NCBI GenBank assembly: GCA_902771225.1
Contig: CACXWH010000007.1
Coordinates: forward strand, 1 to 50,080
DNA length: 50,080 nt
Source of the DNA: an uncultured Methanobrevibacter sp.
GTDB taxonomy: Archaea; Methanobacteriota; Methanobacteria; Methanobacteriales; Methanobacteriaceae
Reading direction: 5' to 3'
Part shown: positions 1-50,080 of the stretch, in pieces
How positions within the stretch are numbered: the stretch's first letter is position 1
Layout of the letters: every line of letters begins with the position of its first letter
Program-made: the position numbers and the translations under genes
Notes under the pieces: model-generated
What the model was told of the DNA's origin: nothing
The model's database searches: none
What the model saw: the letters and a program-made list of their open reading frames with translations, nothing else

Positions 1-1059
1 TCAGTTTCATTAAGCTCATCTAAAAGAACCAAATCTTCACTAGAAACATAACAAATATCTTTTAATGCCTTAACTCTTAACATATCATTTAAAATTAATT
101 TATAAGATTCAACAAAACGATTAATAAAATCACTAGAATACTTATCACAATAAACAACATTTAAAAGATAATCATCATCTTTTTGAATAATTTCTACACT
201 TAAATCAGCAATCAAATCGCCCATATTATCTAATAAATCATTCTTATCAGCATTGTTGATAATTTCATCTGAATCTTTAGTCTTCATAACCCATTCTGGT
301 AAAAATTGGAATAGAATATCGGATTTAATTCCATATTTTTTTGCCAGTAACCTAAACGGATAATAATTATATCTTATAACCCCATAAACCATATCAGACA
401 GATATTCAAAACGGTCCCGGCCATTTTCAATAATATTAAATGAAACCTTTTCACTGCCTACAAAACGGGATAAGGTATAAGCAAAAACACTGCTAAATAA
501 AACATTCTCACTAACATTATGTTTTTCTATAAATGATTTAAGCAAATCTTTATCAATATCTAAATCAATTAAGGTGGATCCTGGACCATCAGCCAATACA
601 CTATCTAACAACTCACCAACATCATCAATATCAACTAGCATAGATTCATAAAATTCTTCTGCTCTACTATAATCATTATTTTCAGTAATTTGTTGATTAA
701 AAGCAGAAACTCTCAAGAAGGAATCATCCAAATCAACATCGCCGCCAACAAGAATAGTATGCAAATCTCGTTTAAAAACATCACTGGATAAAGCATCGAA
801 AATAATATGATGGAAAACAGCATATATAACAAAACCATCTTCTTCTTCAACAATTAAAGGAACATCAAAATTATCACTAACGCACATGCCTAAAATCGGA
901 TGTGCATCAAACATCACACCCAAAGCAGACCTAATATCCTCAACACTATACTCACTTGAAATATTCATTAATAAAGGAATTAAATAAGAATTTTCCTTAC
1001 TATTGGCCTTAATATCCAAGTAAACGTTTAACTGTGGTTCATTTAAAGGACAACCCTCA
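1..1059 (-). other. NRPS condensation domain C7 with two internal deletions
   Basis: C7 opens with CPLNEPQLNVYLDIKAN and keeps HHIIFDA. It is closely similar to C3 and C4 but lacks two internal blocks. About 38 residues are missing between FDVP and LIVEEE (near 865-875). About 28 residues are missing between NGRDRF and EYLSDMV (near 405-420), which removes the whole conserved SVGMFVNTLPLL motif. Both losses are multiples of three, so the frame stays open. The first residues of A7 (LLDELNET) lie at the window edge. Confidence 0.8.
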
Positions 1060-4000
1060 TCCAATGAGTATAAATTCAAATCAAAAGAAATATTTTCAAC
1101 ATTGTTTGCAATTGCATATGGGGTACGTAAACTTAAAATATCTCCTGCGGAAATATTAAAACCATCGAGATATGTTAATAATTTTATAGCAGTTAAAGAA
1201 TCACCGCCAAGATGAATAAAATCATCATAAACACCAATATTCTCAAGATTAAATACTTTTTCAAAAGCATCAACAATCAACTTTTCATCATTAGTCCTAG
1301 GAGCAACATACTCAACAACTAAAGAATCAAAATCAACTTCAGGTAAAGCATCCTTATCAACTTTACCATTAACAGTCAAAGGAACCTCATCTAACCTAAC
1401 AACATAAGATGGAACCATATAATCTGGTTTATGTTTAGCTACATAATCACAAACCAATTCTCTTAAATTACCCTCAAACTCCTCATCAGAAACTACAACA
1501 TATGCAACTAACTCATTATTACCATTATTATCCACAGTTTGAACGGTAACGTCCTCAACAAAATTAATACTCCTTATAACAGACTCCACATCACCCAATT
1601 CTACACGATTACCACGAATTTTAACTTGACTATCACGACGACCCACAATAGCTAATGTATTATCAGGCAACATCCTTACCATATCGCCTGTACGATACAT
1701 TATACTCCCATCAAATGGATTGTCAACAAATGATTTAACTGTTTCCTCTTCACGATTTAAATATCCATCAGCTATTTGATGGCCTGCCAGGTATAATTCT
1801 CCCACTGCACCATAAGGTACACGTCTACCTTCCTGATCTAAAATATAAGCTTTGGAGTTGTAATTTAAAATACCGATTGATGTGTCATCAGTTTTTTGGG
1901 ATATGTCTATTGATGTAATAAATGCAAATGCTTCTGTTGGTCCGTAGTCATCCATTACAATGTAGTTTTCTGGACTTTCGAATTTGCCTAATTTCTCTCC
2001 TCCTACTGATAAAACCTTCAATGAAGTATTATTAACATTTTGCATGAATAGTTTACTTACTTGGGTAGTTATGAATACATGCCCCACATTATTTCCAATG
2101 AGATACTCGTTTAATTTATCCATATCATATTTGATGTCTTCAGGTATGATGACTAATTGAGCACCAGAATATAAAACTTTGAATATTGACTTATATCCTG
2201 CATCAAAACCAATTGATGGATACAATGCATAAATATCACCATTCGTTAAGTTTTGAGCATCTGCATAATGGGCGGCTAAATTAAGAACAGATTTTCTAGT
2301 GATTTTTACACCTTTTGGGATGCCTGTAGTACCGCTGGTATAAAGAATGCCAGCCAAATTACCATAAACAACAGGCAAATATGATAAAGTACCAATACTC
2401 TCTTCAACAATACTAGAAACATTCACAAAAATACTATCGTTAGACAAATCATTTAAATGATTATAATTCTCATTGTCTGTAATGATAACTTTTGAATTTG
2501 AATCTTTTATCATGAACTCAATTCTTTCATCTGGAAGATTATTGTCTATAGGAACAGGAACAGCACCAATAGACAATACTGATAAAACACTGAATAAATA
2601 CCATTCAGAACGTCCACATACAAAGGCAACACAGTCATCAACATTAACTTCGGCTTGTTTTAATAATTCAACAATCTTAAATGCGATAAAAGCACCCTCA
2701 CCATAAGAATAAGAAATATTATCAAATGAAACAAGCGGATTGTCAGGATATTTGGATAAGTTATCATTAAAAGCATCTAAAACATCAGCATAATCCAAAT
2801 CATGATTAGTATCATTAAAACTATCTAAAAGTTCAACATCATCATTAGAAATATAATCAATATCACTCAAGGTTTCTTTATCTAATAATTGAACTAATAT
2901 TTCTTTTTTATCTAATAATTGAACTAATATTTCTTTAAATACATTTACAAAACGTTCCGCTGTGTCCTGACTAATTATATCATCATGATTCAAACTAACA
3001 AGAAAACCATCATCTAAATCATTAACAAAACATAACAAATCAGAAACACTATCTGCTCCATCACTAAAGACAATCTCATCACCAACACTAGTTGTATCAT
3101 TCAAATCATAATTATACTCAAAACTAACACTATTGGATAAACCAAACTCACTAGCAAGCAAGCGGAAAGGATAAACACTATTGCCCATAGATTCTAAAAT
3201 CAAATTAGAAACGCCTGATAAAAAATCACCAACAGAAGCATTAGTACAATCAACAAGAATAGGGATAGTACGAACAAACATGCCTAAAGCATCCTGACTG
3301 TAATCCTCATGACGACCATTCACAGTAAAAGTATAATAAACCTTATTCCCACCAATAAAACGTGAATAAGTATAAGCGAAAACAGCATTCAAGAAACTAC
3401 TAACAGTAATACCTTTATCATGAACAAAAGACAAAATATCCTCACGTACGCCACGAATAGGGAGACTAACACTACCTGCACAGCCGTCAACATCATCCAA
3501 CAAAGAAGAAACCTCATCAATATCAGCGAACATCTCCCTAAAGAAACCATAAGCAGCATCATAATCTGGCTTAAACTGTGAATCAAAAGAATCACGACTA
3601 GCATAAACAAAACCTAAATCAACCTTACCATCCAATTCTCCACTCAAAGCAAGTCCTAAATCCCTATTAATAATAACACGTGAAGTAGCATCACTAATAA
3701 TATGATGCATATCATAAACAATAAACATACCATACTTATTATCTACTATAAAGAAACGAGCTAAAGATTTTCCCAAATCAAAAGGTCTAGTTAAAGTAGA
3801 ATAATCATCTACATTTGTAATACTTATTTCTGGATAACTGTCACAAATCAATAAGGGCAAATAGCCAGTATCTAAAACACGACCTTTCAAAATAGGATGC
3901 TTCTCAATCAAGGCATGAATTGCATCTTTAAGTTCATCAACAGAATAATCACCAGTACATTCAAAAATGCCTGCAGTAGAATAAGCAGTATCTTTATCAT

Positions 4001-4424
4001 GAACTTTCTCATCTAGGTAAACACCTAATTGAGGTTCAGATAAACAGCAAACAATATTATCAAATTTATAATTGGCAATGAACCTTAACTCCTCTTTAAT
4101 ATTATCCAAGAAAATATCACTCAAATAAGTATTTTGGGCATAATCACCATTAATAACATAAGAATCACCAACGCGTGAAACATTAAACGTGATACCATAA
4201 GATTCAGAGTCTAATACATCACTACTAATCTCACCATAACCGTTATCATCTTCAGACAAATAATAATTAATAGACTCAAACAACTCATTTTTAAATACAA
4301 ATTCACTGCTTAAGAAATTAAAAGTAACTGGGCAATGTTTAAACTCCAATTCTTCAGTAGTATATATTAAAGAAGCATAATTCAAACCTAAATTATTAAC
4401 ATCCTTAAATGCCCTCTTAAGACT
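1..4424 (-). CDS. NRPS continuation: rest of E5, module 6 and C7 (partial, runs off left edge)
   Basis: This stretch is open in the -1 frame relative to the upstream 5244-residue NRPS reading frame. It has no start codon of its own. It begins with SLKRAFKDVNNLG, which directly continues the epimerization domain, and reaches the CPVTFNFL motif that ends E domains. It then encodes C6 (HHIISDA), A6 (TSGTTGIPKG, DDYGPTE, YRTGD, NGKVDK), T6 (LGGDSL near 1205), C7 (HHIIFDA) and the opening LLDELNET of A7 at the window edge. Two unusual features are a 10-residue duplication between C6 and A6 and two deletions in C7. If the frameshift is real, this part is not translated in frame. If it is a sequencing error, it is the C-terminal part of one protein of at least 6700 residues. 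Confidence 0.9.
1060..4049 (-). other. NRPS module 6 (C6-A6-T6)
   Basis: C6 starts with CCLSEPQLGVYLDEK and has HHIISDATS and ALGMFVRTIPIL. It is distinct in sequence from C3, C4, C5 and C7, as expected for a C domain that accepts a D-configured donor from E5. A6 has IGFDAGYK, TSGTTGIPKG, DDYGPTEA, YRTGD and NGKVDK (pocket code by eye D-A-K-V-S-G-D-A-F-K). T6 is HLGGDSLTAI. A 30-bp tandem duplication lies in the C6-A6 linker. Confidence 0.8.
2877..2936. repeat. 30-bp perfect tandem duplication in NRPS C6-A6 linker
   Basis: The unit containing TCTAATAATTGAACTAATAT occurs twice back to back (2877-2906 and 2907-2936). On the coding strand it duplicates ten residues (KEILVQLLDK), keeping the frame. 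No other linker in this synthetase has the doubled form. Confidence 0.9.
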
Positions 4425-7400
4425 ATAAACACATCATAACCGTTATACACTTTAACAGGAACAGGATATTGGCTTGTAAACCATCCCACTGTTCTGTTAA
4501 GATTAGCAACACTATCATCACGACCATAAGACTCACGATTAAAAATAATATCTTTATTATATGTTTTTTTATATGCTCTGCTGATTGCTAAAGCTAAATA
4601 TTCATCTTCAGACAACATCAACAAATTATCCGCATCAAAATCTATATCCACATTAAAAGAGAATATATTTGTTGGGCCCATAATAAGTGAATCATCCAAT
4701 AAAGCATTAACACTTAACCAATGCTGTTTTTCATCATCAGAAATATTATCAACTAAATTTTTAACATTATCTACCCACATCTTATATGGATAAGGTTTTA
4801 CAATATCAATTCTTTCATTTTTAAGCAATTTATAATAAATATTTGTCAAATCACTAAGCAGAATATGCCAGCTCACACCATCAATAATCAAATGATGAAT
4901 AACAATCAAAAGATAATCTTCATCATCATAATGAACTAAATTAACATCTAACAATTTATTTTCAATATCCAGGGATTGTGTAGATTTCACAAAAATATCG
5001 CGCATATTTTCTTCTAAATCATCATTAATGTTATATTCATTTATATTACAGACTGTTGAATTAATTGGCAGAATTTCCTGTTTTATATTATTGTTAATGA
5101 TTTTATAGTGTGCTCGTAACATATCATGAATATTGCATAACTCATTAAAGGACTTCTGCAAAATATCCCTATCACAATCAACATTAAATTTTAAAACAAA
5201 TTCTTGAGCATAATTATTCAAATTAACCTGATCAAAGAAATAACTTTGAATAGGAAGTAAATCAACAACACCTTCCATAGTGTCATAATGTATTGTTTCT
5301 ATGTTTTCATTAACATGTTGTGCAATCAAATAAGGTTTTTTATAATTCAATATGTCTCGTGCACTGCAATGAATACTATTTTTCTCCAAAAGTGAACTAA
5401 CACGAATAGCACTAATAGAATCTCCACCCAACTGCACAAAATCATCATATAAACCAATATTTTTTTGATTAAATACACTTTCAAAAATATTGACAATATG
5501 TTTTTCAGTTTCGTTTGTTGGTGCAACATATTCTGCACGTAAAACATCAAAATCAACATTTGGCAAAGCATGTTTATCTACTTTACCATTAACAGTTAAA
5601 GGAACCTCATCTAATTCAACAACATAAGATGGAATCATATAATCTGGTTTACGATTAGCCACATAATCACAAACAAATTCTCTTAAATTACCTTCAAAGC
5701 CATCATCATACACTACAACATATGCAACTAACTCATTATTACCATCATTATCCACAGTTTGAACAGTAACGTCCTCAACAAAACCGATACTCCTTATAAC
5801 AGATTCCACTTCATCAAGCTCCACACGATTGCCACGAATCTTGACCTGACCATCACGACGACCAACAATACCAAGACTGCCATCGGGTAAAAACCTTACC
5901 ATATCACCAGTCTTATAAATACGATCATAACCCACATCATCATCAAAGGAATTATCGAAAAATACTTTGGAATTTTCATCTTCCCTATTTAAATATCCTT
6001 TAGTTAACTGAGCACCTGATAGATATAATTCTCCTACAGCACCTAAAGGTACACGACGACGTTCACTATCTAAGACATAACCTTTAACATTACTAACAAA
6101 ATGACCAATACTGGAATTATCATTACGTCTATTAGCAAATATGCTAGTAGATATAGCTAAATTTTCAGATGGACCATATGACTCAAATGGTCCAATAGAA
6201 TCAGGTGCATTCAACTCACCTAACTTCATACCACCAAAACATAAAAGCTTAATAGTGGTCTCCATACCACTTTCAGCAAACAACTTACCCACCTGACTTG
6301 TAATATAGGTATGAGTACAATTATGTTCAACAAAATAATCATTTAAAGCTTTTAAATCCAACCTAATATCTTCCGGCACCACATACAATGACCCACCAGA
6401 AACAATTGGTGAATACAAAGCATGAACATGCATATCAAATACATAAGAACAGTGCATACCATAAACATCATCAGGGGTGAAATCAGTTTCATTCACATAC
6501 CATAAAACAAAATTATTAATAGCCTGACGGCTAACTAAAACACCTTTAGGAGTACCTGTAGTTCCACTTGTATATAAAACACAGGCAACATCGTCCACAT
6601 CAACACTAACATTATCCAAATGATTCAAACTACTAATTTCTCCATTAAGACTATCTACATTTAAAATATTAATATCAAGTCCATTATCTAAAATAATTTC
6701 ACGCATGCGCTCTTCAGATTTATTACTAACTATAACAACTTTAGATTTTGTGTCTTTTAACATTAGAACAATACGTTCATCCGGATAATCTGTATCAATA
6801 GGAACATAAACACCACCCATTGACAAAACACCCAAACTAGCTAATAAAAACCACTCAGAACGCTCAACAAACAAAGCAACAAAATCCTGCCGAGCAACAC
6901 CCAAAACATTTAAACCATGGGCAATTTCATTAGCAATAAAAGCACTCTCGCCAAAAGTAAAAGACTTATTTTCATAGCCTACCAAGACATTATCTTCATA
7001 TTTTTCAAGATTATCATTAAATGCATCTAAAACATCACAATATTCAAAAGTATGATCAGTATCATTAAACTCATCTAAAAGAACCAAATCATCACAAGAA
7101 ATATATGAAATATCACTTAATCCCTTAACATTTAACATCTCATTTAAGATAAATTTATAAGATTCAACAAAACGATCAATAAAAACACTAGAATATTTAT
7201 CGCAATAAACAACACTTAAAAGATAATTATTGCCTTTCTGAATAATCTCCACATTTAAATCAGTGTTCAAATCACTCATACCATTTAATAAATCATCCTC
7301 ATCATCATCTCTAATAGTATCATCAAAATCATTAGTATCAATAACCCAATCAGTTAAAAATTGGAAAATAATATCAGACTTAATATCATACTTATTTGCC

Positions 7401-8319
7401 AATAATCTAAATGGATAATAATTATATCTCATAACCCCATAAACCATTCTAGAGACATACTCCATAAAAGAGTCAATATCCTGATTTTTACAATTAACCA
7501 ATAAAGGTAAAGTATTAACAAACATGCCTACAGAATCAAAATTATCAAATCTGTCACGGCCATTTTCCACAATATTAAATAAAACATTATCACTACCTAC
7601 AAAACGAGACAAAGTATAAGCAAAAACACTACTAAAGAAAACATTCTCACTAACATTATGTTTTTCTAAAAATGAATTAAACAATTCATTATCAATATCC
7701 AAATCAATTAAGGTAGAACCGGGACCATCAGCCAAAACACTATCTAACAACTCACTAGCATCATCAGCATCAGCTAGCATAGACTCATAAAATTCCTCTG
7801 CTTCAGCATAATCACTACTTCCAGTAATTTGCTGATTAAAAGCAGAAACCTTCAAGAAAGAATCATCCAAATCAACAACTTTACCTTCAAGAATATGCTG
7901 TAAATCTTGTTTAAATATTGCTTTTGATAAACCATCGAAAATAATATGGTGGAAAACAGCAAATAAATTATAATCCTCATTGTTTTCAACTATTAAAAAT
8001 CTACATAAACTTTCAGACAAATTAAATGGTTTAGATAAAAATTCCACAATAAATTCATCATCTACTTCTTCAGATACAACATCAAATAATGGTTTAGAAC
8101 CCTTAACTAAATAAGGAACATCCTCCTTATCACTAACACTCATACCCAAAATAGGATGAACATCCAACATACTCTCTAAAGCACTGATAATTGCATCAAT
8201 CTTATATCTTCCAGATATATTCATTATAAGGGGAATAAGATATACATCGGTTTTATCATTGGCTTTAATATCCAAATAAACATTTAATTGAGATTCGTTT
8301 AAAGGACAACCATCATCTA
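4050..8319 (-). other. NRPS module 5 with epimerization domain (C5-A5-T5-E5), frameshifted
   Basis: C5 has HHIIFDG and SVGMFVNTLPLL. A5 has VFDMHVHA, TSGTTGTPKG, ESYGPSEN, YKTGD and NGKVDK (pocket code by eye D-M-H-T-C-G-S-A-I-K). T5 reads LGGDSISAIR; the GGDSI form is typical of carrier domains that precede E domains. E5 follows with LLPIQSYFF, HHLIIDGVSW and NRTVGWFTSQYPV, then CPVTFNFL after the frameshift at about 4424-4427. An active E5 would give a D-residue at position 5 of the assembled chain. It is the only E domain in the window. Confidence 0.85.
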
Positions 8320-11300
8320 AAGAATAAATATTCCAATCAATAGGGAATTTATTAAGATTTTCAGCAATTAATTTTGGAGTTTTTAAACTTAAAATATCTG
8401 CTACATTAATATTAAAATCTTCTATATAACTTAATAAACGAATAGCAGTTAAAGAATCCCCACCAAGACGAATAAAATCATCATAAATACCAATCTTATC
8501 TTGGTTAAAGACTTTTTCAAATGCATTAACAATTATTTTTTCATTCTCATTAACAGGCGCAACATACTCTGTATGTAATGCATTCAAATCAACTTTAGGC
8601 AATGCACTCTTATCTACCTTACCATTAACAGTCAAAGGAATCTTATCCAACTCAACAACATAAGATGGAACCATATAATCAGGCTTTTGGTCCCTTACAT
8701 AATCTTGAACACGATCCAATAACTCGATATTTTCTAAATCACTAGATAAAACTACATATGCTGCCAACTCATTATTACCATTATTTTTTACAGTTTGTAC
8801 AGTAACATCATCCACATAATCAATTTCACGAATTACTGATTCAATATCTAATAACTCTACACGATTTCCTCTGATTTTAACCTGATTATCTCGACGATTA
8901 ATAAAACCAATACTTCCATCAGGCAATAATCTGACAACATCGCCAGTATTATACATTCTTTCATACCCTTTAATATCGCCATCAAATGGATTTGCAAAGA
9001 ATGCTTTTTCACTTTCATCAGGATTATTTATATATCCTTTACTTATCTGATAACCTGAAATATATAATTCACCAACAGCACCACAAGGAACCTTATTTTG
9101 ATTTTTATCCAAAATATATCCTTTAGTATTATAATTAATGAATCCAACAGATGAATCATCAATTTTATCAACCACATCAGTAGAAGTGATGGATAAAACC
9201 GTTTCTGTTGGACCATAGACATCGCTTAAAACATATTCTTTTGGAGGTACAATATGTCCTAATTTTTCACCAATGGCTTGAATATGTTTAATAGAAGTGT
9301 CCCTAATATTTTCACAGAATAATTTAGCCACAGGAGTAGAAATAATACTGTGAGTCACGCCATGCCTAATGAAAAACTTATTCAATTCATCAATATTTAA
9401 ACGGACCTCGCTAGGAACAATAGTGGTTGCACCACCAACAACAATAGAGGAATACATTGCCAATGTCACATCAAAACCTAAAGATGAAAATACTCCATGA
9501 ACATCGTCCCTGCCAAATCCTGCAACATCCACATAGAACTCCACCATATTATAAATTCCCAATCTAGTTGCCAATACTCCTTTTGGAGTTCCTGTAGTTC
9601 CTGAAGTAAAATGAATACAGGCCACATCATCAAAACTAGAATCCACATAATCTAATTTCAACAAAGATCCTGCACTATTTTCCAAGCAAGAAACATTAAT
9701 AACATCAAAATCACCAGCAATATCACCAATTATATCATCTACTCTTTTTTGGAATGCATCTGTAGTAATAATGGTCTTAGAATTACATTTCTCAATCATA
9801 AATTTAATATAATTATCCGGATAATTCTCATCAATAGGAACATAAGCACAACAGCATGATAAAACTGCCATGCTGGCAAATAAAAACCATTCAGAACGTG
9901 GAACAAACAAAATTACGGGGTCCTGACGAGAAACACCACAACTATTCAACATACTGGCAATTTCATTAATTATAAAAGCACTTTCACCATAAGTATACGA
10001 CTTATCTTCACATTTCATTAAAATATTATTGGGATATTTGATTAAATTATCATTAAAAGCATCCAAAACATCAACATAATCCAAAACATGAGCAGTATCA
10101 TTATAGGCATCTAAAAGAGCAAGATCATCACAGGAAACATAAGAAATATCACTTAACTCCTCAAAATTTAAAATATCATTTAAGATAAACTTATAAGATT
10201 CAACAAAACGATCAATAAAAGCACCGGAATACTTATCAGAATAAACAACACTTAAAAGATAATCATTGCCCTTCTGTATAATCCCTGCACTTAAATCAGC
10301 AATCAAATCGCTCATGTCATCCAATAAATCACCATCATCAGAATCAATATTCTCCCTAACAGATTTAATAATATTTACATCAGAATTATCATTATCCATA
10401 ACCCAACCAGGTAAAAATTGGAATAAGACATCTGACTTAATATCATATTTTTTTGCTAGTAATCTAAATGGATAATAATTATGCCTCATAACACCATAAA
10501 CCAAATCAGACACATACTCCACAAAAGAACAAATATCCTGATTTTTACAATCAATCAATAAAGGCAAAGTATTAACAAACATGCCTAATGAGTCATAATT
10601 TCCAAGACGGTCACGGCCGTTCTCTACAATATTAAATGAAACCTTCTCACTGCCTACAAAACGAGACAGGGTATAAGCAAAAACACTACTAAATAAAATA
10701 TTCAAACTAACATTATGCTTCTCTAAAAATGAATCAAGTAAATCATAATCAATATCCAAATTTATCGAACTAGAGCCCGGACCATCAGCCAATACACTAT
10801 CTAATAATTCACCGGTATCATCGATATCTGCTAGCATTGACTCATAAAATTCTTCCGCTTTATCATAATCATTACTTTCAGCAATTTGCTGGTTAAAAGC
10901 AGAAGCTCTCAAGAAGGAATCATCCAAGTCAACAACTCCGCCGTCAAGAACAGTGAATAAATCTCGTTTAAAAACATCATTGGATATAGCATCAAAAATG
11001 ATATGGTGGAAAACAGCATATAAAACAAAACTATCCTCTTCTTCAACAATCAAGAACCTAGATAAACTGTCATACAAATCAAAAGGTTTTGTTAAAAACT
11101 CAGTAATAAAATCATCATTAACATTTGATTCAACAATAATAGAAGGCATAGATCCTTTAATTAAATAAGGAACATCAAAATCATCACTAACACACATACA
11201 TAAAACTGGATGCGCATCAAACATCACATTCAAAGCAGACTTAATATCCTCAATAGAATATTTTGCTGGAATATTCATAAATAAAGGAATTAAATAAGCA

Positions 11301-14300
11301 TCCTTTTTATCATTAGCCCTTATATCCAAGTAAACATTTAATTGGGGTTCATTTAAAGGACAACCGGAATCCAAAGAATAAACATCCAAATCAAAAGAAA
11401 TATTCCTAACACTACCTGCAATAGCATAAGGAGTACGCAAACCTAAAACATCACCAGCAGAAATATTAAAACCATCAAGATAAGTCAACAATTTAATAGC
11501 AGTTAAAGAATCACCGCCAAGACGAACAAAATCATCATAAATACTAATATTCTCTCGACTAAACGCTTTTTCAAATGCGTCAACAATTGCTTTTTCAGTT
11601 TCATTACTAGGGGCAACATACTCAACAGATAAACTAGCAACATCCACATTAGGCAAAGCACTTTTATCAACTTTACCATTAACATTCAAAGGAATATGAT
11701 CCAATTTAACAACATATGAAGGAACCATATAATTAGGTTTATGCTCAGCCACGTAATTACAAACAGAATTCAATAATTCAATATTATCTAAATCAGTAGA
11801 TAATACCACATATGCTATTAATTCTCTAATACCATCATTATCTAATGTCTGAACAGTAACGTCTTCTACAATATCAATATTTCTTATAACAGATTCTACT
11901 TCACTGAGTTCTACACGATTACCTCTAATTTTAACCTGAGTATCACGACGGCCTATAATATCAATACTGCCATCAGGTAAAAATCTACCCATATCACCAG
12001 TACGATACAATCTGTTAAAACCCTCATCATCCTCATAAGGATTATCAACAAAAGCATGATTAGTTTCCTCGTCACGATTCAAATAGCCACGAGCAAGCTG
12101 ATAACCACCAAAATATAACTCACCAACAGCACCAACAGGAACACGCCTTAAATCATTATCTAAAATATAACTTTTAACATTAAAATTAACAAAACCCACA
12201 GAAGAGGGATCCACTTTATCAGAATTATCAATTGAACAAACATAAGCAAATGACTCAGTTGGACCATAACTATCAATAACGCGATAAGCTTCGCTACAAA
12301 CAAAATCACCTAACTTTTCACCACCAATATGTAAAACATCCAAAGAAGTATCATCAACACTCTTCATAAACAACTTAGCTACTGGAGTAGGAATGGCGGC
12401 ATGAGAAACATTATGGTCAATAAAATAATCATTTAACTTCAACATATCCAATTTAATCTCATCAGGTATAACAGCCAAACATGCGCCTGCAGTGATAACT
12501 ACATCAATAACGAAAGTGCTCATATCAAATCCAATTGCAGAATACAAACCATAAACATCATTTTCATCCAAGCTATGCATCTCAATATAATTTTCAGAAA
12601 CGTTAATTAATGATTTACGAGTATTTTTAACACCTTTGGGAACTCCGGTAGTACCACTAGTATACAAAATACAAGCCAAATCACCATAAACAACAGGTAA
12701 ATACTCTAAACTACCAATATTCTCATTAATAATATTGGAAATATTTAAAAGAACACAATCACTTATTTCATCAGCCCTATTATAAGTTTCATCACTAACA
12801 ATAACAACTTTACAATCACTATCTCCTAAAATATAACTCAAACGTTCATTAGGCAAACCATCATCTAAAGGAACAAAAACACTACCTACTGATAAAATAC
12901 CCAAAACAGAAAATATATACAATTCACTACGAGGCACTAAAAAACCAACACAATTTCCCGATTCAACACCCAAATCAGTTAAAGATTTGGCAATTTTGTC
13001 TGCTATAAAAGCACCCTCACCATAAGAATAAGAACGATTCATATATGTAACCAAATCCTTATCTGGATTCTTAACTAAATTAGTATTAAAAGCATCTAAA
13101 ACATCATCATAGGGAAAATCATGCTCAGTATTATTAAACTCATCTAAAAGAACCAAATCATCACTAGAAACATAAGATATATCACCCAACGCCTTAACAC
13201 ACAACATATCGTTTAAAATAGCCTTATAAGATTGAACAAAACGATTAATAAAATCACTAGAATATTTATCAGAATAAACAACACTTAAATGATAATTATT
13301 GCCTCTCTGAATAATTTCCACACTTAAATCAGCGATTAAATCACCCATATTATCCAATAAATCATTCTCATCAATATCCCAAATTGTATCATCAGAATCA
13401 TTATTGTCTCTAACCCATTCAGGTAAAAATTGGAAAATAATATTGGACTTAATATCATACTTATTTGCCAGTAATCTAAATGGATAATAATTATATCTCA
13501 TAACACCATAAACTATATTGGATACATACTCCATAAAAGAGTTAACATTCTGATTTTTACAATCAACCAATAAAGGCAACGTATTAACGAACATGCCTAC
13601 AGAATCAAAATTATTAAATCTGTCTCGGCCATTTTCTACAATATTAAATAAAATCTTTTCACTGCCTACAAAACGAGACAAGGTATAAGCAAAAACACTG
13701 CTAAATAAAACATTCTCACTAATATTATGTTTTTCTAAAAATGAATTAAACAATTCATTATTCATATTCAAATCAATTGAAGTAGATCCTGGACCATCAG
13801 CTAAGACACTATCTAATAATTCAACAGTATCGTCAATATCGGCCAGCATAGATTCATAAAATACTTCTGCTTGAGTATACTCATTACTTTCGGCAATTTG
13901 CTGGTTAAAAGCAGAAGCCTTCAAAAAGGAATCATCCACGCCAACAACTCTTCCGCCAAGAATAGTATATAAATCCCGTTTAAAAACATCACTGGATATA
14001 GCATCGAAAATAATATGGTGGAAAACAGCATATAAAACAAAACTACTTTCTTCTTCAACAATTAAGAACCTGCATAAACTATCGTGCAAATCAAATGGTT
14101 TTGTTAAAAATTGAGTAATAAAATCATTATTAACATCAGATTCAACAATAATAGAAGGTTCAGATCCTTTAATCAAATAAGGAACATCAAAATCATCACT
14201 AACACACATGCCTAAAATCGGATGGACATCAAACATCACACCCAAAGCAGTCCCAATATCATCAACACTATACTCGCCCGAAATATTCATAAATAAAGGA

Positions 14301-17300
14301 ATTAAATAAGCACCTTCCTTATCATTAGCCTTAATATCCAAGTAAACATTTAATTGGGGTTCATTTAAAGGACAACCCTGATCTAAAGAATAAATATCTA
14401 AATCAAAAAAAATATCTCTAACACGATTAGCAATTGCATATGGGGTACGTAAACTTAAAATGTCGCCTGCAGAAATATTAAAACCATCAATATAAGTCAA
14501 TAACTTAATAGCAGTTAATGAATCACCACCCAGATGAATAAAATTATCATAAATACCAATATTTTTCTGATTAAACACTTTTTCAAATGCATCGACAATT
14601 TGTTTTTCAGTTTCATTACTGGGTGCAACATATTCAACAACTAAAGAACTAAAATTAACTTCAGGTAAAGCACCTTTATCAACTTTACCATTAACAGTCA
14701 ATGGAATACTATTTAACAGGACCACGTATGAGGGAACCATATAATCCGGTTTACAATCTAAAACAAAAGCCTTAATGTCCTCTTCAATATTTTCCTTATC
14801 ATTATTATTTGAAACAACATATGCTACTAATTCATTATTGGAGTTGTTTTTAACAGTTTGAACTGTAACATTCTCTACATAATCCAATTCATGAATAACT
14901 GCCTCAATCTCAGACAATTCAACACGATTTCCTCGAATTTTAACCTGACTATCACGACGACCTACAATGCCGAGACTTCCATCAGGTAAAAAACGCACCA
15001 TATCGCCAGTACGATATAAAACACCATAATCTCCATCATTAAAAGGATTGGAAACAAAAGCATGATTTGTTTCATCATCGAGATTCAAATATCCATCAGC
15101 TAGCTGATATCCAGCAATATACAACTCACCTACTGCACCTACAGGGACACGCCTTAAATCTTCATCCAAAACATAAAGCTTAACATTAAAATTAACAAAA
15201 CCCACAGAAGAGGAATCTAACTTATCATTATTATCCATTAAACTAATAAATGTAAATGACTCAGTAGGACCGTAAGCATCAATTACATGATAATCTTTAG
15301 GCATTATGAGATTACCTAATTTCTCACCACCAACAAGCAAAATATCCAAAGAAGTCTCGTCAACATTTTCCATGAACAATTTTCCCACTTGGGTAGTCAC
15401 ATAAGTATGTGAAACATTATGGCTGATGAAATAATCATTTAACTTTAAGATATTAAACCTAATCTCTTCAGGTATAACATTTAAACAGGCTCCGGCACAC
15501 ATAACTACATTAATAGCAAAATTACCTACATCAAAACCAATATTAGAAAACATTCCATAAACATCGCCATCATCCAAATCATACTCGGCAATATAATATT
15601 CACAGACATTAATTATGGATTTGCGAGTAATTTTAACACCTTTAGGAACACCGGTGGTCCCACTAGTATATAAAATACAAGCCAAATCACCATAAACAAC
15701 AGGTAAATGATTTAAACAACCAATAGCATCATTAAACAAATCAGAAATATTTAAAATAATGCCCTCAAATAAACTATTCACTCTATCATACGTTTCATCA
15801 CTAGCAATAACAACGTGAGAATCACTATCCTCTAAAATAAAGCTTAGACGATTATCTGGAAGTTTATCATCTAAAGGCACATAAATGGCACCTGCAGATA
15901 AAATACCTATAATACAAAACATGTACAATTCACTGCGCGGAACTAAAAAACTAACACAATCACCAGGTTCAACACCAAAATCGATTAGTAATTTTCTGAT
16001 TTTATCTGCAATGAAAGCTCCTTCAGCATAACTGTAAGAAATATTATTATAAGAGACAAGGGCATTATCTGGATACTTAACTAAATTATCGTTAAATTCA
16101 TCCATAATATCATTATAAAATAAATCATGCTCAGTTTGATTATAATTATCTAAAATAGTTAAATCAGAAGACCCAATATAATTAATTTCATTTAATTTAT
16201 TATGGCTTAACATTCCTTCTAAAATTAATTTATATGAATCTACAAAACGCTTAATGAATTCATTTGAATATTTACTTGAATATTGAACTTTAATTTCAAA
16301 ATTATTATTACTATTATTTTGAATCAAAAAGTTGAAATCATTAAAGACATCATGCTCTAATTCTTCTATCTCTAAACCGGATATATTAAATAAATCATGA
16401 TTATACTGGAAACTAATATCAGAATTCAAATCATAATCATTAACTAAAATACGAAAAGAATACAAATCATACTTCATAACAGAATTAATTAAACCAGAAG
16501 AATATTTAATAAATGATTCAATGTCCTGATTTTCACAATCAATAAGCACTGGAAGTGTTTTAACAAACATTCCCACTGAATCGGATAAATTAACATGGCC
16601 TCTACCATCTTCAATGAGATTAAACATTATTTTATCGGACCCTGCAAATCTTGACAGTGTATATGCAAACACGGATGCGAAAAACTGATTATAAGTAATA
16701 GAATTGTCTTTTAAAAAAGAAGATAAATCCATCTTAAAATAGTCAGTATAGGCATTTTCCCCATCACCATTAACACTATCCAATAAATCATTAACTTCGT
16801 CTCTTTCAGCTAACATTTCATCAAAGAAATCCCTTGCATCATCGAGATATTCTGAAGTAATACTTTTTTCATAAGAAATTTGTCTTAAAACACCATCATC
16901 AACAATATTCTCAGCATTATTGTTTAAAATGGATAATAATGAATTTACCAAGACCTTTATTGAAGTTCCATCAAAAATTAAATGATGACAATCGATACAT
17001 AAAATGGATTCACTTTCAATAATTAAAAACCTGGATAAAGATTCCCCTAAATTAAATGGCCTTACAAAAGAATCCAAATCATTTATAAATCCATTTTTAA
17101 TTTCAGGTTCACTATCAAAAATAAAAGATAAATCACCCTCATCATTTACAACATGGGCTTTTAAAACTGGATATAAATCAAACAGCTTATAGATAGCACT
17201 TCTAATTTCATTCTCTGAATAATTCTGATTAAACTTAATTTTAAATGGATTATTGTAAATCAGATCCATTTTTTTAACTTGTTCATCAAGATAAACATTT

Positions 17301-20122
17301 AATTGGGATTCAGATAAAGGACAACCATCATTAAAAGTATAATTAACATCTAATGACGAATATGAGTTTAAATTAAATTTAATATGATTTGCAATCTTTA
17401 ATGGTGTAGCAAGTTCGATTAATTCGCTTGAAGAAATATTAACGCCTAACTGATTATTTAATATTAACTGTAAATTCATTGCAGATAGAGAATTTCCACC
17501 CAATCCTACAAAATTATCATCAATTAAAACAGACTCACAATTTAAAACATCCCTAAAAGCATCAACAACAATACTCAGAATCCCATCATCAATTTCAACC
17601 TCGGCCAATTCAGGAATATTCTTTTTAAGTTCAAATTTATCTATTTTACCATTTGCATTTAATGGAATTTTATCCAATTTAATAAAAACAGAAGGAACCA
17701 TATATTGTGGCAATTCATCTTCAAGAGCAAATTTAACGTCATCTATACTTAAATCGCCGAATGTAGTATAATAAGCAATGAGATTATCATTATCTGTATC
17801 TAAATATATTTCTTTTAAATTTTCAAATCTTTCTAAGATTTTTAAGATTTCTTCAGATTCTATACGAAATCCTCTAACAGATAACTGATCATCTTTCCGT
17901 CCGATAATTTCAATTTTACCATCAAAATTATAAAAACCAATATCTCCTGTACGATATAATAATTTATTATACTCACAATCAGAATAAGGATTATTGACTA
18001 TGACTTTTTTTGTTAATTCTGGACTATTTATATATCCCGGAGTCAAGTAATCGCATGAAATGCAAATTTCACCAGGAACTCCAACCGGAAGCAAATTATT
18101 ATTTTTATCTAAAATATATGCCCATGTATTGGCCATGGATTTACCGATAGAATTATCCTTTTTTGCTGTATTGCAGATATTTGCAGTTGCCATTATTTCA
18201 GTCATACCATAAGCATTAACTATTTTCGTAAAATCATTACTCTCGGGAAGAGCGTTTAATTTAGACCCGCAACAGACCATATAATCTAGGTTGATATTTT
18301 CATTTTCTAAAATAGGAATGCCCAAGGATGGCGGCAATATTATATCATGAAAATGATTATCTTTAAGTATTTCAATTAATTTTAAACTATCTCGGCGTTC
18401 ATCATCATTAAAAATCCTACAAGATTTGCCATCATATAATGCCCAAAATATTCTAAAAGATAAAATGAAACTGAAGCTGGCGTAACAACCTATCAAATCA
18501 CAATCAAAAGAATCAAAAATATTGTTAAATGCAACAGCAGTACCAATTAGCTGTTTATTAGAATGGGCCACTCCTTTGGGAAGACCTGTAGTACCTGATG
18601 TAAATAAAATAGCAAAATCACTACCCTGCACAAGATCAAACTCACAATCATCCTCCAAATTCAAATCACCATAATAAATAATATCTACGTCAAATGGTGA
18701 TTCGTCCAATAATTCTTCTGTTGTAATAATAAAATCAGCTTTACCAATATTTAACATGTGTTCAATACGTTTAATGGGATATGAGGGGTCAATGGGAATA
18801 AATATTGCACCAATTTTATTTAATGCTAAAACCAATTCTGGGAAACGATAATCACGAGGAAGCATTAAAGCCACAATACTATCTAGGCCAATACCATAAT
18901 TCTCTTTTAAGTCATTAGCAATTGAATTACTTGAACTATCTAATTCTTGATAGCTAATCTGATTTACCCCATCATCAATTGCAAGTTTATCAGCCAATTT
19001 CTTAGCATTGCTCTGAAATACTTTACCAAAGGAAGTGTTTTTATCAAAAGGAATTGTTTTGCCTTTGGAAAATTCAGATATGGTCTTTTTTTCATTATCT
19101 GATAAAATATCAATATCCTTACACATTATATTTGGTAACTCTGAAGCACTGTTTATTAAAGATTTAATGTTTGCTGCCATATGTTCCATATAACTATTAG
19201 AAAACAGGTCTGCATTATAAATTAATTCCAAATAATCCTCATAAATATTTAAAGTTAAAGCAGAACCTTCCCCATTAACTACTTCTACATTTTTCAAATC
19301 AGTGAAATCATAAACAGAATAAAAACAGGCATAATCAGTATAATTTTCTATGTTTACCATGGAATGTTGGATTGCAGAATCATAAACATCATTAACCTGA
19401 TTTAGAAAATCATTGAAACTTATATCCTCATTATATTCAATTTTAAGTAATGTATTTATATCTAAGTGATTATTTTTTGGAATGCTGGTTTTTAAAAGGC
19501 AACCTTTGGATTGGTTAATTCTGGATAAGTATAATGAAAATATGCCAGTTATGAAATTAAATTTATTGTCTTTTATTTGATTTAAAGGTATTTTTATATT
19601 TTTATAATTGTTGGAGCCTATATTATAGAATTTTACATAATCCTCACTATTGGAAAGATTATTTTCCCAGAAATCTGAATCCTTTTTAAAATCATTAGAA
19701 TTTAAATACTTATCCAAATTATGATGATGAGTGATTAGATTTTTCAGTGAAAAATTGTTATTGTTAAATATGTTATAAAAACTGTTAATTGAGGTGTAAT
19801 CAAATATTAATGGATGGATATTTGCTAAAATTGTTAGTTTGTCTTTATTTTTTAAAACTAAAAATTTATACAAATCTGTATTGGTAATATCTTTAAAAGT
19901 AAAACTAAAAAATGAATTTATTTTTGTTTCGAGGTCTTTTTTATTTAATTGGGATACGTCATCATATTCGTAAATTATTTTATTGTCTGTGCAGTATGGC
20001 TTTAAATTTTCATTAAATCTGATATTTAATGATTTAAACTTATTGAAACTTTTATCAATGGAATTTTTATTCATATATTTTATTTCAAAAATAAATTTAA
20101 TTTCATTATTTTGTTTTACCAT
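4388..20122 (-). CDS. Giant non-ribosomal peptide synthetase, modules 1-5 (frameshifted at its 3' end)
   Basis: This 5244-residue protein assembles a peptide on carrier domains without the ribosome. Visible order: C-like domain with no catalytic His (1-340), A1 (344-830), T1 (Ser near 875), C2-A2-T2 (931-1910), C3-A3-T3 (1916-2915), C4-A4-T4 (2917-3935), C5-A5-T5 (3939-4940) and an epimerization domain from about 4944. Every A domain has TSGTTGxPKG, a YGPTE-like motif, a Y(R/N/K)TGD motif and the NGK lysine. Every T domain has LGG(D/N)S, the phosphopantetheine serine. The start ATG follows GGTGATCTA, an excellent archaeal ribosome binding site. The frame stops at 4388, but E-domain sequence resumes in the -1 frame from about 4424, so this and the 1-4424 segment are one synthetase. 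No phosphopantetheinyl transferase or thioesterase is in the window. NRPS genes are known in rumen Methanobrevibacter and are thought to come from bacteria by transfer. Confidence 0.95.
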   Translation of the reverse strand: MVKQNNEIKFIFEIKYMNKNSIDKSFNKFKSLNIRFNENLKPYCTDNKIIYEYDDVSQLNKKDLETKINSFFSFTFKDITNTDLYKFLVLKNKDKLTILANIHPLIFDYTSINSFYNIFNNNNFSLKNLITHHHNLDKYLNSNDFKKDSDFWENNLSNSEDYVKFYNIGSNNYKNIKIPLNQIKDNKFNFITGIFSLYLSRINQSKGCLLKTSIPKNNHLDINTLLKIEYNEDISFNDFLNQVNDVYDSAIQHSMVNIENYTDYACFYSVYDFTDLKNVEVVNGEGSALTLNIYEDYLELIYNADLFSNSYMEHMAANIKSLINSASELPNIMCKDIDILSDNEKKTISEFSKGKTIPFDKNTSFGKVFQSNAKKLADKLAIDDGVNQISYQELDSSSNSIANDLKENYGIGLDSIVALMLPRDYRFPELVLALNKIGAIFIPIDPSYPIKRIEHMLNIGKADFIITTEELLDESPFDVDIIYYGDLNLEDDCEFDLVQGSDFAILFTSGTTGLPKGVAHSNKQLIGTAVAFNNIFDSFDCDLIGCYASFSFILSFRIFWALYDGKSCRIFNDDERRDSLKLIEILKDNHFHDIILPPSLGIPILENENINLDYMVCCGSKLNALPESNDFTKIVNAYGMTEIMATANICNTAKKDNSIGKSMANTWAYILDKNNNLLPVGVPGEICISCDYLTPGYINSPELTKKVIVNNPYSDCEYNKLLYRTGDIGFYNFDGKIEIIGRKDDQLSVRGFRIESEEILKILERFENLKEIYLDTDNDNLIAYYTTFGDLSIDDVKFALEDELPQYMVPSVFIKLDKIPLNANGKIDKFELKKNIPELAEVEIDDGILSIVVDAFRDVLNCESVLIDDNFVGLGGNSLSAMNLQLILNNQLGVNISSSELIELATPLKIANHIKFNLNSYSSLDVNYTFNDGCPLSESQLNVYLDEQVKKMDLIYNNPFKIKFNQNYSENEIRSAIYKLFDLYPVLKAHVVNDEGDLSFIFDSEPEIKNGFINDLDSFVRPFNLGESLSRFLIIESESILCIDCHHLIFDGTSIKVLVNSLLSILNNNAENIVDDGVLRQISYEKSITSEYLDDARDFFDEMLAERDEVNDLLDSVNGDGENAYTDYFKMDLSSFLKDNSITYNQFFASVFAYTLSRFAGSDKIMFNLIEDGRGHVNLSDSVGMFVKTLPVLIDCENQDIESFIKYSSGLINSVMKYDLYSFRILVNDYDLNSDISFQYNHDLFNISGLEIEELEHDVFNDFNFLIQNNSNNNFEIKVQYSSKYSNEFIKRFVDSYKLILEGMLSHNKLNEINYIGSSDLTILDNYNQTEHDLFYNDIMDEFNDNLVKYPDNALVSYNNISYSYAEGAFIADKIRKLLIDFGVEPGDCVSFLVPRSELYMFCIIGILSAGAIYVPLDDKLPDNRLSFILEDSDSHVVIASDETYDRVNSLFEGIILNISDLFNDAIGCLNHLPVVYGDLACILYTSGTTGVPKGVKITRKSIINVCEYYIAEYDLDDGDVYGMFSNIGFDVGNFAINVVMCAGACLNVIPEEIRFNILKLNDYFISHNVSHTYVTTQVGKLFMENVDETSLDILLVGGEKLGNLIMPKDYHVIDAYGPTESFTFISLMDNNDKLDSSSVGFVNFNVKLYVLDEDLRRVPVGAVGELYIAGYQLADGYLNLDDETNHAFVSNPFNDGDYGVLYRTGDMVRFLPDGSLGIVGRRDSQVKIRGNRVELSEIEAVIHELDYVENVTVQTVKNNSNNELVAYVVSNNNDKENIEEDIKAFVLDCKPDYMVPSYVVLLNSIPLTVNGKVDKGALPEVNFSSLVVEYVAPSNETEKQIVDAFEKVFNQKNIGIYDNFIHLGGDSLTAIKLLTYIDGFNISAGDILSLRTPYAIANRVRDIFFDLDIYSLDQGCPLNEPQLNVYLDIKANDKEGAYLIPLFMNISGEYSVDDIGTALGVMFDVHPILGMCVSDDFDVPYLIKGSEPSIIVESDVNNDFITQFLTKPFDLHDSLCRFLIVEEESSFVLYAVFHHIIFDAISSDVFKRDLYTILGGRVVGVDDSFLKASAFNQQIAESNEYTQAEVFYESMLADIDDTVELLDSVLADGPGSTSIDLNMNNELFNSFLEKHNISENVLFSSVFAYTLSRFVGSEKILFNIVENGRDRFNNFDSVGMFVNTLPLLVDCKNQNVNSFMEYVSNIVYGVMRYNYYPFRLLANKYDIKSNIIFQFLPEWVRDNNDSDDTIWDIDENDLLDNMGDLIADLSVEIIQRGNNYHLSVVYSDKYSSDFINRFVQSYKAILNDMLCVKALGDISYVSSDDLVLLDEFNNTEHDFPYDDVLDAFNTNLVKNPDKDLVTYMNRSYSYGEGAFIADKIAKSLTDLGVESGNCVGFLVPRSELYIFSVLGILSVGSVFVPLDDGLPNERLSYILGDSDCKVVIVSDETYNRADEISDCVLLNISNIINENIGSLEYLPVVYGDLACILYTSGTTGVPKGVKNTRKSLINVSENYIEMHSLDENDVYGLYSAIGFDMSTFVIDVVITAGACLAVIPDEIKLDMLKLNDYFIDHNVSHAAIPTPVAKLFMKSVDDTSLDVLHIGGEKLGDFVCSEAYRVIDSYGPTESFAYVCSIDNSDKVDPSSVGFVNFNVKSYILDNDLRRVPVGAVGELYFGGYQLARGYLNRDEETNHAFVDNPYEDDEGFNRLYRTGDMGRFLPDGSIDIIGRRDTQVKIRGNRVELSEVESVIRNIDIVEDVTVQTLDNDGIRELIAYVVLSTDLDNIELLNSVCNYVAEHKPNYMVPSYVVKLDHIPLNVNGKVDKSALPNVDVASLSVEYVAPSNETEKAIVDAFEKAFSRENISIYDDFVRLGGDSLTAIKLLTYLDGFNISAGDVLGLRTPYAIAGSVRNISFDLDVYSLDSGCPLNEPQLNVYLDIRANDKKDAYLIPLFMNIPAKYSIEDIKSALNVMFDAHPVLCMCVSDDFDVPYLIKGSMPSIIVESNVNDDFITEFLTKPFDLYDSLSRFLIVEEEDSFVLYAVFHHIIFDAISNDVFKRDLFTVLDGGVVDLDDSFLRASAFNQQIAESNDYDKAEEFYESMLADIDDTGELLDSVLADGPGSSSINLDIDYDLLDSFLEKHNVSLNILFSSVFAYTLSRFVGSEKVSFNIVENGRDRLGNYDSLGMFVNTLPLLIDCKNQDICSFVEYVSDLVYGVMRHNYYPFRLLAKKYDIKSDVLFQFLPGWVMDNDNSDVNIIKSVRENIDSDDGDLLDDMSDLIADLSAGIIQKGNDYLLSVVYSDKYSGAFIDRFVESYKFILNDILNFEELSDISYVSCDDLALLDAYNDTAHVLDYVDVLDAFNDNLIKYPNNILMKCEDKSYTYGESAFIINEIASMLNSCGVSRQDPVILFVPRSEWFLFASMAVLSCCCAYVPIDENYPDNYIKFMIEKCNSKTIITTDAFQKRVDDIIGDIAGDFDVINVSCLENSAGSLLKLDYVDSSFDDVACIHFTSGTTGTPKGVLATRLGIYNMVEFYVDVAGFGRDDVHGVFSSLGFDVTLAMYSSIVVGGATTIVPSEVRLNIDELNKFFIRHGVTHSIISTPVAKLFCENIRDTSIKHIQAIGEKLGHIVPPKEYVLSDVYGPTETVLSITSTDVVDKIDDSSVGFINYNTKGYILDKNQNKVPCGAVGELYISGYQISKGYINNPDESEKAFFANPFDGDIKGYERMYNTGDVVRLLPDGSIGFINRRDNQVKIRGNRVELLDIESVIREIDYVDDVTVQTVKNNGNNELAAYVVLSSDLENIELLDRVQDYVRDQKPDYMVPSYVVELDKIPLTVNGKVDKSALPKVDLNALHTEYVAPVNENEKIIVNAFEKVFNQDKIGIYDDFIRLGGDSLTAIRLLSYIEDFNINVADILSLKTPKLIAENLNKFPIDWNIYSLDDGCPLNESQLNVYLDIKANDKTDVYLIPLIMNISGRYKIDAIISALESMLDVHPILGMSVSDKEDVPYLVKGSKPLFDVVSEEVDDEFIVEFLSKPFNLSESLCRFLIVENNEDYNLFAVFHHIIFDGLSKAIFKQDLQHILEGKVVDLDDSFLKVSAFNQQITGSSDYAEAEEFYESMLADADDASELLDSVLADGPGSTLIDLDIDNELFNSFLEKHNVSENVFFSSVFAYTLSRFVGSDNVLFNIVENGRDRFDNFDSVGMFVNTLPLLVNCKNQDIDSFMEYVSRMVYGVMRYNYYPFRLLANKYDIKSDIIFQFLTDWVIDTNDFDDTIRDDDEDDLLNGMSDLNTDLNVEIIQKGNNYLLSVVYCDKYSSVFIDRFVESYKFILNEMLNVKGLSDISYISCDDLVLLDEFNDTDHTFEYCDVLDAFNDNLEKYEDNVLVGYENKSFTFGESAFIANEIAHGLNVLGVARQDFVALFVERSEWFLLASLGVLSMGGVYVPIDTDYPDERIVLMLKDTKSKVVIVSNKSEERMREIILDNGLDINILNVDSLNGEISSLNHLDNVSVDVDDVACVLYTSGTTGTPKGVLVSRQAINNFVLWYVNETDFTPDDVYGMHCSYVFDMHVHALYSPIVSGGSLYVVPEDIRLDLKALNDYFVEHNCTHTYITSQVGKLFAESGMETTIKLLCFGGMKLGELNAPDSIGPFESYGPSENLAISTSIFANRRNDNSSIGHFVSNVKGYVLDSERRRVPLGAVGELYLSGAQLTKGYLNREDENSKVFFDNSFDDDVGYDRIYKTGDMVRFLPDGSLGIVGRRDGQVKIRGNRVELDEVESVIRSIGFVEDVTVQTVDNDGNNELVAYVVVYDDGFEGNLREFVCDYVANRKPDYMIPSYVVELDEVPLTVNGKVDKHALPNVDFDVLRAEYVAPTNETEKHIVNIFESVFNQKNIGLYDDFVQLGGDSISAIRVSSLLEKNSIHCSARDILNYKKPYLIAQHVNENIETIHYDTMEGVVDLLPIQSYFFDQVNLNNYAQEFVLKFNVDCDRDILQKSFNELCNIHDMLRAHYKIINNNIKQEILPINSTVCNINEYNINDDLEENMRDIFVKSTQSLDIENKLLDVNLVHYDDEDYLLIVIHHLIIDGVSWHILLSDLTNIYYKLLKNERIDIVKPYPYKMWVDNVKNLVDNISDDEKQHWLSVNALLDDSLIMGPTNIFSFNVDIDFDADNLLMLSEDEYLALAISRAYKKTYNKDIIFNRESYGRDDSVANLNRTVGWFTSQYPVPVKVYNGYDVFIVLRGHLRMLII
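8320..11371 (-). other. NRPS module 4 (C4-A4-T4)
   Basis: C4 is close to C3 (CPLNEPQLNVYLDIRAND, HHIIFDA, SLGMFVNTLPLL). A4 is clearly different from A3: LGFDVTLA, HFTSGTTGTPKG, DVYGPTET, a YNTGD variant of the A7 motif, NRRDNQVKIRG in place of GRRD, and NGKVDK. T4 is RLGGDSLTAIR near residue 3887. The pocket code by eye is D-V-A-S-Q-I-V-L-S-K. The combination of a shared C domain with a divergent A domain suggests A-domain exchange between modules. Confidence 0.8.
11372..14384 (-). other. NRPS module 3 (C3-A3-T3)
   Basis: C3 opens with CPLNEPQLNVYLDIKAND and carries HHIIFDA, with Ala replacing the usual Gly, and SVGMFVNTLPLL. A3 has IGFDMSTF, TSGTTGVPKG, DSYGPTES, YRTGD and NGKVDK. T3 is RLGGDSLTAI near residue 2872. 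The pocket code by eye is D-M-F-A-H-G-S-A-Y-K. The start of C3 is identical to that of C4 over 44 bases (14334-14377 and 11322-11365), evidence of recent module duplication or conversion. Confidence 0.8.
14385..17338 (-). other. NRPS module 2 (C2-A2-T2)
   Basis: C2 begins with CPLSESQLNVYLDE and has an intact HHLIFDG motif and SVGMFVKTLPVL (C5-type motif). A2 keeps the amino-group Asp (IGFDVGNF), with TSGTTGVPKG, DAYGPTES, YRTGD and NGKVDK. T2 is HLGGDSLTAI with Ser near residue 1866. The pocket code aligned by eye is D-V-F-T-L-G-A-T-F-K. I cannot match it to a known substrate with confidence. C2 is the most diverged of the C domains except C6 and the degenerate first one. Confidence 0.8.
17340..20122 (-). 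other. NRPS module 1: degenerate C domain, A1, T1 (loading module)
   Basis: The N-terminal C-like part (about 340 residues against a usual 430-450) carries HPLIFDY where active C domains have HHxxxDG, so the catalytic second His is Pro. A1 has LFTSGTTGLPKG, NAYGMTE, LLYRTGD, GRKDDQLSVRG and NANGKIDK, so it should be able to adenylate. At the A4 position it reads SFIL instead of GFDx: the Asp (GrsA Asp235) that binds the alpha-amino group is Ile. Known A domains without this Asp usually load non-alpha-amino substrates such as aryl, hydroxy or keto acids. T1 is GLGGNSLSAM. My alignment by eye gives the pocket code I-L-R-I-V-C-A-A-T-K, which I cannot assign. Confidence 0.75.
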
Positions 20123-20339
20123 TAGATCACCGGGTTTAATATAATATAATAATGAATTTGATTTTTTTGAAGAAAATCTAACTAAAAATCTATAATTTTG
20201 ATATTGATTAACACAATTTGTAATTTGTTGATGGAAATATTTAAAATTTTAGATATTCTAATATTTACTCCTTAATGATTTTAAATAAAGGATATCCGCA
20301 TGCTCTTTAGTTTAAACCTACCTTTACTAAAAAATTCAT
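20123..20339. other. AT-rich leader upstream of the NRPS
   Basis: This non-coding stretch separates the NRPS start from the transposase remnant. It holds the GGTGAT ribosome binding site just upstream of the NRPS ATG and several TATA-like runs on the minus strand. I cannot pick one promoter with confidence. No other gene is visible. Confidence 0.5.
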
Positions 20340-20865
20340 GACGAAGAACTAAAAAAATCGAAAGAAAGCAAAAAAACATCCAAGTCAGAGTAATCAAAGT
20401 AAAATTAAAAACCGGACAAACAGAAATACTATTTACAAATTTACCAAATGAAATAGCAACGCCTTAAGAATTAAAACAATTATATTGTGAAATATGGAAA
20501 ATAGAAACCGATTACGACAGATTAAAAAACAAATTATACATCGAAAAATTCAGCCGAAGAGAGGAACCATAATCGAACAAGACTTCTACCGCCATATAGT
20601 CATTAAACATACCAATAATAAAACACGGCAAAGAACTAAAAATAATACGAAAACCAAAAGAAACAGTAAAATACACCTACGAATATCATCCCAACATCAA
20701 CATACTCATCGAAGAAATCAAATATCAACTACCAAGACTCCTAACAGACAACCAAGACGAAATACAAAAGTAATAAAAGAAATAATGGAAATTAGTTCCA
20801 AAGAATTAGTAGCAACTAAAATACTGCACGAACACACGTATAAAGAGATAAAAAAATTGGAATAA
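20340..20865 (+). pseudogene. Decayed IS4-family transposase, C-terminal remnant
   Basis: Read across three frames, the segment gives QVRVIKVKLKTGQTEILFTN, then after an in-frame stop ELKQLYCEIWKIETDYDRLK, then IIEQDFYRHIV, then KYTYEYHPNINILIEEIKYQ, and finally EIMEISSKELVATKI. The second piece matches the IS4-family YREK signature: Tyr, Glu and Lys are present at the right spacing but the Arg is Ile. At least two stops and three or more frame changes rule out activity. The N-terminal catalytic part is missing and I could not find terminal inverted repeats. Open reading frames inside it are reading-frame debris. The remnant sits between the divergent NRPS and MATE genes. Confidence 0.8.
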
Positions 20866-20967
20866 AAATTGCAAAACAAGCAAAAGCCGGGGATTCGAAA
20901 AAACTGAAAACCTTAACTTGAAGTACCGTGAAAGTGCCAAAAAAATTAAATAAGCTAAATAAACATA

Positions 20968-20983
20968 TCTCTTTATAAAGTTT
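20968..20983 (+). promoter_or_regulatory. Probable BoxA promoter of the MATE exporter gene
   Basis: The CTCTTTATAAAGTTT stretch is a good archaeal TATA box. Transcription starting about 25 bases downstream would give a short leader carrying GTGA ahead of the ATG at 21015. Confidence 0.5.
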
Positions 20984-21014
20984 AAAATTGTAAACAAAAT
21001 ACGTGAAGAGAAAA

Positions 21015-22406
21015 ATGGAAAATGAAAATATAGAACTAATTACCAGAGACCCCAAAAAAGCTATAATAAAACTTAGCATTCCTATTTTTATTACATTAAT
21101 TATTTCATTTGTTTATAATTTAATTGATACGGTCTGGGTAGCGGGTTTAGGTCCTAATGCACTTTCTGCAATTGCTTTTGTAACACCAATATATATGCTT
21201 TTGATAAGTATCGGAAGCGGTATCGGTGCAGGTGCAAGCTCTTTAATTTCTATAAGTATTGGTGCTGAAGATCATAAACGTGCAAATAGGATAGGTCTTC
21301 ATGCATTGTTATTAGGAGGAATATTATCTATTATCCCTGCACTTTTAGTCTTATTTTATTTGAAACCTATTTTAATATTTGTAGGGGCAGGAGATGTTCT
21401 TAGTTATGCAATGGATTATGCTTATATAATGTTTTTATTCCTATTTGCCATTATATTCTCAAATATGGGATCATATTTATTTAGAGCTGAAGGTAATGCA
21501 AAAAGAGCCACACATGCAGTGTTTTTAAGTGCAATTTTAAATATAATATTAGACCCCATATTTATTTATACCTTAAATTTAGGAATGAAAGGTGCTGCAC
21601 TATCAACAGTAGTATCCGTTTTAATTTCCTGTATTATAATGGCTTATTGGATATGGATTAAAAAGGACAACTATCTTGAATTAACATATAAACATTTCAA
21701 ATTAGATTTAAATATTATAAAAGAAATTATGAGCCTTGCAATCCCTTCTACATTGGAAATAACAGTAATTTCAGCATTAACTTTATTAATAAATTTAATG
21801 ATTACACAAGCATCTGATTCTGTATCGGTGGGAGTATTTACAGTTTCTATGCAAGTAATCCAATTTACAGTTATACCATTAAATGCTATAGCAACAGCAC
21901 TTTTAACAGTTGCAGGTGTTGCTTATGGTGCTAATAATTTTAAAAACTTAAAAACTGCACATTCTTTTTGTATTAGGATAGGTTTTATATTAGCAGTAGT
22001 CGCAGCAATTTTAATGATTGTATTTTCATCACCTATTGCAACAATCTTTAGTTATTCCAATAAAAGTGTAGGATTAACACCCCAAATTGCATCAACAATA
22101 TCTATATTAAGTTTATATGTTATAGCACTACCTCATGGACTAATGTCAAATTCACTATTTCAAGCAATTGGAAAAGGATTATATAGTTTAATCCTAACAA
22201 TTATAAGGGCATTACTGCTACAGTTAGTATTTGCATATTTATTCTGTTTCACTTTTGGATGGGGTTTAAATGGAATATATGCTGGTATGATATTTGGAGC
22301 TTTCATAGGTTCATTAATTGGGTATATATGGGCTAAAATATTTATTATAAACAAATTAGAAAAAAGACATATTAAATCGGTTCATGAAATTATTAAACAC
22401 GAATAA
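21015..22406 (+). CDS. MATE family multidrug/metabolite efflux transporter
   Basis: This is a polytopic membrane protein of about 463 residues with around 12 hydrophobic segments and the two-half layout of MATE (MatE) exporters. The N-terminal segment LSIPIFITLIISFVYNLIDT and the related second half (SLAIPSTLEITVISAL) are typical. MATE proteins expel organic compounds in exchange for H+ or Na+. I prefer the ATG at 21015 because GTGA lies eight bases upstream; a GTG start at 21003 would add four residues and use up that site. It is divergent from the NRPS, with the transposase remnant between. A MatE gene next to an NRPS is also reported for Methanobrevibacter ruminantium, so export of the peptide is the natural inference. 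Confidence 0.9.
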   Translation: MENENIELITRDPKKAIIKLSIPIFITLIISFVYNLIDTVWVAGLGPNALSAIAFVTPIYMLLISIGSGIGAGASSLISISIGAEDHKRANRIGLHALLLGGILSIIPALLVLFYLKPILIFVGAGDVLSYAMDYAYIMFLFLFAIIFSNMGSYLFRAEGNAKRATHAVFLSAILNIILDPIFIYTLNLGMKGAALSTVVSVLISCIIMAYWIWIKKDNYLELTYKHFKLDLNIIKEIMSLAIPSTLEITVISALTLLINLMITQASDSVSVGVFTVSMQVIQFTVIPLNAIATALLTVAGVAYGANNFKNLKTAHSFCIRIGFILAVVAAILMIVFSSPIATIFSYSNKSVGLTPQIASTISILSLYVIALPHGLMSNSLFQAIGKGLYSLILTIIRALLLQLVFAYLFCFTFGWGLNGIYAGMIFGAFIGSLIGYIWAKIFIINKLEKRHIKSVHEIIKHE

Positions 22407-22430
22407 TTTAATGGGTGAGTAGAATTATTA

Positions 22431-22768
22431 ATTTAAATATTTAAGAATTTTATCTATATCCTTATCAATAATATCATCATGTGTTGAATTAATATTGATA
22501 AACTCATAATCTGAAGACATTTCATCTAATTCTTCTTTAAATTTATTCGTTGTACTTAAATAAATAAGATGCGAATTTACTTTTGTTTAGGTAAATTCCA
22601 TAATATTACTAAGTAAAACTTCTATAATTTTCCCGTCTAAATTTATCATTTAAAATATTCAAAATCAGAATTTTCATTCTTTAATAAAATTTAATAAATC
22701 AGAATCATTATCTTAAGAATTAGAGATAAATCATTTGGGAAGTATTTTTCATCTAAGTAAAACATCTT
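22431..22768 (-). pseudogene. Degenerate gene remnant between MATE and rio1
   Basis: On the minus strand this interval reads as broken pieces of protein: DGKIIEVLLSNIMEFT, a stop, then HLIYLSTTNKFKEELDEMSS continuing in frame to a stop at 22431. Shorter open fragments such as FYLDEKYFPNDLS lie upstream in other frames. The amino acid composition is coding-like but stops interrupt every frame, so I read it as an eroded gene. I do not recognise the family. Confidence 0.45.
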
Positions 22769-23539
22769 TTACCAAGGATTCACATATTCCCAAATTTCTT
22801 CAAAACTAGTTTTTACTCCCAATTTGCTGTATTCACGAACAAGAGTATTGATATCTCTTTCAATCAACTCTTTTGATATTGGATTATCCAAAACTACTGA
22901 TTGAGAAACATCAATGATAACTGGAGTTTCATCTTTATTTAATATATTATAATTGGATAAGTCTCCATGTGCTAATTTAGCATCGTTAACAAACTTTTTC
23001 AATTCAACTAATAGCTTATTGAAAAATTCATTTGGGTCTTCGGGAGGATTATTTTTAACGGGTTGTGCTGGATTTCCATTTTCATCCCCTATAAATTCGA
23101 TTAATAATACATTATTTGCACTGGTGATTGGTTTTGGAACAGTTACTCCAGCATCATACAATCGTGTCAGGTTTTTAAATTCTTTAGTAACCCATGAATA
23201 GATGATTTTACGTTTATTTTTTGTTTTCACATTAAATCTCGGGTCGCCTTTCAGATAATAATCCATTTTTTTAAAATCAGAAGTAGCTATCCTATATATT
23301 TTGACTGCTACAAATTTTTCATCATCAGTAATGCCTGTAAGCACATTAGCTTCTTTACCAGTACTTATGGCTCCATTTAAAATGTCAATGTATCCTTGAT
23401 TAGCTAATTTGTATAATGTTTCTAAAGTAATTTTATCAAAAATTTCATTTCCTGTTTTTCTATCTGAACTGTCTTTCTTTCTTTTTTCAGAATGAATTTT
23501 CTGATGCTTAGCATCAGCTTTAGCTACTTTAGAATCCAT
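22769..23539 (-). CDS. rio1: RIO1-type serine/threonine protein kinase
   Basis: This 256-residue atypical kinase/ATPase is involved in late maturation of the small ribosomal subunit. The RIO1 nucleotide loop STGKEANV is at 59-66, the ATP-contacting Lys at 80 (VAVKIYR), the catalytic HGDLSNYN at 191-198 (Asp193, Asn198) and the metal-binding Asp at 210 (IIDVSQ). The length and the basic N-terminus fit archaeal Rio1. It lies 32 bases after aIF1A on the same strand and is probably cotranscribed, a common archaeal pairing that links initiation factor and ribosome assembly. Confidence 0.95.
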   Translation of the reverse strand: MDSKVAKADAKHQKIHSEKRKKDSSDRKTGNEIFDKITLETLYKLANQGYIDILNGAISTGKEANVLTGITDDEKFVAVKIYRIATSDFKKMDYYLKGDPRFNVKTKNKRKIIYSWVTKEFKNLTRLYDAGVTVPKPITSANNVLLIEFIGDENGNPAQPVKNNPPEDPNEFFNKLLVELKKFVNDAKLAHGDLSNYNILNKDETPVIIDVSQSVVLDNPISKELIERDINTLVREYSKLGVKTSFEEIWEYVNPW

Positions 23540-23571
23540 TATAATCAGTAAAAAAAAAGTAAATGGTGGGG

Positions 23572-23877
23572 TTACATTTTCAAGTAACCTTTTCTTTCAA
23601 GCCAGTTAGATTCGGTTTTGGTGTATCTCCAGATTACGTCTCCTTTTTCATCGGATTGGAAATCCCATGGTTTTACAAGGATAACATCTCCTTCACGAAT
23701 CCAAATACGTTTTTTCATTTTTCCAGGAATTCTAGTCATTCTAATATGTCCATCTGCACATCTGACTTTTAATTTCCCATGACCCATAATCTGTTCAACC
23801 ACACCTGGTATTTCTCCCTTTTTAGGAGTTCTCACTCTTCTATATTCTTGCTGATTATTGTTATTAGATTTAGACAA
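23572..23877 (-). CDS. eif1A: Translation initiation factor aIF1A
   Basis: This 101-residue OB-fold factor binds the ribosomal A site and helps select the start codon. The core RTPKKGEIPGVVEQIMGHGK followed by VRCADGHIRMTRIPGK and IWIREGDVILVKPWDF is diagnostic. The start is set at a TTG (23877-23875) because a strong GGAGGAGA ribosome binding site lies just upstream and the resulting MSKSNNNNQQ begins like family members. An upstream ATG at 23910 would place that site inside the coding sequence. It is first in the aIF1A-rio1 unit and divergent from moeA. Confidence 0.95.
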   Translation of the reverse strand: MSKSNNNNQQEYRRVRTPKKGEIPGVVEQIMGHGKLKVRCADGHIRMTRIPGKMKKRIWIREGDVILVKPWDFQSDEKGDVIWRYTKTESNWLERKGYLKM

Positions 23878-23986
23878 ATACTCTCCTCCAAAATTCAAAT
23901 ATAAATTCACAATTTATATAAATTATTTATATATTTATTAATATACTATATATTAATTTATTGGATTTTAGAAAAAAGGTGTTTGA
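23878..23986. promoter_or_regulatory. Divergent promoter region between aIF1A and moeA
   Basis: This A+T-only core contains overlapping TTTATATAAATTATTTATATA-type TATA boxes (about 23913-23955) that can serve both directions. GGTG ahead of moeA and GGAGGA ahead of aIF1A supply the ribosome binding sites. Confidence 0.55.
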
Positions 23987-25210
23987 ATGGGTACCGAATT
24001 TTTAAAAATAAAAGAATGTGATGAAGCACAAGAAATTATTCAAGATTTATTTGATAAATACTGTAATGCGGAAAGTGAAGAGATTAATTGTGAAGATGCT
24101 TACGGAAGAGTATTATTCAATGATGTTTACAGTAGAATGGATTTTCCACCATTTGACAAAGCTTTAAAAGACGGTTTTGCAATTTTATCTGAAGATAGTT
24201 ATGGAGCAAGCGAAGAATCTCCAAATACATTAGAAATCATAGATTTTCTAGAAGCAGGTTCTATTACTGATAAAAAAGTTGAAAAAGGTAAATGTGTTGA
24301 AATCAGTACTGGAGCTGCAATGCCTGAAGGTGCAAATGCTGTTGTAATGGTAGAATATTGCGAAAAATTTGATGATAAAGTTAATTTATTGACAACTGCA
24401 ACTCCATCCCAAGATGTTGCTAAAAAAGGCTCTGACATTGAAGAGGGTAATTTAATTCTTAAAAAAGGTGATGTTTTAAATCCCGGTAAAATTGGTGTTT
24501 TATTATCTCAGGGATTTAAAACGATTGAAGTATTTAAAAAACCAACTGTTGGTGTTATTTCATCCGGAAATGAAATTACAATGCAGGGTGAGGATTTGCC
24601 ATTTGGAAAGATTTATGATGTAAATGGAAATATGATTAAAAATGATGCCGTATCTTGCGGCGCCGATGCAAAATTTTTAGGAGTTGTTAGAGATAATTAC
24701 GACCAGGTTAAAGAAAAAATCCGAGAATCATTAAAAGATGTTGATATTTTATTATGTTCCGGCGGAACCTCAGCTGGTCTTGGCGATGTAATAAAACATG
24801 TTTTGGATGAGTTGGGTGAAGTTTATATTCATGGAATATCTGTCCAGCCGGGCAAACCAACAATTGTCGGGGTCATTGATGAGAAATTAGTAATAGGATT
24901 ACCTGGAAATCCTGTTTCAGCATTAATGATATTCAATGCATTTGTTGCACCTCCATTAACTGAAGTTGCAGGCATTGAAAAAGACTTCGAACAAAAGGTA
25001 ATTAAAGGAGTTATGTCAAGAAGAATCCACTCTCCTGTTGGACGTATGCAATATCAGCTGGTAAAAGTAGATGGAAGTGAAATACAGCCAATATTTAAGG
25101 ATTCCGGAGCTATTTTCTCATTGTCCAGCGCTGATGGTTATGTCAAAGTAGAAAAATCAGTTGAATTATTGGATGAAGGTGAGGAAGTAGAAGTTTATTT
25201 ATTTAATTAA
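23987..25210 (+). CDS. moeA: Molybdopterin molybdenumtransferase MoeA
   Basis: This 407-residue enzyme inserts molybdate (or tungstate) into adenylated molybdopterin, the last step of the cofactor needed by formylmethanofuran dehydrogenase and formate dehydrogenase. The N-terminal motif DFPPFDKALKDGFA (52-65) matches the MoeA substrate loop. The central MoaB/MogA-like fold shows SSGNEI and CSGGTSAGLGD, and LPGNPVSALM lies near residue 305. A C-terminal beta domain follows. The length is normal. Start ATG follows GGTG. It leads a plus-strand group with the GyrI-like gene and a small charged protein. Confidence 0.95.
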   Translation: MGTEFLKIKECDEAQEIIQDLFDKYCNAESEEINCEDAYGRVLFNDVYSRMDFPPFDKALKDGFAILSEDSYGASEESPNTLEIIDFLEAGSITDKKVEKGKCVEISTGAAMPEGANAVVMVEYCEKFDDKVNLLTTATPSQDVAKKGSDIEEGNLILKKGDVLNPGKIGVLLSQGFKTIEVFKKPTVGVISSGNEITMQGEDLPFGKIYDVNGNMIKNDAVSCGADAKFLGVVRDNYDQVKEKIRESLKDVDILLCSGGTSAGLGDVIKHVLDELGEVYIHGISVQPGKPTIVGVIDEKLVIGLPGNPVSALMIFNAFVAPPLTEVAGIEKDFEQKVIKGVMSRRIHSPVGRMQYQLVKVDGSEIQPIFKDSGAIFSLSSADGYVKVEKSVELLDEGEEVEVYLFN

Positions 25211-25239
25211 ATTTAAAATAATTATTAAAGGGTGAAAGA

Positions 25240-25701
25240 ATGGAACATGAAATAAAAATTATTCCTGATCAGAAATTAGCTATTATAAATTATAAAGGTC
25301 CAATTGAAGATTTAGATATCTTAGTTTCTAAATTAGCTGATTGGGTCGATACAGAAGATGTAGAAACTGAAGGTGAGCCTTTTATTGTTTATTATTCACC
25401 AAGACATGAAGTAAATGATGGCGATGCTGTTTTTGATGTTGGAATTGTAATTAATGAGGATGCGGATGAAAAAGATATGATTCGTGTCGTTGACATGGTT
25501 GAACATAAAATGTTGTGTGGAATCCATGAAGGGCCAACAGATAATATTTTGGATACTTATGAAGAATTAGTTGAGGTTGCACAGGCAAACAACTATGATA
25601 TAATAGGGTCACCGAAAGAAGTATTCATAAAAAGCGTTTACAACTGTGATAATGAAGAAGAGTTTTTAACTGAAATTCAATTACCTATTATTGAAATGTA
25701 G
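25240..25701 (+). CDS. GyrI-like small-molecule-binding domain protein
   Basis: This 153-residue soluble protein matches the GyrI-like/AraC effector-binding fold as a stand-alone domain. The opening IKIIPDQKLAIINYKGP, the central FIVYYSPRHEVNDGDAVFDV and the later CGIHEGPTDNILDTYEEL give the usual pattern. Such proteins bind small hydrophobic or cationic ligands, or hydrolyse them in some subfamilies; the ligand here is unknown. GGGTGA is placed well ahead of the ATG. It follows moeA by 29 bases and so probably shares its transcript, but no functional link is known to me. Confidence 0.8.
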   Translation: MEHEIKIIPDQKLAIINYKGPIEDLDILVSKLADWVDTEDVETEGEPFIVYYSPRHEVNDGDAVFDVGIVINEDADEKDMIRVVDMVEHKMLCGIHEGPTDNILDTYEELVEVAQANNYDIIGSPKEVFIKSVYNCDNEEEFLTEIQLPIIEM

Positions 25702-25711
25702 GGGTGCTATT

Positions 25712-25975
25712 ATGGCAAAAAAAAGAAAAAATGAAGATGAATTTGATGTGGATGAAGAAATTAAAAGAATATCCAAATCAATTGATATTCAGATTATAAA
25801 ATCAGAAAATTCTTATGAAAATCTGTTTAATAAATTAGATGATGATATTGATAAAGCAATATCTAAAAAAATAAAAATGTTTGATGAATCTAAAGATTTA
25901 ACCTCAAAACATATCATGACGGATTATACAGATAATGCATTGGAAAGATATAAGAGAAAATTAAATAAAATCTAA
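25712..25975 (+). CDS. Small charged hypothetical protein
   Basis: This 87-residue protein of unknown function is rich in Lys, Asp and Glu, with a predicted helical middle (DEEIKRISKSIDIQI) and a basic end (ALERYKRKLNKI). It has no membrane segment or cysteine. I start it at the ATG at 25712, which follows GGGGTG; an upstream ATG at 25691 would overlap the GyrI-like gene and lacks a site. It ends 34 bases from the convergent pmbA gene. Confidence 0.65.
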   Translation: MAKKRKNEDEFDVDEEIKRISKSIDIQIIKSENSYENLFNKLDDDIDKAISKKIKMFDESKDLTSKHIMTDYTDNALERYKRKLNKI

Positions 25976-26009
25976 TTTTCCTTATTTAATATTTTTTTAA
26001 ATTCAGATT

Positions 26010-27317
26010 CTAAAGACCAATAACTTTTAAATCATGAAGCATAATTTTTGGGATAATGAATGAGCCTTTTTGTTTTATTTCAGATTCAATACTTTCACAT
26101 TTTTTCATTAATTCATAAATGTTACCTGAAATCATGGCTTTTTTAACCCCATCTGTTATTTCTCCATTTTCAACAGTAAATGCATTACTCAATTCCACAG
26201 AAAAATCTCCAGAAATAGGATTTGCAGTATGTGCTCCTAAAACATTTGTAGTTATTATTCCAGAATCAATTTCATCCAATCCAATACTATTTTTAAATTT
26301 CAATTCAAGATTTGATGGTGATACATCAGGTGTTGTTAAGTATGATGCCCTATATCCGTTTGATGTACTTTCACATCCTGATTTGTTAGCAGTATAAATA
26401 TCATATAAAAATGATTTTAAAACACCATCTTCAACAAGCGTTGTTTTTTTAGATGCCGTTCCTTCACCATCACATTTTGATGTTCCCATTGCATTTTCTA
26501 ATAATGGATTATCAATAATGGTGAGGTTGGAATCAGTAATTTCAGTATTGATTTTATCATGAAGTATTGATCTTCCTCTTAAAACATTTTCTGAGTTGAA
26601 TCCTTGAATAAATGTTGAAAGTAATCCTGATGCAGCATAATAATCAAGAATAACATCACAATTTTTTGTTTCAATTGTTTTTGGGTAAAGGGAATCATGA
26701 ACTAGTTTACATGCATCATCAGTTAATTTTTCATATTCCAAATCTAAATGTCTGGAGCTATTATAATCATATGATGCTGCATATTGCCCATCTTTTTCAA
26801 TATAAACTGATAATCCTCCACTAAATCCAGTTCCTTTATCATAAATAGACACACCATTGGAGTTAATAATTAATTCCTCTCCTTTTGATGCTGAAAAACC
26901 GGCGGATGTTACATTACAATCATTATCTTTGGTGCGTTCAATAATATTTTCTAAAAATTTGCAGCATTCATCTAGACTTAAATCATCATATCTTGCATCA
27001 TATGTTCCTTTAACATCAGTAACTTTTTCAACATGTGCAAATTCATAATTTTCATCAAGTTTATTTAGTTTTGCATTGTCCAATGCTTTTTGGGCAGTTT
27101 CATAAATTTTGTCTAAGTCAGTTGTGTATGCAAAACCAATTTTATTATCTTTAATTATGCGAATTCCAACGCCCTTTTCAATTTCCTGCTTGGCAAAACT
27201 TAAAATATCATTTTTTGATTCAACATTAATAGTTTCACTATTGGCTATAAAAATTTCCCAGTTATCAGATAGTTTTTCAACTTCTTTAACACACTTATCC
27301 GCTGTTTCATAAATCAT
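26010..27317 (-). CDS. pmbA: TldD/PmbA family protein (PmbA-like)
   Basis: This 435-residue protein belongs to the TldD/PmbA family, whose two-subunit form cleaves unfolded peptides and matures some ribosomal peptides. The N-terminal EKGVGIRIIKDNKIGFAYT and central LDYYAASGLLSTFIQGF are typical. The TldD metal motif HExxxH is absent, so this is the PmbA-type partner; no tldD is in the window. It follows phosphoglycolate phosphatase by four bases in a hypD-led operon. Confidence 0.85.
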   Translation of the reverse strand: MIYETADKCVKEVEKLSDNWEIFIANSETINVESKNDILSFAKQEIEKGVGIRIIKDNKIGFAYTTDLDKIYETAQKALDNAKLNKLDENYEFAHVEKVTDVKGTYDARYDDLSLDECCKFLENIIERTKDNDCNVTSAGFSASKGEELIINSNGVSIYDKGTGFSGGLSVYIEKDGQYAASYDYNSSRHLDLEYEKLTDDACKLVHDSLYPKTIETKNCDVILDYYAASGLLSTFIQGFNSENVLRGRSILHDKINTEITDSNLTIIDNPLLENAMGTSKCDGEGTASKKTTLVEDGVLKSFLYDIYTANKSGCESTSNGYRASYLTTPDVSPSNLELKFKNSIGLDEIDSGIITTNVLGAHTANPISGDFSVELSNAFTVENGEITDGVKKAMISGNIYELMKKCESIESEIKQKGSFIIPKIMLHDLKVIGL

Positions 27318-27321
27318 ATTA

Positions 27322-28029
27322 TCATCTCAATGCAAATTTATAAATAGCTTCAGCCACACCATCACCGAAGTTATTTTTACAAACATATGTGCTTTTTTCT
27401 TTTAAAGAATCATCAGCGTTCCCGACAGCTATTTTAACTCCCGCTTCTTTTAAAAATTCTTCATCATTTTCACTGTCGCCGATTGCCATAACATTTTCCA
27501 TACTGATGCCATTTTTTTCACATAATCTTCTTAATGATGATCCTTTATTAACACGTTTATCAGTAACATGGAGGGCAAAACCACTGTCATATATTTCTAA
27601 TTCATCAAGAAATTCATAATCCTTAAGTGCATCTTCTATGGCTTTTCTTTGAATAGTTTTATAAAAAACTATTTCAGTTGCACGGTAATTATTGTCGTGT
27701 GAAGCATGTTTATTGTAATTTTCACCTAATTTTTCTTTAAGATGAAGGTCTGCTTTTTCGATGTATTCGCTGTTAACTAAAATTTCAACAGAATTGTTAT
27801 TATATCCTTCTTTAAAAATCATTCCTCCATTTTCCGCTACAAGACCTCCACTACAGCCGATTAAAACTTCTGCAGCATATGCATAGTTAACTACATTTCC
27901 TGTAACGATTATTGTTGGAATTCCTTTTTCTTCTGCGGCTCGTAAAGATTCAATAGCAGAGATACATATTTTTCGTGTATCATCAGTTATTGTTCCATCT
28001 ATGTCAACAGCTATTGCTTCAATTTTCAT
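27322..28029 (-). CDS. Phosphoglycolate phosphatase, archaeal HAD type
   Basis: This 235-residue HAD hydrolase of subfamily IIB removes phosphate from 2-phosphoglycolate, although related enzymes accept other sugar phosphates. The nucleophile motif VDIDGTITDD gives Asp9 and Asp11, TGN at 43-45 is motif II, Lys162 lies in KRVNKGSS, and GDSENDEEF (184-192) is motif IV. The length matches archaeal enzymes. Its ATG is two bases after the hypD stop, so the two are probably translationally coupled. Confidence 0.85.
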   Translation of the reverse strand: MKIEAIAVDIDGTITDDTRKICISAIESLRAAEEKGIPTIIVTGNVVNYAYAAEVLIGCSGGLVAENGGMIFKEGYNNNSVEILVNSEYIEKADLHLKEKLGENYNKHASHDNNYRATEIVFYKTIQRKAIEDALKDYEFLDELEIYDSGFALHVTDKRVNKGSSLRRLCEKNGISMENVMAIGDSENDEEFLKEAGVKIAVGNADDSLKEKSTYVCKNNFGDGVAEAIYKFALR

Positions 28030-28031
28030 TG

Positions 28032-29078
28032 TTAACCTCTTGAGTATCTGTGGGCGATGTTACAAGTTCCTTCTTTACTTACCATGCATGCTCCAATTGG
28101 ATGGAGTGGATTGCACTCTTTTCTAAATAATGTACAATCTTCAGGCCTTTTCAATCCTCTTAAAATTGGTCCACAAATACATCCTTTTGGTGCTTCTTTC
28201 ACGTCTTTTACTTCAATATCATATTTTTCACGAGCATTATATTGTGAAAATTCATCTTTAATTTCTAAAACAGAATTAGGTATTTTAGGAAATCCTCTCC
28301 ATTCTCTGCTTGCAACATCAAATACTTCATCAATCATTTTTGTTGCAATTTCATTTCCCTCTTCTTTTACAGCTCTTGCATATTCATTATCTATTTTTGG
28401 TGTTTCATTATGAATTTGTCTTAAAATCATATAAACAGACATTAAAATATCTAAAGGATTAAATCCGGCAACTGCCTGTGGAATGCCAAAATCTGTAGAG
28501 AAATATTCAAATGGTTTTGTTCCGATAATTGTACAGACATGGCCTGGCTGAATCAATGCGTTTAAACTTGTCTGACCGGAATTAATTAAAAAATCAATGG
28601 CCGGAGGTATTAATCTGTGACAAGACAATACTGAAAAGTTTTCAGGAGGAGTAGATAATAATTCCGCTGCTGTTGTAGGGGCTGTTGTTTCAAAACCCGC
28701 TGCCATAAATACGACATCATTGTCTTCTTTTTCAGCTATTTCAATAGCTTTATTAATTCCATAAACTATCCTTACGTCTCCACCTTCAGCTTTAGCATCT
28801 GCAAGTGATCCTTTTGAACCCGGAACCCTTAACATATCTCCAAAGGTTGTTATTGTAACTCCTTTTTCAACTAATTCTAAACATTCGTCTATTTCACGGG
28901 ATGGAACAACACAAACCGGACAGCCCGGCCCTGCAACAATTTCTACTTCTTCAGGTAAGAGGCTTCTAATCCCATTTTCCATAATTGTATGTTCATGTGA
29001 ACCACACACGTGCATTATTTTAACAGGTGTTGCTAATTTGTTAATTCTATCCAATAACTCTTTTGACATATTTTTCAT
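28032..29078 (-). CDS. hypD: Hydrogenase maturation protein HypD
   Basis: This 348-residue [4Fe-4S] protein works with HypC and HypE to build the Fe(CN)2CO group of NiFe hydrogenases, here probably those for F420 reduction and ferredoxin. Conserved cysteines sit in MHVCGSHEH (Cys25) and GPGCPVCVVP (Cys53, Cys56). The C-terminal iron-sulfur region CICGPILRG with later Cys residues (ECNPLHPIGACMVS) is complete. The ATG is preceded by GGTGTTAAA. It starts a three-gene minus-strand operon and is divergent from the nonulosonic-acid operon. Confidence 0.95.
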   Translation of the reverse strand: MKNMSKELLDRINKLATPVKIMHVCGSHEHTIMENGIRSLLPEEVEIVAGPGCPVCVVPSREIDECLELVEKGVTITTFGDMLRVPGSKGSLADAKAEGGDVRIVYGINKAIEIAEKEDNDVVFMAAGFETTAPTTAAELLSTPPENFSVLSCHRLIPPAIDFLINSGQTSLNALIQPGHVCTIIGTKPFEYFSTDFGIPQAVAGFNPLDILMSVYMILRQIHNETPKIDNEYARAVKEEGNEIATKMIDEVFDVASREWRGFPKIPNSVLEIKDEFSQYNAREKYDIEVKDVKEAPKGCICGPILRGLKRPEDCTLFRKECNPLHPIGACMVSKEGTCNIAHRYSRG

Positions 29079-29162
29079 TTTAACACCAAAGATTTAATAT
29101 TATAATATATTAATATTAAGTATAGATATTAATTAAATTTTTTTATATTTTTTAGTGATAAC
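29079..29162. promoter_or_regulatory. Divergent promoter region hypD / CMP-sugar synthetase operon
   Basis: This 84-base AT-rich spacer has TATA-like runs on both strands (TTAATATTATAATATATTAA and TTTTTTTATATTTTTT). GTGATAAC precedes the plus-strand ATG and GGTG the minus-strand one. Confidence 0.45.
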
Positions 29163-30833
29163 ATGTTTAATAACAATAAAATTCTAGTAGTTATTCCTGC
29201 AAGAGGGGATTCAAAAAGAATTCTTCGTAAAAATATTCGTTTACTTGCAGATAAACCATTGATTGCACATGCAATCGGGATTGCAAAATCTTCTAAATAT
29301 GTTGATGATGTTGTAGTGTCTAGTGAGGACTTTGAAATTATACAGATAGCTGAAAAATTTGGAGCAAGTATTGTCAGACGGTCTCCAAATTTGGCAGGAG
29401 ATAGAATTCCTCTTGATCCTGTTATTTTAGATGCTACTGTTCAAAAGGAAAAACAGGCATTTGATGAATATGACATTGTAATCACAATACAACCAACATC
29501 TCCTCTTTTAAAATCAGAAACATTAGACAAAGCAATTGAAAAATTTGATAATTATAATATTGATACAGTTATTTCTGTTACTGGTGAAAAACATTTTAAT
29601 TGGATGTTTAACGAATCTGAAAATCGTTATTATCCATTATTTTCTGAAAGAGTTAATCAAGATTATCTTCCTACTGAATTTATAGAAACCGGTGGTTTTT
29701 TTGCAACAAGACGTCATTTTTTAACACCGAATTCTCGCATGGGTAATAATGTTGACTTAATGGAGATTTCCCGTGAAGAAAGTATTAATATAGTTTCTTA
29801 TGAAGATTGGTGGGTCGCTGAAAGATATTTAAATAAGAAAAAAATTGCATTGATTGTTAATGCTAGTGATGAGATTGGTATTAGTAGAATGGATAGATGC
29901 ATTGCTTTGGCATCCAGATTACTGAGTGATAATGTTTTATTTTTACTTGATGAAAATCATCAAATGGGTATAGATGTGGTTAATAAATTTAATTGTCCAT
30001 ACAGAGTTTATGATGGTGAAGATGAATTATTTGATTTATTAAAAAGGTTTAATCCACACATTGTTATTAATGATGTTTCAGACACTTCTAAAGACTATAT
30101 TAATCGCCAAAAACAATTAGGCTTTTTTGTAATTAACTTTGAAGATGTTGGCACCGGTTCGGAAGATGCTGATTTGGTATTTGACGTCTTATATGAGCAT
30201 GATGGTGGTTTTGGAAATATTTTTATTGGATATAAATATTATTTATTGAGAGATGAATTCTATTTCCAACCAAAAAAGATTGTAAATCCAAATGTTGATA
30301 CTGTATTAATTGCATTTGGCGGGGATGATTCAAATAATTTAACTGAAAGGACATTAGAATCTGTTCTGGGCAGTGGATATGCAGGTAGAATTGATGTTAT
30401 TTTACCGTTTAATTATTCAAAAAAGGAACAAATTATTCAAAAATATGAAATGAGCCATAACGTTCAAATTTACCATCGTGTAAATAATATTAGTGATTTC
30501 ATGTTAAGAGCAGATATTGTATTTTCTTCTGCCGGACGAAAAATGTATGAAATCTGTTCTGTTGGAACTCCATGTATTTGCATTTGTCAAAATGGACGTG
30601 AACAAACTCATGCATTCGGATCTCCTAAAAACGGATTTATAAATATGGGTCTTGCAGAATTTTTATCAAATGAAGATATTACAAATCAATTTAAGATTTT
30701 ATGGCAGGATTTTGAATTGAGACAGACTATGAATGCTATGATGAAAAGCATTGATTTGAAACATGGTTTTGAAAATATCTGGTCTGTTGTCGAACAAAAA
30801 TATTGGGCTAAAGAGTTTAAACAAAGATATTAG
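29163..30833 (+). CDS. CMP-nonulosonic acid synthetase fused to PseG-like domain
   Basis: This 556-residue protein has two domains. Residues 1-222 form a NeuA/PseF-type cytidylyltransferase (IPARGDSKRILRKN at 11-24, ITIQPTSPLL, then TGGFFATRR), which activates a sialic-like acid as its CMP form. Residues 226-556 resemble PseG/SpsG, a GT-B-fold sugar-nucleotide hydrolase (FGGDDSNNLTER, SSAGRKMYEICSVGTP). At the GxGHxMRC site of PseG this protein reads GISRMDRC, so the catalytic His is Arg and hydrolase activity is doubtful. The downstream neighbour is a NeuB-type synthase eight bases away. Together they point to a surface glycan containing pseudaminic, legionaminic or sialic-type sugar. Confidence 0.8.
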   Translation: MFNNNKILVVIPARGDSKRILRKNIRLLADKPLIAHAIGIAKSSKYVDDVVVSSEDFEIIQIAEKFGASIVRRSPNLAGDRIPLDPVILDATVQKEKQAFDEYDIVITIQPTSPLLKSETLDKAIEKFDNYNIDTVISVTGEKHFNWMFNESENRYYPLFSERVNQDYLPTEFIETGGFFATRRHFLTPNSRMGNNVDLMEISREESINIVSYEDWWVAERYLNKKKIALIVNASDEIGISRMDRCIALASRLLSDNVLFLLDENHQMGIDVVNKFNCPYRVYDGEDELFDLLKRFNPHIVINDVSDTSKDYINRQKQLGFFVINFEDVGTGSEDADLVFDVLYEHDGGFGNIFIGYKYYLLRDEFYFQPKKIVNPNVDTVLIAFGGDDSNNLTERTLESVLGSGYAGRIDVILPFNYSKKEQIIQKYEMSHNVQIYHRVNNISDFMLRADIVFSSAGRKMYEICSVGTPCICICQNGREQTHAFGSPKNGFINMGLAEFLSNEDITNQFKILWQDFELRQTMNAMMKSIDLKHGFENIWSVVEQKYWAKEFKQRY

Positions 30834-30841
30834 GTGATAAG

Positions 30842-31864
30842 ATGAATATCTTTTTTAAAAAACCTTTTTTAATTGCTGATATTGGTGTTAATTATTATGA
30901 TATTGCTCAAAAAGAAGAAATCTCTAATATGGAAGCTGCAAAATTAATGATTTTGGAAGCTAAAAAATGTGGTGTTGATGCAGTTAAATTTGAGTCTTAT
31001 AAAACTGAAAATATTATATCCAGTGAATTTCCAGACCAATTTGATTTATTTAAAAAATATGATAAATTTGGAAAAGAAGAATTTCGCGAATTAGCGGTAT
31101 TTTGCGACGAATTAAAGATAAAATTTTTATCATCACCTTTAGATTTTGAATCTGCAGATTATTTGGATGAATTTATGGATATTTATTCAATTGCATCATC
31201 AGATTTAACAAACATACCTTTTATTCAATATATTGCAAAGAAAAACAAACCAATTTTATTGTTGACTGGGGCAGCCACATTAAATGAAGTTAAACAAGCT
31301 GTTAAAGCTATTGAAGATGTATCAACTGTAGATATTGCAATATTGCATTCAGTATTATCTTATCCGACTGATTATAGGGATGCTAATTTGGAAATGATTA
31401 AAGATTTGGCTCAAAATTTCCCGATTTATGAAATTGGCTATTCTGATCACACCAAACCCGATTCCAACATGTTTGTTTTAACAACAGCATTTAATTTTGG
31501 TGCAGATATCATAGAAAAACATTTTACTTTAGATAAATCTCTTCCAGGAAATGACCATTCTCATTCAATGGACCCTGATGATGTAAGGATATTTAAAACA
31601 AATATTGGATTTTTATCACAAATAAAAGGGATGAAAAATAAACAGCCATTAATATCTGAATCTTCAGCATCACGTAACGCAAGAAAATCTATTGTTGCTA
31701 TAAAAGATATTAAAAAAGGAGATGTAATCACATCCGAGTTATTAACATTTAAAAGACCTGGAATAGGCATATCTCCCGCCCAACTTGATGAAGTAATTGG
31801 CAAAACTGCTTTGGTGGATATTGCTGAGGATACATTAATCGATTTTTCTATGCTGGAAGAATAA
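30842..31864 (+). CDS. NeuB-family nonulosonic acid synthase
   Basis: This 340-residue enzyme condenses phosphoenolpyruvate with an amino-hexose to form a nine-carbon acid. The TIM-barrel part opens with FLIADIGVNYYD and includes VKFESYKTEN, FLSSPLDFES, the LLTGAATLNEV strand and EKHFTLDKSLPGNDHSHSMDP, the metal and PEP region. A C-terminal SAF (antifreeze-like) domain from about 275 carries KSIVAIKDIKKGDVI. GGTGATA precedes the ATG. Whether the product is sialic, legionaminic or pseudaminic acid cannot be told from sequence by eye. It is the second gene of the operon with the CMP-sugar synthetase. Confidence 0.85.
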   Translation: MNIFFKKPFLIADIGVNYYDIAQKEEISNMEAAKLMILEAKKCGVDAVKFESYKTENIISSEFPDQFDLFKKYDKFGKEEFRELAVFCDELKIKFLSSPLDFESADYLDEFMDIYSIASSDLTNIPFIQYIAKKNKPILLLTGAATLNEVKQAVKAIEDVSTVDIAILHSVLSYPTDYRDANLEMIKDLAQNFPIYEIGYSDHTKPDSNMFVLTTAFNFGADIIEKHFTLDKSLPGNDHSHSMDPDDVRIFKTNIGFLSQIKGMKNKQPLISESSASRNARKSIVAIKDIKKGDVITSELLTFKRPGIGISPAQLDEVIGKTALVDIAEDTLIDFSMLEE

Positions 31865-32020
31865 TTATGGATGTGTTTTTAAAGTAACATTAGTCCATTT
31901 CCATTTATATTTATTTTGAACAAATTTTCCTTCTTCGATTATGAAAAATATAAATGATGTTTCTGTTTGAAAAAATTAAAAGAAGAATAATCTTTGTAAA
32001 TTTTAAAAAAGAAAATAAAA

Positions 32021-33535
32021 TTAAAATTCTGAAGAACAGTCTGCAGAATATCTGCTGAGTAATACTGCACATTTATCTATTGTTTCAGAATTTAATTTAA
32101 TGGTAGTATTTTGAATTGTATTTAATAATTCATCAATAAATAAGTCTTCATCAGTTAAAGGCATATTTATTACAACTACATCGTTATTAATAAAACCTAC
32201 TAATGGTTCTACAAAACAGTTTTTAATATTATTGTCATTAAGGAAATTAATTAAATCCTCTCCTAAAGTCAATGCTTTTTGCTTTATAGCATTGTCTTGA
32301 GAAAATTTAGCTTGTTTTGTTGTGTATCTAAAACGTCTTTCATTTCCTATATGTTCGACTTCAAATCTTTCATTTTCATTTTCAACAGATTTTATTAATT
32401 CAATATTCTCATTTTCAGAATTTAATCTGTTTTTTGGATTGTATTTTTGAGAAAGAAGCGCATAGATTCCTGTAGGTCCAACAACAACATGGTTAATTCC
32501 AATTGGGGCAGTTGGTGTTTTAACATTATAGAATACGTAATACTCTTCTGGTAAAGTTAATAAGTGTTCTCTAATAATTCTTGTCCTAATGGTGGTTTCT
32601 TGAGTATCTCTTGTTCTATATAATCCATATGCTATAATGACGATTGAAATTAATAAGGCTGCAAGTCCTACTCCAGTGTTAACTAATATAACTTCAACAA
32701 TACTTAAAATAAATATAACAAAACCTGCTATGATAATATAGTGGTCTTTTGTTAAATGTTTTATTTCAAAATCGGGACTATCATCAACTAATAATTCTGT
32801 TGAAACAATTCCATCACCAGGTTCTGCAATTGTAAATTTGCTTTTTAAGCTTCCAAATCTGCCTGAAGATTTAGATTCTGGGGCATTTTCATAATATACT
32901 GCTATTCCTTTAAAGAATTCATCTTTAAGGTAATTCTTCATTATATTATAATCATTAGTTTTTGGAATAGCAAATTCTTTATTAAATTTAGATAAAACCG
33001 GCTCGGGGATTGTTGTCCTAGCAGTTTTTGGGATTTCTTCAATTTCTGATCTTTCTTGTTCAAGCTCTTCTTCTGCAATTTTTTGCATTTCGTCTTCTGA
33101 AAAGAAAGTTTCAAGTTTATTAGTAATGGATCTTATGGAGTGGTCGTTTGCAGTACTTTGTTCTTCTGCTGTGTCTTGTTGGTTTCTTCTAATTTCTTGA
33201 AGTTCTTTTTTTCTTTCATCAATATATTGATCTAGTTCTTTATTCATTTCAGAATCAAGATATCTTAAAGAACCTCCGCAACTGTCACATTCATAGTCTA
33301 ATATATTGTCGTTTGATTTAATTTTATATTTCAATCCACAATCTTCACATTGAACAATTTGTGAATTATCATATTTTATTGAACTTAATATACCAGAATG
33401 TTGTGATTGTTCATTAGAATAATTTTCTAAAAGTTCTAAGTCACCTGCACATGAAGAACACTCAAATGATGATTCATCGTCATTATCATCGAGTTGGTAT
33501 TTAGCACCACAGTTCTTACAACATACAACTTTCAT
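32021..33535 (-). CDS. Membrane protein with two zinc ribbons and a NERD-like C-terminal domain
   Basis: This 504-residue protein is not of a function I know. Two CxxC...CxxC zinc ribbons lie at the N-terminus (CKNCGAKYQ and CEDCGLKYK with their partner CSSC and CDSC pairs). A long charged, probably coiled region follows, then two adjacent hydrophobic segments (IIIAGFVIFILSIVEVIL, AALLISIVIIAYGLY). The C-terminal part has EYYVFYNVKTPTAPIGINHV then VVGPTGIYAL, resembling the NERD nuclease-related domain. I start at the ATG at 33535, which follows AGAGGATATT; the upstream ATG at 33601 would add 22 residues with no such site. It stands alone, with 48 bases or more to its neighbours. Confidence 0.6.
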   Translation of the reverse strand: MKVVCCKNCGAKYQLDDNDDESSFECSSCAGDLELLENYSNEQSQHSGILSSIKYDNSQIVQCEDCGLKYKIKSNDNILDYECDSCGGSLRYLDSEMNKELDQYIDERKKELQEIRRNQQDTAEEQSTANDHSIRSITNKLETFFSEDEMQKIAEEELEQERSEIEEIPKTARTTIPEPVLSKFNKEFAIPKTNDYNIMKNYLKDEFFKGIAVYYENAPESKSSGRFGSLKSKFTIAEPGDGIVSTELLVDDSPDFEIKHLTKDHYIIIAGFVIFILSIVEVILVNTGVGLAALLISIVIIAYGLYRTRDTQETTIRTRIIREHLLTLPEEYYVFYNVKTPTAPIGINHVVVGPTGIYALLSQKYNPKNRLNSENENIELIKSVENENERFEVEHIGNERRFRYTTKQAKFSQDNAIKQKALTLGEDLINFLNDNNIKNCFVEPLVGFINNDVVVINMPLTDEDLFIDELLNTIQNTTIKLNSETIDKCAVLLSRYSADCSSEF

Positions 33536-33648
33536 AATATCCTCTTTATTTGCCTTTATATTATTATAATATGATTGGTTTTTATTATTAAATATATTCA
33601 TTTGTAGGAATTTTTTAAAATTCCTTTTTTAAGAAATAAGTTTTCAAT

Positions 33649-35208
33649 TTATACATTTTTCTTGTATAAATACAAATTATCAATTTGTTTTATTTCAGTA
33701 TAGTTAGTTAAATTATTCTGTTTCACATTCGAGATGTAATAACTAACATTATTTTCAATAATTTTCTCCGGATGACTACTTTCTATTCCCGGAGAATTTA
33801 AACCTAAGTACCAGTAATATGGTCGTATATTATAGTTTCCTATTTTAATCTCACTCCAATTCTCAATATTTGCTTTAATATAATCTGACATTTCTTCTGG
33901 AGCACTAAATTCATTTGTATCTTCAAAAGTCAATGTAAATGCAAATCCTTGAATTAAAAACAATACAATCAAAATTATTGGTATGATGTTTTTTCTCGTG
34001 ATTTTAGCGTTAATTTCCTCAACACCAACCATTATAAAGTATGTTAATGCAGGAAAAATTGGAATGATGTATCTATTGACCTTTACAACATAATATGATT
34101 GGAATATCAAATATACTAGAATCCAACATAACATTGTGAGGCCCATTTTATGCTCACTATCTTTTCCAATCAAATAAAGGCCGATAAATGTTAATATAAT
34201 CGTTATCGTTGAACTGAATTGGGCAAATGTAAGCAATGCAATTAAACATAGAATTGTTCCACATATCTTTGATTTATTTAATTCAAATTTTGTTCTTTTA
34301 ACCCACAATGCACCACCCACTATTAAAATTAAAAATACAAATCCTGCAAGTATTGTCGGGTTACCTAAATAAGGGGTTTTACCCATAAAGGTTGTATTTG
34401 ACGAAGAGATGAAATTTCCCATATTAACTAAATAATATCCAAAATCCGGATTATATGCGTTATCGTTTGAAGATCCAAGATTTCCCTCCACTCCTCCTTC
34501 AATGAGTTTATCAAAGACTAAATTGCCCTCGCCCATTGAGTAAGTTGTCCATAGGATAACTGAACAGATTATTATTGCAAAGAATAATCCTATGGCGATG
34601 TATTTCAAATCATTTTTTGTAATTTTAATGCCTTTTTCATATAAATAATATAAAGCTAATGCCGGAACAACTAACGCAACAGTATATCTTGTAAAGAATC
34701 CAATTACGAGTAATGGGAATGCTGCCGTATAATATTTCGGATTATCTTTTATGGCAATTATTGCAAAATATGCAATCCAAATAGTAATGCTTGCAGCAGG
34801 AATATCTAAACTCCCATTTGCAAGCCAGGTTAAATTAAGTGCAAGGGTGGAATATATTATTGTTCCAGTTAAGCTTAATAAATTATTAAATTTTAATCTT
34901 AAAAGTAAATATAGGCCAATATTGCCAATAATAGCTAAAATTCCAGTTACTATAAAAATCGCTACTTTATCAACATATCCCAAATCAAATAACAGTGATG
35001 TTAAATAACAGACAACTGGCGATAGATAAATTGATCTTGTTGAATGAATGTTGGTTCCCGAATAGTAAAGGGCATTTAACAGGTAGACATAGACATCAGA
35101 ACAGTAAATACCCAGATTAGCATTAAAATTTATATAATAAATTACTAGAATAGTGCTTATTATTGTAATGAAGAGTAATTCTTTTTTATCTTTTATATTA
35201 AAGTTCAT
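33649..35208 (-). CDS. GT-C type membrane glycosyltransferase (ArnT/PMT-like)
   Basis: This 519-residue protein has about 12 hydrophobic segments and a short soluble C-terminus (EEMSDYIKANIENWSEIK). It resembles lipid-linked sugar transferases of the GT39/GT83 type. The acidic motif in the first outer loop (YCSDVYVYLLNALYYS) sits where the catalytic Asp of GT-C enzymes lies. It would move a sugar from a polyprenyl phosphate carrier to a protein, lipid or glycan outside the cell; the acceptor is unknown. It follows the UbiA gene by eight bases, so the two are probably cotranscribed. Confidence 0.7.
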   Translation of the reverse strand: MNFNIKDKKELLFITIISTILVIYYINFNANLGIYCSDVYVYLLNALYYSGTNIHSTRSIYLSPVVCYLTSLLFDLGYVDKVAIFIVTGILAIIGNIGLYLLLRLKFNNLLSLTGTIIYSTLALNLTWLANGSLDIPAASITIWIAYFAIIAIKDNPKYYTAAFPLLVIGFFTRYTVALVVPALALYYLYEKGIKITKNDLKYIAIGLFFAIIICSVILWTTYSMGEGNLVFDKLIEGGVEGNLGSSNDNAYNPDFGYYLVNMGNFISSSNTTFMGKTPYLGNPTILAGFVFLILIVGGALWVKRTKFELNKSKICGTILCLIALLTFAQFSSTITIILTFIGLYLIGKDSEHKMGLTMLCWILVYLIFQSYYVVKVNRYIIPIFPALTYFIMVGVEEINAKITRKNIIPIILIVLFLIQGFAFTLTFEDTNEFSAPEEMSDYIKANIENWSEIKIGNYNIRPYYWYLGLNSPGIESSHPEKIIENNVSYYISNVKQNNLTNYTEIKQIDNLYLYKKNV

Positions 35209-35216
35209 GTCAACCC

Positions 35217-36059
35217 CTAAAAGGATCCTACTGCAAATGAAACAAATGCAATTAACATCCCAATTTTTAAAAATTTTGAAACTTTTGCTGCAGTCTTTAC
35301 ATCCTGATTTTTAATTATTAGAAATGCCGAATATATAAATATTATTACTGCAATGGCTATTATTGCCAAGTAAAATATGTTAAATATGTGTTGAAAGTAT
35401 AATAAGGGACATAAAATACAATCTAAGATGATTAAAACGAACGTGATTATTGCAGATGCTTTTGTTCCGTAAATAATTGGGAAGGTTTTTGCACCCTCCA
35501 GTTTATCTCCTTCAATATCTTCAATGTCTTTTGTTATTTCGCGGGCAGTGGTCATTATGAATGCAAAAAATCCTAAAAACGTTGAAGTAAGTATTATTTG
35601 TTCTGTTCCGATGGAAAAACCACCAAATGTAAAACATAAACCGGTCATGAATCCAACTGTTAAATTTCCAATTAATGGTGTTGATTTTAATTTATAGGCA
35701 TATATATAAAGAATCAAATCTGCAATTAATACAATGATAAATGGAATCCAGTTATTAGTTAAATAACTAATTAAAAAACCGCATATGGTTCCGCCTAAAA
35801 ATAATCCATAAGCATAGTTTCTGGCGGTTTTTAACTTGATTCTTCCTGAAGGTATTGGTCTTTCAGGCTTATTAATCAAATCAATTTTGTAATCAAAATA
35901 ATCATTAATTACATTTCCGGCACTAATTTCAAATAATACTGCTAACATTGCTAGTATTATTGGTATTGAAATAGTGTGTGATACAATAGCAACAAGCACA
36001 ATAGCTATCATGGCCATTACCACATTTCCTGGCCTAAGAATTTCTATATATGGATTCAT
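35217..36059 (-). CDS. UbiA prenyltransferase, probable digeranylgeranylglyceryl phosphate synthase
   Basis: This 280-residue integral membrane enzyme adds the second geranylgeranyl chain to form the archaeal ether-lipid core. The two Asp-rich motifs are NVINDYFDYKIDLINKPERP (49-68) and REITKDIEDIEGDKLEGAKT near 170-189. Nine or so hydrophobic segments match the UbiA fold, and the length fits archaeal DGGGP synthase. It heads the pair with the GT-C transferase and is divergent from inositol-phosphate synthase, another lipid-headgroup gene. Confidence 0.9.
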   Translation of the reverse strand: MNPYIEILRPGNVVMAMIAIVLVAIVSHTISIPIILAMLAVLFEISAGNVINDYFDYKIDLINKPERPIPSGRIKLKTARNYAYGLFLGGTICGFLISYLTNNWIPFIIVLIADLILYIYAYKLKSTPLIGNLTVGFMTGLCFTFGGFSIGTEQIILTSTFLGFFAFIMTTAREITKDIEDIEGDKLEGAKTFPIIYGTKASAIITFVLIILDCILCPLLYFQHIFNIFYLAIIAIAVIIFIYSAFLIIKNQDVKTAAKVSKFLKIGMLIAFVSFAVGSF

Positions 36060-36195
36060 GTTATTCTTTCCTATATAATTAAAATTTATTTATATATTAT
36101 TATATCAAACAATAATTATATAAACTATGTTAATAAATACATATATTAGTATATTATTTATTAAATTTATATTATTACTTTTAGCTGGTGTAAAA
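36060..36195. promoter_or_regulatory. Divergent promoter region ubiA / inositol-phosphate synthase
   Basis: TTTATTTATATATTATTATATC (about 36088-36109) and AATTATATAAACT (36114-36127) are TATA-like. With the TTG start at 36196 the inositol-phosphate synthase gene would have a leader of several tens of bases carrying GGTG. Confidence 0.45.
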
Positions 36196-37290
36196 TTGAA
36201 CAAAATAAAGATAGCAATTGTTGGGATAGGTAACTGTGCTAGTTCACTTATTCAAGGAATTCATTATTATGATGGGAAAAATCCTGAAGATGCAATTGGA
36301 TTGATGCATTGGGATATTGGGGGTTATGAACCTAGTGATATTGAGGTTGTAGCTGCTTTTGATGTTGATAAACGAAAAGTTGGTAAAACTATTGATGAAG
36401 CAATTTTTGCCAAACCGAATTGTACCACTATCTTTCAAAAGGATATTCCAAAGTATGATGCAAAGGTTAGTATGGGCCATGTTTTAGATGGTGTTGCAGA
36501 ACATATGTCTAATTATGATGAAGAATTTACTTTTGTTGTAAGTGACGAAGATCCGGTTGATGTTGTTGAAGTTTTAAAAGCAAGCGGTGCTGAAATTCTT
36601 GTAAACTATTTGCCTGTCGGGTCTGAAAAAGCTGCAAGATATTATGCACAATGTGCGCTTGATGCTGGTGTTGCTTATGTAAATTGTATGCCTGTATTCA
36701 TTGTAAGTGATGATGAATGGGATGCTAAATTTAGAGAAAAAGGAATTCCTATTGTTGGAGATGATATTAAAGCTCAAATTGGTGCTACTATTACTCACAG
36801 GACACTAGCTAGTCTATTCATGGATAGGGGTGTAAAATTAGATAAAACCTATCAAATCAATACTGGAGGTAACACTGATTTTTTAAACATGCTTAATAGG
36901 GACAGATTAGACTCTAAAAAAGAATCAAAAACTGAAGCTGTTCAATCTGTTCTTAACGAGAGGATGGAAGATAGAGATATCCATATTGGACCTAGTGACT
37001 ATGTTCCATGGCAAAATGATAATAAATTATGCTTCCTCAGAATGGAAGGACGTACCTTTGGTGATGTTCCAATGAATATTGAACTTAGATTAAGTGTGGA
37101 AGATTCACCTAATTCTGCAGGTTGTGTCATCGATGCAGTAAGATGTTGTAAAATTGGATTAGAAAGAGGTATCGGCGGACAATTAACTTCTATTTCTTCT
37201 TATACTATGAAACATCCTCCAATCCAATATACTGATGACGAAGCATATGATAATGTTGAAAAATTCATTTCCGGCGATTTGGAAAGATAA
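36196..37290 (+). CDS. ino1: Inositol-1-phosphate synthase (myo-inositol-3-phosphate synthase)
   Basis: This 364-residue NAD-dependent enzyme converts glucose 6-phosphate to inositol phosphate, used for archaetidylinositol lipids. The Rossmann loop AIVGIGNCASSLIQG is at residues 6-20. VNYLPVGSEKAARYYAQCAL, GDDIKAQIGATITHRTLA and INTGGNTDFLNM are family hallmarks. I start at the TTG at 36196 because GGTG lies eight bases before it; the in-frame ATG at 36127 would add a hydrophobic 23-residue extension (INTYISILFIKFILLLLAG) not expected in this soluble enzyme. Confidence 0.92.
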   Translation: MNKIKIAIVGIGNCASSLIQGIHYYDGKNPEDAIGLMHWDIGGYEPSDIEVVAAFDVDKRKVGKTIDEAIFAKPNCTTIFQKDIPKYDAKVSMGHVLDGVAEHMSNYDEEFTFVVSDEDPVDVVEVLKASGAEILVNYLPVGSEKAARYYAQCALDAGVAYVNCMPVFIVSDDEWDAKFREKGIPIVGDDIKAQIGATITHRTLASLFMDRGVKLDKTYQINTGGNTDFLNMLNRDRLDSKKESKTEAVQSVLNERMEDRDIHIGPSDYVPWQNDNKLCFLRMEGRTFGDVPMNIELRLSVEDSPNSAGCVIDAVRCCKIGLERGIGGQLTSISSYTMKHPPIQYTDDEAYDNVEKFISGDLER

Positions 37291-37416
37291 TTTTTCAATT
37301 TCTTATTTTTTTTAAATTTTACAAAATTTATTAATATATGTAATTATATATATTAATACATAAGGTATGAAAATTATTCAAAATTTTTTTATATAATATA
37401 AAAGAGGTGTTTATAA

Positions 37417-39126
37417 ATGGCGAAAGTAAGATTTACTGAAACTGCACTTCGGGATGCTCACCAATCTTTGCTTGCAACTAGGATGAGAACAAGAGATATG
37501 ATTCCTATCGCTGAAGAAATGGATAAAGTAGGTTATTTCTCTGTTGAAGCTTGGGGAGGAGCAACTTTTGATACATGTATCAGATATTTAAACGAAGATC
37601 CTTGGGAAAGATTAAGGAATTTAAAATCTGAATTTAATAAAACTCCTATTCAAATGCTATTAAGAGGTCAGAATTTGGTAGGATATAAACATTATCCTGA
37701 TGACATTGTAACAAAATTTGTTGAAAAATCCTATGAGAATGGTGTAGATATTTTTAGAGTTTTTGATGCTTTAAATGATATTAGAAACATGGAAAAAGCT
37801 ATTAAGGTGGCTAAAGATCAGGGCGCTCATGTTCAAGGTACTATTTGTTATACTATCAGTCCGGTTCATACTTTAGATGATTTTGTTGATTTAGCTAAAA
37901 ATCTTGAGGCTCTTGATTGTGATTCTGTAGCTATTAAAGATATGGCAGGTTTAATCTCACCGGCTGCTGCATATGAGTTAGTTTCAAAATTAAAAGAAGA
38001 AACAGATTTGCTTGTAGATTTACATTGCCATTGTACTAGTGGTATGACTCCAATTAGTTATTTTGCAGCTTGTCAGGCAGGTGTTGATGTCTTGGATACT
38101 GCAATTTCACCATTGTCCTGGGGAACATCTCAACCACCAACAGAAAGTATGGTTGCAGCTTTACAAGGAACCCCATATGATACAGGATTAGATTTAAAAC
38201 AATTAGCTCATATTAAAGAATACTTCGATGATATTAAAGAAATATATTCATCTATTCTTGACCCAATTGCAGAAAGTATTGATGCTGATGTTTTATTATA
38301 CCAAATTCCTGGTGGAATGCTTTCAAACCTTATTTCACAACTTAAAGAGCAAAATGCTTTAGATAGGTATGATGATGTACTTGAGGAAATGCCGCGTGTT
38401 AGAAAAGATATGGGTTACCCGCCTCTTGTAACTCCAACAAGTCAAATTGTAGGTATTCAGGCAGTAATGAATGTTTTAGGTGGAGAAAGATATAAAACTG
38501 TATCCAATGAAGTTAAAGAGTATATGAAAGGTAATTATGGTAAACCTCCTGCGCCGGTTAATCCGGAAATCTCTAAAAAAATCATTTCTGGTGATGAAAT
38601 AATTACCTGCAGGCCTGCAGATTTATTAGAACCTGAATTTGATAAATTCAAATCTGAAGGTATGGAAAAAGGATTTGTTAAATCAGATGAGGATGCTTTA
38701 ACTTATGCATTATATCCACCGATAGCCCCTAAATTCCTTAAAGGAGAAGCTGTCGAAGAAGAACTCAAAGCTCCATCAATTTCTGAGGATACAGAAATTG
38801 GAATCCCAACACAATATAATGTTGAAGTTGATGGTGACGTATTTGAAGTTAAAATCATGCCTACCGGATTTATGGAAGTTGAAGAAACTGAAAAAGGTCC
38901 TTTCACTCCAGTTGAAGGGGGAGTATTCTCTTCAATGCAGGGTATGGTGATTAAATTAAATGTAAATGTTGGAGATAAAGTATCTGTTGGCTCAACAATT
39001 GCAGTTATTGAAGCTATGAAGATGGAAAATGATATTCAGTCTGAAGTTGAGGGTACTGTTAAGGAAATCTTTGTAGAACCTGGTGATGCAGTCAGTGCCG
39101 GCGATATTTTGATGGTTATCGATTAG
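37417..39126 (+). CDS. pycB: Pyruvate carboxylase subunit B (carboxyltransferase and biotin carrier)
   Basis: This 569-residue subunit transfers the carboxyl group from biotin to pyruvate to give oxaloacetate, feeding the incomplete reductive TCA pathway. The barrel starts with FTETALRDAHQSLLATRMRT; VDLHCHCTSG (200-209) supplies the metal-binding His residues and AIKDMAGL the carboxylated Lys. The C-terminal biotin carrier has EAMKMEN with the biotinyl Lys at 535. AGAGGTG precedes the ATG. PycA is not in the window. Confidence 0.95.
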   Translation: MAKVRFTETALRDAHQSLLATRMRTRDMIPIAEEMDKVGYFSVEAWGGATFDTCIRYLNEDPWERLRNLKSEFNKTPIQMLLRGQNLVGYKHYPDDIVTKFVEKSYENGVDIFRVFDALNDIRNMEKAIKVAKDQGAHVQGTICYTISPVHTLDDFVDLAKNLEALDCDSVAIKDMAGLISPAAAYELVSKLKEETDLLVDLHCHCTSGMTPISYFAACQAGVDVLDTAISPLSWGTSQPPTESMVAALQGTPYDTGLDLKQLAHIKEYFDDIKEIYSSILDPIAESIDADVLLYQIPGGMLSNLISQLKEQNALDRYDDVLEEMPRVRKDMGYPPLVTPTSQIVGIQAVMNVLGGERYKTVSNEVKEYMKGNYGKPPAPVNPEISKKIISGDEIITCRPADLLEPEFDKFKSEGMEKGFVKSDEDALTYALYPPIAPKFLKGEAVEEELKAPSISEDTEIGIPTQYNVEVDGDVFEVKIMPTGFMEVEETEKGPFTPVEGGVFSSMQGMVIKLNVNVGDKVSVGSTIAVIEAMKMENDIQSEVEGTVKEIFVEPGDAVSAGDILMVID

Positions 39127-39460
39127 ATAACCTACTTATTATTTTTTATTATTTTGTTTATTTGTTATTTAGAAATTTTTATTTTGATTATTGTACAAAT
39201 ATAATTTTAAACTTTGTATATAATTTATTCATTCTTGTTTTTCATGGGATTTTTTAATAAATAGTTGAAGTTTATAGGATAGTTTTTGTTTATTTTTTTA
39301 AAATTCATTAGTAAATTTTCTTTTTTCGTTTAATATCTTGATTTAATATCTTATAGCCTTTTAGAAAACAAATTAGACAAATTTATATATTTCGGTGAAT
39401 AAATGGTTTAATATCGAAGTTTAGCAAAAAAACTTTGAAAATTATTAAAGGTGACAAAAG
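39127..39460. promoter_or_regulatory. Intergenic region with SDR promoter
   Basis: No gene is visible in these 334 bases. Just after pycB lie T-rich runs (TTATTTTTTATTATTTTG) that would suit archaeal oligo-T termination. Near the other end, AAATTTATATATTTC at 39379-39393 is a strong BoxA. With GGTGA at about 39451, this gives the SDR gene a leader of roughly 45-50 bases. Confidence 0.55.
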
Positions 39461-40231
39461 ATGAAAAACTACTTTGACATTAAAGATAAAGTTGCTCTTG
39501 TTACAGGAGCATCTTCAGGTCTTGGTTGGCAAATTGCACAAGCATATGCTAGTCAAGGAGCTAAATTAGCATTATTTGCTAGAAGAGAAGAAAGACTTCA
39601 GGAAAACAAAAAAATATTGGAAGACGAATACGGTGTAGAAGTAATGTATGCTGTAACAGATGTTGGTGACCCAGAAAACATTGCTGAATCTGTTAAAAAA
39701 GTAGTTGATCATTTCGGAAGAATCGATATCCTCGTAACTGCTGCTGGTATGGGTAACAATAAGCCTGTTGTTGACCAAAGTGCTGAAGAATGGGATAGAC
39801 ATATAAGAATCGACTTAAGCGGTGTATACTACACATGTGCTGAAGTGGGTAAAGTAATGATTGAACAAAACTATGGTAAAATCATTAACATTGGTTCAAT
39901 CCACTCCCGTGTAATTTTCCCTGGCGGAGGAATTTCCGCATATTCCTCAGCAAAAGGTGGAGTAATGAACTTAACCAAAAATTTAGCTGTTGAATGGGCT
40001 AAATATAACATTACTGTTAACGCAATTGGTCCTGCAGTATTTGCTACTGAATTAACCACTGAAAGTATTGAAATGGAAGGATTTATGGACTTAATCGCAG
40101 CTTATTGTCCAATGCAAAGACTTGGTGAACCTGGAGAACTCGATGGTCTTGCAATTTACTTTGCATCTGATGCTTCTAGCTTCTGTACTGGTCAATTAGT
40201 TTGTGTAGATGGTGGTTGGACAGCTATTTAA
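39461..40231 (+). CDS. Short-chain dehydrogenase/reductase, gluconate 5-dehydrogenase-like
   Basis: This 256-residue NAD(P)-dependent oxidoreductase has the dinucleotide motif TGASSGLG (15-22), TAAGMGNN at 93-100, Ser146 in NIGS and the catalytic Tyr161 and Lys165 in YSSAK. The C-terminus GQLVCVDGGW is standard. The overall look is of bacterial sugar-acid or polyol SDRs; the substrate is not clear. It stands alone with its own BoxA and a strong hairpin terminator, which suggests separate and possibly high expression. Confidence 0.85.
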   Translation: MKNYFDIKDKVALVTGASSGLGWQIAQAYASQGAKLALFARREERLQENKKILEDEYGVEVMYAVTDVGDPENIAESVKKVVDHFGRIDILVTAAGMGNNKPVVDQSAEEWDRHIRIDLSGVYYTCAEVGKVMIEQNYGKIINIGSIHSRVIFPGGGISAYSSAKGGVMNLTKNLAVEWAKYNITVNAIGPAVFATELTTESIEMEGFMDLIAAYCPMQRLGEPGELDGLAIYFASDASSFCTGQLVCVDGGWTAI

Positions 40232-40268
40232 GTGTAATATCCCATTACACTTTTTTTTCTTTTTTTAT
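40231..40268 (+). terminator. Hairpin plus T-run terminator after SDR gene
   Basis: AGTGTAAT (40231-40238), loop ATCCC, ATTACACT (40244-40251) form a perfect 8-bp stem followed at once by a run of Ts. It looks like a bacterial intrinsic terminator. It lies between convergent SDR and queC genes. Confidence 0.75.
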
Positions 40269-40320
40269 ATGAATTAAATGCGGCAGAGAAAGTATCTGTC
40301 TTAAGTTAAATATTAAAACT

Positions 40321-40998
40321 TTATTTTGTGTATATGGTCAGGTCTTCGATTCCTGCTTTTTTAAACCCTCTTTTTCTTCTCATACAACTTTCACAAACAC
40401 CACAATGATTTTCTGTTCCTTTATAGCAGGAATAACTCAATTCCATTGGAGCATTAAATTCTGCACCTAATTTGACAATTTCGTCCTTATCTAAATCAAT
40501 TGCCGGAGCTTTTATTTCAATGTCTATTGGTGATCCTACTTTAAATAATTCATTGAAACTTTCTAAAAACTCTTTTGAATTGTCTGGAAATGTGTTTGCT
40601 TCTTCTTTGTCCCAGCCAACTATTATGATTTCGGCTCCAATGCTTTCAGCATAAGATGCTGCAATGGATGTAAAGACAGTATTTCTTGCAGGCACCCAAA
40701 CGCTGCTTGCACTTTCACTGGATTTTTCCAAATCATCCAGGTCATTAAAATCAACTTCGGGAATATCTTCAGAAGTATTTAAACTTGAGGTGCTGATTTT
40801 TGCTAACCAATCCAAATCTATTACAGAATGTGAAAACCCCATTTTTTTACAAATTTCTTTGGATGCTTTTAGTTCACGTTTAAAAGCTTTTTGACCATAA
40901 TTAAAGGTTATTGCATGGATTTCATAATCTTTAGCATAAACACTTGATGATACTGTACAGTCAAGCCCTCCAGATAATACTGCAATTGCTTTTTTCAT
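40321..40998 (-). CDS. queC: 7-cyano-7-deazaguanine synthase QueC
   Basis: This 225-residue enzyme makes preQ0 from carboxy-deazaguanine, ATP and ammonia, the precursor of archaeosine in archaeal tRNA. The PP-loop SGGLDCTVSS is at 9-18 and the zinc-binding site CYKGTENHCGVCESCMRRK near the C-terminus has all four cysteines. Its ATG overlaps the larC stop by four bases (ATGA), so the two are translationally coupled. Confidence 0.95.
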   Translation of the reverse strand: MKKAIAVLSGGLDCTVSSSVYAKDYEIHAITFNYGQKAFKRELKASKEICKKMGFSHSVIDLDWLAKISTSSLNTSEDIPEVDFNDLDDLEKSSESASSVWVPARNTVFTSIAASYAESIGAEIIIVGWDKEEANTFPDNSKEFLESFNELFKVGSPIDIEIKAPAIDLDKDEIVKLGAEFNAPMELSYSCYKGTENHCGVCESCMRRKRGFKKAGIEDLTIYTK

Positions 40999-42164
40999 TT
41001 AATCAGCTCCTTAATTTCTCTTAGGCTGAGACCAGTTTCTTCTGCTATTTTTTTCAAATCTTCATATTCCGGTCTTTTGGATATTATTTCGCCATTCACA
41101 TATCCTATTTTGAATGTAACTTCATATTCTTTGTCTTTTATTTCAAATGTTTTTTTAATGAATTCTCTTTTGGCCAGTCCTCTGTGGATATTCGGGGCGA
41201 TTCTAATTCCTAAACTTCCAGTTTCTTTAAAAATTAAGTTGATTAATTTTTCCCGTTTATTTCTTTGGGAAATAATCTTTAATAAACTTCCTTGACGATT
41301 TTTTTTCATTATTATTGGAGTTATTGAAACGTCAGAAGCTCCGGCTTCCAATAGCACATCAAATAGGTATCCGATTTCTTCGCCGGTTAAATGATCGATA
41401 TTTGTCTCTATTACATCAATTTTATCATTTTCACCAATTGAAGATGATTGTATTACTCTTAAAATATTTGGATGTTCAAAATCTTTGCTTCCTGCACCGT
41501 AAGCTACTTTTTCACCTTTAATCAATGGAATGAATTCTTTTATTTCATCACATATCTCAGCGTAAATTGCACAGCCTGTTGGTGTTGCAAGTTCACTTAA
41601 GACAGGTCCGCCTTTAAAATTCAGATCTTTCAGTATTTCTAAAACTGCAGGTGCCGGAACTGGCAGGATTCCATGGGAGGTTTTAACCTGGCCTCCTCCA
41701 ACAGCTATTGGAAGGCCTATTATCTTTTCTTTATCTAAATTCAATGAGTAATATGCCCATACAGAACCGATTATGTCGGCTACCGCATCACTTGCCCCAA
41801 CTTCATGGAAGTGTATTTCTTCTAATGTTTTGCCATGAACTTTTGACTCGGCAATAGCTATTCTTTTAAATATATTTATGGATGTTTTTTTAACATCTTC
41901 ATCTAAATCAAGAGCATTTATTTTATCGACTAATTCATTATAATAAACATGACTATTTTTATCAAGCATTTCAACATGACAATACATAGCAGCAATGCCC
42001 TGTTTATCAATTTTTTTAAAATTTACATTAATCTTCCCAACAATTTGTGCGGATTTTTCCATAATTTCTTTCAGCTTATTTTTATCAGCACCTAAATCAA
42101 CTAATGCTGCTATTATCATGTTTCCGGATATTCCACTTGATTGCGGGTCTATAATGATTGTCAT
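40995..42164 (-). CDS. larC: Nickel pincer cofactor biosynthesis protein LarC
   Basis: This 389-residue protein of the former DUF111 family inserts nickel into the pyridinium dithiocarboxylate cofactor used by LarA-type racemases. IIDPQSSGISGNMIIAALVD at the start, EEIHFHEVGASDAVADIIG with its His residues, and IETNIDHLTGEEIGYLFDVL are diagnostic. No larA, larB or larE is in the window, so the cofactor user is unknown. It is the first gene of a two-gene unit with queC. Confidence 0.9.
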   Translation of the reverse strand: MTIIIDPQSSGISGNMIIAALVDLGADKNKLKEIMEKSAQIVGKINVNFKKIDKQGIAAMYCHVEMLDKNSHVYYNELVDKINALDLDEDVKKTSINIFKRIAIAESKVHGKTLEEIHFHEVGASDAVADIIGSVWAYYSLNLDKEKIIGLPIAVGGGQVKTSHGILPVPAPAVLEILKDLNFKGGPVLSELATPTGCAIYAEICDEIKEFIPLIKGEKVAYGAGSKDFEHPNILRVIQSSSIGENDKIDVIETNIDHLTGEEIGYLFDVLLEAGASDVSITPIIMKKNRQGSLLKIISQRNKREKLINLIFKETGSLGIRIAPNIHRGLAKREFIKKTFEIKDKEYEVTFKIGYVNGEIISKRPEYEDLKKIAEETGLSLREIKELIK

Positions 42165-42390
42165 TAATAATTGCTCCTAAAATTTAATTATTCATATAAA
42201 CATTTAATAATAGTTTTGTTTAAATAGTATTAATAGTATTGGTGATTTTAACTTAGTTTGAAAAGCAATTTTTAGAAATTTCCCATACAGATTACTCTTT
42301 AAATTAAAAAATTAATATGGATATTAAATTTAATAGAATAATCTTTTAACATTGGTGAAATAATCCCTATTGCAGTTTTAAGGTGAAAAT

Positions 42391-43434
42391 ATGAATAGAA
42401 TAAATGTTTTAGAAAAGGATTATGCTGTTTTTATAAATAATCCTGATCTTTTTTTGGCAATCAGTGATTTTACTGTTGGGGGCGGAGTCAGCATTGCTGA
42501 AAATGTAAATATCATGAAATCAAAAAAAACATTGGAATCTGTTAAAGAATCATTTAATCAGGAAAAAAGAAAATATATTGCCCAGGAAGCCGAATCTTTA
42601 AATTATTTTAAAAAATTTTATAAAAATATTGGTATTTACACATTCATGGAGAATGATGTGATTATTCAAGATTTCACCGATAAATTACAAGTTGCAAATT
42701 CATCAAAAGGATTCAGGGATGCTAAAATTGATATAAGCCATATTATTTATATAAATAAAGTTTTATCTAAAAAAGATTTGCTTGAAGTTTATAAAAGAGT
42801 TACAAAAACCAAAGCAAAATATTTGGCCAGTTTAAATTTACCTCTTCATATTAATAATATTTTTAATACTAATGATTTTTTAGCTGTTTTGTGTAATGTC
42901 CCTAAAAATGAAGAGGAAAATTTTAATCAAATTGATTTTGATGAGTTGAATATAGAAAATATAATCATAGAAACTATTGATGAAGCATTAAAAAGATTAG
43001 AATTAACATTTGGAATTCTTGATTATCTGGTTTCACAAGGAATATTGATTGGAGATTTGATTGAAGCAGGAATGGAGTTGCTTGAAGGTGTTGAGATAAC
43101 AGAAGAACTCAATAAAAAAATGGAAGCTCAATTATTAAAAGCATTATCCGATATTGATGTAATTACTTTATTAATGGCTGCAATAAGAACTGAACAAGAC
43201 TTTGCAGATAATAGAATACGTGAAATTGATGAAAATGTGAATTCGGCTCATTTGTATTCTGATGAAGTTTTAGGTTTGGCTATTTCAAATCATATTGCTG
43301 GAACTAAAGCAATATTTAATTTTAAACGTTATTGTGAAGCCAAACCTGGAATAATTTATGGACTTCCTCCAATATTGGATGATGTCTTTGCTGGATTGAT
43401 TGCAGGTTGCATGTCTAAAATTTTTGAGGAATAA
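42391..43434 (+). CDS. cbiS: Probable CbiS: adenosylcobinamide amidohydrolase / alpha-ribazole phosphatase fusion
   Basis: This 347-residue protein appears to join two corrinoid-salvage domains. The C-terminal part (about 205-347) ends with ISNHIAGTKAIFNFKRYCEA, then GLPPILDDVFAGLIAG, a CobZ/PgpA-type phosphatase signature. The N-terminal part resembles CbiZ only weakly: LAISDFTVGGGVSIAENVNI may match the CbiZ opening and LPLHINNIFNTNDFLAVL its end, but the region is short and divergent. CbiS fusions of this order are known from Methanopyrus. cobS two bases downstream makes the role in cobamide assembly likely. Confidence 0.7.
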   Translation: MNRINVLEKDYAVFINNPDLFLAISDFTVGGGVSIAENVNIMKSKKTLESVKESFNQEKRKYIAQEAESLNYFKKFYKNIGIYTFMENDVIIQDFTDKLQVANSSKGFRDAKIDISHIIYINKVLSKKDLLEVYKRVTKTKAKYLASLNLPLHINNIFNTNDFLAVLCNVPKNEEENFNQIDFDELNIENIIIETIDEALKRLELTFGILDYLVSQGILIGDLIEAGMELLEGVEITEELNKKMEAQLLKALSDIDVITLLMAAIRTEQDFADNRIREIDENVNSAHLYSDEVLGLAISNHIAGTKAIFNFKRYCEAKPGIIYGLPPILDDVFAGLIAGCMSKIFEE

Positions 43435-43436
43435 AT

Positions 43437-44219
43437 ATGGAAGATGATAGTTACTTTGAAGAGGAAGAATTTTCACCATTAAAGTCTATTTTAGGTCTTT
43501 TAACCTTTTCAACAATACTGCCGATTAATGTTTTCACATCAATCGAATGCATGACTAAGTTAACTTGGGTTTGGCCTTTTTTACATTTATTTATAGGGAT
43601 TTTAGCAGCAATCTGTGGATATGTTTCTTTAAATTTACTGCATTTAAATCCTTTTTTTACTTCAGTAATTGTTTATGCATTTTTAATGATAATAACTGGT
43701 TATAATCATTTGGATGGTGTAATGGACATGGCTGATGGGGTAATGGTTCATGGCAGTCCTGAACGTAAAATAGATGTAATGAAAGACTCATCAGTTGGTG
43801 CCGGTGGAGTTGCAACATTATTTTTAGTTGCTTGTTTAACAATTGCTGGAATTTATAATATTTTAGATTATAATTTTATATTTGGAATTATAATTTGTGA
43901 AATGCTTGCTAAAACATCTTTAATAACTACAGCATTATTGTCCAAACCTTTAACTCCAGGAATTGGAAGTTATTTTATAAAAGAAACTAATCCTCCAAAT
44001 TATTTTTTATCAACATTTCTTGTGGGATGTATTGCATTTTTATTGGGAGGCTATGTTGGAATTATTGGAGTTGTTGGCGCAATCGTTTCAGGTTTAATTA
44101 TTGCGGTTATTGCAAGACGTAATTTTGTTTTAGCTAATGGCGATGTTTTAGGAATGAGTAATGAAGTTGGACGATTAATGGCTTTGCTTTTCATGTCAAT
44201 AGCCCTATATTATTTATAA
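43437..44219 (+). CDS. cobS: Adenosylcobinamide-GDP ribazoletransferase CobS
   Basis: This 260-residue membrane enzyme joins adenosylcobinamide-GDP to alpha-ribazole (or its phosphate), completing the lower ligand of the cobamide that serves methyltransferases. NHLDGVMDMADGVMVHG holds the metal-binding acidic residues, and KIDVMKDSSVGAGGVATLF follows as in the family. About six hydrophobic segments are visible. GAGGAATAA, overlapping the cbiS stop, is the ribosome binding site. Confidence 0.92.
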   Translation: MEDDSYFEEEEFSPLKSILGLLTFSTILPINVFTSIECMTKLTWVWPFLHLFIGILAAICGYVSLNLLHLNPFFTSVIVYAFLMIITGYNHLDGVMDMADGVMVHGSPERKIDVMKDSSVGAGGVATLFLVACLTIAGIYNILDYNFIFGIIICEMLAKTSLITTALLSKPLTPGIGSYFIKETNPPNYFLSTFLVGCIAFLLGGYVGIIGVVGAIVSGLIIAVIARRNFVLANGDVLGMSNEVGRLMALLFMSIALYYL

Positions 44220-44230
44220 ATGGTGATAAA

Positions 44231-44770
44231 ATGAATGTTAATGTTTTAAGATTAGATCATAGATTAAAAAGAGATACACGTATTACTACTCATGTTTGTT
44301 TAACTGCCCGTGCATTTGGAGCAAGTAAAATCTACCTTGCAGGTGAGGAAGACAATAAATTAATGGAAAATGTACGTGATACAGCTAAAAGATTTGGGGG
44401 TAACTTTGAAATTGAACATACTGATTCTTACATGGGAGTTATTAATCAATGGAAAAAGAATGGCGGGAAAATAGTTCATCTAACAATGTACGGTTCACAG
44501 GCTCATGAAATAGCTCCTGAAATAAGAGAAGATGGGAGTGATATTTTAATCATTGTCGGAGGTTCAAAAGTTCCTGGTAAAGTGTATAAAGCTGCAGATT
44601 GGAATGTGTCAGTTACAACACAGCCTCACTCAGAAGTATCATCTCTTGCCGTATTTCAACATTTATTGATGGATGGCAGTGAATTTGATTTGGAATTTGA
44701 AAATCCGGTTTTAGAAGTAATTCCTACTGCTCATGGTAAAAATGTAAACATTCATGATGAAAACCGTTAA
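44231..44770 (+). CDS. trm56: tRNA (cytidine(56)-2'-O)-methyltransferase, aTrm56
   Basis: This 179-residue archaeal SPOUT enzyme methylates the 2'-OH of C56 in the T-loop of tRNA. VLRLDHRLKRDTRITTHVCL opens as in the family, and the knot region has HLTMYGSQ and LIIVGGSKVPGKVY, followed by VSVTTQPHSEVSSLAVF. GGTGATA lies just upstream. It follows cobS by 11 bases. Its stop overlaps that of the convergent DUF763 gene by four bases. Confidence 0.92.
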   Translation: MNVNVLRLDHRLKRDTRITTHVCLTARAFGASKIYLAGEEDNKLMENVRDTAKRFGGNFEIEHTDSYMGVINQWKKNGGKIVHLTMYGSQAHEIAPEIREDGSDILIIVGGSKVPGKVYKAADWNVSVTTQPHSEVSSLAVFQHLLMDGSEFDLEFENPVLEVIPTAHGKNVNIHDENR

Positions 44771-45861
44771 GCTATGAAATCATCTAACCGTTTTATAGCT
44801 TTTAATTTTTCGTCTTTTTTTATTCTGGCTTGGTCAAGAGCATCTTTTATGGTTTGAATAGAATTATCATAAACTTCTTTATCAACAGGATATGGAAAAC
44901 CGTCTTTTCCTCCATGTGTAAAGCTATATTTAACAGGATCTTTCCAACTTGCAGGTTCACCATAAACCAAATCAGATATTAAAGCAAGAGCCCTTATCTT
45001 TTTGGGACCTATTCCCTGAAGTAAAATTAACTCTTCATAATTTTCGGGCTGTATTTCCCAGGCATTTTTTAAAACTTCAAACTCTTTATCTGTAATATCC
45101 ATATCAAGTACGGGGTGATGGGAAGGCATTGTAAAGTCTTCCAAAAGCATCTGATTATCCTTTCTTTTAAAATATTGTCTTAAATGGTCAGGATTATCAT
45201 TAATCAAATCAACACTAATTTTTTGAGCGGATTTGCTTTCTTTATCAGTCATATTGAGTGTCTGTGGTGTTTTCAAATCGCAAGATATTCCGCTATGTGG
45301 ATCTAGGAGTAAATCATCGACTTCTTCACCCATCCAGTGATAACGGCGAGCATATTTATTGTCTGTATTCATTCCCTGCTGAACTACTGCCCAATCTCCT
45401 TTTTCAGTTACAAAAAAATTATGCTGATATAATGTATAGCCGTCCTGAATACAGGAATTATCAATTTTAGCAGATAATTTGCTGGTTTCTATTAATTTTT
45501 CAGTAGTTTTTGTTTTCAAGTTAAAAATATCTCCTGCATGAGCAATACCTTCAGGAGTTTTACGAGATTTGGCGCCTTTACCACCACTTAAATAAATCCC
45601 ATGCTCTTCAGGGGATAAGGATTCTTTTAAAGCACCCATTGTTGTAGTTGTTGTTCCGGATGAATGCCAATCAAAACCTAAAACACAAGAAAATGCCTGA
45701 AACCAATAAGGATTAGAAATTCTTCTAATAAATTCATTTAAACTGTATTCTTCAATGATAACTGAAGTTAATGCACCTGACAGCTCAACCATTCTGGAAA
45801 ATAACCATCTTGGAGGGTGACCTCCGTGTAGTGGTAAATTTACTGCTCCCCTTCTTTGCAT
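44767..45861 (-). CDS. DUF763 family protein
   Basis: This 364-residue protein belongs to DUF763, of unknown function. MQRRGAVNLPLHGGHPPRWL at the start and GFDWHSSGTTTTTMGALKES are the family signatures; the helical ILLQGIGPKKIRALALIS segment looks like a helix-hairpin-helix DNA-binding element. A role with nucleic acids is therefore only an inference. The gene has its own promoter with the TATA box about 27 bases from the ATG, which suggests a leaderless transcript. Confidence 0.8.
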   Translation of the reverse strand: MQRRGAVNLPLHGGHPPRWLFSRMVELSGALTSVIIEEYSLNEFIRRISNPYWFQAFSCVLGFDWHSSGTTTTTMGALKESLSPEEHGIYLSGGKGAKSRKTPEGIAHAGDIFNLKTKTTEKLIETSKLSAKIDNSCIQDGYTLYQHNFFVTEKGDWAVVQQGMNTDNKYARRYHWMGEEVDDLLLDPHSGISCDLKTPQTLNMTDKESKSAQKISVDLINDNPDHLRQYFKRKDNQMLLEDFTMPSHHPVLDMDITDKEFEVLKNAWEIQPENYEELILLQGIGPKKIRALALISDLVYGEPASWKDPVKYSFTHGGKDGFPYPVDKEVYDNSIQTIKDALDQARIKKDEKLKAIKRLDDFIA

Positions 45862-45880
45862 GAATTATAATTTAATGTTA

Positions 45881-45896
45881 TTTATTTATAAAAATA
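45881..45896 (-). promoter_or_regulatory. BoxA of DUF763 gene, probable leaderless transcript
   Basis: On the minus strand TATTTTTATAAATAAA is centred about 27 bases before the ATG at 45861. This is the usual TATA-to-start-site distance, and there is no ribosome binding site in between. Confidence 0.5.
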
Positions 45897-46004
45897 TGGT
45901 GAGAGCACCTGACAAGTATTCAAAACAAAACTTTAATAAGTAGTATAATATATAATTATTAATGTTATAATGTTTATCAATTTATTATAGGAGCGTTATT
46001 ATTT

Positions 46005-46739
46005 ATGGCAATTAAAGATGGCGATTTTGTTCGCGTAAATTTTACTGGTAAAATTAAAGAAACTGACGATGTATTTGATACTACTTATGATGAAATAGCT
46101 CAAGAAGCTGAAATTTTTGATGAAAATAAAACTTATAAACCAATTCCTATTGTAGTTGGGGGAAATCATTTATTACCTGCTATTGAAAAAGAAATTGTTG
46201 GACTTGATGCTGGAGACCGTAAAACTGTAGAAGTTGACAGTGAAAACGGATTTGGTCCTCGTGATCCAAAAGCAATACAATTAATACCAATGAAAGAATT
46301 CAAAAAACAAGGTATGACCCCATATCCTGGTATGAGAATTTCCGCTGAAGGCGGAGAAGGAAAAATCTTAACAGTTAACGGCGGAAGAGTAAAAGTGGAT
46401 TTCAACCACCCATTAGCAGGTAAAGACTTAGTTTATGATGTCGAAGTAACTGAAATCATTGATGAGCCTGAAGAAAAAATCAAAAGTATGATTGAGTTAC
46501 ATTATAGTAATCCTAATGTAGATTTAGACAAAACTGAAATTTCCATTGAAGACGGTATTGTTAACATCCAATTAGACGAAATGGCTAAATTCGATCAACA
46601 ATCTTACATGGATGTTACCTTTGCAAGATTCAGAATAGCTAAAGACATTTGGGAAAACATTGAAGAAGTCACCAAAGTTAATTTCGTTGATGCTTTCGAA
46701 AAAAGAGAAGAAACTGATGAAGAAGAAGATGAAGAATAG
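46005..46739 (+). CDS. FKBP-type peptidyl-prolyl isomerase, archaeal long form
   Basis: This 244-residue cytoplasmic folding helper catalyses proline isomerization. The N-terminal FKBP core has DGDFVRVNFTGKIKE, then PIPIVVGGNHLLPAIEKEIV and NGFGPRDPKAIQLIP. A SlyD-like insert-in-flap domain lies near 85-130. A C-terminal archaeal extension ends in an acidic tail (EETDEEEDEE). The length is usual for long archaeal FKBPs. AGGAG precedes the ATG by several bases, and TATA-like sequence lies at about 45943-45958. Confidence 0.92.
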   Translation: MAIKDGDFVRVNFTGKIKETDDVFDTTYDEIAQEAEIFDENKTYKPIPIVVGGNHLLPAIEKEIVGLDAGDRKTVEVDSENGFGPRDPKAIQLIPMKEFKKQGMTPYPGMRISAEGGEGKILTVNGGRVKVDFNHPLAGKDLVYDVEVTEIIDEPEEKIKSMIELHYSNPNVDLDKTEISIEDGIVNIQLDEMAKFDQQSYMDVTFARFRIAKDIWENIEEVTKVNFVDAFEKREETDEEEDEE

Positions 46740-46767
46740 ATTTTCTTCCTCTTAATATTTAATTCTA

Positions 46768-46804
46768 TGAGTTATTTTTAAAATAACTCACAAAACTTTT
46801 TTTA
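46768..46804. terminator. Hairpin terminator between FKBP and ABC permease
   Basis: TGAGTTATTTT (46768-46778), one T, AAAATAACTCA (46780-46790) form a perfect 11-base inverted repeat. A CTTTTTTT run follows on the plus strand at 46797-46804. It overlaps the last codons of the convergent permease gene. Confidence 0.65.
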
Positions 46805-47519
46805 GATTACAACATCCTTTTTGGTAAAGTGAAACGGCTAAACCAATCAGGAATGTTACTAAAATAATACCATAAGACACCATAATGTTTGCACCATATT
46901 TTGCTATCTCGCCTGATGCGATTAGATATGGACATACCCAGGGTACAAATGGAGCCCAATTCTGGCCGTATACCATTATGTTAATTAATGATAAGGTAGC
47001 TCCGCCAACCATTGCAGGAACCATATTTGTTATTAATAATGAAATGAATACAAATGGGGAAAATGTTAAAAATAACAAAACGTTTGCTAATAGAAGTTGG
47101 CTAAAGCTAGTTATAATTAGTTTTAAAGTTAATCCCTCAAGGCCTGCAATAAAACCGAATATTAGTGTGGATAAGCTTGTAACTACAGTTAATATTACAA
47201 TCCATACTAAAAACATTATGTATTTGGATATTAAGAATTTTTCCCTGGATATTGGAATAGTCAGCATTGTCTTTAATGTATGTTCGCTATATTCTCTGCC
47301 GAATAGGTAAGATATGATTATTGCAAAGATGAGAACTGCAAACATTGCGGACATATACATATTTACATTTGTGAATAATGCTTCAAAGCTGTGGCCTTCA
47401 TCAAATGCAGTAACTGCAATAAACATTAATAATGGTGGAAGAATCGCTCCCATTAAACTTAACAAAAATATTTTTGATCTTTTTAGTTTTAAAAATTCCA
47501 TTTGAATAAATGTTATCAT
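46788..47519 (-). CDS. ABC-2 type transporter permease
   Basis: This 243-residue membrane protein has six hydrophobic segments, starting FLKLKRSKIFLLSLMGAILP, and the EYSEHTLKTMLTIPISREKF loop typical of ABC-2 export permeases of the bacteriocin/lantibiotic-immunity and antibiotic-export type. AGGTGATTTC precedes the ATG. It is encoded right after its ATPase, with 15 bases between. Confidence 0.88.
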   Translation of the reverse strand: MITFIQMEFLKLKRSKIFLLSLMGAILPPLLMFIAVTAFDEGHSFEALFTNVNMYMSAMFAVLIFAIIISYLFGREYSEHTLKTMLTIPISREKFLISKYIMFLVWIVILTVVTSLSTLIFGFIAGLEGLTLKLIITSFSQLLLANVLLFLTFSPFVFISLLITNMVPAMVGGATLSLINIMVYGQNWAPFVPWVCPYLIASGEIAKYGANIMVSYGIILVTFLIGLAVSLYQKGCCNLKKVL

Positions 47520-47534
47520 GAAATCACCTGAAAA

Positions 47535-48455
47535 TTAATTATTGGATACAAATCTTGTAAAAAAGTCTTCCAAATTTTCTTCACATAGATTTACTTTTTT
47601 CACATCAATTCCTGCACTAACAAATAATGCATTAATTTTATCTCGCATTTCTAAGTTGGAGTATAAATGAATTATCCCTTCTTTTGTAATGGTAAAGTCC
47701 TTATTTGCTTTAAGCCCTATTTTTTCAAGAAGTTCAACAGCCCTATAACCGTCAGATAATTCAAATTCAACAAATTTATTTAATCGATTGTGTAATTCTT
47801 CTTTTGGAATTTCCTCAATTAATATGCCGTTATCCATAATGCCTATAACATCTGCGATGTTTTCTATTTCACTTAGGATGTGGCTTGATATTAAAATTGT
47901 TATTCCATATTCGTGTGATAGCCGTTTAAGCAGTGTCCTAATTTCTTTAATTCCAAAAGGATCAAGGCCATTAATTGGTTCATCTAAAATTAATAATTCT
48001 GGATTGTGCATAATGGCTGCAGCTATTCCCAAGCGCTGTTTCATGCCCAATGAGAAATCTTTAAATTTTTTAGATTTTGAGTTTTCTAGATTTACCATTT
48101 CAAGAACTAGATTAATATTTTGGGGATAAAAATCTTTTCTCAGCTTTGATATAATTTTCAGATTTTCGTATGCGGTTAAATTTTCGTAAAATCCCGGAGT
48201 TTCAATAATTGATCCTATGTTTGAGTATATTTCTTTTGTATATTTTTTAGAGTTTTTTCCGAAAAGGTATATTTCTCCGCTGGTGGGATATGCAAGATTT
48301 AACAGCATGCACATTGTTGTGGTTTTTCCAGCTCCATTTTTTCCCAAAAGACCGTAAATTTTTCCTTTTTCGACATGCATATTGATTGAATCTACTACTG
48401 TATTATTGTAATATATTTTTGACAAATTATTTGTTTCGATAATGTATTCTACCAT
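47535..48455 (-). CDS. ABC transporter ATP-binding protein
   Basis: This 306-residue ATPase powers the adjacent ABC-2 permease. Walker A GKNGAGKTT is at 38-46, the signature LGMKQRLGIA lies near 135, and Walker B with LLILDEPINGLDP follows. The C-terminal part (SNLEMRDKINALFVSAG) is as in bacitracin/lantibiotic exporters (BcrA-like). I prefer the ATG at 48455, since GGGAGA lies just before it; an ATG at 48470 would add five residues. The substrate is unknown. Confidence 0.9.
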   Translation of the reverse strand: MVEYIIETNNLSKIYYNNTVVDSINMHVEKGKIYGLLGKNGAGKTTTMCMLLNLAYPTSGEIYLFGKNSKKYTKEIYSNIGSIIETPGFYENLTAYENLKIISKLRKDFYPQNINLVLEMVNLENSKSKKFKDFSLGMKQRLGIAAAIMHNPELLILDEPINGLDPFGIKEIRTLLKRLSHEYGITILISSHILSEIENIADVIGIMDNGILIEEIPKEELHNRLNKFVEFELSDGYRAVELLEKIGLKANKDFTITKEGIIHLYSNLEMRDKINALFVSAGIDVKKVNLCEENLEDFFTRFVSNN

Positions 48456-48567
48456 ATTAAAATCTCCCATAATATCTTATTAAAAACTTAAAAAAATAAT
48501 AGTAGAATGTTAAAACATTCTATTTGGTTAATTGATCTCGCAAATTGACACGCATTAGAATTTAAGA

Positions 48568-48595
48568 TAGCCCAACTAATCAATCAGTCGGGCTA
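48568..48595. terminator. Hairpin downstream of the DUF4013 gene
   Basis: TAGCCCAACT (48568-48577) and AGTCGGGCTA (48586-48595) pair over ten bases, with one G-T (or A-C) position and an 8-base loop. It lies between the DUF4013 stop and the ABC ATPase start, so it could end the upstream minus-strand transcript. There is no clear T-run, so the role is uncertain. Confidence 0.4.
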
Positions 48596-48609
48596 GAGAC
48601 ATCATTTCC

Positions 48610-49341
48610 TTAAATTTGTGTGGCATATAATAATCCAATAGATCTTGCGTTAAAAATGCTTAAGTAAGGTCCGACAATGAATATTGTAACTAATATGTTA
48701 ATTATTCCTCCTAAAAGGAATATTGCACCTGCATCAGCACCTAACATGAATCCGGAAAATCCAAATGCTGCAAATATTCCATAAATGATTGTATTTACAA
48801 CAGCTGAGATGACCATTGTTATTATAATTAAACCTAAATAGGTCATTATGCATTTAAGCCATCCAATATCATCAATAACTTCTTTAAGCTCCTTAATTCT
48901 AAATGCTTTTGCGAATACACCTTCATTATGTGCCATGTGACATATTCCCATTTGACTCATTAAGCATGAAGCTACTGCAAGTAAAAATGTTATTAAAGCT
49001 CCAATAACCATTATTGCAGATGCTAAAATGCCTGTAAGGGCGTTTGCGATAACTATAAAGAGTAAAAATACAATTATTGGAACAAGTAAATAGAGTACTT
49101 CAACTATTAATACTTTACCTCCATCCACAAACATGCCAGTAATATTATCAAATTCAGGTAGGGGATCTCTTCCGTTAATTACTCCGTGAACTGCCGTGTT
49201 AACAACTCTATAATTATATCCTGCAACCAAAAAAATTGGAATCAATAAAATGCTGAATAAAGCTATCACTCCTAATTTCACTAATGTTTTCCAGTCTTTA
49301 GCAGAATATTCCAGTGAATCTTTATAAATATCTAAAATCAT
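48610..49341 (-). CDS. DUF4013 membrane protein
   Basis: This 243-residue protein has about five or six hydrophobic segments and the DUF4013 pattern: YKDSLEYSAKDWKTLVKLGV at the start, NGRDPLPEFDN in the first loop, and an end segment IFIVGPYLSIFNARSIGLLY. DUF4013 proteins are common in methanogens and have no known function. AGGAGTTGA gives a good ribosome binding site. It follows an HTH regulator gene by 13 bases and probably shares its promoter. Confidence 0.75.
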   Translation of the reverse strand: MILDIYKDSLEYSAKDWKTLVKLGVIALFSILLIPIFLVAGYNYRVVNTAVHGVINGRDPLPEFDNITGMFVDGGKVLIVEVLYLLVPIIVFLLFIVIANALTGILASAIMVIGALITFLLAVASCLMSQMGICHMAHNEGVFAKAFRIKELKEVIDDIGWLKCIMTYLGLIIITMVISAVVNTIIYGIFAAFGFSGFMLGADAGAIFLLGGIINILVTIFIVGPYLSIFNARSIGLLYATQI

Positions 49342-49354
49342 TTTTCTTCAACTC

Positions 49355-49585
49355 CTAATCATCATCAAAGATGAATATTTCTTCTATGAAAAAATACTTT
49401 TCTCGATCTCCTTTGAACATCATTTTATTAAAAACTTGGGTTATATCTCGAGCTAAAAACAAAGAAGGATTATATCTGCCGTTTTCCAGTGAATTAATGG
49501 TTTGGCGGGTAACACCAACTTTGTCCCCAAGTTCTTTCTGGCTCATTTTGAGCTCTTGTCTTAAATATTTAATCATGGTTTTCAT
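49355..49585 (-). CDS. XRE-family HTH transcriptional regulator
   Basis: This 76-residue DNA-binding protein is of the small YgzD-like kind: KYLRQELKMSQKELGDKVGV then TRQTINSLENGRYNPSLFLA form the helix-turn-helix. A short acidic tail ends FIFDDD. Such proteins often repress their own operon. It is the first gene of a unit with DUF4013. A perfect inverted repeat lies between its TATA box and start codon, which fits autoregulation. An internal ATG three codons in is an alternative start. Confidence 0.88.
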   Translation of the reverse strand: MKTMIKYLRQELKMSQKELGDKVGVTRQTINSLENGRYNPSLFLARDITQVFNKMMFKGDREKYFFIEEIFIFDDD

Positions 49586-49633
49586 ACTATCCCATTGAAT
49601 AACGTTATCTTTTGCAAAAGTATTTAAGTACGA

Positions 49634-49661
49634 AAGTAATTATGTTAAAAAATAATTACTT
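49634..49661. promoter_or_regulatory. Candidate operator for the HTH-DUF4013 operon
   Basis: AAGTAATTAT (49634-49643) and ATAATTACTT (49652-49661) form a perfect 10-base inverted repeat with an 8-base spacer. TATGTTAA also repeats directly at 49641 and 49661. It lies near the predicted transcription start set by the minus-strand BoxA at 49681-49693, so a bound repressor would block transcription. Confidence 0.5.
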
Positions 49662-49680
49662 ATGTTAATGTTATATGACA

Positions 49681-49693
49681 TGGTATATAAACT
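49681..49693 (-). promoter_or_regulatory. BoxA promoter of the HTH-DUF4013 operon
   Basis: On the minus strand AGTTTATATACC is a close match to the archaeal TATA box, lying about 100 bases before the HTH start codon. Confidence 0.5.
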
Positions 49694-49936
49694 TTACTAT
49701 TTTATAAAAAATTTATTAAATTACTTTAAAATCATATAAACAAATTAAAATTAGTTTTTTTTTTAAATAAAAATATTAATTAATATTATTTTATTATTTT
49801 ATTTTTTATTTCAACTTTAATTATAAAAAATAGCAATATTAACAATTTATTTTTTTTAAAATTGAAAACAAATATTTATATATGGAGTAAGATATCTTTA
49901 ACAAATGTAATCTAAGTATAACATATTTTAATGGAT
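49694..49936. other. AT-rich intergenic stretch
   Basis: No gene is visible in these bases. The part to about 49860 is almost pure A and T. ATATTTATATATGGAG near 49869-49884 is a TATA-like element with no obvious gene to serve on either strand. Confidence 0.5.
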
Positions 49937-50080
49937 TCAAATACTTTTTCCACCACTAATGGCAACAATCCCCGGAATGTCTTTTACTTTTAATTTATAC
50001 ATTGCTTCCATTCCTTCATTTTCAAATGCAACACATTTTCTTTCAAGGACTTTACTTGTTAATAATGCAGCAACTGGTGG
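49937..50080 (-). CDS. C-terminal fragment, possible fumarate hydratase/tartrate dehydratase beta subunit
   Basis: The last 47 residues of a protein run from the window edge to a stop at 49937. The sequence PPVAALLTSKVLERKCVAFE then NEGMEAMYKLKVKDIPGIVA resembles the end of class I (Fe-S) fumarase or tartrate dehydratase beta subunits, which have GMEA(I/M)(W/Y)K(I/L)xVxDxP. If correct it dehydrates or hydrates a C4 acid in the partial TCA pathway that pycB feeds. The call rests on a short fragment. Confidence 0.45.
   Translation of the reverse strand, partial: PPVAALLTSKVLERKCVAFENEGMEAMYKLKVKDIPGIVAISGGKSI

Follow-up and report, generated by a model that had tools for sequence, protein, structure and literature searches.

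The window considered here, i.e., the whole stretch of DNA analysed, is 50,080 bp long and corresponds to the entire contig C7 of genome G000 (G000:C7), a Methanobrevibacter-type genome whose assembly comprises 2,359,332 bases in 122 contigs, with a completeness of 99.88% and a contamination of 1.48%. Positions 1-20122 of the minus strand encode an NRPS, which runs off the window because the latter is the whole contig; the extension of the gene beyond the window had already been proposed in a first-pass annotation of this DNA. Pfam and motif scans gave the domain order degenerate starter C, A1-T1, C2-A2-T2, C3-A3-T3, C4-A4-T4, C5-A5-T5-E5, C6-A6-T6, C7. The AMP-binding, AMP-binding_C, and Condensation models scored above the cut-off in each of three pieces of this region, and PP-binding did so in the first two (19.7 vs. 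20.8 bits in the third). The motifs of six A, six T, and six C domains, one E domain, and one degenerate N-terminal C-like domain were counted in the window, arranged in the repeated C-A-T modules of a multimodular NRPS; those of the A, T, and most C domains are intact. This inventory agrees with that of the first-pass annotation (seven condensation-type domains plus one degenerate start domain, six A-T pairs, and one epimerization domain, which we locate in module 5), and the domain search confirmed the presence of NRPS domains. The single protein of more than 6,700 residues that was also claimed does not hold: ORF1 (4388-20122, minus strand) stops after 5,244 aa at an in-frame TAG within the E domain, and coding goes on in a second frame of 1,476 codons (3-4430, minus strand), open to the contig end.

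The degenerate N-terminal condensation-like domain (19072-20122; all the domains of the synthetase lie on the minus strand) scores 41.9 bits with Condensation (cut-off 30.6) and has lost the second catalytic His (HPLIFDY). The starter adenylation domain A1 (18032-19018) lacks Asp235 and has the code ILFIVCAATK. The following C domains carry the motifs HHLIFDG (module 2, 16196-17323), HHIIFDA (module 3, 13202-14374, and module 4, 10166-11359), and HHIIFDG (module 5, 7133-8308), and their modules include A2 (15086-16087, code DVFYLGATFK), A3 (12080-13081, code DMFAHGSAYK), A4 (9032-10039, code DVLIQIVLSK), and A5 (5990-7015, code DMHYCGSAIK). The E domain of module 5 (4060-5275, lower end approximate) has an intact HHLIIDG motif and is interrupted by the frame break; its Condensation matches cover 4709-5275 and 4442-4567, and it continues in the second frame. 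The latter encodes the C domain of module 6 (3099-4046, HHIISDA), A6 (1758-2765), whose code DAKFSGDAFK is the same as those of G040 A3 and G028 A1, and the C domain of module 7 (348-1180, upper end approximate). The code positions follow the GrsA numbering; the K in tenth place is a rule-based addition that was not taken from the sequence.

A six-frame reading revealed a transposase-like stretch with several stops on the plus strand (20384-20780, ends approximate), presumably of the IS4-like family, located between the NRPS and a MATE-family efflux transporter (21003-22406, plus strand; MatE 174.1 bits, TIGR00797 233.3 bits). The transporter gene is divergent from the NRPS gene, and its product is a candidate exporter. 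Farther along the window, positions 29163-31864 encode a PseF/PseG-like fused protein and then a NeuB/PseI-like synthase, all below curated cut-offs, which possibly represent a nonulosonic acid pathway in a methanogen.

Contig C7 also encodes aIF-1A, HypD, and pyruvate carboxylase subunit B, all above curated cut-offs, as well as Rio1-like and tRNA Cm56 methyltransferase-like proteins with scores below them; the NRPS is therefore located in archaeal DNA. The typical carriers of NRPSs are bacteria, and a bacterial contamination or a mis-binned contig would have spoken against the genuine methanogen NRPS claimed at the outset. Such an origin is hardly credible, however, given that aIF-1A (over its cut-off) and the Rio1-like and Cm56 methyltransferase-like proteins share the contig with the NRPS, that homologues of its starter domain occur in 14 out of 67 genomes (G000 counted), and that the G+C content along the contig is 26-34%.

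These 67 genomes, G000 included, form the genus set used throughout; a single further relative, RUG11990, came from a scan of genome contigs. Condensation domains were found in 47 of the 67 genomes, which does not fit the earlier statement that archaeal NRPSs are rare. The open NRPS frames of the relatives measure about 7,200-10,816 aa (at least 8,210 aa among the Condensation matches listed, and 10,816 aa from the starter-domain search). The window synthetase belongs to a known and common NRPS type of the genus. In the available passages of the respective papers, 687 clusters are reported from 125 archaeal genomes (PMC8241843), NRPSs are described in M. ruminantium M1 (PMC2812497) and M. arboriphilus (PMC5467289), and seven proteins of at least 5,000 residues are assigned to Methanobrevibacter sp. 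YE315 (PMC11573180). The rumen Methanobrevibacter clusters, as far as covered by the same passages of PMC8241843, resemble the present case in genus, in the occurrence of several clusters per genome, and in the existence of close genomes with and without NRPSs; unlike the present work, they include no analysis of PPTases.

Starter domain, missing 3' end, and other NRPSs of the genome

The search with the window starter domain (E up to 1e-10) retrieved two of the 14 genomes weakly (G015 and G022), and the identity outside the window gene is 32-52%. The HHxxxDG motif is lacking in all 14 readable members of the family (alignment of 15 sequences, the fifteenth being cut short; three are near-identical). 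Wherever the A domain directly follows the starter domain, it lacks Asp235, having I, V, or M instead (8/8: the window, C3, G014, G016, G040, G003, G050, and RUG11990); in G008, G023, and G028, the A domain does not directly follow. The first A domains of three reductase-type NRPSs (C4, C48, and G057) are also devoid of Asp235, and those of C85 and C28 keep it. The Asp235 residue of A domains binds the alpha-amine of the substrate. Since A1 lacks this residue and the starter C domain is dead, an acid-type starter is plausible, and the starter substrate is likely, judging from the sequence, to be an acid without an alpha-amine. To this extent the lipo- or aryl-peptide proposed by the first-pass annotation stands; the D-residue of its product cannot be assumed, the E domain being frame-broken and the enzyme that primes NRPSs, 4'-phosphopantetheinyl transferase (PPTase), being reduced to a remnant in this genome (see below). 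The conservation of a dead starter C domain together with an Asp235-less A1 points to a shared starter chemistry that is open to testing. The predicted structures of the starter domain and of the TE-like piece described below had a mean pLDDT of 35.5 and 42.5, respectively, and both were unusable.

One and the same starter NRPS occurs in the genomes of three species, at L096 (G060:C53), L097 (G003:C41), and L098 (G059:C86), with a DNA identity of 98.6-98.7% across about 5 kb. These near-identical copies lie on short contigs and reflect either a recent transfer or cross-binning.

The 10,816-aa NRPS of G008 (2.27 Mb, one contig; L036/L037, C1:811708-844155), encoded in one frame with nine A-domain motifs, shares with the window gene the dead starter, the TE-like end, and E domains followed by HHxxxDA C domains. 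It differs from it in its single open frame, in its three E domains, and in the presence of a PPTase in the genome; in addition, its first A domain has Asn at position 235 and does not stand directly after the starter domain, whereas A1 of the window does.

Contig C46, which starts within a T domain and reads C-A-T-TE, is 71.9% identical to the window modules. Its TE-like end has a GYSIG motif, matches Thioesterase below the cut-off (E 0.0059, 17.3 bits vs. 26.4), and is 46% identical to the C-terminus of the G008 NRPS, which begins with the starter domain of the window. The other open NRPS ends, those of C85 and C12, belong to another gene: they align at 82% to the two portions of a single 5,199-aa G016 frame, leaving some 1,160 aa in the middle unseen, and C46 aligns to that gene at 25-28% only. 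C46 was thus assigned to the window gene by elimination, and the join with C7 is deduced, as the ends of the two contigs were found to share no k-mers. On sequence grounds, C46 is probably the 3' end of the window gene, which would comprise at least eight modules, with at least A7-T7 falling in the gap.

G000 contains 29 Condensation and 23 AMP-binding matches in total; all of the former and 19 of the latter lie on C3, C4, C7, C12, C28, C46, C48, and C85, and the remaining four AMP-binding matches fall in 436-566-aa frames on C9, C10, C29, and C38. If C7+C46 and C85+C12 are single genes, the genome holds six NRPS systems with 19 A domains. The NRPSs of C4, C48, and C12 terminate with an NAD_binding_4 reductase. 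On C4, a phosphatase-NRPS-MATE island (L013:4186-16364, G000:C4) is flanked by a radical-SAM gene on one side and by a CBS-domain gene on the other; it seems to have been inserted or moved, because these two genes directly adjoin in G003 and G046. Beside the C3 NRPS, what reads as an ABC transporter ATPase (L012:3424-3924) has a stop in LLCDEPT*ALDS, and the frame of its RUG11990 counterpart is open.

Frame break and C-domain deletions

The TAG that closes ORF1 (read from 20122 to 4388) lies at 4390-4388, and the second frame (4430 to 3) carries on the same protein; the synthetase is therefore not encoded by one uninterrupted reading frame, and the break (4388-4440, minus strand) falls inside the E domain. 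A segment of about six residues (e.g., DVSLMN) preceding the block that reads DVYSLKRAF in the window is absent from it and present in 8/8 E domains of relatives, i.e., those matching the search pattern (three from G008, two from L041, one from L042, and two from L043). Compared with these domains, the net loss, counted by hand from the printed sequences, is 19 nt, which is not a multiple of three; a shorter in-frame loop combined with a small indel would add up to the same number, so that a natural difference compounded by a minor sequencing fault is possible. In view of a second frame that stays open for 1,476 codons and embeds conserved domains, one could also think of two separate subunits, or of a programmed frameshifting joining the two frames. 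Both are highly improbable, as the break lies within a domain and has no recognisable slippery site, and all eight E domains compared are single-frame and possess the segment absent here.

The last C domain of the window cleanly lacks, in frame, blocks of 38 aa (junction at about 857) and 28 aa (junction at about 407), and its remainder is close to paralogous domains; the second missing block contains GMFVNTLP. The HPxx-HH spacing is 30 in this domain vs. 62-69 in 34 others and 124-128 in four whose insert is ancestral; the corresponding values for GRDR-YP are 20 here and 47-48 in 11 others (survey of 72 HHxxxD[AG] domains, those not counted lacking one of the motifs). Relative to its intact relatives, the window gene thus bears inactivating lesions of the kind found in pseudogenes, namely a net change of -19 nt in the E domain and the loss of 38 + 28 aa in the last C domain.

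The C28 NRPS also has a frame break, with a net change of -14 nt (hand count), which is its sole lesion. Other candidates were rejected: HHxxxDA in place of HHxxxDG is not a sign of decay, this variant being common in relatives, including the one-contig G008; the last C domain of the C3 NRPS carries an insert of about 60 aa that is common to RUG11990 and hence ancestral; and the tail of the C28 NRPS, which reads T-E-C with no A domain, does not result from deletions, as intact 3,112-3,130-aa orthologues (G039, G042, and G052) align to its end.

Overall, two frame breaks in 22,515 aa of G000 (eight loci) compare with one in the 83,724 aa covered at 29 relative loci (p of about 0.12, not significant alone), where one relative break due to a run of N was left out and the relative loci were picked by domain hits, not at random. 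No frame break was observed in the seen parts of four out of six NRPS systems (C3, C4, C48, and C85+C12). Relaxed selection should speed up evolution, but the first 1,960 aa of the C28 synthetase showed no acceleration, the G000 branch being 0.156 vs. 0.254 for G052. Since this part is not evolving faster than in its orthologue, any loss of function would be recent.

PPTase remnant

The carrier domains of NRPSs need priming by a PPTase. Probing G000 with PF01648 and with a profile of 12 PPTase sequences of the genus, both at E up to 10, did not retrieve any such enzyme. PF01648 scores over the cut-off in 50 of the 67 genomes, and the genus profile reveals a PPTase in 50/67 genomes at E below 1e-80; three of the 50 are partial (G025, G034, and G058), and four contain a single stop within the match (G011, G024, G043, and G046), G024 and G046 being NRPS carriers. 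NRPSs and PPTase occur together in 46 genomes, NRPSs only in one (G000), PPTase only in four (G011, G043, G055, and G058), and neither in 16, among which G027 and G033 show weak PPTase fragments (Fisher p of about 7e-11 for the cross-tabulation). G000 is the sole one of the 47 NRPS-bearing genomes without a detectable Sfp/AcpS-type PPTase.

The start of the PPTase gene often overlaps the stop codon of a phosphatase gene in the relatives, and the phosphatase copies of G000 are SpoIIE-type by Pfam. In G016, the phosphatase-PPTase pair adjoins the NRPS orthologous to C85+C12. On C85 of G000 (L011:204-245, minus strand), an ATG and 14 codons, MIRLAYYNVENLDF, overlap the phosphatase stop as in G016; the PPTase consensus at this site is MIKLAYCNVENLDL. 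A blastn comparison of L011:205-257 with G016 gave 86.8% identity over 53 nt (E 1.9e-10), and the independent PPTase signal begins at codon 4, codons 1-3 being shared with the end of the phosphatase gene. Past the 14 codons, the similarity stops and stop codons appear. About 65 nt beyond the remnant lies a hairpin with GTGCAA/TTGCAC on its two sides (DNA fold z -3.6); we take it to look like an IS200/IS605-type end. A like hairpin sequence is found upstream of the G051 phosphatase, and an OrfB_IS605 gene near the PPTase of G016. Contig C85 ends 204 nt after the remnant, and contig ends may be chimeric. The insertion of an element alone would imply that the other part of the PPTase gene lies elsewhere; it was searched for in the assembly and not found.

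No PPTase was found after the phosphatases on C4, C48, and C60, at the M50-peptidase site (L112) used in several relatives, or at the G004-type site. We considered, and dropped, an excision of the PPTase on C4 from between the phosphatase and the neighbouring radical-SAM gene: the latter has no such phosphatase at its side in 29/29 relative loci compared, and in G003 and G046 it adjoins genes situated beyond the NRPS island of G000. C4 therefore represents a differently placed copy, and C85 is the informative site. On C12, a shrunken remnant (L009:10018-10778) was found of a gene that is open beside the PPTase of G004 (L102); we assume that it is a membrane-protein gene and that the adjoining reading is anti-sigma antagonist-like.

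These observations could also be explained if the NRPS were functional, an intact PPTase being hidden in an assembly gap or mis-assembled at the C85 end and the break in the E domain being a small assembly or sequencing error on a naturally shorter loop. The 122 contigs, the position of the contig breaks within NRPS repeats and beside the PPTase remnant, the absence of rate acceleration in the C28 NRPS, and the intact A, T, and most C motifs would agree with this. Against it, G000 is 99.88% complete and contiguous at both the M50-peptidase and the G004-type sites, where no PPTase is present; the PPTase is visible in 18/18 NRPS-bearing genomes that are less than 90% complete, where about three misses would be expected; and simple homopolymer errors do not account for net changes of 19 and 14 nt. 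We regard this explanation as unlikely, although it is the one to be taken most seriously beside a true loss. Very unlikely, in turn, is the priming of the carriers by a non-homologous or very divergent enzyme that would let the NRPS work without an Sfp/AcpS-type PPTase: the carrier motifs are intact and four of the six systems have no frame break, in keeping with it, but the canonical PPTase is kept in 46/46 other NRPS-bearing genomes. To our knowledge, no non-homologous enzyme priming carrier domains has been described.

Proposed silencing of the NRPS repertoire

The pathway appears to be in the course of being lost, because the gene is broken in two and only a PPTase stump is left in the assembly. 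In our opinion, the window gene likely encodes an NRPS that was functional in the past; the genome would have lost its PPTase recently, and decay would be setting in. With somewhat less confidence, we lean towards reading the whole as a case in which a PPTase deletion at a mobile-element-like end has naturally silenced all the NRPSs of an archaeal genome (six systems and 19 A domains), caught early, with the synthetases starting to break. The confidence given to a recent loss, and that left to the assembly explanation, take into account that four out of six systems are unbroken, that the C28 NRPS is not accelerated, and that the excess of frame breaks is not significant.

According to the domain logic, the starter A domain of the intact synthetase would load a carboxylic acid without an alpha-amine, to which about seven residues would then be added, position 5 being occupied by a D-residue; the thioesterase-like end on C46 would free the peptide, and the neighbouring MATE pump would export it. 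Once the PPTase gene had been cut to its first 14 codons beside the mobile-element-like hairpin, the NRPSs of G000 would have stayed unprimed, in the apo form expected from such a reduction of the gene. The frame breaks in the E domain and in the C28 NRPS and the two in-frame deletions in the last C domain would have followed. We infer that G000 is devoid of PPTase activity and that the lesions are later than its loss; the window NRPS probably no longer works in this genome.

In M. ruminantium M1, as described in the accessible sections of PMC2812497, the NRPSs mru_0068 and mru_0351 are likewise large archaeal NRPSs with a MatE exporter nearby, and serine phosphatases and an anti-sigma antagonist also stand beside the NRPS genes. 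Unlike the window gene, which is frame-broken, probably has at least eight modules, and is accompanied by a PPTase remnant, these NRPSs have two and four modules, and the PPTase mru_0514 is kept (PMC2812497, same sections). The genes mru_0351 and mru_0514 and two MatE genes show positive values (1.06-1.64) in a lauric-acid transcriptome table of PMC5816558, in the portion available.

No report on Methanobrevibacter NRPS pseudogenes, nor on an NRPS-rich archaeon without a PPTase, was found among open-licence PubMed Central papers. The sfp defect of Bacillus subtilis 168 is reportedly a small frameshift. G000 can be likened to this strain, whose NRPS genes are present and silent owing to the defective PPTase, as stated in the available part of PMC11124408. 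It differs from it in being an archaeon, in having lost most of the PPTase gene, and in the structural lesions of its NRPSs.

If the PPTase has truly been lost, G000 would be a natural knock-out of all its NRPS products at once, and for this reason its comparison with PPTase-bearing relatives would test the role of the peptides in gut life. It would also represent a missing step towards the many sister species devoid of both NRPSs and PPTase. Furthermore, counts of biosynthetic gene clusters in methanogens may overstate the number of products, and a check for the PPTase would be a cheap filter. Broken PPTase-like fragments were also detected at G027:C8:75-197, G033:C106:6675-6875 (weak, E 0.005), and G023:C43:1042-1601; since they include the NRPS-less genomes G027 and G033, the loss of the PPTase may be a recurrent event.
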